A stretch of DNA of 64,000 nt from Chryseobacterium joostei. GTDB taxonomy: Bacteria > Bacteroidota > Bacteroidia > Flavobacteriales > Weeksellaceae. The stretch lies in assembly GCF_003815775.1 (NCBI RefSeq), contig NZ_CP033926.1, positions 434,001 through 498,000 of the forward strand, written 5' to 3'. Under the pieces are notes generated by a model, which made no database searches, had not been told where the DNA came from, and saw only the letters and a program-made list of their open reading frames with translations. This document shows positions 1 to 64,000 of the stretch, piece after piece; the first letter of the stretch is position 1, and each line of letters begins with the position of its first letter. Position numbers and translations under genes: made by a program.

Positions 1-531
1 AAGAATAATGATTTTATTTTTTTCATCCAGATGGGTTGTTGGTTCATCCAAAATAATAATAGGAGAGTTCTGAGTGATAGCCCTTCCTATGAATGCTTTC
101 TGAAGATTTCCATCTGAAAGATTTTTAAGCAAAGTATATCTGTACTGATTCAAATCCAGTTCCTCAATAATATGAGCAACTTCATCACGGTCTTCTTTTT
201 TCAGTTCAAAATAAAAAGGGTAGTAGATATATTTTCCCAATGATATAAGGTCTTCAACCGTATAATGCTGGGGGATAACCGATTTTGAAAAGACAATCGC
301 TATATTTTCTGCAATTTCCTTTACGGAAATTTTTTTTACATTTTTTCCATTAATCAAAATCTCACCATCTAATAAAGGGATTTGATGAAGAACAGATTTA
401 ATTAAAGTAGTTTTCCCAACACCGTTATTTCCAATCAATAAGCATACATCTCCAAGCTTCAAACTTGCATTAGCATTTGAAATTAAAGTTTTATTGTAAC
501 CAATATTTGCTTGTTTGATTTGTAGGTGCAT
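1..531 (-). CDS. ABC transporter ATP-binding protein, iron-siderophore/cobalamin type (C-terminus beyond the window)
   Basis: Reads leftwards out of the window, so only about 177 N-terminal residues are visible. Walker A GNNGVGKTT lies near residue 35, the ABC signature LSDGN near residue 138, and Walker B IIILDEPTTHLDE follows at about 155-167, in the usual order. The ATG at 529-531 is the only start before Walker A. The FecCD-type permease at 1329-2300 lies upstream on the same strand, with a small GxxExxY gene between them. The likely role is powering uptake of a ferric siderophore, haem or cobalamin across the inner membrane. The substrate cannot be read from the sequence. Confidence 0.9.
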   Translation of the reverse strand, partial: MHLQIKQANIGYNKTLISNANASLKLGDVCLLIGNNGVGKTTLIKSVLHQIPLLDGEILINGKNVKKISVKEIAENIAIVFSKSVIPQHYTVEDLISLGKYIYYPFYFELKKEDRDEVAHIIEELDLNQYRYTLLKNLSDGNLQKAFIGRAITQNSPIIILDEPTTHLDEKNKIIIL

Positions 532-623
532 ATTGAGGATTCGTTAGGTGCAAAATGTTTTACAAAAATACTATTTTTAGGATTCAAAGAATTTGACTTT
601 ATCAAATTTTATGTGTTTTCATC

Positions 624-1001
624 TTATAGACCATTTACAATCCTTGTTACTCCATTTTTGAAGACATCAGATTGAAAGTTAAGTAACAGCCCTAGCTTAC
701 AGCCGGTCATTTTTAAATAAGTTAAAAGTTGTGCTTTATGAGTTGGAGCTATGTAGTCGACGGTTTTTATTTCTAAAATGACTTTATTTTCTAAAATTAT
801 ATCAAGCCTAAAAGCATTTTCAATTCTTAATTCTTCATAAATGATAGGAAGCAGTTTTTGTTTTTCTATTGAAAATCCTGATTTTGTTAATTCATAAAAC
901 ATACATTCTTCATAAACATGCTCAAACAAGCCCGCTCCAAGCTTTTTATGAATTTTTAATCCTGTTTCAAAAACGATTTTTGATAATTCATTTTCTGTCA
1001 T
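624..1001 (-). CDS. GxxExxY family protein
   Basis: A 125-residue protein with the family motif GLFEHVY (GxxExxY) near residues 24-30, followed by RLDIILENKVILEIKTV, a D...E-x-K pattern reminiscent of the PD-(D/E)xK nuclease fold. Members of this family are small, common in Bacteroidota and of unknown function. Here it sits between an ABC permease and its probable ATPase, all on the minus strand. It has spacers of 92 bp and more than 300 bp, so it is probably an inserted neighbour and not a transporter subunit. A catalytic role is inference. Confidence 0.8.
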   Translation of the reverse strand: MTENELSKIVFETGLKIHKKLGAGLFEHVYEECMFYELTKSGFSIEKQKLLPIIYEELRIENAFRLDIILENKVILEIKTVDYIAPTHKAQLLTYLKMTGCKLGLLLNFQSDVFKNGVTRIVNGL

Positions 1002-1110
1002 TTGTGGTTTTTTGTTGAATCTAAATATATGAATTGTTGCTTAATAATTGTGAGATCGAAGACTGTAATCTATGATGTATAAGAAAATTAAAAACCTTCA
1101 GAAAGTGTGA

Positions 1111-1334
1111 GTATAGTTTTTTGTTGGAAAGCGCAAAGGCGCAAAGGTTTGTAATACATTGTGTATATTTTTAAGGCGCAAGAAAATCAAAGATTTTCAG
1201 CAAATGTGAGTGTAATTTTAGGATTTAAATATGCCGTTTTCAATTTTATTGAAGATAAAATCCTTGCACCTTAAAAAAGTTATAAATCAAAAAATAACCT
1301 TGCGCCATTGCGCTTTCCAACAAAAAAATTATAC
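1111..1334. repeat. Long inverted repeat with 37-bp arms (1111-1147 and 1298-1334)
   Basis: The left arm contains TTGTTGGAAAGCGCAAAGGC and the right arm its near-perfect reverse complement, with about 150 bp between. A degraded third copy with AAGGCGCAAGAAAATC is visible at about 1173-1215. The right arm overlaps the stop codon of the FecCD permease gene. The stretch 1002-1328 holds no convincing gene; a 90-residue reading at 1231-1503 runs antisense into the permease. It is probably a dispersed intergenic element that may end transcription. Confidence 0.6.
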
Positions 1335-2300
1335 TTTATTCTGCCTCAAAAGCATCACAAGAATTACGGGAATTCCAAATACAGAACTTATCACATTCAA
1401 TGGGATCTGTGTTTTTTCTGCAATCACAGAGAAGAACAGCATGATTAGCATTCCCAGAAACATGTTAAGGATCCACTGTTGCCATAATTTTGAGGGATTG
1501 TAGATCAATCTGCAGAAATGAGGAACAATAATCCCTATAAATAAGATAGGTCCCAAAAATGCTGTAATAGAAGCTGAAAGTAGGGAAGAAGCTACTATAA
1601 TCAGTAGTTTTAATTGTTTTAAATTCACTCCTAGACTCTGTGCATAAGATGTTCCCAGGGAATTTCCAATTAAGGGTTTTACGGATTTAAAGCAGAAAAA
1701 TAATCCTATTAATACTAAGATTGATAAAACATAGATCTGATTTCTGGTGACCATATTATTGGCTCCAAATGACCATAAAATGTAATTCTTCAGGCTTTGG
1801 TTTTCAGCATAGAACTGTAGCAGAGACACTATTGCCCCCGCAAAGGCAGATACCAGAAACCCGAAAATAATAAGATATGACTTGTCCTGAAATTTGTTTG
1901 ACATTGATAAGAGCACCAGCATTAGGCCGAGGCCTCCACCAACAGCAGATAAACTAAGGAAACTGTTCTGTAAAAATTCAGGAAGAAGAATATTGTGTGA
2001 GAAAAATATGTAGAATGCTACCGATAAACTGGCTACAGACGTAATCCCCAAAATATCAGGTCCAGCCAGTGGGTTTTGGAAATATTCCTGCATTAGAAAT
2101 CCTGAAGTGGGGATTGAAATTCCTGCCAGAATCATCACCAAAACACGATTTATACGGATTTCAGCAATCTGGCTTTGAGCAGAATCCTGAAAGAAATCCT
2201 GTAAGCTTAAACTCAAAAATCCTGTATTCAGATTAATGACTGCACTTACAATAATTGCAATGACTAATAATAAACACAGGATTTTAAATCTTTTTGACAT
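1329..2300 (-). CDS. FecCD/BtuC-family ABC transporter permease
   Basis: A 323-residue, very hydrophobic protein with roughly nine predicted membrane segments. The segment GISIPTSGFLMQEYFQNPLA near residues 60-80 matches the conserved FecCD pattern (G..L...G...Q...NPLA), and FLGPILFIGIIVPHFCRL near 250-265 matches the conserved FxGPIxFIGLIxPHxxR loop that contacts the ATPase. The length is slightly short for the family (about 330-350). It pairs with the ATPase at 1-531. No periplasmic binding protein is in view; it may lie upstream or beyond the window. Confidence 0.92.
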   Translation of the reverse strand: MSKRFKILCLLLVIAIIVSAVINLNTGFLSLSLQDFFQDSAQSQIAEIRINRVLVMILAGISIPTSGFLMQEYFQNPLAGPDILGITSVASLSVAFYIFFSHNILLPEFLQNSFLSLSAVGGGLGLMLVLLSMSNKFQDKSYLIIFGFLVSAFAGAIVSLLQFYAENQSLKNYILWSFGANNMVTRNQIYVLSILVLIGLFFCFKSVKPLIGNSLGTSYAQSLGVNLKQLKLLIIVASSLLSASITAFLGPILFIGIIVPHFCRLIYNPSKLWQQWILNMFLGMLIMLFFSVIAEKTQIPLNVISSVFGIPVILVMLLRQNKV

Positions 2301-2325
2301 TATTCAGAAAGAGTTCTGTATGTTT

Positions 2326-2886
2326 TTACTTTAAAAAAGCATCAATTTTAGAATTCAATACTTCTTCCGTCATCATTCCCAGATATTCATCTGTCTGATT
2401 TCCTTTTCTCATGAAAGTAAACGGAATTGAACCTCCATTCCATTGCTTGAAATTCTTGGAGAAGAAATTTTGATCCAACTTTTGACCATCCAGTAAAATA
2501 ACATTCGCACCAAGATTATTTTCTACAACGAAATCTTTAACTGCGGTATCCCAATCATTTTTATCATCAAGGTTTACGAAAGTGAATTTTACAGGTTTAT
2601 CCTTTAATTCCTGCATTTTATTTTTGAAACTCGGTATTTCTTTCATACAAGGGCCACACCATGTTGCAAAAAAGTTAGTTACATATAAAGTATCATTATT
2701 TTTGGCTAAGTGTAGACCTACATTTTCAGGAGAAAGTTCTTTGGGGACATGCGTACTTCCTTGTGCTGTAGTATTTTGAGTTACAGAAAGAGAATCTGTA
2801 GTGGTAGTACCATCAGTCTTCGGGCTTTCTTTTTTGCAACTGTAAACTGCAGTCAGGATTAACATGGACAAAATTATCTTCTTCAT
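2326..2886 (-). CDS. TlpA-like thioredoxin-fold lipoprotein
   Basis: 186 residues. A signal peptide ends in a lipobox-like AVYSC at residue 16, so the protein is probably membrane-anchored and periplasmic. The thioredoxin domain carries the redox motif CGPC within FFATWCGPCMKEIP near residue 78, then FTFVNLDDKNDW and a GGSIPFTFM cis-proline segment. TlpA/ResA-like proteins reduce periplasmic disulfides, for example in cytochrome c maturation. The gene ends 26 bp downstream of the permease start, so the two may be co-transcribed, which need not mean shared function. It is divergent from the reductase gene at 2920. Confidence 0.88.
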   Translation of the reverse strand: MKKIILSMLILTAVYSCKKESPKTDGTTTTDSLSVTQNTTAQGSTHVPKELSPENVGLHLAKNNDTLYVTNFFATWCGPCMKEIPSFKNKMQELKDKPVKFTFVNLDDKNDWDTAVKDFVVENNLGANVILLDGQKLDQNFFSKNFKQWNGGSIPFTFMRKGNQTDEYLGMMTEEVLNSKIDAFLK

Positions 2887-2919
2887 AAATTATTTTTTAT
2901 CTATTTTTGAATTGAAGTT

Positions 2920-4044
2920 ATGGAACAACAAATCTATAAAGGGAAACTTATACAGTTTCATCCGTTAAAAATAGCGAAAAAGGTAGAGCTGACCAAAAAT
3001 ACTTTTTCTCTGGAGTTAGATATTCCGGAGAATTTGAAAGAAAACTTTAAGTTTGAAGCCGGGCAGTTTATAAGTGTTAAATTTCAATCCCGTGGTAAAG
3101 AGATTATTAATGATTATTCAATGACTTCTGCTCCTTACGAGGGAAAAATATGTCTGGGAATAAAGGTAAATTCTACTGAGGGAGACACTTTCCAATTGTT
3201 TAAGAACTACAATACAGGAGATGAACTTCTGATAAGTGAACCTGCCGGAAGATTTACTTTGGTATCTAAACCCAGTGAATTCAGAACAATTGTTGCGTTT
3301 GCTGCCGGCATTGGAATTACTCCTATTTTAAGCCATTTTAAAAATATTCTTCATAATGAACCCAGAACAAGATTGTTTTTGTTTTTTGGAAATAAAAGTT
3401 CGGATGATCTGATTTATCGAGATCAATTGGATAATCTTGCCAGAACCTGTGGTGACAGACTCCAGATTTTCTACTTTTTTTCACAGGAAAAAACTGCAGA
3501 TCAGTTTTTCTATGGTAGATTGGATGAAAAGAAGTTAAATTTAATTATCAATCAAATTCTTCATTTGGATGATACGGATGAGGAGTCTACCATTTGGGAT
3601 GCTGTGGATGAAGTTCTTATCTGTGGAAAGGGAGAAATGATTAAAACATTGGCAAATGCTTGTTACCACCATGGAATTCCGAAAAGGAACATTCATTTTG
3701 AACTTTTTGAGGAGTATAATGATGATATTTATCCTGTAGAAAAAGAATTTCCAATTATTGAGAATATAGAGGTGGAATTTACCATGCTTGGAAAAAAATA
3801 TACAGCTCAACTTCCTGATAATAAGGATAGAATTCTTCAACAGCTCTTGCTTCAAAAATTTCCAGTCCCTTATTCCTGCAAGTCCGGAATCTGCGGAAGC
3901 TGCGAATGTTCTTTAGAGGAGGGAGATGTGGAACTGTTAGAAAATGAGTATCTTACAGAAAAAGAAGAAAATCAAGGCCACATACTGGCTTGCATGTCTA
4001 TTGTGAAAAGTAAAAAAATAAAGCTTAACTTTGATCTTAGTTGA
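2920..4044 (+). CDS. FAD/NAD(P)-binding oxidoreductase with C-terminal 2Fe-2S ferredoxin domain (PaaE/Hcr-like)
   Basis: 374 residues. The FAD-binding ferredoxin-reductase domain shows NDYSMTSAP near residue 65 and SEPAGRFTL near 107. The NAD(P)-binding domain shows FAAGIGITPILSH near 127. The C-terminal plant-type ferredoxin domain has CKSGICGSC and then a distal cysteine in ILACMS, giving the CX4CX2C...C ligand set. This is the layout of PaaE, Hcr and related reductases that pass electrons to an oxygenase or hybrid-cluster protein. No partner oxygenase is nearby, so the acceptor is unknown. The next gene overlaps its stop codon. Confidence 0.9.
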   Translation: MEQQIYKGKLIQFHPLKIAKKVELTKNTFSLELDIPENLKENFKFEAGQFISVKFQSRGKEIINDYSMTSAPYEGKICLGIKVNSTEGDTFQLFKNYNTGDELLISEPAGRFTLVSKPSEFRTIVAFAAGIGITPILSHFKNILHNEPRTRLFLFFGNKSSDDLIYRDQLDNLARTCGDRLQIFYFFSQEKTADQFFYGRLDEKKLNLIINQILHLDDTDEESTIWDAVDEVLICGKGEMIKTLANACYHHGIPKRNIHFELFEEYNDDIYPVEKEFPIIENIEVEFTMLGKKYTAQLPDNKDRILQQLLLQKFPVPYSCKSGICGSCECSLEEGDVELLENEYLTEKEENQGHILACMSIVKSKKIKLNFDLS

Positions 4045-4658
4045 GAATTATTAGGAACATATTTAATTTAGGTTTCATATCATTAGAATTGGGAATTTTA
4101 ATGATATGCTTCTGTAATGTGTGGGTTTTTGGACTTACCAACGGACGTACCTATACTAAGATTTCTAAAATCCCCCCGAGAGAGATTGCTTTGGTGCTGG
4201 GAACTTCTCCAAAGATGAGATCCGGAGTTTCCAATCCTTATTTTACGAAAAGAATGGATGCAGCATCTCTTCTTTATCATCATGGGAAAATAAAAAAAAT
4301 CATTGTAAGTGGCGAAAAAAGCAAAGGTTATAATGAACCTGCTGCCATGAAAAATTATTTGATCTACCAAGAAGGGGTTCCTGAAGATATTATTATTGAG
4401 GACCCGAAAGGATTCAATACCTATAAAAGTATTCTTCGTTGTAAGGATGTTTATAAAAAGAAAAATGTGATTATCGTTTCACAGGGATTCCATAACCTCC
4501 GAGCCTTATTTTTTGCAAGAAATAATGATATGAATGCATTGGGATTTGATGCGCAGGACGTCACAAAACCAGAAAGTTTCTACAGAAATCAGGCGAGAGA
4601 AATTCTCGCCCGTGTCATTGCTGTAGTTTATTTTATTCTTGGGGTTTCTCCGGATTAG
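4041..4658 (+). CDS. SanA/YdcF-like DUF218 inner-membrane protein
   Basis: 205 residues with one N-terminal membrane segment (about 10-30), then the DUF218 core: IALVLGTSP, a KKIIVSGE strand and NVIIVSQGFHNLRALFFAR, matching the ElyC/SanA/YdcF family. The relatives act in envelope integrity and vancomycin sensitivity, with no agreed chemical activity. The start is a TTG at 4041 that overlaps the previous stop (TTGA). The first in-frame ATG, near 4101, would cut into the membrane segment. The gene converges with TamL and the two stop codons overlap by 4 bp, with no room for a terminator. Confidence 0.82.
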   Translation: MRIIRNIFNLGFISLELGILMICFCNVWVFGLTNGRTYTKISKIPPREIALVLGTSPKMRSGVSNPYFTKRMDAASLLYHHGKIKKIIVSGEKSKGYNEPAAMKNYLIYQEGVPEDIIIEDPKGFNTYKSILRCKDVYKKKNVIIVSQGFHNLRALFFARNNDMNALGFDAQDVTKPESFYRNQAREILARVIAVVYFILGVSPD

Positions 4659-7264
4659 AAAGGATATCCGAAGGCAAAGTTAACCGTAGGCTTGAAAGGC
4701 TGGAAGTTTTTAATTCTCCATCTGTCGCCTTCAGCTTTATTAGGATCATACATCTTATAAGCAAAGTCTAATCTGAATGTAATGTAGGCTACATTGATTC
4801 TTAAACCAAATCCACTACCAACACCAACCTGACCTAGGAATTTATTAAATTTAAATTCATCGCCGTAACCGTCATTATAATTACGAAGACTCCACGTATT
4901 CCCAATATCTGTAAATAATGCTCCCTCATACATTTTGTTGAAGGGGATTCTGTATTCAATATTGGTAGTAAGTTTTACGTTGTCCGTCATATAGGTACGT
5001 ACTCTTTCATCTACCTGAGAATCTGCAGGACCTAATCCTCCAAATGCTACCCAAGCTCTGATGTCATTGGATCCTCCGTTAAAGTAAGACTTGATAATTG
5101 GCATGTCTTCAGAGTTTCCATACGGGATTCCAACTCCTACAAACTGACGAAGAACCAATGTCTGATTACCATTGAATTTAAAATATTTTCTGACGTCAAT
5201 ATCAAACTTTACAAATTGTGCATACGGAATTCCAAAGATGGTTCTTTGAGGAGATGTAACAAGTCCTCCACCATCATCTTTTTTATTGAATATGCTTAAT
5301 AAATTACCCGCCAATTCAACTTTTCCGTTGAAATAAAATGCATTGGGATATTCTTTTTTTCCAATTTCATTATAAACGAAGTTATAGATCATGGAGGATA
5401 TCAAAACATCCTGAGTCTGTCTGTCCTTATTCACCAAGGTCCCTCTGAATGCTGTTAAAAGATCAGTGCCTTTTTGGTCAAGTGAATTTCTGTAAGGTTC
5501 ATTCTGTATTATTTTCTTAGAAACATCTTCAATACTCAATTTTCCATCTAAATAATCCTGATACTGTTGGTGGGTATCGGCATTAAAGGTAGAATAGTTC
5601 TCAAAAATATCAGCTCTGATTTTTTCATCATTGGGAAAGTAATCATAATAAGCATCCTTGTTCTTTGTTAAACTGATCTGCGTATTAAATAAAGTAAGTT
5701 TATGATATACCTGTTCATTAACATTTGCCTGATAATTTAATCCGGTATTAAAGTTAACTCTACCCAAGCCTATATTATTTTGAATGGAAGCTCCCAACAA
5801 AATGGAGGATGTAGGCGTATACCTTTTAGGCATAAATTTATAATAATTAAAAGGAAGTAACAACCTTGGGAAATTAAGGGATGCCTGAGCAGATATTTCG
5901 TAGGCTGTAGTTCTTTTATCAATGTCTTTTGTACTCCTGATAGATCCGAATGTTCCGGAAATACTGGTGAAAAGGTTTTCTGCCCCCCTGAATACGTTTC
6001 GGGTAGTAAGATCTACAGACGGTGATACCCCAAGATTTAATACCTGAGAGTAATTAACATCCGTACCCACTTTAAGTTCATACTTTGGAAGCGGTTTCAA
6101 TACATATAAAACATCCACAATGCTGTCATTAGGAGAAGACATTCCACCTTGTCTTAAGGAGTCTCTTGCCTTTACAATGCTAAAATTGTTCATAGACATA
6201 AGATTCCTTTTGGTGACATCCAGTTTCTTTTGGTCAAAAACCTGTTTGCTGTCAGCAATAATTGCTCTCCATAAAGATGATGTTTTGTAATTATTGTTCA
6301 TCTTATGGAATCTTATCCTTCTTAAGCTATCCTTAACCGTGTTTTTAGGATAATCACCGGGTTCATCTACAATGGCAACATCTATGTTTCCAAAAGTAGC
6401 AACCTTATAAGGGGTATCCAGAGAATCTTTATGAATTTCCAGGGTAAGAGGAACCTGCTTTTTACTTTTCAAAGAGTCTGCCACAAAATAAACCTCGTCA
6501 TTGGATGCATTAAATTTATAATATCCAAATTCCCTCATCAGGTCAGTAATTCTTGTTACCTCTCTTTCAAGGGTTGTCTGATCAAGAATCTGGCCAGATC
6601 TTATGAAGCTTCTATTGAGGTTGTGGGTATAATATCCTTTAATTCCCAGATCCGGAATATTGTAATAATAATCCTTGATGCGGGTAGGTTCGTTATGCTT
6701 AACAAAATAATTTACTTCTGCTTTTTTAGATGCAGAATCCAGATCATGTCTGTATTTTACCTCGGCATCCCAAAATCCTCGGTACGTTAATCTTTTTTTG
6801 ATGGACTCTGCACTTTTTTCACTTCTGGTTTGATCCAGTATGGAAGGAGGGGATCCCCAACTATGTAACAGACGGTCAAAGAAAAGGTTTTTTCCGACAC
6901 TATTTTTCATGTTATACTTAATGAATAATGAATCCCTTAGTTTTTGATTTCTCATTTCACCAGGGTAGGTCATGTATTCATTAAGGATTGTGTCGTATTT
7001 GGGATTGGCCATATTGTAAAACATTAGGCCAAGTGGCATAAAAAGAACTTGCTTTTTATTGGGCTTTTGCTGAACGTAATCTTTCAGTTCCTCATCGAAG
7101 AATTCTTTCTTATCTTCGAACTCAAACTTGTTCTTAGTAAGGAGATATTCACCGTCCGGAACTTTTTTTGTCGTACTACAAGCATAAAGGAGACCAACAA
7201 ATGTTGCAAATGAGATAATTTTATAATATTTTTGAGGAGAATTCTTATAATGCTTACAGCTCAT
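4655..7264 (-). CDS. tamL: TamL: translocation and assembly module lipoprotein (BamA/TamA superfamily)
   Basis: 869 residues. A signal peptide ends in LLYACSTTKKVPDGEYLL, and the lipobox followed by VPDGEYLL is characteristic of the Bacteroidota lipoprotein TamL. POTRA-like repeats follow (about 60-400), then a long 16-stranded beta-barrel region ending in FAFGYPF, a C-terminal aromatic signal of outer-membrane barrels. Family knowledge: TamL replaces TamA and works with TamB to insert outer-membrane proteins or move lipids. TamB is not in the window. The start at 7262-7264 is the only one that preserves the signal peptide, and it overlaps the start of the divergent methyltransferase gene. 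Confidence 0.88.
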   Translation of the reverse strand: MSCKHYKNSPQKYYKIISFATFVGLLYACSTTKKVPDGEYLLTKNKFEFEDKKEFFDEELKDYVQQKPNKKQVLFMPLGLMFYNMANPKYDTILNEYMTYPGEMRNQKLRDSLFIKYNMKNSVGKNLFFDRLLHSWGSPPSILDQTRSEKSAESIKKRLTYRGFWDAEVKYRHDLDSASKKAEVNYFVKHNEPTRIKDYYYNIPDLGIKGYYTHNLNRSFIRSGQILDQTTLEREVTRITDLMREFGYYKFNASNDEVYFVADSLKSKKQVPLTLEIHKDSLDTPYKVATFGNIDVAIVDEPGDYPKNTVKDSLRRIRFHKMNNNYKTSSLWRAIIADSKQVFDQKKLDVTKRNLMSMNNFSIVKARDSLRQGGMSSPNDSIVDVLYVLKPLPKYELKVGTDVNYSQVLNLGVSPSVDLTTRNVFRGAENLFTSISGTFGSIRSTKDIDKRTTAYEISAQASLNFPRLLLPFNYYKFMPKRYTPTSSILLGASIQNNIGLGRVNFNTGLNYQANVNEQVYHKLTLFNTQISLTKNKDAYYDYFPNDEKIRADIFENYSTFNADTHQQYQDYLDGKLSIEDVSKKIIQNEPYRNSLDQKGTDLLTAFRGTLVNKDRQTQDVLISSMIYNFVYNEIGKKEYPNAFYFNGKVELAGNLLSIFNKKDDGGGLVTSPQRTIFGIPYAQFVKFDIDVRKYFKFNGNQTLVLRQFVGVGIPYGNSEDMPIIKSYFNGGSNDIRAWVAFGGLGPADSQVDERVRTYMTDNVKLTTNIEYRIPFNKMYEGALFTDIGNTWSLRNYNDGYGDEFKFNKFLGQVGVGSGFGLRINVAYITFRLDFAYKMYDPNKAEGDRWRIKNFQPFKPTVNFAFGYPF

Positions 7265-7975
7265 ACAATAAAAGTTTTACAATCTTTAGATAAAAAGAAG
7301 TTCAGACAAAAATACAATTTGTTTTTGGTTGAAGGTAATAAAATCATTTGTGAACTTTTTAATTCTAACTTTAAAGTTAAAGAAATATTATCAACCGATC
7401 CACAAAAATTGGACCGTACCGATATCCCTGTGACTCATATCTCTGAAAATGAGTTAAAAAAAATTAGTTTTCTTAAAACCCCAAAAGACTCTGTTGCCGT
7501 GTGTTATTTGGCAGAGGAAGAAACTTGGGAGGATAAGAATATACAACTTGTTTTGGATGGTATCCAAGATCCGGGGAATTTAGGAACCATTATCCGATTG
7601 GCAGACTGGTTTGGAATAGAACAGATTATTTGCAGTGAAGATACTGTGGATTTTTATAATCCAAAGGTGATTCAGGCTACCATGGGATCATTCACAAGGG
7701 TAAATATGGTTTATACAGACCTTGTGGAGTATCTTTCTAAAACGGAAAATGTGAATATCGGAACGGATATGGATGGCGAAAACCTCTATACTTTTGATAA
7801 GCCTGAAAAAATTAATCTGATCTTAGGAAACGAAGGAAACGGAATGAGGCCCGAAACGGAAAAGCTTTTACAAAAATGCATCACTATTCCAAGGTTTGGA
7901 AAAGCCCAGTCTACAGAAAGCCTGAATGTATCAATGGCGGCCGGGATTATTTTAGGACAGTTATTTTCAAAATAG
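7250..7975 (+). CDS. TrmH/SpoU-family RNA 2'-O-methyltransferase
   Basis: 241 residues from the ATG at 7250. An in-frame TTG at 7232 is possible but less likely, because GAGGAGA at 7234-7240 is well placed as a ribosome binding site for 7250. SpoU motifs are clear: DPGNLGTIIRLADWFG (motif 1), LILGNEGNGMRPE (motif 2) and IPRFGKAQSTESLNVSMAAG (motif 3), which form the knotted SAM site. A SpoU substrate-binding-like N-terminal domain precedes them. The product modifies rRNA or tRNA, but the exact base cannot be assigned. Confidence 0.92.
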   Translation: MLTAHTIKVLQSLDKKKFRQKYNLFLVEGNKIICELFNSNFKVKEILSTDPQKLDRTDIPVTHISENELKKISFLKTPKDSVAVCYLAEEETWEDKNIQLVLDGIQDPGNLGTIIRLADWFGIEQIICSEDTVDFYNPKVIQATMGSFTRVNMVYTDLVEYLSKTENVNIGTDMDGENLYTFDKPEKINLILGNEGNGMRPETEKLLQKCITIPRFGKAQSTESLNVSMAAGIILGQLFSK

Positions 7976-7986
7976 AAATTTAGATA

Positions 7987-8042
7987 TTAGAAGCTAGAAG
8001 TCAGATGCTATCAATAGATTCATCCTAACCTCTAGCTTCTAA
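7987..8042. repeat. Intergenic inverted repeat between convergent genes
   Basis: TTAGAAGCTAGA at 7987-7998 is perfectly complementary to TCTAGCTTCTAA at 8031-8042. It lies between the stops of the methyltransferase and the minus-strand gene at 8046, so it is placed as a bidirectional terminator. A related element with the same vocabulary (CTAGAAG, CTTCTAAC) is at 35924-35993. Confidence 0.6.
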
Positions 8043-8045
8043 CTT

Positions 8046-8543
8046 CTATATAAGCTGTTCCATACTGGAAACGCTTTTGTTTTTCTGGTATTCTTCCAGT
8101 TTTTTTCTCACAAATTTCAAGGCAATAGGAGCCAGGTATATCAAAGCTACGCCTACAAGTTTGTTCTTCCAGTTAGAGCTTTTCATGTTCTTTTTGGCAT
8201 AGTTACCTACAATTGCTGTAACGCCCAGCTTAACGAGGCTATCTGCAATATTCCCCTTGAATGCAGTATTGGCAAGTCCTACAGCTGTATTTTTACTAAT
8301 TAATAGATCCTTTACTTCTGAGGTAAGTTGCTTAGCAATGACATCCTTTCTTAAAACGACTTTTTCGTCACCATCTTCATCCACTTTTTCCTGAAGATAC
8401 TGATCACTCAATCCATTGGTAAATGCACTAAGGCTTTCCTTTGTATTCTTAAAGGTAAGAAGGTTCTCCAAATCATTTATTTCCCCCTGAAGCAGTTTTT
8501 TCTTTCTTCTTAGCTCTTCTATGCTTTCGTATTTTCTGCTCAT
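8046..8543 (-). CDS. Conserved hypothetical protein next to holin-like gene
   Basis: 165 residues. The N-terminal half is charged and helical (coiled-coil-like, with ELRRKKKLLQGEINDLENLL near residues 10-30). The C-terminal half has one hydrophobic segment, LVGVALIYLAPIALKFV, near residue 135. There is no signal peptide. It starts 3 bp after the stop of the holin-like gene, so the two are one transcript. I do not recognise a named domain. Location beside a holin-like and a YtxH protein suggests envelope stress or maintenance, which is inference. Confidence 0.75.
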   Translation of the reverse strand: MSRKYESIEELRRKKKLLQGEINDLENLLTFKNTKESLSAFTNGLSDQYLQEKVDEDGDEKVVLRKDVIAKQLTSEVKDLLISKNTAVGLANTAFKGNIADSLVKLGVTAIVGNYAKKNMKSSNWKNKLVGVALIYLAPIALKFVRKKLEEYQKNKSVSSMEQLI

Positions 8544-8546
8544 GGT

Positions 8547-8855
8547 TTAATGATTTAAAAATTTAATAACCTGGTCTGCAACAGTATTGACAATTTTATT
8601 TTTGAATGAAATAACAAAGGCCATTACAACAGCGTAAAATGCTGCAACAATTAGGAACCCGTAAGAATAATTATCCAATGCTTTCCCGATAAGAAATGCA
8701 ATTCCAAAGTTGAAAAGGATAATAAAAAAAGCAAAAGCAACAAGCAGTACTACAAAGTAGGTAATGAGCCCGGCAGAAAGAGAAGACTTTTCAGTAGCTT
8801 CAATTTTCAGAAGATCTATTCTCTTCGAGGCGTATTCTTTAATAGTTTCTATCAT
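8547..8855 (-). CDS. Phage-holin-family-like (DUF1469 type) membrane protein
   Basis: 102 residues with two long membrane segments (about 29-55 and 63-85) between an amphipathic N-terminus (KRIDLLKIEATEKSSLSAG) and a basic tail. This pattern is typical of the putative Actinobacterial Holin-X/DUF1469 family found beside YtxH proteins in many Bacteroidota. It is chromosomal, with no phage genes around it, so a lytic role is unlikely. It is co-transcribed with the gene at 8046. Confidence 0.78.
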   Translation of the reverse strand: MIETIKEYASKRIDLLKIEATEKSSLSAGLITYFVVLLVAFAFFIILFNFGIAFLIGKALDNYSYGFLIVAAFYAVVMAFVISFKNKIVNTVADQVIKFLNH

Positions 8856-8874
8856 TGTTTTTTTTTAAAGTTAC

Positions 8875-8906
8875 AAAAAAAGGAACTTTCGCACAAAAGT
8901 TCCTTT
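8875..8906 (-). terminator. Rho-independent terminator of the YtxH gene
   Basis: Read on the minus strand, AAAGGAACTTTTGTGC forms a stem with GAAAGTTCCTTT and is followed by a run of seven T. It separates the YtxH transcript from the holin-like pair. Confidence 0.8.
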
Positions 8907-8935
8907 CTGTAATTTACTTAAAAAAGATAAATTAC

Positions 8936-9286
8936 TTATTTTTTAAGATCGTTTAATTCTGCCTCTACATCTTTTACTACATCTGCAGTTTTAGAAACAA
9001 TCTGATCTTTGTATTTATCATACCCGTCTTTCATGGTATGTGCTACGTTGCTTGCTGTTTCCTTGAAAGTAGAAGAGATATTACCATATTGGTCTTTCAC
9101 TTTTTCAGAAACTTCTCCGTATTTATCTTTAGCCTGATCTTTTAAATCATTAGCCTTATTCTTAATTTTTTTTCTCGTTTCTTTTCCTTCTTCAGGAGCA
9201 TATAACATTCCTAAGATTACACCTGCTGCAGCACCTGCAAGAAGTCCCGCTAATATACCTGCTGTATTTTTTCCGTTTTTAGACAT
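8936..9286 (-). CDS. YtxH domain-containing protein
   Basis: 116 residues. A glycine/alanine-rich membrane segment (GILAGLLAGAAAGVILGMLY, about residues 8-27) is followed by APEEGKETR, the YtxH signature, and then a long charged helical region with repeated KDKYGEVSEKVKDQYG-like heptads. YtxH proteins are small stress-linked membrane proteins of unknown mechanism. The gene has its own strong terminator and lies beside two other small membrane-associated genes. Confidence 0.9.
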   Translation of the reverse strand: MSKNGKNTAGILAGLLAGAAAGVILGMLYAPEEGKETRKKIKNKANDLKDQAKDKYGEVSEKVKDQYGNISSTFKETASNVAHTMKDGYDKYKDQIVSKTADVVKDVEAELNDLKK

Positions 9287-9381
9287 TATAAGTTTTTTAA
9301 TAGTTAATAATAGATTAGTTTTTACACTGATAAAACTTGCAATTTGTATACCAAAGGAGGTTTTATTCTTATTAAAAATTG

Positions 9382-10056
9382 TTAAATCTTTTCAATGTAA
9401 GAAAGAATAAGTTCAATGGTTTCCTCCTTTGTTAATTCGGAATTGTCAATAATAATAGCGTCGTCAGCCTGCTTCAGTGGGGCAATTTCACGCTCACTGT
9501 CAATTTTATCTCTTTCGATAAGATTTTGCTTTACCTGTTCTTTATCAGCTTCAATTCCAAGTCCTTTTAACTCAAGAAATCTTCTGTTGGTTCTTTCATC
9601 AATGCTGGCAGTAAGAAAAAACTTATAGTCCGCATTTGGCAGAACTACTGTCCCTATGTCACGTCCATCCATAATTACTCCTCCTTTTTCTGCCAAAGAT
9701 CGCTGGGATTGCAGCAAAAAGTCTCTTACTTCCTTTTGCTTGGCAACAAGGCTTACGTTATCAGAAACTTCATTGGAGCGAATTTCCTTGGAGATATCCT
9801 TATTATTAAGATAGAGGATTAATGTTCCGTCGTTATTCTTAAATTCAAGTTGAATTTGGTCTAAAGAAGAGAAAAGGGTGTTCAGATCAATTTGGCCATT
9901 ATCATTCAAACAGTGCTGTAGAGCAAACCAGGTAACCCCTCTGTAAAGCGCTCCTGTATCCATATGAATAAGTCCCAGCTTATCAGCAATGATCTTGGAG
10001 ATAGAACTTTTTCCGGTAGACGAGTACCCATCGATAGCTATTACAGGTTTTTTCAT
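9382..10056 (-). CDS. cmk: Cytidylate kinase
   Basis: 224 residues, the normal length. The P-loop GYSSTGKSS is at residues 9-17. The CMP-binding segment MDTGALYRG follows at about 32, and GGVIMDGRDIGTVVLP near 125 carries the conserved DGRDIGT loop. It phosphorylates CMP and dCMP with ATP in pyrimidine nucleotide synthesis. The next gene upstream is porQ on the same strand, 73 bp away. Confidence 0.97.
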   Translation of the reverse strand: MKKPVIAIDGYSSTGKSSISKIIADKLGLIHMDTGALYRGVTWFALQHCLNDNGQIDLNTLFSSLDQIQLEFKNNDGTLILYLNNKDISKEIRSNEVSDNVSLVAKQKEVRDFLLQSQRSLAEKGGVIMDGRDIGTVVLPNADYKFFLTASIDERTNRRFLELKGLGIEADKEQVKQNLIERDKIDSEREIAPLKQADDAIIIDNSELTKEETIELILSYIEKI

Positions 10057-10129
10057 ACTGCAAATTTCAAGATTTTTTTTAGAAAATCAAGAAATAATAA
10101 GAAATTTTAAGATGGATTTAAGATTTTTC

Positions 10130-11122
10130 TTACTCACCTCTGTGACTGGAAAGATCCATAGAGACTCCTATCTGATTGACATTCGAAGAGTTGTGATATC
10201 TTACGTGTGCATAATCTATACGGAACCTTGAAACCTTAATTCCAAATCCTGCAGAAAGTCCTGAAAAGTTTCTTTGATCTGCCACGGCAAGCTCATTTCC
10301 TCTTTTTACATTGTAACCCAATCTGATATTAAAGTTTTTTTCCGGGAATAATTCAGCTCCTAAAGAGAAGTGATCGGCAATTTTTCTTCCGGAGTTAACT
10401 TTTTGGCCCTCTACATTATATTCTGAGGAAATATCAAATTTCTGAAGATCGTGTGCGGTAATAGTAATGGCAAGAGGGAAATTCTTTAGTATTTTGGTAT
10501 ATCCCAGATCAATTCTGAATGGAAGATTTTCACGTACTCCGTTGAATGATTTCAATTGGAATCCGAAATTTCTTAATACAAGGGAAAGAACTTCCTTATT
10601 TTTTTTGTTGTGATAGGTAACTCCCGCAGTTCCTGAAATAGCGGAAGAGGTATAATTATCAATTTTTGAGGTAACGAAGTTTAATCCCCCACCAATGGTC
10701 CAGTCTTCTTCAAACTGGTAGGCATAGCCGGCTCCAATGGCAACATCCGAAGCCTTGTATTCTCCATCCTGAAAACCGCTTTCATCTGTCCTCGGAATAT
10801 TTCCATAGCTCATATAACGGGCATTGATGGTGGCCATGTGGCCATTCTCAAAGTCCTTGGCATAGGCAATGGTTCCGTATTTAGAATCGGCCAGATAGGC
10901 TGTAGCATTTACAGAAAGCTGCTTGTCAGAATCTTTATTTAACAGGGCTGGGTTTGCAATAGCAAAGGAAACATCATAATCTCTTATCGAAATTGCATCT
11001 CCACCCAGAGCAGCCTGTCTTGCAGATACAGGTACATTTAAGAACGGATAAACATTTGTTCCTGTTTGCGCATAAGAAACAATTCCTGATAGAAATAATG
11101 AAAAAATGATAATTTTCTTCAA
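10130..11122 (-). CDS. porQ: Type IX secretion system protein PorQ
   Basis: 330 residues with a signal peptide ending in SYAQ (about residue 18). The mature N-terminus contains PFLNVPVSARQAALGGDAIS, a strongly conserved PorQ/PorV-type opening for an outer-membrane beta-barrel, followed by alternating short strands. PorQ forms part of the T9SS attachment complex, probably holding PorZ at the cell surface. The porQ-cmk order on one strand supports the assignment. Its presence shows that the organism can export proteins with T9SS C-terminal signals, though no such cargo is evident in this window. Confidence 0.9.
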   Translation of the reverse strand: MKKIIIFSLFLSGIVSYAQTGTNVYPFLNVPVSARQAALGGDAISIRDYDVSFAIANPALLNKDSDKQLSVNATAYLADSKYGTIAYAKDFENGHMATINARYMSYGNIPRTDESGFQDGEYKASDVAIGAGYAYQFEEDWTIGGGLNFVTSKIDNYTSSAISGTAGVTYHNKKNKEVLSLVLRNFGFQLKSFNGVRENLPFRIDLGYTKILKNFPLAITITAHDLQKFDISSEYNVEGQKVNSGRKIADHFSLGAELFPEKNFNIRLGYNVKRGNELAVADQRNFSGLSAGFGIKVSRFRIDYAHVRYHNSSNVNQIGVSMDLSSHRGE

Positions 11123-11227
11123 CTCAATTTATAATTAATGCAAAAATAATCCTTTTTCGTACTTTTCAAAATATTTCTTACATTATTTCTAATTAAATAT
11201 TTTTCTCTTATCAATATTTTTAATGAT

Positions 11228-11235
11228 TATATTTG
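11228..11235 (+). promoter_or_regulatory. Candidate -7 box TATATTTG for pyrH
   Basis: Matches the Bacteroidota TAnnTTTG consensus, 54 bp before the pyrH start. No clear TTG at the expected upstream distance. Confidence 0.45.
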
Positions 11236-11286
11236 CAAAATCAAATTTTTGGGAAACCAAGCCTAATAAAAGCTTATTAAAAATAA

Positions 11287-11997
<711 letters not shown>

Positions 11998-12022
11998 TCA
12001 ACTTTAGTTGAAAAAATATAAT

Positions 12023-12060
12023 AAACACCTGCCGCAATTATTGTGGCAGGTGTTTTTATT
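12023..12060 (+). terminator. Terminator after pyrH
   Basis: AAACACCTGCC (12023-12033) pairs with GGCAGGTGTTT (12045-12055), followed by TTATTTTAC. Confidence 0.9.
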
Positions 12061-12067
12061 TTACTTT

Positions 12068-12256
12068 TTAATCATTATTTATCTGCCTCAACATTTGCGT
12101 GGCACTTTCTATTTCCGCCAAAATGTAATGGGAAGAAATAAGGGCAATGATCTGATTTATTGTTTTCATTATAATTTCAAGTTGAGGGACTTTAATTACT
12201 TTTGGTACAAGTTTCGCTGGAGGATGTTGTGGTAATGGCTGGGGTAAAATAAGTGA
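12068..12256 (-). pseudogene. Possible gene fragment lacking a start
   Basis: On the minus strand a 62-codon open stretch reads a proline-rich segment (QPLPQHPPAKLVPKV) followed by an amphipathic helix with MKTINQIIALISSHYILAE. The composition looks coding, but an in-frame stop lies directly upstream and no start precedes the proline-rich part. An ATG inside would give only about 33 residues. It is either a decayed gene or chance. The rest of 12061-12567 shows only AT-rich leader sequence for frr. Confidence 0.3.
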
Positions 12257-12567
12257 TTAAAAATGATTGGTGAATAAGTAGAAATAAACAAAATAGGATA
12301 TAAGTAATTGTACTGAATCTTTTCACTTTAAGATAAATAGGGGTGTTAAAAACAGTATTCTTTTTTCCGAAGCATACATAAGTCCATAAAATCCATCTAT
12401 GGAAATACCTATTATTCGAAAACAATTATTATTTTTGCAGCACTAAATAGCAAAAAATAGTTTATAAACAGTAAAAAACACTTTTGTTTACGGAGATTTT
12501 TAAGTTTTAACTAGTTGGTATTCAGGATTATTAATACATGTGTAATTTATCAAACTTTAATATAATA

Positions 12568-13122
12568 ATGGAAGAATTAGATCTTATATTAGAATCTGTA
12601 AAACAGGATATGGACGCGGCTGTAAAGCACTTGGATCATGCATTTCAAAGAATCAGAGCAGGACGTGCTTCTACATCAATGGTTCAGGATGTAATGGTGG
12701 AATATTACGGAGCATTAACTCCTATCAACCAGGTTGCCAATGTTTCTGTTCCGGATGCAATGACAATCTCTATTCAACCTTGGGACAGAACAGCGATTAA
12801 CGCTATTGAAAAAGCTATCATCAATTCAAACTTAGGTTTTGCACCTTCTAATAACGGAGAGAATATTATTCTTAATGTTCCGCCTTTAACAGAGGAAAGA
12901 AGAAGAGAGCTTGCAAAACAGGCTAAGGTAGAAGCTGAAAATACTAAAGTTACAGTAAGAAACGCAAGACAAGACGGTTTGAAAGAGCTTAAAAAGTTAG
13001 ATGGAGTTTCTGAAGATGTTATCAAAGGAGTGGAAGAAGAAATCCAAACTTATACAGACAAATATGTAAAACTTTGCGACGAGCATCTTAAAACAAAAGA
13101 GGCTGAAATTATGAAAGTATAA
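12568..13122 (+). CDS. frr: Ribosome recycling factor
   Basis: 184 residues from ATG 12568, exactly the family length. An upstream in-frame ATG at 12538 would add ten unconserved residues and is rejected. The sequence shows the typical RRF helices, with the conserved HLDHAFQRIRAGRAS near residue 22 and PPLTEERRRELAKQAK near 105. It splits post-termination ribosomes together with EF-G. A terminator follows. Confidence 0.97.
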   Translation: MEELDLILESVKQDMDAAVKHLDHAFQRIRAGRASTSMVQDVMVEYYGALTPINQVANVSVPDAMTISIQPWDRTAINAIEKAIINSNLGFAPSNNGENIILNVPPLTEERRRELAKQAKVEAENTKVTVRNARQDGLKELKKLDGVSEDVIKGVEEEIQTYTDKYVKLCDEHLKTKEAEIMKV

Positions 13123-13148
13123 TTTTCAGTATTTTTTAAAATATAGAA

Positions 13149-13178
13149 CAGGCTTCCAATTTGGAGGCCTATTTTTTT
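13149..13178 (+). terminator. Terminator after frr
   Basis: AGGCTTCC pairs with GGAGGCCT (one wobble) around a short loop, followed by ATTTTTTT. Confidence 0.8.
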
Positions 13179-13352
13179 GGATTTTATCGGTTTACATCTA
13201 TTTTTTGATGTTTTTTTTGTTGAGTTATTTTAGATTTTTATCGAAATAAAGGACTTGCATAATAATATATTAATAAGTATCTGCGTTAATTCATTATATT
13301 TATAAAATTATTCCTGAAACATTACTAAAACGGGAAGTTAAACATTAAAATA

Positions 13353-14411
13353 ATGACTAAAATTATTGGGGTAGGAAACTACATTCCATCAAAGACTATA
13401 ACCAATCTCTTTTTTGATCAGCATGTTTTTCTGAATGAGAATGGTATTTTATTAAAAGAAGATAATGCATCCATTACAGAGAAATTAAAAAAAATCACAG
13501 GGATTGAAGAGAGAAGATACGCTGATAATACACAGGTAACTTCAGATTTAGGTGTTATTGCTGCCGAGGCTGCGATAAAAAATGCAGGCATAGATCCTGA
13601 AACATTGGACTACATTATATTTGCCCATAATTTCGGAGATGTCCGCTTCGGAACCATTCAGTCTGATATGGTTCCCAGTCTTGCTGCAAGAGTGAAACAT
13701 ACATTAGGAATCAAAAATAACTTTTGTGTGGCTTATGATGTTTTGTTCGGATGCCCGGGATGGATTGAGGGAGTTATACAAGCCAATGCATTCATCAAAG
13801 CAGGTATTGCAAAACGTTGCCTGGTCATTGGAGGAGAAACGCTTTCCCGTGTTGTAGATATCCATGATAGAGATAGTATGATTTATGCAGACGGTGCAGG
13901 AGCTGTTGTTCTGGAAGTTGGGAATGATGATGGAGTGGGGATAAAGTCTCATTTATCTGCTTCTTATACATTCAAGGAAAAGGATTATCTGTATTTTGGG
14001 AAAACTTATAATACTGATGGATGTCCGGATACGAAGTTCATTAAAATGGATGGAAGAAAGATCTATGAGTTTGCTCTTCTCAACGTTCCTGATGCCATGA
14101 AGAAATGCTTGGATAATAGCGGATATTCCATTAATCAATTAAGTAAAATTATTATTCATCAGGCCAACGAAAAAATGGATGAAGCAATTGTTAACAGGTT
14201 TTATCAATTGTATGATACTCCGGTTCCTGAGAATATTATGCCTATGGTGATCAGTAAGTTGGGGAATAGTAGCGTGGCGACCATTCCGTCTTTACTTACG
14301 ATGATTTTAAACGGTGAATTAGAAAAGCATAGTATTCAAAAAGGTGATGTGGTTTTATTTGCCTCTGTAGGCGCAGGAATGAATATCAATGCTTTTGTTT
14401 ATCAATTTTAA
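13353..14411 (+). CDS. 3-oxoacyl-ACP synthase III family protein (FabH-like)
   Basis: 352 residues with a thiolase fold. The catalytic Cys is in DVLFGCPGW (about residue 134), His in IIHQANEKM (about 270) and Asn in KLGNSSVATIPSLL (about 310), so the FabH triad is complete. It condenses acyl-CoA with malonyl-ACP. It differs from housekeeping FabH by an insertion after the N-terminus (about residues 22-45), so it may serve a specialised lipid or secondary pathway. It stands alone between a 230-bp AT-rich leader and a bidirectional terminator. Confidence 0.88.
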   Translation: MTKIIGVGNYIPSKTITNLFFDQHVFLNENGILLKEDNASITEKLKKITGIEERRYADNTQVTSDLGVIAAEAAIKNAGIDPETLDYIIFAHNFGDVRFGTIQSDMVPSLAARVKHTLGIKNNFCVAYDVLFGCPGWIEGVIQANAFIKAGIAKRCLVIGGETLSRVVDIHDRDSMIYADGAGAVVLEVGNDDGVGIKSHLSASYTFKEKDYLYFGKTYNTDGCPDTKFIKMDGRKIYEFALLNVPDAMKKCLDNSGYSINQLSKIIIHQANEKMDEAIVNRFYQLYDTPVPENIMPMVISKLGNSSVATIPSLLTMILNGELEKHSIQKGDVVLFASVGAGMNINAFVYQF

Positions 14412-14450
14412 ATTGTAGAGCTAAACAAAATTCTGCAATTCATATAAAAT

Positions 14451-14484
14451 AAAAAGAGAGACTTTACATCTAAAGCCTCTCTTT
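14451..14484. terminator. Bidirectional terminator between convergent genes
   Basis: AAAGAGAGACTTTA and TAAAGCCTCTCTTT pair, with A- and T-rich flanks on both sides. Confidence 0.85.
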
Positions 14485-14486
14485 AT

Positions 14487-15284
14487 TTATTTACAGTTTT
14501 CGTTGTAGTCGGTAATAACTTCTTCTACAATTTCAGGAACATTAGACATTACATCGTCAATCTGGCTTTTAATAAGCTTTCCAAGACCTGATCTTTTCTT
14601 TTCATCATTCTTCATGGAGGCGTATGTGCCGCTGGTCAGTTTTCCTTTTACATAGCTACAGTCTGCTGTAATGATTTTAGCTTTTGCAAAGGTAAGCTCT
14701 TCTATTTTACCTCCTTTCTTACTATAGATATAAGATGGATTCTGTCTCATCCTTTTAGTTTCTTCATCGGCAGCGGCTATTTGGCTGGTTCCTGCGGAGA
14801 AAGTGGTTGGATATCCATAAAGCTTATATACCTTGATCTTTCCTTCTTTTACAATTTCAGCAAATTGTGTATTTTTTGTAAGGTTATTGAATGCCTTGAT
14901 ATTACCACTCAAACCACCCGTAGCTGTATTGAAGCCCTCCTTGGTATTCGTGTACTTAATGGTTTCGAAATGCCTTTCGTTATTGTTGTTATCAATGGCT
15001 ACATACTCCTTAATATCATCTGTATCAAGATTCTTGAACTTTTGTTTCTTTTTAGACTTATCAATGTCTGCAACAGCAACAAATTTAACTTTCTTTTGAT
15101 TGTTCCAAGGATATAAGTCGTCTCCGTTCATTCTTACAATTCCTTCCACTTTTTTACCGCTTTTATCAATGATGTAGCCGTATTTTTCGTCTCCTCTTAA
15201 TTCATAGTCCGTATTGCTGTCTTCCTGTGCATATACATTAAAGCAAACCAATGTAAACAGGCCTAGTGCCAGTACTTTTTTCAT
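14487..15284 (-). CDS. Secreted protein of unknown function
   Basis: 265 residues with a signal peptide ending in NVYAQ (about residue 20), so it is exported to the periplasm or envelope. The mature part is charged (many K, D, N) and contains GYIIDKSGKKVEGIVRMNG near residue 38, a beta-strand style seen in Bacteroidota envelope proteins. I recognise no domain. It has its own terminator and no co-transcribed neighbour. Confidence 0.75.
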   Translation of the reverse strand: MKKVLALGLFTLVCFNVYAQEDSNTDYELRGDEKYGYIIDKSGKKVEGIVRMNGDDLYPWNNQKKVKFVAVADIDKSKKKQKFKNLDTDDIKEYVAIDNNNNERHFETIKYTNTKEGFNTATGGLSGNIKAFNNLTKNTQFAEIVKEGKIKVYKLYGYPTTFSAGTSQIAAADEETKRMRQNPSYIYSKKGGKIEELTFAKAKIITADCSYVKGKLTSGTYASMKNDEKKRSGLGKLIKSQIDDVMSNVPEIVEEVITDYNENCK

Positions 15285-15389
15285 GTAGTTATAGTTTTAA
15301 TTTTTGTAAATATAATCTTTTATGTTTTGAGAAAGAATAACTGATTTAAATTTGCTTAAAAATGTAGGGAGGTTTGAGTAGATTGTTTT

Positions 15390-15423
15390 TAGAAATAAAA
15401 AAGACCCGGAAAAATCCAGGTCT
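15390..15423 (-). terminator. Terminator after the lptF/lptG-like gene
   Basis: On the minus strand AGACCTGGA pairs with TCCGGGTCT across a TTTT loop, followed by a TTTTTTATTT tract. Confidence 0.8.
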
Positions 15424-15444
15424 GTATCTTTTAATTATAGAAAA

Positions 15445-16902
15445 TTATTGATATCTCTTATGTTCTTTACTTTTCGAGAATCTCTTTGTAATTGGCTTAA
15501 ATAATGCCTTGTATTTTTCTGCATCAAATAATTGTGAATCTGTAAGGGCTTTGTAAGTCATCCAGATTCCAAACGGAAGAAGGATAAAATTAGGAAGCCA
15601 TGCTGCCAGATATGGATTCATTTTTCCACTCCATGACATGTTTTCCACCCCAACATTCATTACATAAAAGATAATGAAAATAACAATGGCAATAATTACC
15701 GGTAGCCCCATACCTCCTTTTCTAATGATGGAACCTAAGCTCGATCCAATCAGGAAAAATATAATACAAGTTACAGAATAAGATACCATTCTTTGTTGGT
15801 AGATAACTACCTTACTAAAGTATTTCACATTAGAACTGAATTCATTCTTTTTAGATTCCAATGTAGATTTAAGGTTGTCTAGCCTGTTATAGGAATTATA
15901 AAGGATATCCAGTTTTTTGTCTCCTTTTACGGTATCTAACTTTATTTGAGCCTTTGGAGCTACTTTATGTTTGTTACCCTTATCCATATAAGTAATCGTA
16001 GAATTGGTTTGACTTAGAACATCGTTTCCAATGTTTTTAAAGAATAACTCATTCTCCTTTTTGCTTTTTCCTATGGTCTGGTTCAGCTGATTGTAGGTTT
16101 CGAAACGGTAATCATCAGTAATCTGTTCCTTTTCAATAGCCTTGTTGATGATCTCACTGATATCGAAATGGGAAACCAATGTGTCAAATTTAATGGCCTG
16201 ATCAGGTTGCTTTCTCCTTACATTATCTCCCTTTCCTTCAAAGCTGTCTTCAAATACATATCCGTTATGGAGAACAAGCTTTAAAAAGTTCTTATTGGCA
16301 GCCGGAACAAATTTTCCTTTTTCTGCAACAACAGACTGTTGATTCTCGTAGGTATTAGCCTTTTTATGAACAAATACCCCTTCAATATTTTCTCCGTTTT
16401 CCCCGTATATTTTATCAAACTTTACCATGTATCCTGGAATTTGATCAATAAACTGACCCGGAGTGAAATTGATTGCAGGTTTGGTTTGGGCAATGTTGAA
16501 CAACATATTCTTGGCCTTTTTCTGGAAATCCGGAATAATGCTGTTTGAAAAGAAAAACAACATGATGGCAAGTAACGTGGCTATTCCAAATAAAGGAGTC
16601 ATTACTCTGGTCAACGGAATACCGGCAGCCTTCATGGCGGCAAGCTCATAACGCTCTCCAAATTCCCCGAATGACATGATACTTGCCAAAAGAATAGTCA
16701 GCGGAAGAACCATACTGATAACGTTTACCCCAAGGTAAAAAAGAAGTTTCAGGATTTGCCAGTAGCTTAATCCTTTCCCCATAAACTGCCCTAACTGAAC
16801 CCAGATAATGTTTACAATAAAAATGAAAAACAATACGCTGAATATAAAGAAAAACGGTCCAAAGAAGGTTTTTATGATATATCTGTCTAGTATTTTTAAC
16901 AT
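15445..16902 (-). CDS. LptF/LptG family lipopolysaccharide export permease
   Basis: 485 residues. The N-terminal LDRYIIKTFFGPF is the classic YjgP/YjgQ opening. Three membrane segments precede and three follow a large periplasmic domain (about 125-365), and FGERYELAAMKAAGIPLTRVM near residue 78 is the coupling-helix region that contacts the LptB ATPase. With LptB and its partner permease it pulls LPS from the inner membrane towards the LptA bridge. LolA lies upstream on the same strand, so two envelope-transport genes sit together. Confidence 0.92.
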   Translation of the reverse strand: MLKILDRYIIKTFFGPFFFIFSVLFFIFIVNIIWVQLGQFMGKGLSYWQILKLLFYLGVNVISMVLPLTILLASIMSFGEFGERYELAAMKAAGIPLTRVMTPLFGIATLLAIMLFFFSNSIIPDFQKKAKNMLFNIAQTKPAINFTPGQFIDQIPGYMVKFDKIYGENGENIEGVFVHKKANTYENQQSVVAEKGKFVPAANKNFLKLVLHNGYVFEDSFEGKGDNVRRKQPDQAIKFDTLVSHFDISEIINKAIEKEQITDDYRFETYNQLNQTIGKSKKENELFFKNIGNDVLSQTNSTITYMDKGNKHKVAPKAQIKLDTVKGDKKLDILYNSYNRLDNLKSTLESKKNEFSSNVKYFSKVVIYQQRMVSYSVTCIIFFLIGSSLGSIIRKGGMGLPVIIAIVIFIIFYVMNVGVENMSWSGKMNPYLAAWLPNFILLPFGIWMTYKALTDSQLFDAEKYKALFKPITKRFSKSKEHKRYQ

Positions 16903-16914
16903 GCGCCAAAATTA

Positions 16915-16942
16915 ATCAAAAAGCCGCAAACTTGCGGCTTTT
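16915..16942 (-). terminator. Terminator after lolA
   Basis: Minus-strand AAGCCGCA pairs with TGCGGCTT, followed by TTTGATTAATTTT. It separates lolA from the permease gene. Confidence 0.8.
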
Positions 16943-17001
16943 ATATTTTGTTATTTTTTACTTAAAAAGCAGATTTGCTAATTAATTTGCTTCTAAGTTT
17001 T

Positions 17002-17649
17002 TTAAAGTTCTGTAATAACGTAGTTTTTAAACTTATTCTTGTCAAAAACAAACATATTAGGATCCAAAGTTTGGTTTTCCTTGTATTCTTTAATGGCAAT
17101 TACTGCAACATCCTTGTTGTTTCCGTGTTGTTCTAATTTTACCATTTGTTTTTTCGCTGAGTCTACAAAAATATAAACATATTGTATTCCGTTTGCCTTT
17201 ACAGGAGTAAGTTTAATAAAGTCAGCATTTACACCGTTTACTGTTTTCTTACCATTATAGGTTACATTGTAATCGTTTCTATACGTGGTAAGGTAGTTGA
17301 TAGGGGAGAACATGGTGCTGCTTCCGTTAGGTTTTGCAATTGTTACCTCCATATCATCAGCATTGATGTTGTAGATCTTGCTTCCGTCGAAGATCTGCTC
17401 TGTATCCATGATCTTAAGCTTGTATTTGTCTCCTGCAGCATAATAAATACCGGGTTCAGTTTTTGTCACTTGTCCGTTTAGACCGCTTCCAAAAGAAAAT
17501 TTGAAGTAAGAATTCTTTTTAGAATTATAGTTGGCTGTAATATCATCCAATATCTTTTTAGCTTTTGCATCTATTTTCTGAGCATTAGCCATACCTACTG
17601 CACCTACAACAAAACTTCCCAATATAACTTTTGAAATAATATTTTTCAT
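17002..17649 (-). CDS. lolA: LolA-like outer-membrane lipoprotein carrier
   Basis: 215 residues. A signal peptide ends in GMANAQ (about residue 23), so it is soluble and periplasmic. The fold follows the LolA pattern: AKKILDDITANYNSKKNSYFKFSF, then PGIYYAAGDKYKLKIMDTEQIFDGSKIYN and a C-terminal LDPNMFVFDKNKFKNY. LolA receives lipoproteins from LolCDE and takes them to the outer membrane. Sequence identity across LolA-like proteins is low, so the specific name is slightly less certain than the fold. Confidence 0.85.
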   Translation of the reverse strand: MKNIISKVILGSFVVGAVGMANAQKIDAKAKKILDDITANYNSKKNSYFKFSFGSGLNGQVTKTEPGIYYAAGDKYKLKIMDTEQIFDGSKIYNINADDMEVTIAKPNGSSTMFSPINYLTTYRNDYNVTYNGKKTVNGVNADFIKLTPVKANGIQYVYIFVDSAKKQMVKLEQHGNNKDVAVIAIKEYKENQTLDPNMFVFDKNKFKNYVITEL

Positions 17650-17795
17650 TTTCTTAATTTAATAATCGTTAGATTTTTTTTAACTCTTAAGGTTAAAACT
17701 ATTCGTTTTTTTCCTTTAACTAGGCAGATCTTCCAAAAACTGTTCCAAAAACCCCTTACTACGCTGGATACATTATTATAGATGGTTTTTACAAA

Positions 17796-18257
17796 TTATC
17801 TTGTCTCCGGTCTTTCAATATATTGATCAAAGTTTTCAGGAAGAATATTGGTGACAGTTAATTTATTAGAAGTGATGGTTGGTTCAATTTTAATTACTTT
17901 AGTATTATCATTAATCTCAACCGGATGTTTACTTCTCATATTCACCATATCTATATGAAGAGCTGTGAACTCATGCTTTCCTTTTTCCAAATCAACAATA
18001 ACATATTCTTTTGGTCTGATTTGTCCTAATGATTTACCATCCAATCCAATGTTTAATCTTGCAGTATTGTCCATTTTATGGAGAACTCCGGCACCATTAT
18101 AAATAAGTATTTTGCCATTTCCCAGGGTATTATTATCAATGACATCCAGTTTTACAGAAGTGTAGTCACTGGGAACAGTTCTTAATGCACATGAAGATAA
18201 TGTGAGTGTACATGCAAAAAGACCCAATTTAATAGTTTGTTTTACTGAAATTTTCAT
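17796..18257 (-). CDS. DUF2846-like lipoprotein
   Basis: 153 residues. The signal peptide has the lipobox LSSC at about residue 23. The segment NIGLDGKSLGQIRPKEYVIVDLEKGKHEF (residues 69-97) matches the DUF2846 pattern of a bound or presented small beta domain in bacterial lipoproteins. Function unknown. It is separate from lolA (about 146 bp) and from ftsK. Confidence 0.65.
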   Translation of the reverse strand: MKISVKQTIKLGLFACTLTLSSCALRTVPSDYTSVKLDVIDNNTLGNGKILIYNGAGVLHKMDNTARLNIGLDGKSLGQIRPKEYVIVDLEKGKHEFTALHIDMVNMRSKHPVEINDNTKVIKIEPTITSNKLTVTNILPENFDQYIERPETR

Positions 18258-18287
18258 GGTAATAGTTTAGTTTGAGTGTTTTTTATT

Positions 18288-18319
18288 TCCCGGGTTCTTT
18301 TATGTAAGAATACCCGGGA
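18288..18319 (-). other. Hairpin downstream of ftsK
   Basis: TCCCGGG on one side pairs with CCCGGGA on the other around a loop with CTTTTATGTAAG. There is no clear T-run on the minus strand, so this is a possible weak terminator for ftsK. Confidence 0.45.
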
Positions 18320-18351
18320 TTAATTTGTGGATTGACAATTTTTATAGTTCA

Positions 18352-20955
18352 TTAGCTTCTTAAGTCTTCAAGGAACTGTTCCAAAGAATGAAGATCACTG
18401 ATGATAACTTCTCTAGCTTTAGCTCCATTAAATCCGCCTACGATACCGCTTGCTTCCAGCTGATCCATGATTCTTCCTGCTCTGTTGTATCCTAACTTAA
18501 GCTGTCTCTGAAGCATTGAAGTGGAACCTTGTTGGGTAGAAACAATAATTCTTGCAGCCTCTTCAAATAAGGCATCCTTTTCATTTGGATCGAATGCTCC
18601 TACAGTACTTGTAGAATCTTCAGAAACGTATTCAGGAAGAAGGAATGCAGACGCATATCCTTTTTGTTCACCAATGAATTCTGCAAGTCTTTCAACTTCC
18701 GGAGTGTCTACGAAGGCACACTGAAGTCTAAGGATTTCATTACCGTTGAAATAAAGCATATCTCCTTTACCAATCAGCTGATCTGCTCCCGGAGAGTCAA
18801 GGATTGTTCTTGAATCCACACTGGAGATTACTCTGAAGGCAGCTCTTGCTGGGAAGTTGGCTTTAATCATACCTGTGATTACATTTACAGACGGTCTTTG
18901 GGTAGCAACAATTAAGTGAATTCCTACTGCTCTTGCAAGCTGTGCTAATCTGGCAATAGGTAATTCAACCTCTTTACCTGCTGTCATGATCAAATCTGCG
19001 AACTCATCTACTACCAAAACTATATAAGGTAAGAAACGGTGTCCATTTTCAGGATTTAGCTTTCTTTCGGTAAACTTTTTATTGTATTCCTTTAAGTTTT
19101 TACAGAAAGCATTTTTAAGAAGATCATATCTAGTGTCCATTTCAATACATAAAGAATTCAGGGTATTGATTACTTTATTGGTATCTGTAATGATGGCTTC
19201 TTCTGCATCCGGTAACTTCGCTAAATAGTGTCTTTCTATTTTTGAATATAAAGAAAGCTCCACTTTTTTAGGATCTACCATTACGAATTTCAGTTCGCTT
19301 GGATGTTTCTTGTAGAGTAGGGAAGTAAGGATGGCGTTAATCCCTACAGATTTACCTTGTCCTGTTGCCCCTGCCATCAATAAGTGAGGCATTTTTGAAA
19401 GGTCGGCCATGAAGATTTCGTTGGAAATTGTTTTTCCGAAAACTACAGGAAGATCCATATCCGTATTTTGGAACTTTTGAGAAGCAATCACAGAACGCAT
19501 GGAAACCATGGTAGGATTTTTTCTTGGTACCTCAATCCCGATTGTTCCTTTTCCTGGCATTGGGGCAATAATTCTGATCCCTAAAGCAGAAAGATTCAAT
19601 GCGATGTCATCCTGAAGCTTTTTAATAGCAGATACTCTGATCCCTGCTTCCGGTACAATTTCATATAGCGTAACTGTCGGCCCAATCGTTGCCTTAATCT
19701 CTGAAATTCCTACGTTGAAGTTCTTTAAAAGTCCAACGATTTTATTTTTATTTTCTTCTAATTCTTCCTGATTGATGGAAATTTCTTCACTACCATAGTC
19801 TTTCAAGAGATCAACCGGCGGCATGTGGAAATTAGCCAAATCCAATTTGTGGTCATACAAACCATGTTTTTCTACCAACTCCTGAGATTTTCTGTCAGAA
19901 TCATCTAGGACATCAACTACCTGTGCAACTTCCACATTGAACTTGATGTTTTCCTGTGCAGGGGTTGCAGGAGAAACCGGAATAACCGGAGCAACTGGAG
20001 CTGGTGTAGAAGGTCTGATATCAAATGCTTCCTCCGGAGTGGAAACAGGAACAACAGGTTTAGTTGAAAGATTCAGACTTACAGGCTGAGATACTTCTTT
20101 CGGTTCATTATCAAAGGAAGTATGATTAGGTGTGGTAATGGTTTCTATATTTGTAGAAACGGGAACTTCAGAAAATCCTTTTGAGGTATTTATAGGCTCC
20201 TGCTGTTTAGCTTTATTGATAGAATTACTGGAAACAGGATTTGGAATGTCACTTACCGTAACATTGGACGCTGTCGTTTCCTCATTTTCAACTTCGCCTG
20301 TTTCTTCTTTTAATTCTTCATCTGCTTCAAAATCTTCATCAGAATCTGGCATCATAGATTTTACTCTTCCAATCGTATTTTCATTGATCTTATTCAGTTT
20401 TGCCTTAACGGAGCTTGGGCGAAGATTAAACTCAAGGATGAAGTATAAAAGAATGCTTGCTGCTAATACCGTCCATAAACCTACTGTACCGATAATTGAA
20501 TTAAGATAGTCCATGATCTGAAATCCATAGACACCCCCTAAAACCCCTTGTCCCTTAGTAAGCGCTCCCATAAAAATAGGAAGCCAGCAAATAAAAAATA
20601 AAGAATGACCAATAGTCTTCCAAGGTTTGAATGTTTTCTTTTTAAGGATCAGGGTTCCGACAACCAGAAACAGGAATGCAATAATAAATGAAGCAATCCC
20701 AATACTTTCAAATATGAAAATATTCCCCAGCCAGTCTCCTGCCTTACCAAATATATTTGAAGATTTTATACTCTTGTCAAGCATGGTTCCTGCCTGGCTT
20801 TGGTCTGCTTTCCAGTTCATTAAATAAGAGATGAATGACAAAGTGAGAACAGCGGAAAATAGTATAAAGGTAAGCCCGAAGAAAATGCGTGGCTTAGATA
20901 AAATTCTGCCTTTTTCGGGCGATTCAGTCGGTTTTTTTTGTGTCTTTTTATCCAT
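18352..20955 (-). CDS. ftsK: DNA translocase FtsK/SpoIIIE
   Basis: 867 residues. Four N-terminal membrane segments (about 25-175) are followed by a low-complexity Ser/Thr/Pro/Glu linker (about 200-340), the alpha and RecA-like motor domains with Walker A AGATGQGKSVG (near residue 530) and Walker B FLPYIVLVVDEFADL, and a C-terminal gamma winged helix (LQRQLKLGYNRAGRIMDQLEASGIV). It pumps chromosome ends to the septum and activates XerCD at dif. The linker is shorter than in Escherichia coli but normal for Bacteroidota. Confidence 0.97.
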   Translation of the reverse strand: MDKKTQKKPTESPEKGRILSKPRIFFGLTFILFSAVLTLSFISYLMNWKADQSQAGTMLDKSIKSSNIFGKAGDWLGNIFIFESIGIASFIIAFLFLVVGTLILKKKTFKPWKTIGHSLFFICWLPIFMGALTKGQGVLGGVYGFQIMDYLNSIIGTVGLWTVLAASILLYFILEFNLRPSSVKAKLNKINENTIGRVKSMMPDSDEDFEADEELKEETGEVENEETTASNVTVSDIPNPVSSNSINKAKQQEPINTSKGFSEVPVSTNIETITTPNHTSFDNEPKEVSQPVSLNLSTKPVVPVSTPEEAFDIRPSTPAPVAPVIPVSPATPAQENIKFNVEVAQVVDVLDDSDRKSQELVEKHGLYDHKLDLANFHMPPVDLLKDYGSEEISINQEELEENKNKIVGLLKNFNVGISEIKATIGPTVTLYEIVPEAGIRVSAIKKLQDDIALNLSALGIRIIAPMPGKGTIGIEVPRKNPTMVSMRSVIASQKFQNTDMDLPVVFGKTISNEIFMADLSKMPHLLMAGATGQGKSVGINAILTSLLYKKHPSELKFVMVDPKKVELSLYSKIERHYLAKLPDAEEAIITDTNKVINTLNSLCIEMDTRYDLLKNAFCKNLKEYNKKFTERKLNPENGHRFLPYIVLVVDEFADLIMTAGKEVELPIARLAQLARAVGIHLIVATQRPSVNVITGMIKANFPARAAFRVISSVDSRTILDSPGADQLIGKGDMLYFNGNEILRLQCAFVDTPEVERLAEFIGEQKGYASAFLLPEYVSEDSTSTVGAFDPNEKDALFEEAARIIVSTQQGSTSMLQRQLKLGYNRAGRIMDQLEASGIVGGFNGAKAREVIISDLHSLEQFLEDLRS

Positions 20956-21340
20956 AATATCAATGTGGCAAATTTAACGTTTTTTCAATACCAAAAAGAA
21001 TCTTTTTTTCTCCAAAAAACATTTTGTAATGCCCGCTTTTTACTACGATTATTTAAAATTGATTAAAAAATATTTTCTATTATAATATTGGCTGAAATAA
21101 AAATAAGGTTATTTTTTTTGTTTATCCAAATACAGACCTGTTAAATTATATTAATTGACTTTATTTTTACTGGATAATTCTTCAAAGAACAGGCTTCATA
21201 TTGATATAAAGCGACGAAAATGAAAAAAAATCAATAATTAAAAAATAAAAGTTAATATTATAAAATAGAGGCCTGTTTTTTTTGTTGGCAATTTAAAAGG
21301 TGTTTAATTTAAAATATGTATAATATTTTCAACTAGATGA
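20956..21340. other. AT-rich intergenic region without a gene
   Basis: No supported gene. Two arms, AACAGGCTTC (21188-21197) and GAGGCCTGTT (21268-21277, followed by eight T), are complementary with a long loop and could be a split terminator. The rest is AT-rich DNA upstream of ftsK. Confidence 0.4.
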
Positions 21341-21526
21341 CCACTTTTTAATACCAATGGGGAAATTCCCGGACAAAACAGGTTTATCACGGGATCAGAT
21401 ACAACAAATACTCCGTGAGTATTGGTGCTGGAGCCTGCGGATAAAGGACTTATTCTTCCGAAAATTGCAGCTCCTCATGCATATGTGAAAAATCCATACC
21501 CCGGTATGACTGCTATGATACGGTAA
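21341..21526 (+). pseudogene. Remnant of a surface/structural protein gene
   Basis: An open frame reads NGEIPGQNRFITGSDTTNTP, then a TGA (21416-21418), then VLVLEPADKGLILPKIA and NPYPGMTAMI before a stop. The phrase LEPADKGLILPKI...KNPYPGM resembles the N-terminal region of large Bacteroidota secreted proteins. There is no start, one internal stop and no downstream continuation, so this is a decayed fragment. Confidence 0.5.
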
Positions 21527-21597
21527 GTAAGAGCATGGTTATATTTAAGCATTAAAATGGAGCTATTGGAAATAATATATTAGTCAATGATTAATAA

Positions 21598-21633
21598 TAA
21601 GAACCGGAATATCTTATTTCGGTTCTTATTTTA
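21598..21633. terminator. Hairpin with T-rich tail
   Basis: TAAGAACCGGAAT pairs with ATTTCGGTTCTTA, followed by TTTTACCC. No intact gene ends here; it may have belonged to the decayed gene just upstream. Confidence 0.6.
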
Positions 21634-21712
21634 CCCTTTGATGAGCTTTTTTTGACTAGTTCAAATGTAAAGAGTAGTCGTGTTAATAATTTTGTACTAT
21701 AAAATTGAGTCA

Positions 21713-21787
21713 ATGAAAAATTTATTAAAAAGCATTTTGACTGGATGTCTGGCTTTACTATCACTGTAATCATTTGCTTATAAGTGA
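21713..21787 (+). pseudogene. Orphan signal-peptide remnant
   Basis: ATG at 21713 opens a typical signal peptide, MKNLLKSILTGCLALLSL, then hits TAA (21767-21769). The same frame continues SFAYK to a second stop. A TAATTTTG box lies at 21687-21694. It looks like a secreted-protein gene reduced to its first codons. Confidence 0.45.
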
Positions 21788-21986
21788 ATTATTTTGTTTG
21801 TGGAATTCTAAGATATAGAAGTCTTCAATCGTGGGAATAGGTATTATGAATTCATATTTTTTCGATATTAAATATTGAATTTTTCCCAATAACTTCAATA
21901 TTATTAAGAACGATTCAAAATAAGCTAAACAGGCTTCAAAATGACAAAAAACAGCTTTTTTTCAGCACTTTATAGTTTATCATCCT

Positions 21987-21994
21987 TATTTTTG
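21987..21994 (+). promoter_or_regulatory. Candidate -7 box TATTTTTG for the cytochrome c biogenesis gene
   Basis: Matches TAnnTTTG, 21 bp before the start codon at 22016, which leaves a very short leader. No TTG at the usual upstream spacing. Confidence 0.45.
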
Positions 21995-22015
21995 CATGTC
22001 AAGTACATATAAATC

Positions 22016-25000
22016 ATGAAGAAGCTCCAAGATATTCTTATCTCAACCAGGACAATGGCTGTATTGTTACTGGTGTACGCATTTGCGATGGCCTATGCAA
22101 CGTTCTTAGAAAACGACTACGGAACTCCTACAGCAAAAGCATTAATTTATGAGGCAAAATGGTTTGAACTGATTATGGTTCTGCTTATTCTGAACTTCAT
22201 TGGCAATATCGGAAGATATAGGCTTTGGAAAAGGGAGAAGTGGCCGGTTTTGGTTTTTCACCTTGCCTTTATATTCATTTTTATTGGTGGTGCTATCACA
22301 AGATACATTAGTTTCGAAGGTACCATGCACATTAGAGAAGGGGAAACATCCAACGAAATTGTAACGGATAAAAACTTTCTTAAAATTCAGATCGAGGAAA
22401 AGGGTGATGTCCTTAACTATAAGGATATTCCTTATTTGATGTCTCCACTGCACAAGGACTTAAGTGCAACTTATGATTTCCACGGGAAAGAAGTAAAGAT
22501 TTTTGCCAAGGAATATATTCAGAGAAAAAAAGACAGCTTAGTAGCTGAGCCAAACGGTGCTGAATATCTTCACCTTGTGTCTACGGGAAGTACCGGAAGA
22601 CAAAACATCTACATCAAACCGGGAGAGACAAAATCCATCAACGGAACTTTGGTAACATTCAACAGAGCGATTGAAGGCGCTGTGGAATTCAAAAACGAAG
22701 GTGGTAAATTATTCATCAAGACTCCTGTGGATGCAAGCTTTATGACGATGGCTACTCAGGCTACCGGAAGTACAGTAAAGAATGAATTCCAGCCCTTAGC
22801 ATTGAGAAGTTTATATACAATCAATGAATTAAAACTGGTAGTACCTGAAGGCCTTAAAAAAGGAAGACTGATGGCTATTGAGGGAGACAGAAAGAAAGAT
22901 GCCAATGTTCCTGATATGCTTCAGATTGAGCTGCAAGGACCAAAAACAAAACGATTAGTTGATCTTTCTGTTGAAAAAGGAAATCCAAATGCTTATAAGC
23001 AGATTACAATGGATGGATTAAACATCATGGTTGGATTCGGACCTAAAGTTTACAATACTCCTTTCGCATTAAAATTAGATGACTTCGTGATGGAGACTTA
23101 TCCGGGAAGTTCATCTCCGAGTGCTTATGAAAGCCACGTTAAAATCATTGATGGAGGAAAAGAAACTCCTTATAAAATTTATATGAACCACGTTCTAAAC
23201 CATAGTGGATACCGTTTCTTCCAGTCAAGTTTTGATCCGGATAGAATGGGAACAGTACTTTCTGTAAACCACGACTTCTGGGGAACTTTGATTTCATACA
23301 TTGGGTATGGTCTTTTATTCTTAGGAATGTTTGTTATTTTCTTCTGGAAAGGAACTCACTTCTGGAAACTAAACAAAATGCTGGTAGATGCTAATAAAAA
23401 GAAAACTGCAGCAGTATTATTGGTGCTTTTAAGCTTAGGTTTAAATGCACAGAAAATAGAAACACATGGTACTACTGATGGAAGCAGAGAACATGTACAT
23501 GTAGAAGGCGATGGGCATAGCCATGCTCCGGCTCCGAATGTTCAACCACTTGATGGTGCTGCTCCAAAGCAGAATTCATTGGCTACTCCAATGGGGAAAA
23601 TGAGATCAATTACTCCCGACGAAATTATTGCAAGAAACAAAATCAGTAAAGAACATGCTGATAAATTCGGGTATCTTTTAGTTCAGAACTTCGAGGGCCG
23701 AATTATTCCGATGAATACGCAGGCTTTAGAGGTTTTAAGAAAACTTTACAAGCATGATAGCTTCAAGGGAACAGACGGAAAATCCCTGACAGCTAACCAA
23801 TGGTTCCTTTCTATCAATACAGATACACCAAGCTGGACAATGGTTCCAATGATTAAAGTTGGACCAAAAGGAGGTGATGAACTAAAGAATAAAACAAAAG
23901 CTGATGAAGATGGGTACACGTCACTAATGAATCTTTTCCCTGCGGATGCAAATGGAAACCTGACGTATATCTTAGATCATGATTATAATGTTGCTTTCCG
24001 TAAAAAACCGGCTGAGCAGACCAACTATGATAAAGAAGTAATTGCTGTAAACGAAAGAGTACAGATCTTCAACGAGTTCTTTAGCGGTCAGTTTATGAGA
24101 ATTGTTCCTGTAAAGAATGACGCCAACCACACATGGCATTCTTGGCTGGATCAGAAATTTGAACCGGACATGGAGTCTCAGCAGGTAATGGGACCTTATT
24201 TTGCTGAAGCACTTACTGCTCAGAAAACAGGAAGCTGGAACAAAGCAGATGCAGAGTTAGCCAAGCTTTCAGACTATCAGCAGAAATGGGGTAAAGCTGT
24301 GGTTCCTGCAAAATCTAAAGTTGATCTTGAGGTTTTCATGAATAAAGCGGATATTAACTTCAAATTATTGATTTTCTATACAATTATTGGAAGTCTTCTT
24401 TTAATTCTAGGTTTTGTTGAGTTATTCAAGCCTAATAAAAGTTTAAACAAAGCGATTAAAGTAATTATTGGTATTGGTTCTATAGGATATGTATGCCACT
24501 TTCTGGGTCTTGTAGCAAGATGGTATATTTCAGGACATGCACCTTGGAGTAATGGATACGAAGCGATTATCTTCATCTCATGGGTAGGTATTTCAGCAGG
24601 TTTTGCTTTGTATAGAAATTCAAATGCGTTGATTCCTGCATCAGGATTTATGGTAGCAGTTATCATGATGGGATTTGCGCACGGAGGTTCAGCACTTGAT
24701 CCACAGATTACACCACTTGTTCCGGTATTGAAATCTTACTGGTTAATTGTTCACGTAGCAATTATTACATCAAGTTATGGTTTCTTTGCCCTGTCCATGA
24801 TTATTGCTGTTCTATCCTTGGTATTCTATATTATTTCAAAGAAAGAAACCTATAAAATTCACCATGATACTACATTAAAGGAATTGGTAATTGTTTCTGA
24901 AATGTCATTAACAATTGGTCTTTTTGCTTTAACAGTAGGAAACTTCTTAGGAGGAATCTGGGCCAACGAATCTTGGGGAAGATATTGGAGCTGGGATCCA

Positions 25001-25285
25001 AAAGAAACTTGGGCATTCATCTCTATTATGGTATACGCTTTTGTATTGCACATGAGATTAGTACCTGGGTTGAGAAGCAGATGGGCATTCCATGTAGCAA
25101 CTATGTTTGCATTCTGCTCAATGGTAATGACTTACTTTGGAGTAAATTATTATCTAAGCGGACTTCACTCTTATGCTGCAGGTGATCCGGTTCCGGTTCC
25201 GGCTTGGGTATACATCGGAATTGCAACAATGATTGCTTTATCAGCTGTATCTTATTTCAAGTTTAAAAAATTAACGAAGAAATAA
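22016..25285 (+). CDS. Fused ResB/CcsA cytochrome c biogenesis protein (CcsBA type)
   Basis: 1089 residues. The N-terminal ResB-like half has membrane segments at about 10-35, 50-70 and 75-95 with a long periplasmic domain. The C-terminal CcsA half has several membrane helices with HFLGLVARWYISGHAPWSNGYEA and the tryptophan-rich haem-handling motif WGRYWSWDPKETW near residue 990. Such fusions form the System II haem-export and ligation machine that attaches haem to apocytochrome c in the periplasm. A His-rich stretch with HVHVEGDGHSHAPAP near residue 500 is unusual and may bind metal. The gene is monocistronic with a strong terminator. Confidence 0.93.
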   Translation: MKKLQDILISTRTMAVLLLVYAFAMAYATFLENDYGTPTAKALIYEAKWFELIMVLLILNFIGNIGRYRLWKREKWPVLVFHLAFIFIFIGGAITRYISFEGTMHIREGETSNEIVTDKNFLKIQIEEKGDVLNYKDIPYLMSPLHKDLSATYDFHGKEVKIFAKEYIQRKKDSLVAEPNGAEYLHLVSTGSTGRQNIYIKPGETKSINGTLVTFNRAIEGAVEFKNEGGKLFIKTPVDASFMTMATQATGSTVKNEFQPLALRSLYTINELKLVVPEGLKKGRLMAIEGDRKKDANVPDMLQIELQGPKTKRLVDLSVEKGNPNAYKQITMDGLNIMVGFGPKVYNTPFALKLDDFVMETYPGSSSPSAYESHVKIIDGGKETPYKIYMNHVLNHSGYRFFQSSFDPDRMGTVLSVNHDFWGTLISYIGYGLLFLGMFVIFFWKGTHFWKLNKMLVDANKKKTAAVLLVLLSLGLNAQKIETHGTTDGSREHVHVEGDGHSHAPAPNVQPLDGAAPKQNSLATPMGKMRSITPDEIIARNKISKEHADKFGYLLVQNFEGRIIPMNTQALEVLRKLYKHDSFKGTDGKSLTANQWFLSINTDTPSWTMVPMIKVGPKGGDELKNKTKADEDGYTSLMNLFPADANGNLTYILDHDYNVAFRKKPAEQTNYDKEVIAVNERVQIFNEFFSGQFMRIVPVKNDANHTWHSWLDQKFEPDMESQQVMGPYFAEALTAQKTGSWNKADAELAKLSDYQQKWGKAVVPAKSKVDLEVFMNKADINFKLLIFYTIIGSLLLILGFVELFKPNKSLNKAIKVIIGIGSIGYVCHFLGLVARWYISGHAPWSNGYEAIIFISWVGISAGFALYRNSNALIPASGFMVAVIMMGFAHGGSALDPQITPLVPVLKSYWLIVHVAIITSSYGFFALSMIIAVLSLVFYIISKKETYKIHHDTTLKELVIVSEMSLTIGLFALTVGNFLGGIWANESWGRYWSWDPKETWAFISIMVYAFVLHMRLVPGLRSRWAFHVATMFAFCSMVMTYFGVNYYLSGLHSYAAGDPVPVPAWVYIGIATMIALSAVSYFKFKKLTKK

Positions 25286-25306
25286 AACGTTAAACATATA
25301 ATTTAA

Positions 25307-25339
25307 AATCCTGGAATTTATTTTCCGGGTTTTTTTTTT
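25307..25339 (+). terminator. Terminator after the ResB/CcsA gene
   Basis: CCTGGAA pairs with TTCCGGG over TTTATT, followed by eleven T. Confidence 0.85.
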
Positions 25340-25446
25340 GCTTTCCTCTGAAATCCAGCCTCTTTAAAAAATCATAATTTATGATTCAAAATCCAAAAAA
25401 TACTTATATCTTTATGATATCAAAATAATATCAAATTAAAAATTAC

Positions 25447-26319
25447 ATGTATATGGAAAAAATCTTAAAACCTATGTCTGGCTATTTAACATTAGTGATT
25501 TGTCTCGTTTTGTTTGTAGCTGCTATTTACTTTTTTGTAAGTGGAGTAGACCAGAGTCTTACTTTCGTTATTTTAGCAATGCTTTGCTTCCTTGTTTCCT
25601 GCTTTTTCCTAAAAGGTCTAATGATTATCCAACCCAATCATTCGAGAGTATTGAACTTCTTTGGGAAATATGTAGGAACTGTAAAAGATAACGGACTGTT
25701 TTTCATTAATCCTTTGTATTCATCTCAGAAAATGTCATTACGTTCTGAAAACTTACAAGGGCAGACTTTAAAGGTGAATGATAAAATGGGTAATCCTATC
25801 GAAATTGCAGTGGTAATGGTATGGAAAGTAGGAGATACCTACAAAGCGGCTTTCGATGTAGAACGCTACTCTGACTTTGTAAGAATGCAAAGTGAAGCTG
25901 CTGTACGTCATTTGGCAATGAGTTTTCCTTATGATAACTTAGAAGACGATCATGCACCAATCACTTTGAGAGAGGGCGGGGACAAGATCAATTCTATTTT
26001 AGAACAGGAACTTACAGACCGTCTTTCAAAAGCTGGAATTGTTATTCAGGAAGCAAGAATCTCTCACTTGGCCTATGCCTCAGAAATAGCAGGAGCAATG
26101 CTTCAAAGACAACAGGCAACAGCAATTGTAGCAGCAAGAACTAAGATTGTAGAAGGAGCTGTGGGAATGGTAGACCTTGCCTTGAAAAAGCTTTCCGAAG
26201 AAAATATCGTTGAACTGGATGACGAAAGAAAAGCGGCAATGGTAAGCAATCTAATGGTGGTTTTATGTGGAGAAAAAGCGGCAACCCCAATCTTGAATGC
26301 AGGAACTCTGTATAATTAA
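25447..26319 (+). CDS. SPFH/band-7 domain (stomatin-like) membrane protein
   Basis: 290 residues (or 288 from a second ATG two codons on). Two N-terminal membrane segments (about 10-55) are followed by an SPFH domain beginning IQPNHSRVLNFFGKYVGTVKDNG and containing KMGNPIEIAVVMVWKV, then a coiled helical tail with AYASEIAGAMLQRQQATAIVAART. SPFH proteins form membrane microdomain rings. The small Arc-like gene 71 bp downstream is a recurrent partner in other genomes. The exact role is unknown. Confidence 0.9.
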   Translation: MYMEKILKPMSGYLTLVICLVLFVAAIYFFVSGVDQSLTFVILAMLCFLVSCFFLKGLMIIQPNHSRVLNFFGKYVGTVKDNGLFFINPLYSSQKMSLRSENLQGQTLKVNDKMGNPIEIAVVMVWKVGDTYKAAFDVERYSDFVRMQSEAAVRHLAMSFPYDNLEDDHAPITLREGGDKINSILEQELTDRLSKAGIVIQEARISHLAYASEIAGAMLQRQQATAIVAARTKIVEGAVGMVDLALKKLSEENIVELDDERKAAMVSNLMVVLCGEKAATPILNAGTLYN

Positions 26320-26390
26320 AATAATAACTAAAAATTCACGCTTATGAACCTGTAAGCCTGAAAATAAATCTTGCATTAAAAACAAGAACA

Positions 26391-26579
26391 ATGAAATCAG
26401 AAAAAGCTCAAAACACTTCAGAAAATAAAAGCAAAAAGTCTTTTGTCATAAGGATAGATGAGTCTACTTATAAACTTCTTGAAAAGTGGGCAAATGATGA
26501 ATTCAGAAGTGTGAATGGACAGATAGAATACCTGTTGCATCAGAGCCTGGTCAATGCAGGGAGGAAGAAGAATGAATAG
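26391..26579 (+). CDS. Arc-family ribbon-helix-helix protein
   Basis: 62 residues. KKSFVIRIDESTYKLLEKWA followed by NDEFRSVNGQIEYLLHQSL matches the Arc/MetJ fold: a short beta strand for the DNA groove, then two helices. The N-terminus is lysine-rich and disordered. It follows the SPFH gene and is probably co-transcribed with it. It may bind DNA or act as a partner of the SPFH ring. Confidence 0.8.
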   Translation: MKSEKAQNTSENKSKKSFVIRIDESTYKLLEKWANDEFRSVNGQIEYLLHQSLVNAGRKKNE

Positions 26580-26745
26580 TTTAAAAAGAGATAATTTAAG
26601 ATTATAAATGATCTTTTTGGGAAATATATGAGCGAAAAACTATTATTTCTTTCCCTTTTTAAATTACAGAAAATACAAAAAACGTCTGTTTTTTTAGTGG
26701 CTCAATAAAAAAATGACAATTCGGTTACCCTTTTACAAAAAAATG

Positions 26746-26774
26746 AAAGCAGAGAAATTTTCTCTGCTTTTTTA
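26746..26774. terminator. Terminator between convergent genes
   Basis: AAAGCAGAGA pairs with TCTCTGCTTT, followed by TTTT. It touches the stop codon of the small minus-strand gene. Confidence 0.85.
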
Positions 26775-26921
26775 TTTCATACAACTTTGAAGAGTATCTG
26801 CTCCAAAGTAGAATATTACGAGCCAAATCAAGCCTTTAATGGTAAAGAAAGCAAAGCCTGCCCATCCTACACGCTTGAACCACTTTTTAAACTTTGAGTT
26901 ATTTTCTTGTGAATTTTCCAT
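26772..26921 (-). CDS. Small membrane protein, 49 residues
   Basis: Start at 26921, stop at 26772. The sequence has a charged N-terminus, then KKWFKRVGWAGFAFFTIKGL, a membrane helix and GADTLQSCMK. A positive amphipathic start plus one membrane helix is typical of conserved small flavobacterial membrane proteins that I have seen beside unrelated genes. It is supported by a clean frame, a good start and a convergent terminator. Function unknown. The remainder of 26580-27056 has no other gene. Confidence 0.65.
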   Translation of the reverse strand: MENSQENNSKFKKWFKRVGWAGFAFFTIKGLIWLVIFYFGADTLQSCMK

Positions 26922-27004
26922 CGGTGATTGTCAAAAGGATTACCCTACAAAGATAAGCATGTTTATAATTAGTCCAAATAAAAAGCGTATTAAAAATTAA
27001 AGTT

Positions 27005-27034
27005 TTGAGGTTCGCATAATATTTTTATCTTTAG
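27005..27034 (+). promoter_or_regulatory. Candidate promoter of the lysine degradation genes
   Basis: TTG (27005-27007), an 18-bp spacer and TATCTTTA (27026-27033), one base from TAnnTTTG, 23 bp before the start codon. Confidence 0.4.
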
Positions 27035-27056
27035 AGAGAACGAAAAGTAAGATTTT

Positions 27057-28607
27057 ATGTCAAAAAAAGTAAAGGATTTCGGAATCGAAAAAACACTCAA
27101 AAACCTTGGGATTAAAGAAGAGAACAAAGGGACTTCAGTGGGCGGGAAATATTTCGCTTCAGGAAAGGTGATAGAAAGCATTTCTCCTGTGGATGGAAAG
27201 TTGATCGCTAAAGTAAAAACTTCCGGAGAAAGTGATTATGACAAAGTAATTGAAACGGCTCAAAAGGCATTTCAGGAATTCAGGCTGATCCCGGCTCCTA
27301 AAAGAGGAGAGATCGTAAGACAGCTTGGCTTAAAGTTAAGAGAATATAAAGATGATCTTGGTAAACTTGTTTCTTATGAAATGGGTAAATCATTACAAGA
27401 AGGTCTTGGAGAAGTTCAGGAAATGATTGATATCTGCGATTTCGCAGTGGGTCTTTCCAGACAGCTTCAGGGATATACAATGCACTCCGAAAGACCAGGT
27501 CACAGAATGTACGAACAATATCACCCACTTGGAGTGGTTGGAATTATTACAGCTTTCAACTTCCCGGTAGCAGTATGGTCTTGGAACACAGCCTTAGCTT
27601 GGATCTGTGGTAACGTTACCATTTGGAAGCCATCAGAAAAAACTCCACTTTGTGCTATTGCATGCCAGAATATCATGAATGAAGTTTTAAAGGAAAACAA
27701 TCTTTCCGAGGGAATTTCAAGTGTATTGGTAGCAGATCATGAAATAGGACAGAAGCTGGTGGATGATAAAAGAGTTGCCTTAGTATCTTTCACTGGTTCT
27801 ACAAGAGTAGGAAGGATGGTTTCTTCTAAAGTAGCAGAAAGATTCGGAAAATCTATCCTTGAGCTAGGTGGAAACAATGCCATCATCATCACCAAGGAGG
27901 CAGACCTTAACATGTCTATCATTGGAGCGGTTTTCGGAGCTGTAGGAACTGCAGGGCAAAGATGTACATCTACGAGGAGACTAATCATTCATGAAGATGT
28001 TTATGATGAAGTAAAATCAAGATTGGTAAAAGCTTACGGGCAATTAAAAATTGGAAATCCATTGGATGAAGCGAACCACGTAGGACCATTGATCGACGTT
28101 GACGCTGTAAACCAGTACGAAGAATCAATCAAGAAATGTAAAAAAGAAGGGGGAAAATTCGCTGTTGAGGGAGGCGTTTTATCAGGAAAAGAATATGAAT
28201 CAGGTTGCTATGTGAAACCTTGCGTTGCAGAAGTAAAGAACTCTTACCAGATTGTTCAGCATGAAACTTTTGCACCCATCTTATATCTAATCAAATACAA
28301 AACTTTAGAGGAAGCTATTGCTATTCAAAATGATGTTCCACAAGGATTATCTTCTGCAATCATGACTCAGAACCTTAGAGAAGCAGAATTATTCCTTTCT
28401 CATGCAGGGTCAGATTGTGGTATTGCTAACGTAAACATTGGTACTTCAGGTGCTGAAATCGGTGGTGCTTTCGGTGGAGAAAAAGAAACCGGAGGAGGAA
28501 GAGAGTCTGGATCAGACGCTTGGAAATACTATATGAGAAGACAAACCAACACTATAAATTATACAGCACATCTTCCTTTAGCACAAGGAATTAAATTTGA
28601 TTTATAA
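27057..28607 (+). CDS. Aldehyde dehydrogenase, ALDH7-like (piperideine-6-carboxylate/aminoadipate semialdehyde dehydrogenase)
   Basis: 516 residues. The catalytic Cys is in GQRCTSTRR (about residue 303), the general base Glu in ILELGGNNA (about 269) and the NAD-binding strand in [40 protein letters not shown] near the end is typical of antiquitin-type ALDH7 enzymes. With the lysine 6-transaminase downstream it forms the two-step route from lysine through piperideine-6-carboxylate to 2-aminoadipate. The genes are 112 bp apart on one strand. Confidence 0.9.
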
Positions 28608-28719
28608 AAGCTTTACTTAAAGCACCCAAAAAACTATAAAACTTAATAACCTGAATGATTGCATGCTCAGCTTTTTGATCATTTAATCATTCGCTTATTA
28701 AATCACACAACAATTTATT

Positions 28720-30045
28720 ATGGAACACACATTAGATATACAAGCAAATAAAGTAAAGGAAACCGTAGGTAAACATGTTCTGGCAGACGGCTTCGATTTC
28801 GTGATGGATATTGAAAAATCACATGGTTCATGGCTTTACGATAAACTTACAGATAGAGAGTACCTAGATATGTTCTCTATGTTTGCATCAGCTTCCATCG
28901 GCTACAATCACCCTTATCTTCTGGAAAGATCAGAATGGTTGGGAAGAATGGCTGTCAACAAACCAACATTGGCAGACGTTTACTCAGAGGAATATGCTCA
29001 CTTTTTAGAAGTATTCGAAAGAGTAGTTATTCCGGAAGAATTACAATACGCTTTCTTTATCGAAGGAGGATCTTTAGGAGTTGAAAATGCTATGAAAGCG
29101 TGCTTCGACTGGAAAACCCGTAAGAATTTTGAAAAAGGACTTCAGACAGAAGCAGGAATCTGTATCCACTTCAAGCAGGCATTTCACGGAAGAAGTGGTT
29201 ATACCTTGAGCTTAACAAACACTTCAGATCCTAGAAAATACCAATATTTCCCAATGTTCAACTGGCCGAGAATCTTAAATCCAAAATTAAAATTCCCGAT
29301 TACAGAAGAAAATCTTGAAGAAACCATCAAGAATGAAAGGCTGGCTTTGGTTCAGATTGAAGAAGCTATCTTGATGAATCCTGACAAAGTGGCTTGTATC
29401 ATCATTGAACCTATTCAGGCAGAAGGCGGGGACAATCACTTCAGAGATGAATTCTTAGTGGGATTAAGACAAATTTGTGATAACCACGAAATTCTATTAA
29501 TATTTGACGAAGTTCAGACAGGTATTGCCATTACAGGTAAAATGTGGGCATTCCAACACTTTACAGCAAAACCGGACATTATTTCTTTCGGGAAAAAAGC
29601 TCAGGTTTGCGGAGTGCTAGCTAACAAAGAAAAATTCGACCAAGTTCCGAACAACGTTTTCAGAGAAAGCTCAAGAATCAACTCTACATTTGGAGGTAAC
29701 TTTATCGATATGCTTCGTTTCCAATTGGTAATGGAAGTGATTGAAAAAGAAAACCTTGTTGAAAATGCTAGAGTAGTTGGAGAATTCCTGTTAGAAAGCC
29801 TAAAGACGCTAGCTGAGAAATATCCTGAGAAAATTTCAAATGCAAGAGGTAGAGGACTAATGTGTGCTGTTGATCTTCCATCCGGAGAAGAAAGAAATAA
29901 GATGATGAACGAATTATTCAATGACGGATTGATCATTCTTCCATGTGGAGACCAGTCTCTACGTTTCAGACCACACCTGAACGTTACCAAGGAAGAAATC
30001 CAATTGGCATTAGACAAAATTGAAAACAATATTAATAAAATTTAA
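28720..30045 (+). CDS. lat: L-lysine 6-transaminase
   Basis: 441 residues, class-III PLP aminotransferase. The pyridine-contact Asp lies in LLIFDEVQTG and the Schiff-base Lys in IISFGKKAQVCG (about residue 293). IEGGSLGVENAMKACFDWKTR and FHGRSGYTLSLTNT are typical of the Lat branch, which removes the epsilon-amino group of lysine. Pairing with the ALDH7 gene supports this strongly. In Flavobacterium lutescens the same two enzymes make 2-aminoadipate. Confidence 0.92.
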   Translation: MEHTLDIQANKVKETVGKHVLADGFDFVMDIEKSHGSWLYDKLTDREYLDMFSMFASASIGYNHPYLLERSEWLGRMAVNKPTLADVYSEEYAHFLEVFERVVIPEELQYAFFIEGGSLGVENAMKACFDWKTRKNFEKGLQTEAGICIHFKQAFHGRSGYTLSLTNTSDPRKYQYFPMFNWPRILNPKLKFPITEENLEETIKNERLALVQIEEAILMNPDKVACIIIEPIQAEGGDNHFRDEFLVGLRQICDNHEILLIFDEVQTGIAITGKMWAFQHFTAKPDIISFGKKAQVCGVLANKEKFDQVPNNVFRESSRINSTFGGNFIDMLRFQLVMEVIEKENLVENARVVGEFLLESLKTLAEKYPEKISNARGRGLMCAVDLPSGEERNKMMNELFNDGLIILPCGDQSLRFRPHLNVTKEEIQLALDKIENNINKI

Positions 30046-30106
30046 AACCAAAGATTTGTAATTTTCAAAAAAACATTGTACATTTAGGTACTCAAACAAT
30101 TAGAAT

Positions 30107-30334
30107 ATGGAAAGAAGTACGAGAGTATCAGTTTATGAAAGTGATAACCCTTCAGAAATTCAGTTGGTTAAGTCTAAATTAGATGATGCGCAAATTACAA
30201 ACACTGTTGAAAACAATTATCTTACATTTACCACAACTCCCACAGCTACATCGCTAAAGGTAATGGTGGATCTGGAAGATGAAGAGAAAGCATTCGAAAT
30301 TATTGATGCTTACCTTCAACAAAGTGAAAATTAA
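30107..30334 (+). CDS. DUF2007 small protein
   Basis: 75 residues, no signal. TRVSVYESDNPSEIQLVKSKLDDAQI followed by VMVDLEDEEKAFEIIDAYLQ matches the DUF2007 (putative signal-transducing) fold, a small ferredoxin-like domain. It lies 61 bp after lat and before a strong terminator, so it may be the last gene of the lysine operon. Function unknown. Confidence 0.8.
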   Translation: MERSTRVSVYESDNPSEIQLVKSKLDDAQITNTVENNYLTFTTTPTATSLKVMVDLEDEEKAFEIIDAYLQQSEN

Positions 30335-30371
30335 TAAAAAACAATTTCATAATTTTAAATTTTACTACTTC

Positions 30372-30410
30372 AAACCGAAAATTAATTTCTTAATTAATTT
30401 TCGGTTTTTT
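30372..30410 (+). terminator. Terminator after the DUF2007 gene
   Basis: AAACCGAAAATTAATT pairs perfectly with AATTAATTTTCGGTTT, then TTT. Confidence 0.9.
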
Positions 30411-30497
30411 AATTAAGAAAACAATCATTAAAAACGATTAAGGAATGAAGTGATTCCAGTTCTTTAATCTTTCAGTTTTTAGTCAAAAATAAATTAC

Positions 30498-31010
30498 ATG
30501 AATCCAGAAACTAAACTAAGAAAAGCGGAAATTGAAGACAGAGACATTATTTGGGAAATCATCCAGCAGTCGATTGAAAGAAGAAGACAGGATGGGAGTA
30601 CACAATGGCAGAACGGGTATCCTAATCTTGGAACAGTGGAAAGCGATATTGCCAAAGGATTTGGGTATGTTCTTACAGTAGATGGAGAAATTGCAGTGTA
30701 TGCAGCCCTGATTCTGAATGATGAACCTGCTTACAGCAAAATTGAGGGAGCATGGTTAAGCAATGGCGAATTCGTTGTTGTTCATAGAGTAGCCATTGAT
30801 GAAAAATTTGCAGGTCAGGGAATGACAAAAAAACTTTTTGATCATATTGAGGATTTCACCAGATCCCATGGAGTTCAGAGTGTTAAAGTAGATACGAACC
30901 ACGACAATATAGCCATGTTAAAAATCCTTGAAAGCAAAGGATATTCTTATTGTGGAGAGGTACTTTTGGCAGACGGAATGAGAAAGGCCTTTGAGAAGAT
31001 TATAATTTAA
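30498..31010 (+). CDS. GNAT-family N-acetyltransferase
   Basis: 170 residues. The acetyl-CoA loop is VHRVAIDEKFAGQGMTKKLF (motif A, with RxxGxG/A-like QGMTKK) and the second conserved strand is VKVDTNHDNIAMLKILESKGYSYCGEV, as in the RimI-like fold. Substrate unknown. It is monocistronic, with about 115 bp before the efflux regulator. Confidence 0.88.
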   Translation: MNPETKLRKAEIEDRDIIWEIIQQSIERRRQDGSTQWQNGYPNLGTVESDIAKGFGYVLTVDGEIAVYAALILNDEPAYSKIEGAWLSNGEFVVVHRVAIDEKFAGQGMTKKLFDHIEDFTRSHGVQSVKVDTNHDNIAMLKILESKGYSYCGEVLLADGMRKAFEKIII

Positions 31011-31102
31011 GCAAAAAGTTAAATCAACTTTCATTGAATTTTTAAAACGCCCTGTATTTATAATCTCTATCAGGTTTGTTCGTTTGGTTCTGAACTAATT
31101 TT

Positions 31103-31110
31103 TACTTTTG
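31103..31110 (+). promoter_or_regulatory. Candidate -7 box TACTTTTG of the efflux operon
   Basis: Matches TAnnTTTG, 16 bp before the regulator start. TTTG copies at 31075 and 31083 are the only upstream candidates, and their spacing (24 or 16 bp) is not ideal. Confidence 0.5.
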
Positions 31111-31126
31111 TTTAAATTTTTATATT

Positions 31127-31582
31127 ATGCACCAAAGTATAGAAATTGATGAAAAAATTTTTCAGGATGCCGTAAAGTTCTACGGCACCGTGTTCAGCTT
31201 ACCCCCTTTAGCTTCGAAAATTTATTCCTACCTTCTTTTTGACTATGAGAAAGTAGGAATTACTTTTGATGAGTTTGTTGAAGTCCTTTCAGCAAGCAAA
31301 AGCTCAGTATCTACGAGTATTTCATTACTATTGAATGCTCAGCTCATTGTGGATCATAATAAAATGGATGAGCGAAAACGATATTTTTTCATCAATGATG
31401 AGTATAAGAAAATTCGGTTTGAGAAAATTGTCCAGAAAATGCAGGACGAACTAAAACTATTAGATGATTTAAACAATTTTAAAAAAAGTAAAGATGATGG
31501 ATACAACGAAAGAATAGAAGTTTACAAAGCACTCTTAAACAAAAACATAGAAAATATTCAGGAATCTCTTAATAAACTATAA
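31127..31582 (+). CDS. GbsR/MarR-like transcriptional regulator of the efflux operon
   Basis: 151 residues. A winged-helix region with LPPLASKIYSYLLFDYEKVGITFDEFVEVL and SKSSVSTSISLLLNAQLIVDH matches the GbsR family, followed by a C-terminal helical dimer arm. It precedes the adaptor gene by one base, so it is the first gene of a regulator-adaptor-pump-channel operon. It probably represses its own operon and responds to a pump substrate. Confidence 0.87.
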   Translation: MHQSIEIDEKIFQDAVKFYGTVFSLPPLASKIYSYLLFDYEKVGITFDEFVEVLSASKSSVSTSISLLLNAQLIVDHNKMDERKRYFFINDEYKKIRFEKIVQKMQDELKLLDDLNNFKKSKDDGYNERIEVYKALLNKNIENIQESLNKL

Positions 31583-31583
31583 A

Positions 31584-32771
31584 ATGAATAATAAGCTAGT
31601 TATACTTTCGATTGCGGCATTCTCATTGACTGCCTGCAAAAAAGAAGCTCCCAAGCAGGATGGTGCAAAGCCTTTTCCTGTTGTTTCTGTGGAGTCAAAA
31701 AATATAGTGGGTTATCAGACGTTTCCGGCTACCATCCAAGGTAGGGTAAACAATGATGTGCGTGCAAAAATACAAGGTTATATCACCCAGTTATTGGTAG
31801 ATGAAGGGCAATATGTTACAAAAGGACAGCCTTTGTTCCGTCTGGAAACCAATATTCTGACTGAAAATGCGGCTGCTTCCAAAGCCGGAATCGGTGCTGC
31901 CGAATCCAGCATTGCTGCTGCACAAGCTTCTGTAAATGCTGCACAAGTAGAAGTGAACAAACTGAAACCGCTTGTACAAAAAAATATTATCAGCAATGTA
32001 CAGCTACAAACGGCACAGGCTCAGTTGGCTCAGGCACAGGCACAGCTACAACAGGCTCATGCAGCAAAAAGACAGGCTGAAGCCAATTACAAAGGAGTAG
32101 AGGCAAACATTGAATACTCCATCATTCGTGCTCCTATTTCAGGGGTAATCGGAAGACTACCGTTAAAAGTCGGAAGTTTGGTAGGACCGTCTGATCAAAC
32201 ACCTCTGACAACGATTTCTGATACTTCTGAGATCTTTGCCTACTTCGCCATGAATGAAAAGGAATATTTTAATTTCCTTGAAAAATCTCCTGGGGCTTCT
32301 ATGCCTGAGAAAATCAAAAACTTACCAATGGTAGAGCTTCAGTTAGCCAACGGAAGCCTTTATCCTGAAAAAGGAAGAATTGAAGCTATCACAGGCCAGA
32401 TTGATCCAACAACAGGAACCATTCAGTTCAGAGTTGCGTTCTCCAATGCTCAAAAATTATTAAGCAATGGTAACAGTGGAACCATCAGATTTCCTCAGCG
32501 CTATGACAATGTATTGGTAGTTCCTGAAAGTGCTACTTACGAACAACAAGGTATTGTTTACGTATACAAAGTAGAAAAAGGAGATACTGCCAGAAATGTT
32601 GTTGTAAATGTTATTGACAGAATTGACAATATGGCTCTTATCAAATCAGGAGTTAATAAAGGTGAAACAGTTATTGCAGCTGGTATCGGAGGTTTGAAAC
32701 CGGGAACAGCAGTGAAACCGAAGCCAATAAAAATGGATAGTCTTGTTCAATCAATAAAACCGAAATTCTAA
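31584..32771 (+). CDS. RND efflux periplasmic adaptor lipoprotein
   Basis: 395 residues. The signal peptide has the lipobox LTAC at about residue 18. The lipoyl half-motifs (INNDVRAKIQGYITQLLVDEGQYVTKGQPLF-like strand, and later YSIIRAPISGVIGRLP) flank a long alpha-helical hairpin rich in Ala and Gln (residues about 95-170). It links the inner-membrane pump to the outer-membrane channel. The stop overlaps the pump start by one base (TAATG), showing tight translational coupling. Confidence 0.93.
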   Translation: MNNKLVILSIAAFSLTACKKEAPKQDGAKPFPVVSVESKNIVGYQTFPATIQGRVNNDVRAKIQGYITQLLVDEGQYVTKGQPLFRLETNILTENAAASKAGIGAAESSIAAAQASVNAAQVEVNKLKPLVQKNIISNVQLQTAQAQLAQAQAQLQQAHAAKRQAEANYKGVEANIEYSIIRAPISGVIGRLPLKVGSLVGPSDQTPLTTISDTSEIFAYFAMNEKEYFNFLEKSPGASMPEKIKNLPMVELQLANGSLYPEKGRIEAITGQIDPTTGTIQFRVAFSNAQKLLSNGNSGTIRFPQRYDNVLVVPESATYEQQGIVYVYKVEKGDTARNVVVNVIDRIDNMALIKSGVNKGETVIAAGIGGLKPGTAVKPKPIKMDSLVQSIKPKF

Positions 32772-35700
32772 TGATAAAAAACTTTATTAACAGACCGGTT
32801 TTATCTACCGTAATCTCAATTTTGATTGTGATTCTCGGTGTGCTAGGACTGATCTCGTTACCGGTTACACAGTATCCGGATATTGCGCCGCCTACGGTGA
32901 GTGTTTCCGCAAACTATACGGGAGCCAATGCTGAAACGGTGATGAAAAGTGTAGTAGTACCTTTGGAAGAACAGATCAACGGGGTAGAAGGAATGGATTA
33001 CATCACTTCCAGTGCTGGGAATGATGGTTCTGCCCAGATCCAGGTTTTCTTCAAGCAAGGAATAGACCCGGATATTGCTGCGGTAAACGTACAGAACCGT
33101 GTGGCAAGAGCGACACCTCTTCTACCATCTGAAGTAACGCGTTCAGGGGTTGTAACTCAGAAACAGCAGACCAGTGCCCTGATGTATATGTCTTTCTATT
33201 CTGAAAATAAAGATCTTGATGACGTATACCTTCAGAACTTTTTGAATATTAACATTATTCCAAATTTAAAAAGGGTAAATGGTGTAGGGGATGCCAACGT
33301 TTTCGGAGGTAAAAACTACTCGATGAGAATTTGGCTGGACCCTGCAAAAATGGCCGCTTATAGTGTAACGCCTACAGATGTTACCAATGCCATCAATGAG
33401 CAAAGTAGGGAGGCAGCAGCAGGTTCTATTGGCCAGAACAGCGGAAGTTCTTTTGAATATATTATCAAGTATGTAGGTAAATTCAACGATAAAGAACAGT
33501 ACGATAATATCATCATCAAATCTCTTGCAAACGGACAAAACCTGATGTTGAAAGATGTTGCCAAAGTAGAACTGGCAGGTCAGTCTTACACTGGTATCGG
33601 GGAAAATGGTAACAATCCTTCCATTAGTATGGGGATCTTCCAGACTCCAGGATCCAACGCACAGGAGATTATTAAAAATATCAAAACTTATCTGAAATCT
33701 GCAGAGGGAACTTTTCCACAGGGAATCAAGTATACCTTTAACTTTGATACCAACGAATTCCTTGAAGCTTCTATTGAAAAGGTAGTACACACCCTGATCG
33801 AAGCCTTTATTCTTGTATTTATTGTAGTGTATATTTTCCTTCAGGATTTCAGATCTACATTGATTCCGGCTATTGCAGTTCCGGTATCTATTGTAGGAGC
33901 GTTCTTCTTCCTGAATCTTTTCGGGTATTCATTGAACCTCTTAACCTTATTTGCATTGGTACTCGCCATCGGAATTGTGGTGGATGACGCCATTGTCGTG
34001 GTCGAGGCTGTTCATGCGAAGATGGAGCATGGTATTTCAGATGCTAAAAAAGCAACGGTAGAAGCAATGGATGAGATTACAGGGGCTATTATTTCTATTA
34101 CTTTGGTAATGGCAGCAGTATTTATCCCAGTAACATTCATTACGGGGCCTACAGGGGTATTCTACCAACAGTTCGGTATTACATTGATTATTGCCATCAT
34201 CATTTCTGCTATTAATGCACTAACGTTAAGCCCGGTTTTATGTTCATTATTCTTAAAACCTCACGCAGAGCATCATGCAGAGTACAAGAACTTAAACATT
34301 CTGCAGAAGTTTTTCTATAAGTTTAATATTGCTTTTAAAACAACTACTGAACGTTACGGAAGAGGATTTGTATTCCTTTTAAGACATAAATGGGTTACCC
34401 TAATTATTTTCGCGGTTACCGGAGGTATTTTATTCTGGGCAAGCAGCAGTATGAAGAAAGGGTTTGTACCTACAGAAGACAGAGGGATCATCTTTACAGA
34501 TGTTCAGCTTCCTCCGGGAGCTTCTATGGAAAGAACCTACAACGCTTTGAAAACTCTTCAGGCCAAAGCAATGAAAGTTCCGGGAGTACAAAACGTAACC
34601 ATTTCTACAGGTAGAGGATTCTTATCCGGAAACGGTAGTAACAACGGTCTTGCCTTTGTTAAGCTGAAGCCATTTGAAGAAAGAAAAGCAGGCGGGCAAA
34701 CCTCCGAAGATATTACGAAGAAACTATTCGGAATTGTAGGATCTGTTCCGGATGCTAAAGTAGTGTTCTTCCAGCCTCCAAGTGTACCCGGTTTTGGTAG
34801 TAGTGCAGGTTTTGAAATGGTATTGCTGGATAAATCAGGTGGAGATTATGCTGATCTGGATAATAAAACCAATGAATTTATCGGTAAGCTGATGCAGAGA
34901 CCGGAAATTCAATTTGCACAAACGTCATTCAATACCAAATATCCTCAGTATCAGATGGAGATTAATGTTCCTCTGAGCAAACAGCTTGGGGTTTCCGTAA
35001 ATGATATTCTGTCTACCATGCAAGGATATATTGGTGGTATTTATACTGCCGACTTTACCAAGTATGGTAAACAGTTCAGAGTTATGGTTCAGGCACTTCC
35101 TGAGAACAGAAAGAATATTGAAAATCTAAACGAACTCTATGTAAGAACAGGTTCTGGTATCATGTCTCCAATTTCACAGTTTGTAACATTGACAAAAGCA
35201 TACGGACCGCAATCTGTAAGCCGTTATAACTTATTTACATCCGTGAAAGTAACAGGAGCCAACTCTGAAGGATATAGCTCCGGGGATGCCATTACCGCTG
35301 TACAGCAAGTGGCAAATGAAACCCTGAATCAAAACTATGCAGTAGAGTTTACCGGGTTAACAAGAGAAGAATTAAATTCAGGATCTCAGACGCTTCTGAT
35401 CTTTGCATTGAGTTTAATCTTTGTATACTTTATTCTTTCTGCTCAGTATGAAAGTTATATTCTTCCGCTGGTTGTTGTGATCTCTCTTCCTTTAGGGGTA
35501 ATGGGAGCTTACTTAGGACAGAAAGTGATGGGCTTGGAAAATAATATTTATTTCCAGATTGCCTTGATCATGCTTGTGGGACTACTGGCGAAAAATGCAA
35601 TTCTTATCGTAGAATTTGCTGTTCAGAGAAGACATCATGGTGAAACCATTGTAATGTCAGCCATCAATGCCGCTAAAGCCAGGGTGAGACCTATTCTAAT

Positions 35701-35917
35701 GACATCATTCGCCTTTATCTTCGGTCTATTGCCATTGGTACTAGCTAGCGGAATTGGTGCTGTAGGTAACAGGTCTATTGCAACAGGTGCTGCTATAGGA
35801 CTATTGATAGGTACTATTTTAGGGCTTTTTGTAATTCCGGTATTGTATGTAATTTTTGAAACCTTACAGGAAAAGATTAAACCTATAAAGAAAGAAGAAA
35901 TCAATTTAGCAGAGTAA
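32771..35917 (+). CDS. HAE1-family RND multidrug efflux permease
   Basis: 1048 residues, standard for AcrB/MexB. IKNFINRPVLSTVISILIVILG opens the first helix. The proton-relay pair lies in GIVVDDAIVVVEAV (about residues 405-406), and GLLAKNAILIVEFA carries the partner Lys. Large porter loops occur between helices 1-2 and 7-8. It exports drugs or other amphiphiles using the proton gradient. It is encoded between its adaptor and its outer-membrane channel. Confidence 0.96.
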   Translation: MIKNFINRPVLSTVISILIVILGVLGLISLPVTQYPDIAPPTVSVSANYTGANAETVMKSVVVPLEEQINGVEGMDYITSSAGNDGSAQIQVFFKQGIDPDIAAVNVQNRVARATPLLPSEVTRSGVVTQKQQTSALMYMSFYSENKDLDDVYLQNFLNINIIPNLKRVNGVGDANVFGGKNYSMRIWLDPAKMAAYSVTPTDVTNAINEQSREAAAGSIGQNSGSSFEYIIKYVGKFNDKEQYDNIIIKSLANGQNLMLKDVAKVELAGQSYTGIGENGNNPSISMGIFQTPGSNAQEIIKNIKTYLKSAEGTFPQGIKYTFNFDTNEFLEASIEKVVHTLIEAFILVFIVVYIFLQDFRSTLIPAIAVPVSIVGAFFFLNLFGYSLNLLTLFALVLAIGIVVDDAIVVVEAVHAKMEHGISDAKKATVEAMDEITGAIISITLVMAAVFIPVTFITGPTGVFYQQFGITLIIAIIISAINALTLSPVLCSLFLKPHAEHHAEYKNLNILQKFFYKFNIAFKTTTERYGRGFVFLLRHKWVTLIIFAVTGGILFWASSSMKKGFVPTEDRGIIFTDVQLPPGASMERTYNALKTLQAKAMKVPGVQNVTISTGRGFLSGNGSNNGLAFVKLKPFEERKAGGQTSEDITKKLFGIVGSVPDAKVVFFQPPSVPGFGSSAGFEMVLLDKSGGDYADLDNKTNEFIGKLMQRPEIQFAQTSFNTKYPQYQMEINVPLSKQLGVSVNDILSTMQGYIGGIYTADFTKYGKQFRVMVQALPENRKNIENLNELYVRTGSGIMSPISQFVTLTKAYGPQSVSRYNLFTSVKVTGANSEGYSSGDAITAVQQVANETLNQNYAVEFTGLTREELNSGSQTLLIFALSLIFVYFILSAQYESYILPLVVVISLPLGVMGAYLGQKVMGLENNIYFQIALIMLVGLLAKNAILIVEFAVQRRHHGETIVMSAINAAKARVRPILMTSFAFIFGLLPLVLASGIGAVGNRSIATGAAIGLLIGTILGLFVIPVLYVIFETLQEKIKPIKKEEINLAE

Positions 35918-35923
35918 AAATGA

Positions 35924-35993
35924 ATTAGAGAAACTAGAAGTTGGAGCTTAGAAATTAATCTAATGCTCTGCTTCTAACCTCTATTTTCTAATT
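35924..35993. repeat. Intergenic inverted-repeat element inside the efflux operon
   Basis: TTAGAGAAACTAGAAGTTGG on the left is imperfectly complementary to AACCTCTATTTTCTAA on the right. It resembles the element at 7987-8042. Located between pump and channel genes, it might reduce downstream expression. Confidence 0.5.
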
Positions 35994-36014
35994 TTTAACT
36001 TTTAATTTTAAACA

Positions 36015-37430
36015 ATGAAGAGTTTATTAAACATCATAAAAGGAATAACTTTCTCAGCAATCATACTGGGAGCCATCACATCTTGTATGGCCAGAAAAGA
36101 GTATGAGAGACCGAAGAACGTTGTTGACGAAAAGCTTTTCCGTACCGATATGCTTCCTTCAGACAGTGCTACCATTGCCAATGTTTCATGGAAAGAAATC
36201 TTTACAGATCCGATCCTTCAGGGGCATATTTCAAAGGCTTTAGAGAACAATCTGGATATTAGAATTGCACTGCAAAGCATTAATTCTGCAGAAGCTTATC
36301 TGAAGCAGAGTAAAGCTGCCTATCAACCAACACTATCCATTGGTCCCAACTATACTTTCCAAACCCAGTCTATCAACACTCAGTTTGGACAGATTATTGG
36401 AGAAAGGCGCTATGTTAATCAGTTCGATATCACAGGAACTATTGGATGGGAAGCAGATATTTGGGGAAAACTAAAAGCACAGGAAAAAGCACAACTGGCA
36501 ACTTATTTAGGAACTGTTGCGGCTCATAAAGCGGTAAAAAGCAGTCTGGTGGCCTCCATTGCTTCTGCCTATTATCAGTTGCTGACTTTTGATGCCCAGA
36601 AAAAGATCATTACAGAAACCATTGCGGTTCGTGAGAAAAATTTGGAGGCAACAAAGGCTTTGAAAGCTTCAGGATCTCTTACAGAAGTAGCCGTACAGCA
36701 GAGTGAAGCACTTGTTTTCAATGCAAAATCTCTATTGATTGATATTGATACACAGATTCAATTGCTGGAGAATACGATGAGTCTTTTAATGGGAGAATCC
36801 TCTCATACTATTGAAAGATCTACCTTAGAAGGACAAAATCTTCCAAGTGATGTAAAACTTGGATATCCAACTCAATTGCTGGCTAATCGTCCGGATGTAA
36901 TGAGGGCAGAATTTACTTTAATGAATGCATTTGAATTGACCAATGCTGCAAAAGCTCAGTTTTATCCAACATTAAAGCTTACAGGCTCGGGAGGACTTCA
37001 ATCTGTAGATATTGATCACCTGTTCAGTGTAAATTCATTATTTGCCAATGTGGTAGCAGGATTAGCACAACCGATCCTGAATAAGAGACAGATCAAGACC
37101 AATTATGACGTAAGTCTTGCCAATCAGGAAACAGCCTATCTGAATTTTAGAAAAACTGTTCTTACTGCAGGGAAAGAAGTTTCCGATGCTATCAGGGTCT
37201 TCTCTGTACAGGATTCATTTATTGAATTAAAGCAAAAAGAACTGAATGCCTATAAAAAATCGGTAGACTATTCTCAGGAATTGGTAAACTATGGTATGGC
37301 GAATTATCTTGAAGTTTTGAATGCAAGTGTTAATTCATTGAATGCAGAACTTAATATTTCCAATGCACAATACAACAAAATGAAAGCAGCTGTTGAGCTT
37401 TATCAGGCTTTAGGCGGAGGCTGGAAATAA
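36015..37430 (+). CDS. Outer-membrane efflux channel lipoprotein (OprM/NodT type)
   Basis: 471 residues. The lipobox ITSC lies near residue 24 and two TolC-type repeats follow, with the first around NNLDIRIALQSINSAEAYLKQS and the second around RPDVMRAEFTLMNAFELTNAAKAQFYPTLKL. The ends of the two helical hairpins are conserved (SYSQELVNYGMANYLEVLNA-like). It completes the tripartite pump with the adaptor and permease upstream. A strong terminator follows. Confidence 0.93.
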   Translation: MKSLLNIIKGITFSAIILGAITSCMARKEYERPKNVVDEKLFRTDMLPSDSATIANVSWKEIFTDPILQGHISKALENNLDIRIALQSINSAEAYLKQSKAAYQPTLSIGPNYTFQTQSINTQFGQIIGERRYVNQFDITGTIGWEADIWGKLKAQEKAQLATYLGTVAAHKAVKSSLVASIASAYYQLLTFDAQKKIITETIAVREKNLEATKALKASGSLTEVAVQQSEALVFNAKSLLIDIDTQIQLLENTMSLLMGESSHTIERSTLEGQNLPSDVKLGYPTQLLANRPDVMRAEFTLMNAFELTNAAKAQFYPTLKLTGSGGLQSVDIDHLFSVNSLFANVVAGLAQPILNKRQIKTNYDVSLANQETAYLNFRKTVLTAGKEVSDAIRVFSVQDSFIELKQKELNAYKKSVDYSQELVNYGMANYLEVLNASVNSLNAELNISNAQYNKMKAAVELYQALGGGWK

Positions 37431-37454
37431 CCGTATTTTGTAATAGATTATCAT

Positions 37455-37491
37455 AAAACGTATGTCAGCAATGGCATACGTTTTTTTATTT
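37455..37491 (+). terminator. Terminator of the efflux operon
   Basis: AAAACGTATG pairs with CATACGTTTT, followed by TTTATTTT. Confidence 0.9.
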
Positions 37492-37547
37492 TAAATTTTT
37501 AAGGATTGTTAAAATAATGATAAAAATAAATTTTCACTTGTATGTAT

Positions 37548-37571
37548 GTATTTAACTACGTAGTTTTATAC
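37548..37571. promoter_or_regulatory. Candidate MarR operator: 12-bp perfect palindrome with extended dyad
   Basis: AACTACGTAGTT at 37554-37565 is a perfect palindrome. It extends outwards to an imperfect dyad with GTAT on the left and ATAC on the right. It lies 22 bp before the acetyltransferase start and in front of a gene pair that includes a MarR regulator, which suggests autoregulation. Confidence 0.5.
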
Positions 37572-37586
37572 TTTAATATAATACCT

Positions 37587-38075
37587 ATGAAATTACAGAT
37601 TCAATCGATAGACAATTCGTATTCAGAGCAGGCCATTGAACTGATTCTGACGATTCAGCAGCAGGAATTCAATATTCCCATCACAGTGCATGATCAACCC
37701 GATTTAAAAGAAATCGAAAGTTTTTATCACGAGGCGGGAGGAAATTTCTGGGGAGCATTTATAGACGGTGAATTGGTGGGTTCAATTGCATTGGTTAAGT
37801 TTGATGATGGGTCAGGAGCAATAAGAAAAATGTTTGTAAAAAAGGAATTTAGAGGAAAAGAACTCAATATTGCCCAGATTTTATTGGAAATATTAATATC
37901 TTTCTGCCGTGAAAAAGGAATTAACGATATATATTTGGGAACCATAACGGTATTGAAAGCTGCACAACGTTTCTATGAAAGAAATGATTTTATGAAAATT
38001 AAGAAAGAAGAACTTCCGGCTCGTTTTCCCTTAATGAGTGCCGACGATATTTTTTATCATTTACATACTGACTGA
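37587..38075 (+). CDS. GNAT-family N-acetyltransferase beside a MarR regulator
   Basis: 162 residues from ATG 37587. An upstream in-frame start at 37542 is rejected because it would overlap the palindrome. The acetyl-CoA region reads IRKMFVKKEFRGKELNIAQILLE, followed by DIYLGTITVLKAAQRFYERNDF, the usual motif A and B positions. Substrate unknown. The MarR gene starts 2 bp after the stop, so the pair is one operon. Confidence 0.85.
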   Translation: MKLQIQSIDNSYSEQAIELILTIQQQEFNIPITVHDQPDLKEIESFYHEAGGNFWGAFIDGELVGSIALVKFDDGSGAIRKMFVKKEFRGKELNIAQILLEILISFCREKGINDIYLGTITVLKAAQRFYERNDFMKIKKEELPARFPLMSADDIFYHLHTD

Positions 38076-38077
38076 AT

Positions 38078-38563
38078 ATGAATGTTATCAACGAAGCAGG
38101 AATCCTTGCCATATCCACAAGACTACATCGTTTTAGTGAACAGCTGAGAAAGGAGGGAGCTATGATCTACAAAGCCTTTGGAATTGATTTTGAGCTGAAA
38201 TGGTTCCCTGTTATCTATACCATTTATCAAAAGGAACTGGCAAGTGTTGTAGAAATAGCTAATGAAATAGGGTATACCCATCCATCCACTATCACCTTAC
38301 TTAAGGAACTGGAGAATCAGGAACTTATAGAATGGAAAAAAGATAAGCAGGACGAGCGCAAAAGATTATTTCTTTTAACCCATAAAGGAAAGGAGCTTAT
38401 AGAAAAGATGAAACCGGTATGGGAACTTATGTCCCAAATATTAGGAGATATTGCAGATAATCAGAATAATTTATTAAAAGCAATTGATGAAGCGGAGGAA
38501 AAGATAGCGAATCAGTCTTTTTATCAGAGAGTGTTACAGCTTAAAAATTCAAATCAATTATAA
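38078..38563 (+). CDS. MarR-family transcriptional regulator
   Basis: 161 residues. A winged helix reads ASVVEIANEIGYTHPSTITLLKELENQELIEWKKDKQDERKRLFLLTHKGKELI, with the conserved DERxxxxxLT wing. An N-terminal helix and a C-terminal helix form the dimer. It probably controls the acetyltransferase gene and itself through the palindrome at 37554-37565. Confidence 0.9.
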   Translation: MNVINEAGILAISTRLHRFSEQLRKEGAMIYKAFGIDFELKWFPVIYTIYQKELASVVEIANEIGYTHPSTITLLKELENQELIEWKKDKQDERKRLFLLTHKGKELIEKMKPVWELMSQILGDIADNQNNLLKAIDEAEEKIANQSFYQRVLQLKNSNQL

Positions 38564-38565
38564 TA

Positions 38566-38596
38566 TAAAAAGCCACACTAACAGTATGGCTTTTTA
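38566..38596 (+). terminator. Terminator after the MarR gene
   Basis: AAAAAGCCACAC pairs with TATGGCTTTTT (one mismatch), then ATATT. Confidence 0.8.
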
Positions 38597-38741
38597 TATT
38601 ATAGGTTGGGTGTATGTATATATTGTAAATGAATCATTCAGCTTTTGTGATTTTTCTTTTACAAAATCCATGAATTTAACCTCTAATTCTTCCCGAGTTT
38701 CCACGGGGTAAACATTCTATTCTTTGAGGATATACTTTAAT

Positions 38742-38906
38742 TTATAAATCCTCATTTTTTGGTTTAAAGTTTCTTCCAGCACCTTGTCGCAGAAAGGTAA
38801 TTTTACCCTGTGTTTGCTTTGCTTTTTCAAGCACTTCCAATGCTTTTGATCGTTCACTAATTTTGCCAGCGTGTGTTATATTATCCTGACGTTCACTTTT
38901 TTTCAT
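38742..38906 (-). CDS. Small basic protein or gene fragment (54 residues)
   Basis: ATG at 38906 reads MKKSERQDNITHAGKISERS, an alanine/lysine-rich helix and KITFLRQGAGRNFKPKNEDL before TAA at 38742. Beyond it on the same strand, in another frame, lies VETREELEVKFMDFVKEKSQ (about 38640-38710), which also looks coding. The two may be halves of one broken gene, or a small gene next to a remnant. I do not recognise either. The rest of 38597-39092 is AT-rich leader DNA. Confidence 0.35.
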   Translation of the reverse strand: MKKSERQDNITHAGKISERSKALEVLEKAKQTQGKITFLRQGAGRNFKPKNEDL

Positions 38907-39092
38907 ATTTCAAGATAATGAATTTATTTTAAAAAAACAAATATTTCATCTTTCACAAAGTTTCAATTGTATCCGGGTTTGTGATTTATTCTTTTATCAG
39001 ACATCTTTCACAATAAAAAAATATTTTTTTCATATTAAATCTATATATAGAGAATTATTGCTATATTTAACTCCTAAACTAAAATCAAAACC

Positions 39093-39248
39093 ATGAAAAA
39101 TTTGAAAAAAATTTCAAGAGATCAGCTAAAAGAAGTAAAAGGGAGCCAAAAAATATGTCCTCAGGGATCGAAGCCAATGCATTGCCCTAACAGTCCGATT
39201 CCTCAATGTTATGCGGAGCAACTGACATTAGAATGTCCTGATTTTTAA
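39093..39248 (+). CDS. Bacteriocin-like leader peptide, 51 residues, Cys-rich C-terminus
   Basis: ATG 39093 reads MKNLKKISRDQLKEVKGSQK, matching the MKNLKKxSRxxLKxVxG leader found in the bacteriocin-like peptides of Chryseobacterium and relatives. The presumed core has four cysteines (ICPQG, MHCPN, QCYAE, LECPD). A double-glycine-like site would lie after VKG. It has its own terminator. No peptidase-transporter is in the window, so the export route is unknown. Antimicrobial activity is not shown by sequence alone. Confidence 0.7.
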   Translation: MKNLKKISRDQLKEVKGSQKICPQGSKPMHCPNSPIPQCYAEQLTLECPDF

Positions 39249-39254
39249 AAATAT

Positions 39255-39279
39255 AATCCCTCAATTAGAGGGATTTTTT
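39255..39279 (+). terminator. Terminator after the bacteriocin-like gene
   Basis: AATCCCTC pairs with GAGGGATT over AATTA, followed by TTTT. Confidence 0.85.
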
Positions 39280-39337
39280 ATTTCGATTCTTTTCCTAATT
39301 TAAATGCAGGCCTCTAATCTATACTCTTTCTAAGATC

Positions 39338-39684
39338 TCAGAGGCTGCCGAATTTTTTCTGATAGTTTTTATTACGTTTTCTTGTTTTTAAAATCATAAT
39401 GACAATGAGAATAACAAGACCAGTAATGACTGAAATAGTGATGAGATTATTATAGTGCGTTTTTACTTCATTACTTTTTCTCTGTGTTTCGATGTTATGA
39501 GTGTCAGTACCATGGACAGATAATTATCTGCCATTTCTTTGTAAATTCCCTCATCGAGGGTAAGATCTCGTGCTTCTTGAGCCTTAACCAGCAATTCCAA
39601 TGCAGCTTGATTCTGATGTTTCTGTACTACTGGCCAGACATGATTTGAAAAGTATTGGTTGTAGATTTCAAATGCTTTATTCAT
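39338..39684 (-). pseudogene. Broken membrane-anchored regulator gene (TPR-AraC type fragment)
   Basis: The first frame (39684 down to 39463) encodes a 73-residue helical, TPR-like piece ending ...EMADNYLSM. A second frame overlapping its end and running to a TGA at 39338 has no start codon. It reads HNIETQRKSNEVKTHYNNL, a membrane helix (ITISVITGLVILIVIMIL) and KTRKRNKNYQKKFGSL. That order (helices, membrane segment, basic linker ending near QKKF) mirrors residues 340-420 of the AraC-type protein at 39811. One frameshift would join them. The DNA-binding domain is missing. Confidence 0.5.
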
Positions 39685-39810
39685 TGGACGGTATCTTATT
39701 AATTAATAAGATATTACTGTTCTAAAAAAAATGAATAATTTAAAACTATGTAATTAAATTGCTATTTTTTTATATATTTTTGATTGGATTTTTTATAGAA
39801 ACACACATAC

Positions 39811-41478
39811 ATGAAAAAAAGAATAACAGGGTTTTTCTTGTTTTTCCTAGTTGCAGTTTTGCAAGCACAGGATTTCTATTCTGTATTGCGGGATAAATAT
39901 TGGGAATATGATGAAAACGATACCAGAGCATTTAGCTTTATCAATCTTGCAATATCTACTGCCAAAAAAGAAAAAAACTATGCAGAACTCTATCAGGCCT
40001 ATAAGGATGGTATATTTTTCTCTCCAGATAGAAAACTTAAATATGCTGATAGCGCAATTGTGGCTGCAAAACTATCAAAAAATGAGGATCTTATAGGCAA
40101 CGCTTATATCAGCAAAGGTGTTATCTACTACTTTAATCATAAAAAATTTCAACTTGCTTTAGATGAATATCTAAAAGCATATCACTACACCCAAAATACT
40201 AAAGACCAATTTCTGAAATATCAAAACCTGTATCATATTGGGGTCGTAAAAAGCTATTTGGGACATTATCAGGAAGCCTTACCAATTTTTCAACAATGTT
40301 TAGATTATTTTGAACCCAATACAAGAGCTAATATCCATTCTAATCTTATCTATAATAATCAGAAAGGGTATCTTAATACACTACATCAGATAATCATATG
40401 TTATCAGTCTCTTGGAAAACATAAGGAAGCACAAAAATTAGTAAATGAAGGACTACATAAAATACCAAAAGACAAATCTTTCTATCTGGAAAAAAGCTAT
40501 TTTGAAAAATCGAAAGGGATCTCAGATTTTCAACAGAAAAAATATGAAAATGCGATCAGAAACTTTGATCTTGCTCTTCCTGGATTAATGAAAATAGATG
40601 ATTTTGCCTGGATATCAGTGATTTACTTTTATAAAGGACAAAGCTTTCAAAAACTTAGTAAAGACCAGCTGGCTTTGGAGAATTATAAAAAAGTGGATTC
40701 TATTTTCAATAAACATCAGTTTATTCTTCCGGAATTACGAAAAAATTATGACGAACTTATCAACTATTACAAAAAGTATAATGATCCGAAACAAGAACTA
40801 TACTACACTAGACAACTCTTAAAAGCAGATAAATTAATTTCTAATGATTTCAAATATCTGTCTACACGTATACATAAAGATTATGATGAAAAAGCATTAT
40901 TGGATACAAAAGTAAATCTGGAGCATAGAAATTCTTATGGGAAATATCTTCTTATACTAAGTGGAGTATTAATTTTGGTTTTGGTATTTATTTTACATTC
41001 TCGATCAAAAAGCAAAAAAGAAGTCCAAAGAAAGTATGAAAGGCTTCTCTTTAAAATCAACAGTATTAATATTACCAAAGAGAAAGAGATCAAAGAAAGA
41101 ACGTTCAAAATGGATTCAAAATTACTCAAAAAATTAAACCAAAATTTTTCTGAATTTGAGAAGTGTAATGGATTTCTTGAAAAAGGATTAACCGCAGGAA
41201 AACTTGCTGCAAATTTTGAAACCAATACTTCTTATCTTTCACAGTATATCAACGAATTTAAACAAAGTAATTTTAATACCTATATTAATAAATTAAGGAT
41301 AGAATACGCTACGGAAAAGATATGTAATGATAAGAATTGGGTGAAATATTCTGTTGAGGATCTTGCAGAGGCTTGTGGCTTTAGCAATAGACAAAGTTTT
41401 TCCAATATCTTTTATGAGCAAAATGGTATCCGTCCCCAGGATTTTTTGAAAACCAGAAGAGAAAAAAACAATCTGTAA
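39811..41478 (+). CDS. Membrane-anchored TPR sensor with C-terminal AraC-type DNA-binding domain
   Basis: 555 residues. A signal peptide (ending VLQAQ) is followed by periplasmic TPR repeats (about 40-330), one membrane segment (YLLILSGVLILVLVFIL, about 380-396), a basic coiled linker and a cytoplasmic AraC HTH with VEDLAEACGFSNRQSFSNIF and NGIRPQDFLKTRRE. The layout is common in Bacteroidota, where it couples an envelope signal to transcription. The bacteriocin-like gene lies about 560 bp upstream, but the broken paralogue is between them, so a regulatory link is only a guess. Confidence 0.88.
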   Translation: MKKRITGFFLFFLVAVLQAQDFYSVLRDKYWEYDENDTRAFSFINLAISTAKKEKNYAELYQAYKDGIFFSPDRKLKYADSAIVAAKLSKNEDLIGNAYISKGVIYYFNHKKFQLALDEYLKAYHYTQNTKDQFLKYQNLYHIGVVKSYLGHYQEALPIFQQCLDYFEPNTRANIHSNLIYNNQKGYLNTLHQIIICYQSLGKHKEAQKLVNEGLHKIPKDKSFYLEKSYFEKSKGISDFQQKKYENAIRNFDLALPGLMKIDDFAWISVIYFYKGQSFQKLSKDQLALENYKKVDSIFNKHQFILPELRKNYDELINYYKKYNDPKQELYYTRQLLKADKLISNDFKYLSTRIHKDYDEKALLDTKVNLEHRNSYGKYLLILSGVLILVLVFILHSRSKSKKEVQRKYERLLFKINSINITKEKEIKERTFKMDSKLLKKLNQNFSEFEKCNGFLEKGLTAGKLAANFETNTSYLSQYINEFKQSNFNTYINKLRIEYATEKICNDKNWVKYSVEDLAEACGFSNRQSFSNIFYEQNGIRPQDFLKTRREKNNL

Positions 41479-41541
41479 ACCCTGCCTGCCAGAAAGCTAT
41501 TCTAATGTTTGGTTTAGTTGTAATAGCCAACTTTTGCAATT

Positions 41542-41841
41542 TTGGTCGGAGATGCAGACGCTAACAAATTTTCAGTTTCTGAAATCCCGGTTAAGAAAGT
41601 GTATTTTTTACTTCATTCAAAAATAAACCATCATAATGTTAATTCAGAAGGGCAAATTTTCAAAACCAAAAAACAGCTTATCAATAATCTGAATGAACTT
41701 AAAAAGAAAAACATAGATAATAAAATATTTGGTTTCAGAGCTGTAATATCAGATGAGAAAAGCAAAAGCGAAATCAAAAAAAAAATTGATTGCAAAATAT
41801 GGAGGCAGAATTGTAAAGAATTAAAAATGATCCGGATTTGA
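41542..41841 (+). CDS. Hypothetical protein at the left edge of the island, possibly a fragment
   Basis: Up to 99 residues starting at a TTG (41542), with no good ribosome site, no promoter and no ATG start. KVYFLLHSKINHHNVNSEGQ and FKTKKQLINNLNELKKKNIDNKIFGFRAVIS look coding. The phrase EIPVKKVYF resembles EAPVKKIM just before the HD gene at 57224, so both may be traces of one longer family. A 5'-truncated gene is likely. Confidence 0.4.
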   Translation: MVGDADANKFSVSEIPVKKVYFLLHSKINHHNVNSEGQIFKTKKQLINNLNELKKKNIDNKIFGFRAVISDEKSKSEIKKKIDCKIWRQNCKELKMIRI

Positions 41842-41884
41842 AACATTTGGTGCAACAAAGCTGAAAAAATCTTCGTTAGCTTTT

Positions 41885-41954
41885 GCGAATTGTAAATCAA
41901 CCCCAGCGAATTGTAAATGGTTCAGCTTTACAATATCTCCTATTTTTAAATTTG
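41885..41954 (+). promoter_or_regulatory. Type A operator-promoter no. 1 (paired 12-mers + TAAATTTG)
   Basis: GCGAATTGTAAA at 41885-41896 and again at 41906-41917 (21 bp apart), then 29 bp, then TAAATTTG at 41947-41954. The direct repeat spaced two DNA turns is what LytTR regulators use; the adjacent LytTR gene at 42905 is the obvious candidate. It drives the ankyrin gene after a 75-nt leader. Confidence 0.8.
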
Positions 41955-42029
41955 AACAAGAGGAATAAACTTCACTAATACAAATAAAAGTGGTTGTAAA
42001 TAAGAAAGTTTGTTTTTAGCTATAAATGA
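41955..42029 (+). other. Conserved leader after type A promoter no. 1
   Basis: Related in sequence to the leaders at 46385 and 57888 (ATAAACTTC...CTAATACA...GTTTGTTTT...ATAAATGA). A stem between AAACTTC and GAAAGTTT is possible with one mismatch. It ends at GTTGGTAAAT (42030-42039), a cassette-type start. Confidence 0.55.
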
Positions 42030-42069
42030 GTTGGTAAATACTTAACCAATTAATTGAAAAATTGACCAT

Positions 42070-42477
42070 ATGAGAGAAGATTTATGTCGACTTATTTTTA
42101 GAAGAGATTTTTATAAGGCAAGAGAACTCATAACCGATACTAATCTTGACTTAAATTTTATAAATACTTTAGAACGAAGTCCTTTATTGCTAGCTACAGG
42201 AGCTGATAATTTAGAATTTGTAGAATATTTGTTAATAAGAGGTGCAGACCCTAATTATATTGATGTTTATATTTTACCTATATCAAATGCCATTGAGAAT
42301 GTAGCATTTAAATTAGACTATTCCAAAGAAGATAGTTTAGATAAAAGAATGGTGAAATTATTATACGATTATGGAGCAAAGGTTGATATTAAAGACAAAT
42401 CTGGAGAAACTGCACTAGATTTTTTATATAGGTATTTTGGTTATGATAATATTGATGATTTTTTACAGAAAAAATAA
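42070..42477 (+). CDS. Ankyrin-repeat protein, possible immunity protein
   Basis: 135 residues, no signal, so cytoplasmic. Two ankyrin repeats are recognisable: RSPLLLATGADNLEFVEYLL with IRGADPNY, and MVKLLYDYGAKVDIKDKSGETALDFL. Ankyrin proteins of this size commonly neutralise toxins delivered by neighbouring cells; no cognate toxin is in view. It follows a type A promoter. Confidence 0.78.
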   Translation: MREDLCRLIFRRDFYKARELITDTNLDLNFINTLERSPLLLATGADNLEFVEYLLIRGADPNYIDVYILPISNAIENVAFKLDYSKEDSLDKRMVKLLYDYGAKVDIKDKSGETALDFLYRYFGYDNIDDFLQKK

Positions 42478-42543
42478 TCTAAAATCAGTCGAAAGAACAA
42501 TCAGTAAATTATACTTTTAATGGAATGTAATGACACAAAACAG

Positions 42544-42607
42544 ATGAAAAAAAATAATCCTATCAATCTTAATTATTATTTTGTTCATATTGCAATATAC
42601 AAAATGA
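42544..42607 (+). pseudogene. Frameshifted signal-peptide remnant
   Basis: ATG at 42544 is followed by a run of eight A. With seven A the frame would read a signal peptide, MKKIILSILIIILFILQYTK, and then stop at 42605-42607. This looks like a secreted-protein cassette worn down to its start. Confidence 0.35.
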
Positions 42608-42639
42608 AAACAAAAATTTAAAATTAGTTTGAAATAAAA

Positions 42640-42790
42640 GCACAATCGCATAACAAAGGTTTATCTCATCTTTATCATCAATTAAACATTAGTCATAAAA
42701 CCAGCTTTTATCGAAGTGTCGGGACAAGTAATGCTTCGATTGAGTTTCGCTGAATTAAGTTTTCTGCACAAGAACAAATCAAAAAATATT
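42640..42790. repeat. Type B element no. 0, degraded
   Basis: Starts with ATCGCATAAC (42645-42654), a cassette-type end, and contains TTAAACATTAGT and GCTTCGATTGAG, shared with the element at 53366-53515. The right half has decayed. No matching GTTATGCGAT start is found upstream. Confidence 0.5.
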
Positions 42791-42800
42791 TCTAAAATTA

Positions 42801-42879
42801 GCGAATTGTAAATCAACTCCAGCGAATTGTAAATCAAACTATCTTGAACTCAAAGCAAGACTAATAATTAATAAATTTG
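42801..42879 (+). promoter_or_regulatory. Type A operator-promoter no. 2, in front of the two-component system
   Basis: 12-mers at 42801-42812 and 42822-42833 (21 bp apart), then TAAATTTG at 42872-42879. Here the gap to the box is 38 bp, about one helical turn more than in the other copies, and the leader to the ATG is 25 nt. This suggests autoregulation of the regulator with a different strength. Confidence 0.7.
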
Positions 42880-42904
42880 CATAATTAATGATTAATCAAC
42901 ACAA

Positions 42905-43651
42905 ATGATTTCAATAGCCATCATAGAAGACGAGCCTGCCATTCGTCAGGAAATAGAATTTCTAATTAAACAAGAACCAGATACACAGCTTTTGGGTTTC
43001 GCAGAAGATGTAAAATCGGCTGTAAAACTTATAGTTACCAAACAGCCCGATGTTTTGCTTATGGATATCCAATTGCGCAACGGTAACGCTTTTGATGTTT
43101 TGAAGTCACTTGACCCGGTTCCACAGCACATTATTTTCATCACCGCTTATAACCAGTTTGCCATCAGAGCCATTAAATACGGTGCATTGGATTATCTGCT
43201 GAAACCTATTGTAAAAGAAGAACTTACCGAAGCCCTGAACCGTTACCGCCGTCGTCGGGATAATAATCCGCATTGGGTACAGCAATTGTTTTTAGCCGAA
43301 CAATCGGTTAGTACTGGCGAATTACCGGCACAGATTGCCATCCATTCGGTTAATACGATGCGTATTGTATCAGTTCAGGAAATTTTGTATTGCAAAGGCG
43401 ATGGTCCCTATACTTTTTTTCACTTGAGCAATGGCGAAAAACATTTGGTATCGAAACCGTTAAAATACTACGAAGAATTGTTGCCTGCACCATACTTTTT
43501 AAGAACACACCAATCTTTTTTGGTTAACCGCGAATACATTATCGGGTTAAAACGTTCTGAAAATCTGCTAATGAAAAATCAGGAAGAAATTCCTGTATCT
43601 ACCAGAAAAAAGAGCTTCATTATGCAACATTTATTACCACACCAATTATGA
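42905..43651 (+). CDS. LytTR-family response regulator
   Basis: 248 residues. The receiver domain has acidic residues in AIIEDEP, the phosphoacceptor Asp in LLMDIQL (residue 54), Thr in FITAY and Lys in LLKPI (residue 100). A linker (105-140) leads to the LytTR DNA-binding domain (about 143-245), with IVSVQEILYCKGDGPYTFFH and FLRTHQSFLVNREYI. Such regulators bind two direct repeats about two DNA turns apart. Nine such sites lie in this island, one directly upstream. Its last 4 bases overlap the kinase start (ATGA). Confidence 0.95.
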   Translation: MISIAIIEDEPAIRQEIEFLIKQEPDTQLLGFAEDVKSAVKLIVTKQPDVLLMDIQLRNGNAFDVLKSLDPVPQHIIFITAYNQFAIRAIKYGALDYLLKPIVKEELTEALNRYRRRRDNNPHWVQQLFLAEQSVSTGELPAQIAIHSVNTMRIVSVQEILYCKGDGPYTFFHLSNGEKHLVSKPLKYYEELLPAPYFLRTHQSFLVNREYIIGLKRSENLLMKNQEEIPVSTRKKSFIMQHLLPHQL

Positions 43652-45555
43652 GATTTCTAAAAATATTTATGCTGTTGTCCATTTTAATTGGTGCCAATAG
43701 TTGTAAAAAGAATGAACCGAAAACCAAACCCGAAACAACACTTTCTAAAGCATTTGACCGCTTGAAAGATAAAAAATTATCTGCTGAAAATGCAGACAGT
43801 TTAAAGACAGCCTGGTTTTCGATTTACAATAATCCCGAGCTAAAGAAAGACACTGTTTTATTTGCAGATGTGAATTATAACATTGCCCGATTTTACGGAA
43901 TGCAAAACAATGACAGTGCCGAGGTTTACGTGAAACGAGCACTGGAAATCATTGAACTTACTGCTACAAATTTGGATTTGAAAGCCCATATTTATATGGG
44001 AATGGGTAATGTTTGCAATCAGAAGGTATTAGAACATCAGGCCAATTATTATTATAACAAAGCCGCTAATATTGTTCTGGCAAACGATACCATCAACATT
44101 AGTCCTAAGGCAAAAACGATAATGCTTTTGGCAGCCGCTCAAAGTAACAAATCGCTCTATCAGTTAGAATTGGCTGTAAAAATGAACCGTGCTGCATTGG
44201 CATTGGTGAACAAACTTGAACCTGGGGATATCAATCGCAGGCGGCCATTAGTGCAACTTGCACAGATTTTTTTGGATTATAAAATGGCAGATAGTGTGCA
44301 GACGTATATTCAAAAAATAGAACAATTAGATAAGGATTTCCCCGGTGCTTATGACCCTGATTTTCTTTATGAAACCAAGGCCAGTTATTATTATTTAAGG
44401 CCAGATTACAAAAATGCTTTAAAATACCACTTACTGAAAAAAGAACTCGATGAAGAGCAGTACAAAAATGAAGGCACAAATCCGGTTCCTGTTAATAACT
44501 ACTATGTTACATTAGTTAATATCGGTGTGTGTTACAACTTGCTGAATGACAATGACAATGCTTTGGCTTATCTAAAAAACGCAGAAAAAGTACAATCGGA
44601 ACACGTAGATTTAATCTCTGCCGAAAATGAAATTCTTTATTACAAAACGCTTTCTAAAATTCAAAAAAACACCAGTAGAATAGGAGAAGCCCTTGCAAGT
44701 ATGGAAAAAGCTTTTGAGGTACAAAATGAAAACAGCTACAACCAGAATATGCAGGCTGTTGCGGAAATGGGCAGTTTGTACCAATTGCAGGCAAAAGATA
44801 ATTTTATTGGTAAGCTAAACGAAAACATAAAAATCAATCAGCTGGAACTAAAGGAAAACCGGCTCTGGCTCATTATTTCTGCACTTGTAGTAGTACTGTT
44901 ACTGCTGTTATTCGCACTAATCTATTACAGAAACAAGCAACAGCGTGACAATCAGGAACGGGAGAAAATTACACTACAACAGCAATTACTAAGAACCCAG
45001 ATGGAACCGCATTTTATCTTCAATACCTTATCGGCTTTGCAAAGTTCTATTCGGTTAGATAAAAAAGAAGAAGCTATAAATTACCTCAGTCGTTTCAGTA
45101 GGTTATTACGAAGTAGCTTAGAGCTAAGCCGAGAACAAACGGTGCCTTTGGGCGACGAAATTGAAGCCCTCGAGAATTATCTGAACCTGCAACAATTGAG
45201 ATTTGAAAATGCGTTCGAATATGAGCTCAACATTCCATTAGAACAAGATATTGAAATGCTGATGTTGCCACCAATGCTCATACAACCTTTCGTAGAAAAT
45301 GCCATTATCCACGGTATCGACTTGGGCAATGCCAATGCAAAAATTACTTTAAATTTTGAATTAAACAACAACTTATTGACCGTTCAAATTGCAGATAGTG
45401 GCAAGAAAGGCAATGTTTCTAATGCTATTCCGGGCACATCACTTTCGGGCACTATTACCAAAGAACGTATCCGATTATTAGGCAAAAATGCGAGTGTAGA
45501 AATCCATCAGAATGAAAAAGGTGGCACAACGGTGGTGTTGAACATACCGATATAG
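43648..45555 (+). CDS. LytS-like sensor histidine kinase with TPR domain and lipobox-like N-terminus
   Basis: 635 residues. The signal sequence ends in GANSC (Cys19), a lipobox-like site, so the sensor part may be lipid-anchored as well as held by one membrane helix (about 405-430). Between lie TPR-like repeats (about 60-395), which probably sense a peptide or partner protein. The cytoplasmic part is a His_kinase (PF06580-type) domain with EPHFIFN (His455) and an ATPase domain with LIQPFVENAIIHG and LLGKNASVEIHQNEKGG. It should phosphorylate the LytTR regulator encoded just upstream. Confidence 0.93.
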   Translation: MRFLKIFMLLSILIGANSCKKNEPKTKPETTLSKAFDRLKDKKLSAENADSLKTAWFSIYNNPELKKDTVLFADVNYNIARFYGMQNNDSAEVYVKRALEIIELTATNLDLKAHIYMGMGNVCNQKVLEHQANYYYNKAANIVLANDTINISPKAKTIMLLAAAQSNKSLYQLELAVKMNRAALALVNKLEPGDINRRRPLVQLAQIFLDYKMADSVQTYIQKIEQLDKDFPGAYDPDFLYETKASYYYLRPDYKNALKYHLLKKELDEEQYKNEGTNPVPVNNYYVTLVNIGVCYNLLNDNDNALAYLKNAEKVQSEHVDLISAENEILYYKTLSKIQKNTSRIGEALASMEKAFEVQNENSYNQNMQAVAEMGSLYQLQAKDNFIGKLNENIKINQLELKENRLWLIISALVVVLLLLLFALIYYRNKQQRDNQEREKITLQQQLLRTQMEPHFIFNTLSALQSSIRLDKKEEAINYLSRFSRLLRSSLELSREQTVPLGDEIEALENYLNLQQLRFENAFEYELNIPLEQDIEMLMLPPMLIQPFVENAIIHGIDLGNANAKITLNFELNNNLLTVQIADSGKKGNVSNAIPGTSLSGTITKERIRLLGKNASVEIHQNEKGGTTVVLNIPI

Positions 45556-45584
45556 TAGATAATTTTTGTTATTGAAACAATAGG

Positions 45585-45983
45585 ATGAAAAGCAAATTAA
45601 GAAAAATAACCATCAACAATTTGATTTATTTGTATGTTGTAACCGATAAGTATCATCACCAAACTTCAACAAATACGCTGACCATAAAAATATTCTTAGC
45701 TGGGCATAAGCAAACCCCATTGATTATTGATTTTTTAACATTAGACCATATTTATATGGGGCAAGTTTTAAAGTCGGGAATTAAGATGTATAACTATAAT
45801 CGTAGTGAGGAAGAAATTGTAAATCTTAATGAGCCAAAATACATTCGTGAGCTTATTCTTTTGGGCAGAGCAAAAGGATGGGAGGGAGCCAATAAAGTCG
45901 AAAAACAAAATGGGCTTCATTATTTGGAAACATTAGGCTATGATGTCAACATTTTATTGCCAATTGAAAAAGCTATTGAATAG
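45585..45983 (+). CDS. Hypothetical protein in the two-component operon
   Basis: 132 residues, no signal peptide. YLYVVTDKYHHQTSTNTLTIKIFLAGHKQTPLIIDFLT suggests a beta-rich N-terminal half, and LLGRAKGWEGANKVEKQNGLHYLETLGYD a helical C-terminal half. I do not recognise the family. It begins 29 bp after the kinase and 11 bp before the next gene, so it belongs to the same transcript. Either an accessory or an immunity-type protein is possible. Confidence 0.65.
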   Translation: MKSKLRKITINNLIYLYVVTDKYHHQTSTNTLTIKIFLAGHKQTPLIIDFLTLDHIYMGQVLKSGIKMYNYNRSEEEIVNLNEPKYIRELILLGRAKGWEGANKVEKQNGLHYLETLGYDVNILLPIEKAIE

Positions 45984-45994
45984 TGTCATAAAAA

Positions 45995-46309
45995 ATGAAA
46001 AAAGTAATAATTCTTCTCTTTGTCGTTTCACTTGTAGCAACCGCTTCAATTGTGTTACAAACCATTAATCATAGCGAAATTGTCATTACTAATTATGATG
46101 GATATTATAACAGCCAATGGCAAGAAAAAATAAAAAACAGTTCTGATGTTTCTTATTTAAAAGCCGAAGCATTAAAGTTAAAAGCCGAAAACAGAGGACG
46201 GAGAAATGATAAAAACAGTTTGATGCTAAATATATGCCTCAAAACATCGGTTTTATTCCTGATACTCTTTGCTACAATGCTTTGTTTTCTATTTTATAAA
46301 AAGAAGTAA
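45995..46309 (+). CDS. Small protein with two membrane segments
   Basis: 104 residues. Hydrophobic segments at about 3-22 and 82-101 flank a polar middle (about 25-80) with a charged helix KAEALKLKAENRGRRND. It may be anchored at both ends with the middle facing the periplasm. It is the last gene before type A promoter no. 3, which begins 5 bp after its stop. Confidence 0.65.
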   Translation: MKKVIILLFVVSLVATASIVLQTINHSEIVITNYDGYYNSQWQEKIKNSSDVSYLKAEALKLKAENRGRRNDKNSLMLNICLKTSVLFLILFATMLCFLFYKKK

Positions 46310-46314
46310 TTCTT

Positions 46315-46384
46315 GCGAATTGTAAACCAACCCCTGCGAATTGTAAATGGTGAGCAGTAGAAAACATCAATAGTTATAAATTTG
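46315..46384 (+). promoter_or_regulatory. Type A operator-promoter no. 3
   Basis: 12-mers at 46315-46326 and 46336-46347, 29 bp, TAAATTTG at 46377-46384. The base before the second 12-mer is T and not A, the only difference in the spacer. Confidence 0.8.
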
Positions 46385-46458
46385 AAAATTAGAAATAAAC
46401 TTCGCTAATACAGCTAAAATCGGGTGGATAAGCGAAGGTTTGTTTCGCTTATAAATAA
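46385..46458 (+). other. Conserved 74-nt leader after type A promoter no. 3
   Basis: CTTCGC (46400-46405) pairs with GCGAAG (46432-46437). Almost identical to the leader at 57888-57961 and exactly the same length. It ends at GTTGTGCGAT, the cassette start. Confidence 0.65.
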
Positions 46459-47111
46459 GTTGTGCGATATGCCTCAATCAACATCCTGTATAAATTGAAA
46501 CGACACAAAAAACAAATGAAAACTTTAACCTTATCAACCTTAATTACTTTTATATTCTTTTTCCAATCTTGTGGACAAGCACCAAAAGCTATTGAAGTAA
46601 ATCAAACTAAAATTAAAGACAATAAATACACCTTCAATAATTCTGTTACCGTTGAAGATATAAAAAACATTCAGCAAGTTCCGTATATAGCAAATTGCAA
46701 TGACACTATTTTTTGGAGTTTAGTAAAACAAGGAAAAGATAACATTCCTAGTTTAATAGATAAATTAACAGATGAAACTGTTTTAAATGATGTTTATGTC
46801 CCAATGTTTGGCGGAAAATACACAGTTGCCGATGTAGCTTTGACAATTTTAAATGAAAAAATAAAGGACATTCCAATTTTTGAGTTGATAGGACAAAAAT
46901 TTAGTGAAGATTGCGGATATTGTACTTATTGGTATTTCGTGAGGGAAAGCAAAAATAACAGACGGTTTTTACAGAAAAATTTAAAAAAATGGTATCAAGA
47001 AAACGAGAATAAATTAATTTGGGTTCAATCTGAAAATTCATTAACTGGTGATTGTTTTTCTCCAGTGTAGGGACATTATGAAATTAAGTAAAATAAGCAC
47101 AATCGCACAAC
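46459..47111 (+). mobile_element. Putative gene cassette 1 (GTTGTGCGAT ... ATCGCACAAC)
   Basis: The 10-bp end 46459-46468 is the exact reverse complement of 47102-47111. Between them lies one gene (46516-47070). The GTT...AAC polarity is the same as in cassettes 2-4 and as in integron cassettes. Confidence 0.6.
46516..47070 (+). CDS. Lipoprotein of a widespread but unnamed Bacteroidota family
   Basis: 184 residues from ATG 46516. The longer reading from 46462 would start in the cassette end and is rejected. The lipobox FFQSCG (Cys about residue 15) predicts an envelope lipoprotein. PSLIDKLTDETV, VPMFGGKYTVADVALTIL and FSEDCGYCTYWYFVRESKNNR give a compact helical domain with a Cys-rich pair (CGYC). 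Relatives with the same phrases are common near toxin-immunity islands, as far as I recall. The function is unknown. Confidence 0.75.
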   Translation: MKTLTLSTLITFIFFFQSCGQAPKAIEVNQTKIKDNKYTFNNSVTVEDIKNIQQVPYIANCNDTIFWSLVKQGKDNIPSLIDKLTDETVLNDVYVPMFGGKYTVADVALTILNEKIKDIPIFELIGQKFSEDCGYCTYWYFVRESKNNRRFLQKNLKKWYQENENKLIWVQSENSLTGDCFSPV

Positions 47112-47233
47112 ATAGTATTGCCAAAAGCGGGGCGAAACTGCAAAGTTCAACGGCAGTTCTTCGATTTAATTTTTATGCAAAATTGAAGATTTTCGCTTCG
47201 ATTGCCCCACCATCGCCAAGCCCCAAAACGTTG
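47108..47233. repeat. Type B palindromic element no. 1 (126 bp)
   Basis: CAAC at 47108 and GTTG at 47230 bound an imperfect palindrome. The left half has AGCGGGGCGAAACTGCAAAG, the right half TTCGATTGCCCCACCATCGC, with mismatches and a central AT-rich loop. On one strand it would fold into a long hairpin, as attC sites do. Confidence 0.65.
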
Positions 47234-48261
47234 GTGGCAATTTTCCGGCCGACCGCTAACAGACGAAACACTGACACTTAATGAAAATTGATTTTCAAAG
47301 AAGTTACTTAATAAATCAATAAATTTTAAAATTAACCAAATAAGACTAACGCCAAAAGACCAAATGAAGATAAGCCAATTAATATTTTTCTTAAATTTTT
47401 TATTGTTATTTACATCTTGTAATGGACAAACCAATGAACAATCAAAAAATATAGATTTCGTAATTACAAATGATTATATGTCTGAAAGAAACCTTTCTTT
47501 TATGGGCGGACCTATGCCGTCAAATTATAAAAAAGGGATTATTGACAGTTTGGGAAATTGTTTTGTTGAACGATATGATAACAACAACAATATTGTTGAA
47601 GAAAAATATTACAATAAAATTGGTGCATTGTATCATACCAATAAAAATTTTTATGACATTAAAAACCGAATAGAAAAAGCAGTTGAAATCGACGAATTTA
47701 ACAATGACACTTGCGTGGTTAAATATCAGTATACAGATAGTTTGAATTTGGTAACCCACAGACGTGTAACCTCATCTTGCAAAGAAGATTTTTTAGATTT
47801 TTATTATAAGTACAATGAGAAAGGCATAAAAACAGAAGAGTTACTGAAAGAAAATAATGTTTTTATTCGGAAAAAAGCAATTCAGGATATTTCTAAAAAT
47901 GAAAAATTAATAAAATCCTATGACACCGAAAATCGCCTGTCAACTTATGTGTACAAGTACAATGAAAAAGATTTATTAGTCTATGAAAAACGTAGAGAAT
48001 GGGACTATGTAATAAAAGGAGATTATTTTGAAACAGGACAGGAAAACGAAATTTTGTATAAATATGACAAAAACGGCAATTGGATAGAACGAACCACACA
48101 AACTTATTGTTTGCCCGTAAAACATAAACCAACAAAAAAAACAAATAAAGAAGAACCACCAAAAGTAAAAGAAATTGGAGTGTACAATTCGGAAAATTGC
48201 ACTCCAGAAATTAAGGAAAAACTGATTAGAAAGATATACTATAAATAAAACTGCCACCAAC
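47230..48261 (+). mobile_element. Putative gene cassette 2 (GTTGGTGGCA ... TGCCACCAAC)
   Basis: 47230-47239 is the exact reverse complement of 48252-48261. It encloses one lipoprotein gene (47364-48248). Its own promoter is not evident, so transcription must come from upstream. Confidence 0.62.
47364..48248 (+). CDS. Lipoprotein with C-terminal YKYDKNGNWIERT repeat
   Basis: 294 residues. The lipobox LFTSCNG (Cys19) predicts an envelope lipoprotein. The body is a run of beta-strands with Tyr/Asp/Asn-rich repeats (YNKIGALYHTN, YKYNEKGIK, YKYNEKDLL, YKYDKNGNWIERTTQTYC), resembling the YD/RHS-type strand repeats of surface proteins. The last repeat, GNWIERTT plus RKIYY, also closes the protein at 58016-58663, so the two are paralogues in that part. 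Role unknown; a surface decoy or immunity protein is possible. Confidence 0.72.
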   Translation: MKISQLIFFLNFLLLFTSCNGQTNEQSKNIDFVITNDYMSERNLSFMGGPMPSNYKKGIIDSLGNCFVERYDNNNNIVEEKYYNKIGALYHTNKNFYDIKNRIEKAVEIDEFNNDTCVVKYQYTDSLNLVTHRRVTSSCKEDFLDFYYKYNEKGIKTEELLKENNVFIRKKAIQDISKNEKLIKSYDTENRLSTYVYKYNEKDLLVYEKRREWDYVIKGDYFETGQENEILYKYDKNGNWIERTTQTYCLPVKHKPTKKTNKEEPPKVKEIGVYNSENCTPEIKEKLIRKIYYK

Positions 48262-48384
48262 AAGGGTTTTGCAATAGTGGGGCGAAACTGCAAAGTTCAA
48301 CGGTATTTATTCGGTTCAACTTTTGTACAAAATTGAAGATTTGTGCTTCGATTGCCCCCACCATCGCCAAGCCCCGAAACGTTG
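48258..48384. repeat. Type B palindromic element no. 2 (127 bp)
   Basis: CAACAAGGGTTTTGC on the left answers CGCCAAGCCCCGAAACGTTG on the right, with GGGGCGAAACTGC and GTGCTTCGATTGCCCCC inside. The element is about 80% like no. 1 by eye. It includes AAATTGAAGATTTGTGCTTC, shared with nos 3 and 6. Confidence 0.65.
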
Positions 48385-48917
48385 CCTGCTATGCTATGAT
48401 CGACACTTTAAAAATGGAACAAACTGACGACATCGACATATTACTGACACTAAATCCTCACGGTTGGAGTACTTGCTTTTTGGTTGACAAAGGAAAGGCT
48501 TATGAATTTACGATTACTCACGTTTTTAGCGACCCATACTTTGATTTAATTCAGGTATTGACAAGCCTAATTAACGGACAGAAGTTTGCAACTCTTTTTT
48601 GGTATGGAGAACCAGGTGGACATCGCTTTGAATTTACGACACAACACGACATTATATTAGTTTCAGTGGACGAATTTGGGGAGACTTTTGACGAAGAGCC
48701 AAAATTGTGTCAATTAATGTTTTTATTTGAAATAAAACTGAAACAACTGATTACCATTTTCTATTTGCAACTGCAAAAGACACGAATTTTGTTGTTGGAC
48801 AAAAATTTTGCAGAAAATAGAGAACGGGATTTTCCATTTCAAGAATTTCATAAATTTGAAAGACTTGTAAAGCAATTTTTGGATTTATAAACTGGGTGAA
48901 AAAGCACAGCAGGCAAC
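48381..48917 (+). mobile_element. Putative gene cassette 3 (GTTGCCTGCT ... AGCAGGCAAC)
   Basis: 48381-48390 is the exact reverse complement of 48908-48917, and the match continues for four further bases after one mismatch. It contains one gene (48414-48890). Confidence 0.62.
48414..48890 (+). CDS. Hypothetical protein in cassette 3, immunity-like
   Basis: 158 residues from ATG 48414. An upstream reading from 48333 starts inside the palindrome and is rejected; 48396 is an alternative. No signal, so cytoplasmic. LNPHGWSTCFLVDKGKAYEFTITHVFSDPYFDLIQVLTSL and LFWYGEPGGHRFEFTTQHDIILVSVDEFGET give a beta-rich body like that of small immunity proteins. The family is not one I recognise by name. Confidence 0.65.
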   Translation: MEQTDDIDILLTLNPHGWSTCFLVDKGKAYEFTITHVFSDPYFDLIQVLTSLINGQKFATLFWYGEPGGHRFEFTTQHDIILVSVDEFGETFDEEPKLCQLMFLFEIKLKQLITIFYLQLQKTRILLLDKNFAENRERDFPFQEFHKFERLVKQFLDL

Positions 48918-49060
48918 AAGGGTTTTGCAATAGTGTTGCGAAACTGCAAAGTTCAACAGTTGTTCTTCGTTTGAACTTTTGTGCAAAATTGAAGATTTAT
49001 GCTTCGATTTAGCTCCTCCTAACTATGTCTCCCGCCCGAATGAAAATCCCGAAAAGTTTC
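48914..49060. repeat. Type B element no. 3, right half diverged
   Basis: The left half (CAACAAGGGTTTTGCAATAG, GCGAAACTGCAAAGTTCAAC) matches element no. 2. The right half keeps GAAGATTTATGCTTCGATTT but then diverges and lacks the GTTG end. It is followed directly by type A promoter no. 4, so the junction is probably a rearrangement. Confidence 0.55.
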
Positions 49061-49068
49061 AGATTTTG

Positions 49069-49138
49069 GCGAATTGTAAACCAACCCCAGCGAATTGTAA
49101 ATAGCCAGATCTTTTAAAACCCAATATTTTTAACTTCC
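49069..49138 (+). promoter_or_regulatory. Type A operator-promoter no. 4, degenerate -7 box
   Basis: 12-mers at 49069-49080 and 49090-49101, 29 bp, then TAACTTCC at 49131-49138, which keeps TAnnTT but loses TG. The spacing matches, so the site is probably real but weak. TATTTTTA (49125-49132) is an alternative box. It is followed after 34 nt by a TTG start. Confidence 0.65.
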
Positions 49139-49172
49139 CAACAAGTAAATACTGCCAAATCAAATAAAAACA

Positions 49173-49757
49173 TTGAAAACAATTTACAGAATTTTCTCAA
49201 GAACCTGGTTTTTAAACATTATCGCGATAGTAATTATGATGTTCACAGTGCAATTTGCAGTAATTGGAATTATCAATATCGTCAAAAACGGAGTAGAGTA
49301 TTACCTGAATGAAAATTTAATAGGCGTTCTGTTTTTTATTATCCTATTAATTTTTGATGCTTGGATTTTAACAGCAACTTTTCTACCGATTATAAAAATT
49401 AATGCAGAAGGTATTACAGCTTATTCCATTTTTTGGAAAAGAAAAATAGCGTGGACAGAAATAACATCAGTTAAATTAATAAAGGCACAAACCCGTCAAT
49501 CAACAGGGCTCTCGTCCATCACATTTGAATTTACCCAACAACCCGAAACCAAAAATAATGCTTTGCTTAATAAAGGAGTAAGGGTAAATACATTTATCTT
49601 TATTTCAAAAAAGTCAGTAAAAAAAACAATTGCACATTCTTCGAGCTGGAAGTTGTTAAGTCATAGCAAAATAGCAACACCCGAAGCAATTGCATTTGAA
49701 TATGAACCGAAAGCCTTGCAAATTATTCAGGAACATCTTAATAAACAAAAAACTTGA
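49173..49757 (+). CDS. Membrane protein with a PH-like domain
   Basis: 194 residues, TTG start at 49173. Two membrane segments (about 12-33 and 48-72) are followed by a cytoplasmic part with INAEGITAYSIFWKRKIAWTEITSVKLI, a pattern of bacterial PH domains (a strand, W-x-E-I, basic strand). It heads a tight three-gene operon; the next gene starts inside its stop codon (TTGA). Confidence 0.68.
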   Translation: MKTIYRIFSRTWFLNIIAIVIMMFTVQFAVIGIINIVKNGVEYYLNENLIGVLFFIILLIFDAWILTATFLPIIKINAEGITAYSIFWKRKIAWTEITSVKLIKAQTRQSTGLSSITFEFTQQPETKNNALLNKGVRVNTFIFISKKSVKKTIAHSSSWKLLSHSKIATPEAIAFEYEPKALQIIQEHLNKQKT

Positions 49758-50347
49758 AACCCATTTTTAAAATAATTGTGATTGTTGCTGGTGCACTATT
49801 GTTGCTGCTATTTATATTTTACTTCAATTTCGACAGCGGACTGATGCGAAAACCCGCTGAACTAACAGACCGACTGGAGCAAACAAAACTGGTTGACTAT
49901 AAACGAGACCAATATCAAATCAGAATTGGTGAGAATTACAAAAACAGTAAGATTGATTGGCGTTGGAATGCGATGTCGGATGAAGATGGCCATATCAGCC
50001 CCAAAGGAAAAGATGCCTTTATGTATCTTGGCGAGCCAGTGATTAAATACAACGATAATGAATGGCTGGTTGCCTTGTACATCACTACCGAAAAAGAAAT
50101 CATCACTTCTGTGATCTGCTCTGTAGTTTTTGCTTTAGATACAGAAAAGCAAAACGCAAAAGCAGATTTTTTGAAATTATTGAATAAAGATATCACCCAA
50201 TTACAAAACCCCACTATTGTAAAAGCTTTGGTGACGAAGGGGATTTATAAAACCTCGGAAGATAGTTTTACCTCGGTTTTTAGCCTTACAAAACAAGATC
50301 GTAGCGAATACAGCACATTTGAGTATAAAGTGTATGAAGAAGATTAA
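49754..50347 (+). CDS. Hypothetical protein with one N-terminal membrane segment
   Basis: 197 residues, TTG start at 49754 overlapping the previous stop. A hydrophobic segment (about 5-24) is followed by a polar domain with RNDQYQIRIGENYKNSKIDWRW-like and FMYLGEPVIKYNDNEWLVALYITTEKEI strands. I know no family. Translational coupling to the PH-like gene suggests they work together. Confidence 0.65.
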   Translation: MKPIFKIIVIVAGALLLLLFIFYFNFDSGLMRKPAELTDRLEQTKLVDYKRDQYQIRIGENYKNSKIDWRWNAMSDEDGHISPKGKDAFMYLGEPVIKYNDNEWLVALYITTEKEIITSVICSVVFALDTEKQNAKADFLKLLNKDITQLQNPTIVKALVTKGIYKTSEDSFTSVFSLTKQDRSEYSTFEYKVYEED

Positions 50348-50370
50348 TAGATAAATCCTAACATCAACAA

Positions 50371-50913
50371 ATGAAAAAAGTTTATTATCAACCGCAAGGT
50401 ATTAGCATATTTATTGGAACTACACTGATGTTGATTGGTCTTTCGCCTTTAATGTTTGATATCTATCTGGCAATTGAAGATGAAACTACCTTGGCTTCTT
50501 TTTTTAGTTCATTTTTACCCGGCAATTATTTTGCCTACGGTATTGTAGACGGAATAATATCGCTCATCCTGGAGCTACTATTGTTTGCCATTTTTTTAGG
50601 GATGTTTGTCGCAGGATTGATGTATGTGAAAAAATCACAAAATATTCTGAAACTGGAATTTGGTGATAACGAAATTGCCTACGCTACATTGAATATTAAA
50701 ACAAAAGGAGATGTTTTGGCAACCGCATTTGGTTATCTACAAAACTATGAAACTATAGACTACACAGAAATTGATAAAATTGAATTGCTAAATAATGGAA
50801 GCCGAAAACTTATCAAGCTAAAACTGAAGAAAAGAGAGTTTTTGCTTAACATTCGTTTCCCCGAAAGTGAGGCCGAAGAGGTAAGAAAGTTTATAATGGG
50901 TAAAATGAAATAA
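50371..50913 (+). CDS. Membrane protein of the PH-like gene operon
   Basis: 180 residues with two or three membrane segments (about 12-35, 55-70 and 74-90) and a cytoplasmic C-terminal half with IDYTEIDKIELLNNGSRKLIKLKLKKREFLLNIRF, again PH-domain-like in strand order. It starts 23 bp after the previous gene. Type A promoter no. 5 begins 1 bp after its stop. Confidence 0.65.
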   Translation: MKKVYYQPQGISIFIGTTLMLIGLSPLMFDIYLAIEDETTLASFFSSFLPGNYFAYGIVDGIISLILELLLFAIFLGMFVAGLMYVKKSQNILKLEFGDNEIAYATLNIKTKGDVLATAFGYLQNYETIDYTEIDKIELLNNGSRKLIKLKLKKREFLLNIRFPESEAEEVRKFIMGKMK

Positions 50914-50914
50914 A

Positions 50915-50984
50915 GCGAATTGTAAACCAAGCCCAGCGAATTGTAAATGGTGAAACTTTGCAAAAAACAATGTAATTAAATTTG
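50915..50984 (+). promoter_or_regulatory. Type A operator-promoter no. 5
   Basis: 12-mers at 50915-50926 and 50936-50947, 29 bp, TAAATTTG at 50977-50984. The spacer reads CCAAGCCCA, one base different from the common form. Confidence 0.8.
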
Positions 50985-51056
50985 ATTAAGTGAAACAAGC
51001 TCTGCCAATATACTAAAATGGCGGTATTTGCGCAGGTTTGTTTCAGATATAAACAC
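50985..51056 (+). other. Conserved leader after type A promoter no. 5
   Basis: Diverged form of the leader with AATATACTAAAATGGCG and GGTTTGTTTCAGATATAAAC. CTGC and GCAG could close the stem that CTTCGC/GCGAAG forms in other copies. It ends at ATTGGTAGTA (51057-51066). Confidence 0.5.
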
Positions 51057-51110
51057 ATTGGTAGTAATTTTACTGACCGACCTATCTTAAAAACAAAACA
51101 TCGAGAAACA

Positions 51111-51644
51111 ATGAAAAAAATATTAACGTTTTTACTTTTAGCAACTTGTTGCATTTCTGCATTTTCACAGAAAGGACCAAAGCCCAAAGGGGTATTTTCA
51201 ACAGTTGGAACTTCTGAAATTACTAAAAAAGATAAATTAATAGGGACTTATAAAATTAGAAATAAACGATTTAATGTTTATTGTGGTTATCAAGACTTGG
51301 ACACTGATTTACGACAAGAAAAAGGCGATACATTAGAAGTTTATAAAATTGTAAGCTCTGAAAAGGACAAATGGAAACACAGTGAATTTGAAATCACAAA
51401 ATATGCTACAAGAAATGGTAAAATTATTCGGGAAGGTTTCTATAAAGCAGAAAACGACACACTTACTGTAACTGAACACGGATTTGATTATTACAATGCA
51501 GATAAGTTAATTACAAAGTATATTACTGACAAGTATGGACTTAAAGAAATAAGCAAAGAAATGAAAGGAATTAACTCTCAAAATTTATCTGATAAATATC
51601 TAAAACCTGCAGAAGTAAAAGTTCCGCCACCAGCAAAAAATTAG
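51111..51644 (+). CDS. Secreted protein of unknown function
   Basis: 177 residues from ATG 51111; the longer reading from 51018 would start in the leader. A signal peptide ends in SAFSQ (about residue 20). The mature part is rich in Lys and charged beta strands (TYKIRNKRFNVYCGYQDL). I recognise no family. The stop overlaps GCTAAC, a cassette-end motif, which abuts GTTGGTTGCA with no palindrome between. Confidence 0.65.
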   Translation: MKKILTFLLLATCCISAFSQKGPKPKGVFSTVGTSEITKKDKLIGTYKIRNKRFNVYCGYQDLDTDLRQEKGDTLEVYKIVSSEKDKWKHSEFEITKYATRNGKIIREGFYKAENDTLTVTEHGFDYYNADKLITKYITDKYGLKEISKEMKGINSQNLSDKYLKPAEVKVPPPAKN

Positions 51645-51659
51645 CTAACGTTGGTTGCA
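51644..51659. repeat. Direct cassette junction GCTAAC|GTTGGTTGCA without a palindrome
   Basis: The end motif (GCTAAC, 51644-51649) joins a start motif (GTTGGTTGCA, 51650-51659) directly. In other junctions about 120 bp of palindrome lie between these motifs. Confidence 0.45.
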
Positions 51660-51691
51660 ATTTTTACCTCAACCTAAAAAACATACAGTGA

Positions 51692-52510
51692 ATGAAAATT
51701 TTATTTTACTTATTGATTTTAACAGTCGCCTCTTGTAAATCAGATGCGGGAAATCAGCCCCTCATTTTAGAACAACATTCTAAATTTAATTTAGAAGCAG
51801 TCAATTTTTCGGAAGATGTTGCAAAACTTTTTTCAAAACATATAACCATAGATGCCGATGGCTATTTTGAATATGATAGTTTGGCCAACGGAACGCTTAC
51901 ACAAGAAAAACTTCTTTATCCGACCCCAAAAACCATATCAAAACCAAGGCGTTTTGGTTACGTATACCGTAGCCCACTTTTAAACAGTGTTGCCAGATAC
52001 AACGATTTGTTTTTTGAACATATTGCCATATTGACCGACAGCAACAAAAAGCCGGTAGCCTATTATGCGGAAGCCAAAACGGACAGCATTGATGCGCAAA
52101 AAAATCTGCTTCATATTTTCAATAAAAAGTATGGCAAGCCAAAATACGCATTCAACATTTCGCGTGATTTCAATATTTGCTCCTACGAATGGGATTTAAA
52201 AGACAAAACAATCCAATTAGAAACGGGATTTGGAATGACTTCTGACACTAGTAATAAGGATGGAATTTATTTCAATACCCGTATTTTAATCATCGACAAT
52301 CAAAAAAAAGATGCAGTTTACAAAGCTCATTTTTTTGAGTACAGCGATAAAGTGGAATATCAGGGTAAATTATATTCGCCAGAAGAATTGGGGTTAGCAC
52401 GCAAACAAATTGAAAAGGACAATTTTTTATTAAACTCAACGAATGAGGAATATATAAAAGACCCGTTCCACAGCATAAAATTTAGAAGTGATGACCCTAA
52501 AATTAACTAA
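51692..52510 (+). CDS. Lipoprotein of unknown function
   Basis: 272 residues. The lipobox TVASC (Cys about 15) predicts an envelope lipoprotein. The body has AKLFSKHITIDADGYFEYDSLANG and LLHIFNKKYGKPKYAFNISRDFNICSYEWDLKDKTIQLETGFG; the latter looks like a domain that compares two polymer chains, but I cannot name it. It is in one transcript with the secreted protein upstream. Confidence 0.65.
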   Translation: MKILFYLLILTVASCKSDAGNQPLILEQHSKFNLEAVNFSEDVAKLFSKHITIDADGYFEYDSLANGTLTQEKLLYPTPKTISKPRRFGYVYRSPLLNSVARYNDLFFEHIAILTDSNKKPVAYYAEAKTDSIDAQKNLLHIFNKKYGKPKYAFNISRDFNICSYEWDLKDKTIQLETGFGMTSDTSNKDGIYFNTRILIIDNQKKDAVYKAHFFEYSDKVEYQGKLYSPEELGLARKQIEKDNFLLNSTNEEYIKDPFHSIKFRSDDPKIN

Positions 52511-52570
52511 TTAAACAATAAAATTCCCGTCAAAACGGACGGCAAAACAACAAGAGGGTTAAGTGAAAAA

Positions 52571-52625
52571 ACTACCGCCAATAAAGGGGGCACTAGTGGG
52601 GCGAAACTGCAAGGTTCAATTCTTT
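52571..52625. repeat. Type B element no. 4, truncated left half
   Basis: ACTACCGCCAAT (52571-52582) is followed by GGGGCGAAACTGCAAGGTTC, then type A promoter no. 6 starts. Only the left arm remains, so element and promoter appear to have been joined by a deletion. ACTACCGCCAAT is nearly the complement of ATTGGTAGTA at 51057. Confidence 0.55.
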
Positions 52626-52630
52626 AATTA

Positions 52631-52700
52631 GCGAATTGTAAACCAACCCCAGCGAATTGTAAATGGTGGTAATTTGCAAAGGCGGAAAGTAATACATTTG
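52631..52700 (+). promoter_or_regulatory. Type A operator-promoter no. 6
   Basis: 12-mers at 52631-52642 and 52652-52663, 29 bp, TACATTTG at 52693-52700. Confidence 0.8.
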
Positions 52701-52762
52701 AACTTTAGTAATAGACATTCGCCAATACATTCAGAATTGGATGAATATGCGCTATTTTATAA
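52701..52762 (+). other. Short conserved leader after type A promoter no. 6
   Basis: 62 nt instead of 72-75; keeps CGCCAATACATTCAG and ATGCGCTATTTTATAA. It ends at GTTAGCGGAAATGCC, a cassette-type start without a recognised partner. Confidence 0.45.
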
Positions 52763-52812
52763 GTTAGCGGAAATGCCAACAACGCATAACGGTAACATTG
52801 AACCCCAAGCCT

Positions 52813-53358
52813 ATGAAATATTTAGTTTTCATTCTTTTATTTAGTTTCACCGCAAGTGGACAAAACTCAAAAAAGAAAGTATATATTCAACATAACAACT
52901 CAGATAGTCTTGAAGTTATCGAAGGTAAGAGAAAATATGCTTATAATTTTATTTTTCCAAAGGCATCAGTCATTGATTCCTATTTCATTTTATCAAGAGA
53001 TGAAACTTTTTATATCAAATATGAATTTAAAGGTTCTGCTCGTTCACTTTATTTCATTATTGCGGAATTCAAGTGGAAAGCAAAAAACATTTATCTGAAT
53101 AATTATACTAGTCTTAATAACCGAGAAGGCCAATGGTCTGGTGTAGTGAAATTTTTGGACAATAAACAAATTAGCAACTTTGACCAAGTTGAGGAAATAT
53201 TTTTTTCAGTTGAGAATAACGACAAAATTCACGTTTTTAAAAACTCAAGAGAAATTGCCACAATGAATCTTCCTAATGAAATCGAAAATGAAATGATTTT
53301 GGATGATGAAGTGATATTTAAAATTTTGAATGAAGCCAAAGATATCTCAATCGAATAG
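52813..53358 (+). CDS. Secreted protein of unknown function
   Basis: 181 residues from ATG 52813. A TTG reading from 52798 is rejected because it would put a charged extension before the signal peptide. The signal ends in TASGQ (about residue 16). The mature part has many aromatic residues and short beta strands (VYIQHNNSDSLEVIEGKRKYAYNFIF). Family unknown. Confidence 0.65.
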   Translation: MKYLVFILLFSFTASGQNSKKKVYIQHNNSDSLEVIEGKRKYAYNFIFPKASVIDSYFILSRDETFYIKYEFKGSARSLYFIIAEFKWKAKNIYLNNYTSLNNREGQWSGVVKFLDNKQISNFDQVEEIFFSVENNDKIHVFKNSREIATMNLPNEIENEMILDDEVIFKILNEAKDISIE

Positions 53359-53365
53359 CGGCACA

Positions 53366-53515
53366 GCTGTTAACACAAGGGTTTTGCATCATGCGGGCTG
53401 AAGTGCAAAATTCAACATTAGTTTTTCATTTAAACATTAGTAATAAAATCAGTTTTTGTGCTTCAATTTAGCTTCGCTGAACTAGGTCTTCCGCCTGAAA
53501 ACAAAGTCCTAAAAT
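53366..53515. repeat. Type B element no. 5, variant
   Basis: TTAACACAAGGGTTTTGCAT and GCGGGCTGAAGTGCAAAATT open it; TTAAACATTAGTAATAAAAT and TGCTTCAATTTAGCTTCGCTGAAC close it. It differs from nos 1-2 but shares words with nos 0 and 8, so it belongs to the same family. Confidence 0.5.
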
Positions 53516-53541
53516 AGCAAACACATCATTAATATACAGCA

Positions 53542-53640
53542 ATGTCTGTATTTCATTGGATTAATTTTTTAGAAACCAAAAATGAATATTATCCTGATTT
53601 CGAAAAATACTTAAACGATCATAAAAGCATTAATAAATGA
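53542..53640 (+). CDS. 32-residue ORF or fragment
   Basis: Reads MSVFHWINFLETKNEYYPDF and ends in KYLNDHKSINK before TGA. The composition looks coding, but no full-length relative is apparent. It may be a leftover of a truncated cassette. Confidence 0.3.
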   Translation: MSVFHWINFLETKNEYYPDFEKYLNDHKSINK

Positions 53641-53660
53641 AAATCTTAAGTACTTTATAG

Positions 53661-54356
53661 ATGAACAAAACCGTTAAAATCGCTGTTGCTCTGATTATTG
53701 TCATCGCATTGGGAATGATTGGGTTCGCTTATCTAAATCAAGAAGAATGGACTACAAATAGTAACTGCGCAAATTGCGAATTAGCAGAAAGCGGAAAACC
53801 TCAAAGGTTGATAGGCACCATAAAAGCAGAGACCGAAAATAAAATGCTTTTTACGCAGCTGGAAAGCGGAAAAACCTATTATTTAATTCCTTGCGATGTG
53901 CAGTGCGACAACCACCTAAACCAATGGTTTAAGCAAATAGGTTTTACAGATGTGGCAACCAAACAGCCTTTGTATTTTGATATTGAAGGAAAGCTTGACA
54001 CCATTAAGCAGGAGTTTTTACTTTCCAGTGTGTTGTTATTGAATGAAGATGAGGTGACCATCAAACAAAAATACATCGAACCCGAGAAAGCCAAAAATCA
54101 AACCTTAATAGCACTAAAAAAGAAATACAACAGCATCAGCGAAGCCACCTTTCCACTCAATGAGGCCTCTGTTTCCGAATTCAGGATAGCCATTTACAAT
54201 CATTTTTCCGAAACCGAAAGAAAACAATCAACACCCATAAAAGAGGTGACTTGGGAAGTAAACGAGACCACCTTGCTTACGATTTGGTTTATACAGAAAG
54301 AAAATGAATGGAGACCGATTGAGCAATATCAATGGCAAAAGGGAACCGAATGTTAA
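53661..54356 (+). CDS. Membrane-anchored protein of unknown function
   Basis: 231 residues. An N-terminal membrane segment (about 6-25) is followed by NCANCELAESGKP and CDVQCD, two pairs of cysteines that could bind metal or form disulfides in the periplasm. The rest is mixed helix and strand. No family known to me. It lies 300 bp after the secreted gene, and no type A promoter lies between. Confidence 0.62.
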   Translation: MNKTVKIAVALIIVIALGMIGFAYLNQEEWTTNSNCANCELAESGKPQRLIGTIKAETENKMLFTQLESGKTYYLIPCDVQCDNHLNQWFKQIGFTDVATKQPLYFDIEGKLDTIKQEFLLSSVLLLNEDEVTIKQKYIEPEKAKNQTLIALKKKYNSISEATFPLNEASVSEFRIAIYNHFSETERKQSTPIKEVTWEVNETTLLTIWFIQKENEWRPIEQYQWQKGTEC

Positions 54357-54437
54357 TCATTTGATGTCGACAAATTGTTCAACCGTATGATACAAATATC
54401 AATGAAAAGAAAATGGTTTGGCAAATAAATATAATAT

Positions 54438-54878
54438 ATGATAAAAGCCTACATCAATAATCAGGAACTATCGGCCGATGCGTTGCATTATGACCAGTGG
54501 TTTTACAAAAAATACAATGAAAATAAGGCGGTTTATAACTTCAGTATAATAATTCCGTATGATGATTTTGTACAAAAGCTGAAACCAAATTATGAGCAAC
54601 TCATAGAAGAACTCACGGAGGATGACCGCTTGCACAACGAGAATTTCTTTCTTGACAGCTATGGTATTTCGGATTATCCGTTTTTTGAAGAGGTAATAAA
54701 AAATGCAGAGGAAGAAAACTATAAAATTGATTTTTTATCTTCATTTTTTGCTGAGCAAATTTTCAGTACCTATGTCAATACAAAATCGGCAGATAAATGG
54801 ATTATCAGGAAACTTACCAAAATTGATAATGACGGGAAAGAGGTTTTTATAAACGACGAAGTACAACAAATGGATTGA
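54438..54878 (+). CDS. Hypothetical cytoplasmic acidic protein
   Basis: 146 residues, acidic, no signal. IKAYINNQELSADALHYDQWFYKKYNEN and KNAEEENYKIDFLSSFFAEQIFSTY. Small acidic cytoplasmic proteins in such islands are often immunity proteins, but that is inference. The next gene starts 1 bp after its stop. Confidence 0.62.
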   Translation: MIKAYINNQELSADALHYDQWFYKKYNENKAVYNFSIIIPYDDFVQKLKPNYEQLIEELTEDDRLHNENFFLDSYGISDYPFFEEVIKNAEEENYKIDFLSSFFAEQIFSTYVNTKSADKWIIRKLTKIDNDGKEVFINDEVQQMD

Positions 54879-54879
54879 T

Positions 54880-55383
54880 ATGTCAAAAATACAATGTAAT
54901 TGCGGGCAAATTATTCCCGACCAATCAGACTTTATCAAACACAAAGCACACTTTGTTGCCGACCAGGATTATTTTGACTTGTTAGATGAAATTGAAAACA
55001 GAGAATGGAACGACCTGGCTACAAGAGCATCGAAGTATTTTAGTGAGATTTTTCAATGCAATTCCTGCAACAGCCTCATTGTTTTTAAGGATAAAAAGCG
55101 TTTTGATTTTGCGCCATTAGACAAAGACAAAAGCTCAGGAATACTGACATCGTATTTGGGCCAAAAATGGTTGGGAACGCTATCGGCCAACTTTAGAAAC
55201 GGGCAGGGAGACATTTTTTGGAGTACCAATTTGGAAAGTGGCTTTAGACAAAATTTAGCTCTTGAAGAACTTAGACAACTGTACCATCAAAAATATAAAG
55301 AATTGACAGACTTAAATATTTTACGCCATTCTTTTCTAAACATCAACGGCATAATCGAACACGTGTTTAAGCACCAACCATAA
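54880..55383 (+). CDS. Zinc-ribbon-containing cytoplasmic protein
   Basis: 167 residues. An N-terminal CNCG and an internal CNSC (near residues 60-64) could build one zinc-binding ribbon. The C-terminus has a helical hairpin. It is tightly coupled to the acidic gene upstream (1 bp), so the pair may act together. Role unknown. Confidence 0.62.
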   Translation: MSKIQCNCGQIIPDQSDFIKHKAHFVADQDYFDLLDEIENREWNDLATRASKYFSEIFQCNSCNSLIVFKDKKRFDFAPLDKDKSSGILTSYLGQKWLGTLSANFRNGQGDIFWSTNLESGFRQNLALEELRQLYHQKYKELTDLNILRHSFLNINGIIEHVFKHQP

Positions 55384-55433
55384 AAAGTTAGCAAAACGTA
55401 TCACAACCAATGGACTGAAATTTCATTTTTCAA

Positions 55434-55503
55434 GCGAATTGTAAATGAACCCCAGCGAATTGTAAATGGTAGCAATTTGTAAAAGCTACTATTTTTAAAT
55501 TTG
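55434..55503 (+). promoter_or_regulatory. Type A operator-promoter no. 7
   Basis: 12-mers at 55434-55445 and 55455-55466, 29 bp, TAAATTTG at 55496-55503. The leader downstream has diverged but keeps GATACAAATGCTATT and GGATATGAATAAAT. Confidence 0.8.
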
Positions 55504-55627
55504 AATAACGCAAAATAATAGTGCTGATACAAATGCTATTGAAGGTATATACGCTAGTGAGTAGCGGATATGAATAAATGGGATGATATTATTTAATAAC
55601 CCAAACAAAGACAGTAAAAAAATATAA

Positions 55628-56236
55628 ATGAGCGAAATAAAATTTGATTATAAAACAGACTATATTCTAGAAGACGAAACTGTAGTTTTAAGACCTTTAA
55701 AAACAGAAGACTTTAAGCACCTTGTAAATTTTTCAATTAATGAACCTGAAATTTGGGAATTTAATATTGGTGGTGCAAACGGAGAAGAAAATTTATTGAA
55801 ATACATCGACAATGCTATCAATCAAAGGCAACTCGAAAGGCAATATCCATTCATTATTTTTGATAAGAGAACCAAAGAATATGTTGGAAGCACGAGATTT
55901 TATAATATTGACTTGGAAATGAAAACAATTGAAGTCGGCTACACTTGGTACGGGAAAAAATATCAAGGAACTGGAATTAACAAAAATTGCAAATATTTAA
56001 TGTTCGACTTTGCATTTGATAAATTAGGAATGGAACGAATTGGACTTGGAGCTAACAGTAAAAACCTGCGAAGTATAAATGCAATGAAAGGAATTGGTTG
56101 CACAGAAGAAGGAATTTTAAGAAGTCGGAGTTTTGACCAAAATGGAAACAGGATTGATGCCATAATTTTGAGTATTTTGAAAAATGAATGGAATGAAACT
56201 TGGAAAACGAAACTTAAAGAAAAAACGATAAAATAA
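55628..56236 (+). CDS. GNAT (RimJ/RimL-type) N-acetyltransferase
   Basis: 202 residues. VVLRPLKTEDFKHLVNFSIN is the RimL-type entry, TIEVGYTWYGKKYQGTGINKNCKYLMFDFAFDKLGMERIGLGANSKNLRSINAMKGIG contains the acetyl-CoA loop (YQGTGI in the RxxGxG position) and the conserved ANSKNxRSxxAxxKxG segment. Substrate unknown; it could modify a ribosomal protein, an antibiotic or a toxin. Confidence 0.87.
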   Translation: MSEIKFDYKTDYILEDETVVLRPLKTEDFKHLVNFSINEPEIWEFNIGGANGEENLLKYIDNAINQRQLERQYPFIIFDKRTKEYVGSTRFYNIDLEMKTIEVGYTWYGKKYQGTGINKNCKYLMFDFAFDKLGMERIGLGANSKNLRSINAMKGIGCTEEGILRSRSFDQNGNRIDAIILSILKNEWNETWKTKLKEKTIK

Positions 56237-56355
56237 GGCACTAATGCTTAAAAATTTTGTCAAAACCGGCACTAAATTTCTTCGCTTTACCTTTTCTGCA
56301 TAATTGAAGATTTGTGCTTCGATTTTCCCGCCCGAACACAAAGCCCAAAACATTA
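56236..56355. repeat. Type B element no. 6, degraded
   Basis: Keeps TAATTGAAGATTTGTGCTTC and GATTTTCCCGCCCGAACACA, as in nos 2 and 3. The left arm has lost the GGGGCGAAACTGC part. Confidence 0.5.
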
Positions 56356-56378
56356 TATACTTTTTTAAACAGAGATTT

Positions 56379-57152
56379 ATGCAAATACAACCATTAACAT
56401 CAAATCAATCGCACAACGAAATTTTATTTGAAAGTTTTGTTATCGAAAATCTCAATTCTTTTGATGAATTAATTGAAGTTTATCAGACCTACAAACAAAA
56501 TCATCCTGACAAGACAATAATTTTGACACTTGACGATTTAGGACAAGCTGAATATACCAGTGGACATTCAATTTACGCAAATGACCTTGACGAAACAGAA
56601 GGTTATGATTTATCAGGACTAGACAAAACCTGTTTTGAAAATGGCGAACATTTGGGCTATCTTTCAACCCCGTCTGAGTTTTTCATCAGAAAGGAAAACT
56701 TCCTCAAACAAACAAAAGGTATTGACTTCAAATCTGTATGCGATAAAGAATTAACAATTGATGAAGACGAAATTTCAATTTTAGAGAATATTAATCAGTC
56801 GCCATTTGAATATTTAGACGACCAAATAATTCTTAAAATCGTTCCAGTTGAAAAATCATACGAAGCAATGTGCGGATTTCCAAACGGATACTTTGAAAGC
56901 GACCTAAATCCTTTTGAAAACTACGCTTTAGCTAAGCATCTCTTTGAAAATTACAATTTTGAACTTTTTGGAATTGGTGCTTCGTTTTTAGGTTTTATAA
57001 GAAATGGAAATTTAGAAGAAAATAGAGTAAAAGCGTTAATTACTGACTTGTCAAAATTGTACAGCACAACCGAAAATACATTTGACAAATTGGCTGGGGT
57101 ATTTAAAAATCAAAATTATTTGTTTTTAAAATACATTGAATATTTGGAATAA
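56379..57152 (+). CDS. Hypothetical cytoplasmic protein
   Basis: 257 residues from ATG 56379. A longer reading from 56304 would begin in the palindrome and is rejected. It is acidic with several beta-rich parts (IILTLDDLGQAEYTSGHSIYANDLDE; YEAMCGFPNGYFESDLNPFENYALAKHLFENY). The second half resembles DUF4253-like immunity proteins (FP.GY...D.NP.E...L.++L...Y), but I hold this loosely. Confidence 0.62.
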   Translation: MQIQPLTSNQSHNEILFESFVIENLNSFDELIEVYQTYKQNHPDKTIILTLDDLGQAEYTSGHSIYANDLDETEGYDLSGLDKTCFENGEHLGYLSTPSEFFIRKENFLKQTKGIDFKSVCDKELTIDEDEISILENINQSPFEYLDDQIILKIVPVEKSYEAMCGFPNGYFESDLNPFENYALAKHLFENYNFELFGIGASFLGFIRNGNLEENRVKALITDLSKLYSTTENTFDKLAGVFKNQNYLFLKYIEYLE

Positions 57153-57223
57153 TAAAAAAAGCCACCTTCAGCAATACCAAAACCTTTGGCAGTAATGCTT
57201 TTGAAGCCCCTGTTAAGAAAATT

Positions 57224-57763
57224 ATGTATAAAAAAATTCCGCAAAACATTCAATCTATTTTAGACGATTTACATTGTCCGATTTTGCTTAACCGCCATTT
57301 AATTTTGGTTTACAATTTAGGATTAGATTTAACCGAAAAGATAATATTTGAGTTTCCAACTTTAAGGCTTCTTACCGATGAAATCGTATTTGGAACTGCA
57401 ACACACGACATAGGAAAGATTATAGAAAAAAATGAATTAAGAGAAAAGGGAAAGCAACACGAGCAAACCGGTTACAAAATTTTGATGGATTATGGCATTA
57501 AAGAGAATTTGGCCCGTTTTACAATAACTCACGGAGATTGGGAAAATGAAAATTTAGCCATTGAAGACTTAATAGTTACTTTAGCAGACAAAATTTGGAA
57601 GGGACAAAGAATTGACAAACTCGAAGAAAAAGTTATTGCAGAAATTTCTAAATTGACAAATATCGATTATTGGACAGTTTATTTAAAAATAGATAATATT
57701 ATATCTCAAATTATCAATGGTTCTGACAAGAGACTGAATTGGCAAAACAACTTTGAAATTTAG
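57224..57763 (+). CDS. HD-domain phosphohydrolase
   Basis: 179 residues. Metal ligands of the HD fold are in order: His in LNRHLILVYN, HD in ATHDIGKI (about residue 63), His in KQHEQTGYKIL and a distal Asp in TLADKIWKG. Reading in frame backwards from the ATG gives KKATFSNTKTFGSNAFEAPVKK without a stop for more than 20 codons, so an upstream start or an earlier fusion is possible. It hydrolyses a phosphate ester or nucleotide; the substrate is unknown. Confidence 0.82.
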   Translation: MYKKIPQNIQSILDDLHCPILLNRHLILVYNLGLDLTEKIIFEFPTLRLLTDEIVFGTATHDIGKIIEKNELREKGKQHEQTGYKILMDYGIKENLARFTITHGDWENENLAIEDLIVTLADKIWKGQRIDKLEEKVIAEISKLTNIDYWTVYLKIDNIISQIINGSDKRLNWQNNFEI

Positions 57764-57838
57764 CACTATTGCCAAAAAGGGTTTACCTTCGGTGAGGGCT
57801 TTGCCGTTTGTGTCAAGCTGGCTAAAGTTTAAAAACTA

Positions 57839-57887
57839 GCGAATTGTAAATGGTGAACGGTAGAAAACACCAATTGTTATACATTTG
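57839..57887 (+). promoter_or_regulatory. Type A promoter no. 8, one 12-mer only
   Basis: Only the proximal GCGAATTGTAAA (57839-57850) is present; the place of the distal one (57818-57829) has unrelated sequence. 29 bp later TACATTTG lies at 57880-57887. It has lost the distal site, perhaps by the same event that joined it to the HD gene. Confidence 0.65.
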
Positions 57888-57961
57888 ACTTGCAGTAATA
57901 AACTTCGCAAATACAGCTAAAATAGTGTGGATAAGCGAAGGTTTGTAGCGCATATAAATAA
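57888..57961 (+). other. Conserved 74-nt leader after type A promoter no. 8
   Basis: CTTCGC (57903-57908) and GCGAAG (57935-57940) form a stem at the same offsets as in 46385-46458. It ends at GTTAGCGGTA. Confidence 0.65.
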
Positions 57962-58677
57962 GTTAGCGGTAATTTTGCAGAACCGATAAACAACCAAATG
58001 ATGAATAAAATAAAAATGAAAAAATGTCTTATAATTATTTTAAGTTTCTTATGTCTTTCAGCTTGTTCACAGACAAAGTCTGAAACTGATAAACCAAAAC
58101 ACTTTTTAAGTGATGATGCTTTGGAGTTCGACTTAATAGATAAAATAAAAAAGGTAGATTGGATTGTTATAGACTCTACAATTGCAGGAAATGATGGCGA
58201 AAATTATAAAGGATATTACAAAGGAACAATAGATTCAGTTAAACTCTTGTATGACAAGAAATTCAAATTAATACAATCCGATTTAGTAAGCAGAAGTATC
58301 CAAACATATGCTGAAGATGGCAATGGAAAAATTGTATTTAAAAATGAAAAACTATTGTTGGATACATTTTCTAATATCAAATATGAGGATATAAATAATT
58401 TCACATACAGAATGTTGATTAAGAATAATAAATTGGTTGACTCGCTCTGGATTCATAGAATTTATTATAATAAAAACGGAGATATAAAAGAGGCTCAAGT
58501 TTTGGACAAAGAGTTTTATCATAGAAAGAAAATGACCGAAAAAATAGAGTTTAAATATAAATACGATGAAAAAGGAAATTGGATAGAGAGGACTACAATT
58601 TCTGGTCCAGAAAACGAAAGGTCGGTAACACAGATAGATATTAGAAAGATTGAATATCAATAAAAACTACCGCTAAC
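57962..58677 (+). mobile_element. Putative gene cassette 4 (GTTAGCGGTA ... TACCGCTAAC)
   Basis: 57962-57971 is the exact reverse complement of 58668-58677. The same end recurs at 59118-59127 after a second gene. Contains 58016-58663. Confidence 0.6.
58016..58663 (+). CDS. Lipoprotein with C-terminal YKYDEKGNWIERT segment
   Basis: 215 residues from ATG 58016 (57998 and 58001 are also in frame). The lipobox LSACSQ (Cys about 17) predicts an envelope lipoprotein. The C-terminal FKYKYDEKGNWIERTTI and RKIEYQ are shared with the lipoprotein at 47364-48248. The N-terminal part is different. The shared domain suggests module exchange between cassettes. Confidence 0.72.
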   Translation: MKKCLIIILSFLCLSACSQTKSETDKPKHFLSDDALEFDLIDKIKKVDWIVIDSTIAGNDGENYKGYYKGTIDSVKLLYDKKFKLIQSDLVSRSIQTYAEDGNGKIVFKNEKLLLDTFSNIKYEDINNFTYRMLIKNNKLVDSLWIHRIYYNKNGDIKEAQVLDKEFYHRKKMTEKIEFKYKYDEKGNWIERTTISGPENERSVTQIDIRKIEYQ

Positions 58678-58692
58678 GAGGGTTTTACGTCA
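58667..58692. repeat. Type B fragment (no. 7), cassette end only
   Basis: CTACCGCTAAC followed by GAGGGTTTTACGTCA. The same string with two changes lies at 59117-59142, so gene 58699-59112 is bracketed by direct copies. Confidence 0.55.
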
Positions 58693-58698
58693 AAAAAA

Positions 58699-59112
58699 AT
58701 GAAAAAAATTGTAATTAGATTTTGGATAATTAATTTGTTAATAAGCATTATATTGTTTGTAGCTTATAGAATTGCTATTTCTCAAACGGAGACAATTAAT
58801 GGAAATTCATTTGAAAAATGGATACAGTTTTTTGAACTATTATTAAACTTTGGTTTTTCGTTTTTTTACTTTATTGCTATGATTATTTTTTCTTTTGCAA
58901 TTCTTCTAAATCTTATAAAAAAAGTAAGGAATAAATTATATTTATCGTTTTTGACATTTTTAGGATTACCATCAATTTGTATTATTTATATGATTTTTAC
59001 GGAGTTGATTAATTTCCAAATGCTTAATTTTTTTTCGGTAATCTATATATTTATTATGACGATACAATTTTTAATGTTTAGAAAAATAATTGAAAAAACA
59101 CGAAGTGAATAA
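58699..59112 (+). CDS. Integral membrane protein, four predicted helices
   Basis: 137 residues, very hydrophobic, with segments at about 6-28, 43-70, 80-100 and 108-128 and no signal peptide. It starts 35 bp after the previous stop, right after a cassette-end motif. Function unknown. Confidence 0.62.
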   Translation: MKKIVIRFWIINLLISIILFVAYRIAISQTETINGNSFEKWIQFFELLLNFGFSFFYFIAMIIFSFAILLNLIKKVRNKLYLSFLTFLGLPSICIIYMIFTELINFQMLNFFSVIYIFIMTIQFLMFRKIIEKTRSE

Positions 59113-59116
59113 AAAA

Positions 59117-59220
59117 CTACCGCTAACAAGGGTTTTGCGTCAGGCGGGCTGAAGTGCAAAATTCAACAGCATTAATTCTATAGACCTTTGTGCGAAATTT
59201 AACAGTAATGCTTCGATATT
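59117..59220. repeat. Type B element no. 8
   Basis: CTACCGCTAACAAGGGTTTT, GCGGGCTGAAGTGCAAAATT and TGTGCGAAATTTAACAGTAA with TGCTTCGAT; no GTT-type right end, so it is partly decayed. Confidence 0.5.
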
Positions 59221-59279
59221 GTCATTATCATAAATAACGAAATTAATGTTGAAAAACCATTTTAATCCTGAAGAGATAT

Positions 59280-60026
59280 ATGGAAAAAAATTTTACAAAA
59301 GACTATATTGAGTTTTCTAATGAATTCAGAAAATCTAACGCTTCTAAAGAAAGTATTGATAAATTATATGATTTATTATACGATTTAGAAAATTCTAAAA
59401 GAACTGCTAATGATAATTTAATCCTCTCAAATGTTTATAGCTTATTGGGTTTTCATTTATCAGCTTACGAGGTTTTTAAATCTGTAGCAGATTTGATTGA
59501 TAAAAAAACAACTTCAAAACTTTATCTGATGGAAGAAAAGGCAAAATCACACAAAAATAATTTTGCTATAAAGGATATCAGAAAGTTTAGACAGAAAAAC
59601 GAACAAACAAAACTTTCAATAACTGATTTTGTAAAATCCGAAAGAGGAGATAATACATTTACAATTATTGAAAAAGAAGTTGTTGTGTTCAATAAAATCG
59701 TAGAAAACAAAAAAATACAAATTTCAATCTACGGAAATCACAAGATTGAAGATTATGCTAACAAAATAATTGACTATATTTTTTTGTTAGGCGACTGTAA
59801 AATTGAACTGATAGAATTTTATAATAATGAATTGAGCGAAGTAACAGAAGAAACAGCAAACAACAATTGGTATGACACGTTAGAAATTTTAAGTGTAAAT
59901 ATTGGTGTTGCAGTCAATGGGAATTTATTCGCTGAAATTTCAGCAGGAGATGATTTTGCACCAGACCATATTCTTGATATCGAAATGGATGAACAAAAAG
60001 TAACAGAAATGAACTACGACGGATAA
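59280..60026 (+). CDS. Hypothetical protein with DUF2004-like C-terminus, possible immunity protein
   Basis: 248 residues. The N-terminal half (1-120) is helical with a TPR-like segment. The C-terminal half reads IYGNHKIEDYANKIIDYIFLLG, NNNWYDTLEILSVNIGVAVNGNLFAEISAGDDFAPDHILDIEMDEQ, a pattern (W-Y...hydrophobic strand...DHILDIEM) like DUF2004-type immunity domains. I am not certain of the family. No signal, so cytoplasmic. Confidence 0.6.
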   Translation: MEKNFTKDYIEFSNEFRKSNASKESIDKLYDLLYDLENSKRTANDNLILSNVYSLLGFHLSAYEVFKSVADLIDKKTTSKLYLMEEKAKSHKNNFAIKDIRKFRQKNEQTKLSITDFVKSERGDNTFTIIEKEVVVFNKIVENKKIQISIYGNHKIEDYANKIIDYIFLLGDCKIELIEFYNNELSEVTEETANNNWYDTLEILSVNIGVAVNGNLFAEISAGDDFAPDHILDIEMDEQKVTEMNYDG

Positions 60027-60111
60027 AAAATCGCCAATGAGGATTTGATTTATAGCCGTTATTCAGCAAAGCATCTAAATAAATTTTCAATACGATATCA
60101 TACCAAACCAA

Positions 60112-60666
60112 ATGGAAGAAATCATTCAAAAATTAGACAAATATTTATCGACATTAAGGCCTGAATATTATTCAGAACTTAATGAACCTTTGAACGACAC
60201 GCAATTAGATAAATTAGAAGAATATTATAAAATTGAAATCCCAAAAGATTTACGAACGCTATACCTGTGGAAAAACGGGCAAAACCCCAACTGTTATGAG
60301 GCGTTTGTGAATAATTCTTGTTTTATTCCTTTGCATCAAGCCCTTTATGACGCTTCTGAACTTACATCGATGATTGGGTTCGATTTCGAAATCGAAAATT
60401 GGTGGAACGAAAACTGGATACCCATTTTTCAAAATGGAGGTGGCGACAGTATTTGTTATGACCTAAAAGGAATTTTTACGGAACAAAAAGGGCAATTAAT
60501 AGAATTTTGGCACGCCGACAACGACCGAAATGTAATTGCACCAACATTAGAAACTTTTTTCCGCAAAATTGTAGACTTTTATGAAACCACCCCAAAAGAT
60601 GCATTTGATGAATATTTTCAAATTGAAAAAATTGAAAACTATCCAAAGAAATTCATTTTAGACTAA
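60112..60666 (+). CDS. SMI1/KNR4 (SUKH) family protein, probable immunity protein
   Basis: 184 residues. ELNEPLNDTQLDKLEEYYKIEIPKDLRTLYLWKNGQN is a classic SMI1/KNR4 opening, WIPIFQNGGGDSICYDLKG is the conserved core strand and IEFWHADNDRNVIAPTLETFFRKIVDFYE follows. Family knowledge: many SUKH proteins neutralise polymorphic toxins. No toxin is seen here, so it would be an orphan immunity gene. It follows the DUF2004-like gene by about 85 bp. Confidence 0.85.
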   Translation: MEEIIQKLDKYLSTLRPEYYSELNEPLNDTQLDKLEEYYKIEIPKDLRTLYLWKNGQNPNCYEAFVNNSCFIPLHQALYDASELTSMIGFDFEIENWWNENWIPIFQNGGGDSICYDLKGIFTEQKGQLIEFWHADNDRNVIAPTLETFFRKIVDFYETTPKDAFDEYFQIEKIENYPKKFILD

Positions 60667-60686
60667 CCGAGAAATCACTACTGCCA

Positions 60687-61116
60687 ATGAAATCAAAAAT
60701 AAGACGGCATATTCTAAAAGCACTAAGCACCGAAATTGTTGGAGCCTTGGCGTTATTTGTATTTTTTTATACGCTATTTTTTAATCTAAAGGAAACTATT
60801 GAAATTTTCAAATGGTGTGGAACATCTATTGTTTTTGGTTGTAACGCCAGTTTTGGTTTGGCTTGGTTTGTACCAAATTGGCTATCGGCTTTTCGCCCTT
60901 TTAAAAAATATTTTGGCGTTATTATCATTTTCGGTCTGTTGATAGTCGGTATCATTGCAGCCACATTGTTTCTGGGGTTTAGCGATAATGCCGACATTAA
61001 TGGCATTTCTAGTATTTTCAGCATTATATTGTTTTTTTTTACTATTTGGCGGTGTACCAACTTTGCTGGTAGGGCTTTGGCTTGGAAATAGGTTAAAGCA
61101 ATTAAACCCTAAATAG
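60687..61116 (+). CDS. Integral membrane protein, frame broken at a T9 tract (probable frameshift)
   Basis: As written the gene runs 60687-61091 (134 residues), with membrane segments at about 15-30, 42-65, 74-96 and 108-120, and a tail IWRCTNFAGRALAWK that does not look natural. With eight T instead of nine at 61032-61040, the frame would continue as LLFGGVPTLLVGLWLGNRLKQLNPK and stop at 61114-61116, a credible last helix and basic tail. Either an inactivating change, a phase-variable tract, or a sequencing error. Confidence 0.6.
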
Positions 61117-61141
61117 GAGAGTGGTATTGGTTCATAATCCA

Positions 61142-61211
61142 GCGAATTGTAAACCAACCCCAGCGAATTGTAAAAGGTTCTGTTATCCAATTCCATCAAT
61201 TAATAGTTTTG
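61142..61211 (+). promoter_or_regulatory. Type A operator-promoter no. 9
   Basis: 12-mers at 61142-61153 and 61163-61174, 29 bp, TAGTTTTG at 61204-61211. It has no long leader; the ATG is 33 nt away, as for promoters 2 and 4. Confidence 0.8.
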
Positions 61212-61244
61212 GTTTAGAAATAATAAAATCCAAAGAATACTTAG

Positions 61245-62045
61245 ATGGAACAACCTGATTTTAACAAGAACGAATTACAAAATAGTGCGAAGGAAAATCC
61301 ACCAAAAAACAAAAAGAGAATTATTTTGCTTGTATTGCTAGCCATTATTTTGCTGGCAGTAGTGGGTGTTTTGGCTTTTAGATATGGCAGTTATGTACAA
61401 CGGCAGGCAGATGAACCTGTAGGTGGGGCTTATACTGCAGACCCAGGTATAATGAATGGTTTGGCCAGTCACAATGAGCTTGAACAATGGAGTGGTGCCA
61501 TATTTACCATACCCGAATACAACACAATTCCGGAGCATTTTAAACGGGCTATTGTGAAAATTTTTCTCGACAATAAATTTTATACCAATGAAGACGGCAA
61601 CCAACATTTTTTCACCAAAATAAAAGACCGTTCATCAAAAGTAATTGCATATGGCGATTATACAGGCGAAGGCGATACACAAATGGCTTTCTTGCTGGAA
61701 AAAGCAGATTTCCAAAGCAGTGCAATTTTCATCATTACCAAAGAAGGAAATCTGCTCTATTATAAAGACATTGGTAACGAATTGCCAACCATAAAGCGGT
61801 TTTCCAAAGGCGATTTAATCTATATGGATGAAATGAAGCTCATTCGGGCTCCGTTTGACGGTATCATTAAGCAAACCAAAGGTTCCAAAAACGTTTTAAT
61901 TTACAACTCCAAAACCAAAACCTTTGATGAATATTACCAGTACACAGCAGATGATATTAAGCATTATAATGATGAAGATGCACTGGATGAAGAACCAGTA
62001 GAAGATGTTGATAGTACAGCAGTAAAAAGTGAGAAACCACAATGA
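61245..62045 (+). CDS. Membrane-anchored protein of unknown function
   Basis: 266 residues. A disordered N-terminus (1-22) precedes one membrane segment (about 25-46), with the following domain outside. GVLAFRYGSYVQRQADEPVGGAYT leads to YGDYTGEGDTQMAFLLEKADFQSSAIFIITKEGNLLYYKD, a repeat-like beta domain. An acidic tail ends the protein. The next gene begins inside its stop codon (ATGA). Confidence 0.65.
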   Translation: MEQPDFNKNELQNSAKENPPKNKKRIILLVLLAIILLAVVGVLAFRYGSYVQRQADEPVGGAYTADPGIMNGLASHNELEQWSGAIFTIPEYNTIPEHFKRAIVKIFLDNKFYTNEDGNQHFFTKIKDRSSKVIAYGDYTGEGDTQMAFLLEKADFQSSAIFIITKEGNLLYYKDIGNELPTIKRFSKGDLIYMDEMKLIRAPFDGIIKQTKGSKNVLIYNSKTKTFDEYYQYTADDIKHYNDEDALDEEPVEDVDSTAVKSEKPQ

Positions 62046-62284
62046 TGAAAATTAAATCTTTGCAATATTTTCTGGGATTATTGATGATAATCTCCGGAAC
62101 AATCTTGTTTTACCTTTTGGGATACAGCTGGCTGTGGTTGATTATTCCAATTACGGGGATGGTTTTGGTAGCATTGTCTGATAAGAGTATTTGGCTTAAA
62201 GCATTTACCATTGTGCTGGTTCCTGTGCTTTCAATTGTTGTATTTTTTTTAGTATTGATATTAACCAGCAATGAGGCTATTTAA
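62042..62284 (+). CDS. Small membrane protein
   Basis: 80 residues with three membrane stretches (about 8-26, 30-45 and 55-75). It overlaps the previous gene by 4 bases and is thus translated with it. Unknown function; it may assist the anchored protein. Confidence 0.62.
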   Translation: MMKIKSLQYFLGLLMIISGTILFYLLGYSWLWLIIPITGMVLVALSDKSIWLKAFTIVLVPVLSIVVFFLVLILTSNEAI

Positions 62285-62296
62285 ATCAAAAATAAA

Positions 62297-62449
62297 ATGA
62301 AAAATTTCAATAAACATCTCCTAACATTACTGCTTATTTTGCTATCGGCACATTGCTTTTCGCAAAAAACAACGTCAGAATTAGGGATCGGTTTATTGGC
62401 TTTTAATCCCGATTTCTCCTTAAATCTATATCTTGAAACCGACTTATAA
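62297..62449 (+). CDS. Short secreted peptide, 50 residues, possibly truncated
   Basis: A clear signal peptide (MKNFNKHLLTLLLILLSAHC then FSQ) is followed by only about 28 mature residues (KTTSELGIGLLAFNPDFSLNLYLETDL). It may be the start of a larger secreted gene cut by a stop or a deletion. The next gene lies 18 bp downstream. Confidence 0.4.
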   Translation: MKNFNKHLLTLLLILLSAHCFSQKTTSELGIGLLAFNPDFSLNLYLETDL

Positions 62450-62467
62450 AAAAAACTAAAAAATATT

Positions 62468-62761
62468 ATGAATAAACTATTACTTTTGATAACTTTTAAT
62501 TTGATTTCTGTGTTAAGTTTTGGGCAACAGAAACCAGGCTATAAGGAAATAAAAACAATTCCCGAGGTTGGAGCTCACGCATTTTTGCCCGATATTCATA
62601 TCTCGGAAGATAGTTTAAGTATCAACTATAATTCCGGAAGCATCAAGACTTTTGGAGCCGAACATAACGCTCTGCTGTTCGAGACAAATGCAAAATTTCT
62701 GGAATTTATCAAGAAAAGAGTTTTGCTTGATGGCGTTTTGGCAAACAAATGCAGGTCTTGA
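62468..62761 (+). CDS. Secreted protein truncated at its 3' end
   Basis: 97 residues. A signal peptide ending in SFGQ is followed by a short mature domain with EVGAHAFLPDIHISEDSLSINYNSG. The C-terminus ends at KKRVLLDGVLANKCRS just where a minus-strand gene fragment also ends, so the 3' end was probably replaced by a junction near 62755. Confidence 0.45.
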   Translation: MNKLLLLITFNLISVLSFGQQKPGYKEIKTIPEVGAHAFLPDIHISEDSLSINYNSGSIKTFGAEHNALLFETNAKFLEFIKKRVLLDGVLANKCRS

Positions 62762-63268
62762 ATAACCATGACTACAACAATCAACTGTTTTTTGTTTTAA
62801 CTTTTTTATTTCAGGTGAAGATTTATCAACAAGATTTGTAATCAACATAAATACATCCAAATTATCAGTATTGACTTTATAAATACCTATACCGTTAACA
62901 ATATTTAAGCAGATTGACGATAATTCCCAACCATCATATTCATCACTTGAAAAAGTCCCATTATGAAGTTTTTCATAATTATTTTCACTTCCAAATTCTT
63001 TAACTACCAAAAGCTGATTTTTATTTTTTTCAATGGAATGTTTATTAAACCAGCTCCACATTCATGTTTCTGATTTTAAAGAGTAAGTTCCTACAGAAAC
63101 ATACTTAAAATATATCTCATCGTCATCATTGTTGTACAACCTTAAAAGTTCTGTTTCACCGTCATAAAACCAGTTTGCATACGAATCAATTTCAAAAGTT
63201 TCTTTAAACTTCTCTTGAATTTGAATTAAATTATCAAAACTTTGCTTGTTGTATTTTTCGTAATTCAT
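62615..63268 (-). pseudogene. Broken DUF6882-like gene with an in-frame TGA
   Basis: From ATG 63268 the frame reads 68 codons to TGA at 63062-63064 and goes on in the same frame with MWSWFNKHSIEKNK to about 62760; beyond that it overlaps the plus-strand gene and looks antisense. YFKYVSVGTYSLKSET, stop, MWSWFN fits a family in which the stop replaces a Trp (TGG to TGA). The pattern (hydrophobic strand, GTYS, W-W-W) resembles DUF6882, but I am not sure of the family. Confidence 0.55.
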
Positions 63269-63291
63269 TTTACATTTATAGTTCTTTTTAA

Positions 63292-63813
63292 TTACTGAGG
63301 AGAGTCTGGAACATCATCACTTGATTTTGCCCAACGTATTGGGTAGCCATTTTTAGTTTCTTTTAAATCGGTACGTTCCATTTTTATCAAATCACTTTTT
63401 ATATAATACTTATCTTTCTCTTTGTAAATAACCGCTAATGGATCTGTAGCTGATTGATTATTATCAAAAATGTATAACTTATTATCTGTGGATTTGCAGT
63501 TAATTTTATAATTAAATTGAATATCTCCACTAAATCCAAATTCATTATTGTCCTTAGAAATATTTATGTAGTAGTTTCCTTGTTTTTCGCTGTCAATATT
63601 ATAAGGATAAAGCCAGTAAATACCATCCCAATTTATTTTTTGCGCTATCATTGGGTTCTTAGATAGGTCTTCTGCTTTTTCTTTTTTAAATACTACATGA
63701 TTTTTTGACTCTGTTGGGAGTTTTTCAGATGATTGATTAATTTCTTTCTGGTTATTTTTTTTGCAGCTAAATATTGAAAAAAAAACAATTAATAAGCCGA
63801 TTAAATATTTCAT
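63292..63813 (-). CDS. Lipoprotein of unknown function
   Basis: 173 residues. The lipobox FSIFSC (Cys about 17) predicts an envelope lipoprotein. The mature part is charged near the N-terminus, then a small beta domain with INWDGIYWLYPYNID and KDNNEFGFSGDIQFNYKINCKS. It begins a minus-strand group after the island. Family unknown. Confidence 0.68.
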   Translation of the reverse strand: MKYLIGLLIVFFSIFSCKKNNQKEINQSSEKLPTESKNHVVFKKEKAEDLSKNPMIAQKINWDGIYWLYPYNIDSEKQGNYYINISKDNNEFGFSGDIQFNYKINCKSTDNKLYIFDNNQSATDPLAVIYKEKDKYYIKSDLIKMERTDLKETKNGYPIRWAKSSDDVPDSPQ

Positions 63814-63912
63814 AACTGATAGTTTCTTACTAAACTAAATACATCACTTTGATTTTATCCTGCTTTTATGAATATATCCTTCTTTAGTTTTTACTAAAAA
63901 TTAAAAGAACGT

Positions 63913-64000
63913 TTATTCTTTGATTATTTTACCTGCTTCATTAATTTTAAATTTTTCAAGAGCATTGAGATTAGGGCCATTACCATTATATCTTTCAATA
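63913..64000 (-). CDS. C-terminal fragment of a gene cut by the window edge
   Basis: 28 codons to TAA at 63913: IERYNGNGPNLNALEKFKI then NEAGKIIKE. Too short to assign; it has the style of a secreted or RHS-like tail. Confidence 0.4.
   Translation of the reverse strand, partial: IERYNGNGPNLNALEKFKINEAGKIIKE

Follow-up and report, generated by a model that had tools for sequence, protein, structure and literature searches.

The cassettes of an integron are mostly regarded as being transcribed from a single promoter at a single attI site. For the Bacteroidota, the first survey by the authors of IntegronFinder yielded integrases that lacked cassettes and nothing more, and the second reported one complete integron, in Salinibacter (PMC9024848). 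A 2008 survey reported intI genes from the Bacteroidetes/Chlorobi group (PMC2426708). The sites of LytTR response regulators consist of two repeats of 9–11 nt with 11–13 nt between them, recur with a period of ∼20–24 bp and lie upstream of the promoter, according to two reports (PMC4847170; PMC6193735). Here we describe an island in a Chryseobacterium chromosome that resembles both kinds of system. The analyzed stretch of DNA, hereafter the window, spans 64 kb of a 4.89 Mb genome (G000).

Like the regulons of AgrA, YpdB and HdrR/BrsR, as outlined in PMC4847170 and PMC6193735, the island has paired direct repeats with a period of 21 bp just upstream of promoters, a regulator gene behind its own copy and a LytS-like kinase partner. 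It differs from them by its nine copies, the −7 box of Bacteroidota and TTTACAATTCGC on the other strand, and its predicted targets are changing cassette genes. With chromosomal integrons and CALINs, as portrayed in PMC9024848, it shares a promoter with an attI-like site, tandem cassettes in the same orientation, attC-like hairpins and cassette-specific complementary ends. In contrast to these, the island has several attI-like sites, each behind a predicted regulated promoter, its genome has no detectable integrase, and the integrase of relatives is devoid of the IntI extra domain and, in locus L098, shares its orientation with attI. The superintegron of Vibrio cholerae, in which integrase and cassette promoters are co-regulated (PMC3948777), likewise has a cassette promoter under host regulation, whereas the island is predicted to encode a dedicated two-component system acting at several attI-like sites. 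Neither a LytTR-controlled integron nor such an attI/attC set of Bacteroidota was found among the matches listed in the open-access literature, on the level of titles and abstract openings.

Nine copies of a predicted operator–promoter module

The exact 12-mer GCGAATTGTAAA occurs 17 times in the window, always on the + strand and confined to positions 41885–61174, and these copies make up eight doubles, in each of which the second member is offset by 21 bp from the first, plus a half site (Table 1). When up to two mismatches were allowed, 25 matches were obtained in the window, the eight non-exact ones carrying two mismatches each, while the shuffled control gave a mean of 10.7 and at most 23. 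We searched the whole genome for the double with its N9 spacer and 21-bp period, allowing up to three mismatches. All eight exact doubles are inside the island, the sole further double has two mismatches (C1:1056147), and the reversed pattern yielded none. The nine sites of the original prediction, eight of them with an exact 12-mer pair 21 bp apart, were thereby recovered.

A perfect TAnnTTTG box, a motif with a background of 100 per 128,000 positions (window, both strands), begins exactly 29 bp after the second 12-mer in the doubles at 41885, 46315, 50915, 52631, 55434 and 61142, and at the same distance downstream of the 12-mer in the half site at 57839. The double at 49069 holds the weaker TAACTTCC at this position, and the box at 42801 follows after 38 bp; all of these placements agree with the prediction. 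This box corresponds to positions −12 to −5 of promoters (PMC9723704). Clear TTG −33 elements had been described as absent, with the nuance that TTTG begins 20 bp 5′ of the box at 50915, 52631 and 55434. The usual −33 spacing is wider than this. The mean pairwise identity of the eight doubles is 100% in the 12-mers and 83% in the N9 spacer; in seven doubles, with 42801 excluded from these figures, it is 79% in the next 4 bp (TGGT), 45% in the next 25 bp and 80% in the box.

The estimate of ∼27 genes behind the sites was reproduced by an independent count from the ORF list. PADLOC was run on 10 of these cargo proteins and gave just the SMI1/KNR4-like model PDC-M40A and weak HD-domain matches, and the idea of an anti-phage island was rejected on this basis. 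An RNA element in the leader was likewise discarded, as no Rfam family reached gathering scores in 41000–62500. The plasmid search returned no match to 46315–46480 or to 42800–46000.

Table 1. Features of the island (positions in the window)
Feature	Position	Strand	Basis or remark
Double 12-mer operator (predicted LytTR site), module 1	41885..41917	+	Exact repeat search
−7 box TAAATTTG and attI-like site, module 1, diverged	41947..42034	+	Model and alignment; 41.8 bits (in training set); held-out model 11.4 bits, E 0.012
Ankyrin-repeat protein, module 1 cargo	42070..42477	+	Pfam
Double 12-mer 5′ of regulator gene (predicted autoregulation)	42801..42833	+	Box at 38 bp, no attI-like part
LytTR response regulator (receiver and LytTR domain)	42905..43651	+	Pfam, orthologs
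TPR-containing sensor kinase (His_kinase, PF06580), partner of the regulator	43648..45555	+	Pfam, conserved adjacency
Double 12-mer operator, module 3	46315..46347	+	Exact repeat search
−7 box and attI-like site with GTT at its end, module 3	46375..46462	+	Held-out model 53.7 bits
Cassette 1, ends GTTGTGCGAT / ATCGCACAAC	46459..47112	+	ORF listed as 46462–47070
attC-like repeat (type B)	47109..47232	+	106.8 bits; held-out 89.5
Cassette 2, ends GTTGGTGGCA / TGCCACCAAC	47230..48262	+	ORF 47364–48248
attC-like repeat (type B)	48259..48383	+	Model search including held-out, folding
Cassette 3, ends GTTGCCTGCT / AGCAGGCAAC	48381..48918	+	ORF listed as 48333–48890
attC-like repeat, 3′ part diverged	48915..49011	+	85.8 bits; held-out 76.9
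Double 12-mer operator without attI-like site; TAACTTCC at +29	49069..49101	+	
Double 12-mer operator, module 5	50915..50947	+	Exact repeat search
attI-like site, module 5	50978..51055	+	45.8 bits (in training set); held-out 23.6
attC-like remnant immediately 5′ of module 6	52590..52624	+	15 bits; held-out 13
Double 12-mer operator, module 6	52631..52663	+	Exact repeat search
attI-like site, partial, module 6	52710..52752	+	18.9 bits; held-out 15.1; never a training sequence
attC-like repeat, truncated	53375..53469	+	74.6 bits; held-out 68.3
Double 12-mer operator, module 7	55434..55466	+	Exact repeat search
attC-like repeat, 3′ part	56276..56350	+	43.1 bits; held-out 41.0
Single 12-mer (half operator), module 8	57839..57850	+	
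−7 box and attI-like site, module 8	57878..57966	+	Held-out 43.9 bits
attC-like repeat, truncated	59125..59218	+	64.1 bits; held-out 62.2
SMI1/KNR4 (SUKH) protein, cargo	60112..60666	+	Pfam
Double 12-mer operator without attI-like site	61142..61174	+	
Membrane-anchored protein (from sequence)	61245..62045	+	Distant homologue of L018:17155–18012 (G033)

The motif accompanies a LytTR regulator across genomes

The regulator–kinase pair matches PF00072, PF04397 and PF06580 above the Pfam cut-offs. A search of related genomes, which had been proposed along with the prediction, found the double motif in 4 of 118 genomes of the genus, and the regulator ortholog (E ≤ 1e-60) is present in the same four and in no others of this sample. 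The motif is <8 kb from the regulator in each case, and the chance of such co-occurrence is 1.3e-7 if the genomes are independent. Both are also present in G169, outside the 118-genome sample. In G476, which belongs to the same class and another order, a site with two mismatches lies 1.9 kb from a 55% ortholog; outside the genus, the orthologs of G260 (63%) and G052 (45%) have no motif nearby.

At sites outside the island, TAnnTTTG is located at exactly +29 in 8 of 12 cases and is absent there in 4, a count that excludes five more rows with four mismatches, none with the box at +29, and in which the eight are not independent cases because some of the sites in G033, G117 and G169 are orthologs of one another. 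Two of the eight belong to the genome of the island itself. As predicted, the regulator gene (42905–43651) stands behind its own copy at 42801, and degenerate copies discernible by eye precede it in G033, G117 and G169. The LytTR pair adjoins the motif in every genome where the motif was found clustered, and the regulator and kinase are conserved between genomes while the target genes mostly are not.

The 21-bp period and the box at +29 fit the published architecture of LytTR sites. Together with the co-occurrence in the same 4 of 118 genomes and the +29 geometry outside the island, this supports the regulon proposed originally, and the nine modules are likely to be the operators and promoters of one predicted LytTR two-component regulon. 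The proposal was incomplete, as five modules run on into an attI-like site, which resembles the landing site of integron cassettes, and several of the intervening genes are integron-like cassettes.

Five modules continue into attI-like sites

We detected these continuations with a model built without window sequences. Over the 64-kb window, this held-out model reported exactly five + strand sites, one of them weak and each behind one of the nine modules; nothing was reported on the reversed window. An attI-like site with a predicted promoter precedes the first cassette. The sequences on which this model was trained had originally been found through a window query. The modules at 42801, 49069 and 61142 have no attI-like part, and that of module 7 (55434) is alignable and too degenerate to be matched by either model. 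The search with models whose training set included window sequences gave no attI- or attC-like match in L018, L019, L033 and L035, among which are the regions of the G033, G117 and G169 sites.

When 46375–46462, the 3′ part of a module, was used as a BLAST query with an E limit of 0.05, the attI-like part was found in 12 of 45 chosen genomes including that of the island (∼2 genomes expected by chance), in 8 of them at E < 1e-3. In other Bacteroidota, the attI-like site immediately follows a gene resembling an integron integrase: it begins 16 bp beyond the stop codon of this gene in L098 and L099, while in L106 and L100 the distance from the reading frame is 25–26 bp. TAnnTTTG is located upstream of 12 of 13 chosen copies outside the window. 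The double 12-mer precedes none of these 13, versus four of the five window copies plus one half. A single 12-mer with three mismatches was seen at one of the 13.

Cassette ends and attC-like repeats

In module 3, GTTGTGCGAT of the attI-like site pairs at 10/10 positions with the terminus of cassette 1 (47103–47112), and in module 8, GTTAGCGGTA pairs at 10/10 with TACCGCTAAC at 58669 and 59119. Such complete matches between attI-like site and first cassette occur at 46458 and 57961 in the window and also in L098, L100 and L104. Overall, the ends match at ≥9/10 in 20 of 28 adjacent pairs versus 74 of 2022 non-adjacent controls, and in 16 of 24 adjacent pairs when those of the window are left out; the 8 of the 28 that do not match include those formed by the L099 and L110 attI-like sites. 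These site-anchored tests supersede a permissive one, in which repeated 9-mers starting with GTT gave 21 pairs across the 22.9 kb of the island region and 23 across 39 kb of control.

The attC-like repeats are imperfect palindromes whose R″ and R′ cores are complementary within one cassette, and the repeat at 48259..48383 folds into a long imperfect hairpin once the ends of its own cassette close it. With an E limit of 0.01 per genome, at which ∼4 genomes are expected by chance, such repeats were found in 39 of 395 Bacteroidota genomes. Judged by these sequence features, several genes between the modules are integron-like cassettes. The ORF listed for cassette 3 begins upstream of the cassette, and a start inside the cassette has to be used.

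Integron integrases were not found in the genome of the island (0 at E ≤ 1e-50), in which the best match to TIGR02249 is an Xer-like protein below the cut-off; the island is therefore at most a CALIN with attI-like sites. The integrases of L098 and L101 score 204.6 and 210.4 bits against TIGR02249 (cut-off 265), each in two stretches, and the alignment of the former to IntI4 (2a3v) is broken between IntI4 positions 181 and 246. The IntI extra domain was found in neither.

Alternative explanations

The island might be a plain LytTR regulon without cassette capture, in which the conserved sequence following the box would simply be a 5′ untranslated region and the intergenic repeats would be ordinary repetitive DNA. 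Three of the modules, like the sites seen in G033, G117 and G169, are indeed without attI- or attC-like parts, and the genome has no detectable integrase. However, this conserved sequence immediately follows integrase genes elsewhere and the cassette ends match far above the control, and we consider this explanation unlikely. The modules might also be copies of a repetitive or selfish promoter element, so that their identity reflects youth rather than regulation. The greater likeness of the N9 spacer (83%) than of the 25 bp after TGGT (45%) would suit recent copying, but the sequence from operator to box has diverged while the 12-mers are all exact, and motif and regulator gene occur together in different genomes; such an origin is highly improbable.

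AraC-type proteins too use direct repeats about two turns apart, and an AraC-like TPR-HTH regulator (39811–41478; Pfam HTH_18) is encoded 0.4 kb from the first module. As no homologue (E ≤ 1e-4) is found around the regulator in G117, G169, G064 and G476, and the 40% match in G033 covers just 99 residues, ∼11 kb past the last site on the other strand, this protein is not conserved with the motif, whose clusters are always beside the LytTR pair. It was rejected as the binder on gene distribution and is very unlikely to be one. The attI1 site carries the accessory repeats DR1 and DR2, and the direct repeats of the island could similarly bind an integrase instead of serving as a transcription operator, in line with their position before attI-like sites at five places in the window, one of them a half. 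Against this role, which we rejected as exceedingly doubtful, the pair is missing upstream of 13/13 chosen attI-like sites elsewhere and is present beside the regulator in genomes and modules without an attI-like site.

A regulon enlarged by captured cassettes

The best reading, which we regard as quite probable from the sequence comparisons, is a LytTR regulon that grew as integron cassettes were captured downstream of its operator–promoter copies. The domains of the kinase suggest that it would phosphorylate the regulator on some signal, and co-occurrence and geometry suggest that a regulator dimer would bind both 12-mers, 21 bp apart on one helix face. The operator ends 29 bp before TAnnTTTG and therefore lies just upstream of the −33 region, a position from which LytTR activators act and from which the regulator may activate transcription. 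Transcripts would continue across the attI-like site and cover one to several cassettes as well as ordinary genes. The matched ends are consistent with integron-type recombination having inserted cassettes at the GTT of the attI-like sites, probably through an integrase that is not found in the present genome. The 61245 gene of the window follows the kinase gene after 15.7 kb, with cassette modules between the two, while its distant homologue in G033 is located just 1.4 kb past the kinase gene, so that an ancestral regulon probably grew from within.

In this island, captured genes seem to be placed downstream of many copies of a single inducible operator–promoter, so that a captured gene would join the regulon at once. 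With nine near-identical switches and likely one sensor–regulator pair, the captured genes would answer one common signal. With somewhat less confidence, we favor a broader view: the two-component system took over an integron, operator copies before several attI-like sites forming a signal-inducible platform with multiple cassette entries, and the attI/attC/integrase set represents an integron class that is widespread in the Bacteroidota, has an integrase devoid of the IntI extra domain and is largely missed by current finders. The comparison points to integron-like systems across the Bacteroidota, among which G707 carries 16 attC-like repeats.

Operator copies and their promoter boxes

The 12-mer GCGAATTGTAAA occurs 17 times as an exact copy in the window, always on the forward strand and between 41885 and 61174. 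All eight exact doubles (two 12-mers with a 21-bp period and an N9 spacer) of the 4.89-Mb genome lie inside the island, which bears out the set of paired sites in the original prediction; the TAnnTTTG boxes were likewise confirmed where it had placed them. A whole-genome scan gave a ninth double, with two mismatches, at C1:1056147, and the reversed-pattern control returned zero doubles in the whole 4.89-Mb genome. Around the ninth double, a second locus of the same genome (L020, G000:C1:1047000-1066000) has a divergent operator-promoter pair (Table). Both of its sites carry TAAATTTG exactly at +29, counted from the end of the second 12-mer, with small exported proteins downstream and weak attC-like matches nearby.

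Outside the island, TAnnTTTG was found exactly 29 bp past the second 12-mer in 8 of the 12 sites with up to three mismatches (five rows with four mismatches, none boxed, were excluded). Two of the eight lie in the own genome, and the G033, G117 and G169 sites are in part orthologs of one another. A scan without the motif, for repeats at 21-bp spacing with the box behind them, yielded chiefly these same sites. Passages in the literature describe LytTR sites as two 9-11 nt repeats with 11-13 nt between them (PMC4847170), one LytTR class with a strong bias toward 10 bp upstream of -35 (PMC6193735), and a flavobacterial box covering -12 to -5 (PMC9723704). With the box at -12 to -5, the predicted operator ends near -42, which is the geometry of an activator.

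Co-occurrence of operator and regulator

Doubles with up to two mismatches were found in 4/118 genomes of the genus (G000, the own genome, G033, G064 and G117), and the same four hold an ortholog of the window LytTR regulator (E≤1e-60) in a survey that names just some of the ortholog-free genomes. By chance, such an overlap would have a probability of 1.3e-7 when genomes are treated as independent. In a wider collection of genome contigs, from which the own genome may be absent, a Chryseobacterium MAG was the sole species listed as carrying an exact double. Together with the box positions outside the island, this supports the original reading of a LytTR regulon, in which phosphorylation and binding of the regulator would activate the promoters.

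The regulator ortholog is present in 6/320 genomes of the family. The two beyond the genus set are G169, with three operator sites beside the ortholog, and G260, with no operator site near it. Among 395 genomes sampled across the phylum, G476 has an ortholog at 55% identity, with a two-mismatch site at a distance of 1.9 kb and no consensus box at +29; the G052 ortholog (45%) has no operator site. In G033, a double directly follows the regulator and kinase genes, and past it, behind further sites, lie operons for small membrane and exported proteins. A degenerate site upstream of the regulator gene was seen by eye also in G033, G117 and G169. A fourth G033 site (locus L013, 7065-7096) has its repeats 20 rather than 21 bp apart and still TACTTTTG 29 bp behind; similar sites in G117 and G169 have the 21-bp spacing.

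Cassette-like ends and attC-like repeats

Repeats of up to ~150 bp separate island genes. At four places, an ORF or ORF pair is bounded, beside the repeat, by a GTT-starting 10-mer and an AAC-ending one exactly complementary to it, with a different pair at each place. As each integron cassette bears its own complementary cores, these flanks give the ORFs the look of integron cassettes. The repeat was found in 39/395 Bacteroidota genomes, own included, and in 28/170 genera, at E 0.01 per genome with ~4 chance matches expected. A complementary core was present in 9/28 tests at other-genome loci, two of the nine being the window's own repeat, versus 8/560 controls in which words were exchanged between loci. 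Under profile models, the ends of neighbouring cassettes share 9 or 10 of 10 bases in 20/28 cases, four of them from the window, versus 74/2022 non-adjacent pairs. Closing the repeat with its own cassette start gives a single long hairpin, imperfectly paired (z -2.1; 3/200 shuffles did as well). An attC model without window rows recovered the seven known window repeats and one weak match elsewhere (E 0.095).

G707 carries 16 same-orientation repeats in 30 kb (loci L102 and L103, G707:C2:146000-176000), downstream of an integrase-like gene read in pieces, and this array is apparently a large chromosomal integron in Bacteroidota. According to the IntegronFinder authors (PMC9024848), their earlier survey gave only integrases without cassettes for Bacteroidetes; a complete Salinibacter integron came with the later one.

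Elsewhere in the own genome (L109, G000:C1:220000-235000), three attC-like repeats form another cluster, and the whole-genome double scan found no LytTR operator there. Repeats also occur on Empedobacter falsenii p1681-tetX (L123, NZ_CP040909.1), beside lnu(H) and near mef(C), mph(G) and tet(36). The repeat was matched in 47 Acinetobacter plasmids, the matches listed having 76% identity over 55% of the repeat. The attC-like repeat family travels with resistance regions.

attI-like sites behind the promoters

The stretch behind the 46315 box, which resembles an integron landing site, was found in 12/45 chosen genomes, own included (eight at E<1e-3). At loci L098 and L099, 16 bp separate the start of the module from the stop codon of an integrase of 347 residues; at L106, where the module is weak (17.7 bits), and L100, where the integrase frame has only 72 residues, the module lies 25-26 bp after the integrase reading frame. 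A held-out model from six non-window sites detected five forward-strand sites in the window, each behind a module (Table), plus reverse-strand echoes of four of the five; the reversed window gave no hit. At L098, L100, L104 and window positions 46458 and 57961, the GTT of the landing-site-like stretch pairs 10/10 with the first cassette end; no 10/10 pairing was seen at L099 and L110.

Attachment-like sites and repeats, and operators of the second locus
Feature	Locus	Position	Strand	Remark
attI-like site	window	41951	+	weak, E 0.012
attI-like site	window	46381	+	
attI-like site	window	50985	+	
attI-like site	window	52708	+	
attI-like site	window	57900	+	
Operator site	L020	9180	-	
Operator site	L020	10403	+	
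attC-like match	L020	6391-6334		weak
attC-like match	L020	8611-8548		weak
Promoter-attI-like module	L104	9447		
Promoter-attI-like module	L104	10517		
Promoter-attI-like module	L104	11156		
attC-like repeat	L109	4491		
attC-like repeat	L109	6614		
attC-like repeat	L109	7550		
attC-like repeat	L123	3001-3124		
attC-like repeat	L123	458-581		

TAnnTTTG stands upstream of 12/13 chosen non-window attI-like copies, which argues that the promoter has long been joined to the landing site as one unit. The double 12-mer stands upstream of 4/5 window copies, with a half site at the fifth, versus 0/13 non-window copies. This points to the operator as an addition, its junction with the attI-like site being seen so far only in this island. 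The island also appears, from its sequence, to be a cluster of integron-like cassettes without an integrase, which would have entered by recombination at several attI-like sites wired to one predicted LytTR operator.

Multiple attI-like sites in series are also found elsewhere: at L104 (G675), three promoter-attI-like modules stand in tandem, share their upstream sequence and lack the LytTR operator. The integrase at L112 (G101:C2:38321-39361) shares 68% identity with the L098 one, and behind it lies a palindromic site that ends in ATATAAACAAGTTAGCGG and was missed by the attI model; attI seems to diverge alongside its integrase.

Integrases

TIGR02249-like integrase genes lie within 8 kb of repeats in 6/15 genomes searched (G262, G037, G707, G354, G395 and G675), all below cut-off and those of G354 and G395 fragments only. 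For the L098 integrase, TIGR02249 gives 204.6 bits against a cut-off of 265, and NF040815 gives 218.6 against 220; the alignment of this protein to IntI4 is interrupted at the extra domain of IntI. The own genome has no integrase of this type at E≤1e-50; relatives are present in 20/118 genus genomes. At 5/10 integrase loci fetched from these 20, an attC-like repeat lies within the 1.5-kb flanks, in four cases 0.8-0.9 kb upstream of the integrase and in opposite orientation.

Regulator, kinase and cargo genes

Across the compared genomes, identity is 55-68% for the regulator and 46-49% for the kinase, the G476 kinase matching in two pieces (43 and 48%). That gene, beside the regulator (L039 16754-18688, reverse strand), reads in two frames of 416 and 220 residues, and is either broken or a sequencing error. 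In contrast to regulator and kinase, the island cargo is mostly not conserved in the fetched regions. Only two other island proteins have relatives there: the 61245 ORF (28% over 79 residues, E 1e-6), whose weak homology was confirmed, and the 53661 ORF (35% over 80 residues, in the own genome's second locus). The 61245 homologue starts 1.4 kb past the kinase gene in G033 versus 15.7 kb in the window, where the gap holds modules 46315, 50915, 52631 and 57839, which carry attI-like stretches. In an NCBIfam scan of 20 island proteins, 18 had no match and two matched only below cut-off; Pfam domains of the cargo include ankyrin, GNAT, HD and SMI1/KNR4. The window also encodes, at 39093-39248 on the forward strand, a small peptide beginning MKNLKKISRDQLKEVKGSQKICPQGS, similar to the bacteriocin-like leader peptides of Chryseobacterium.
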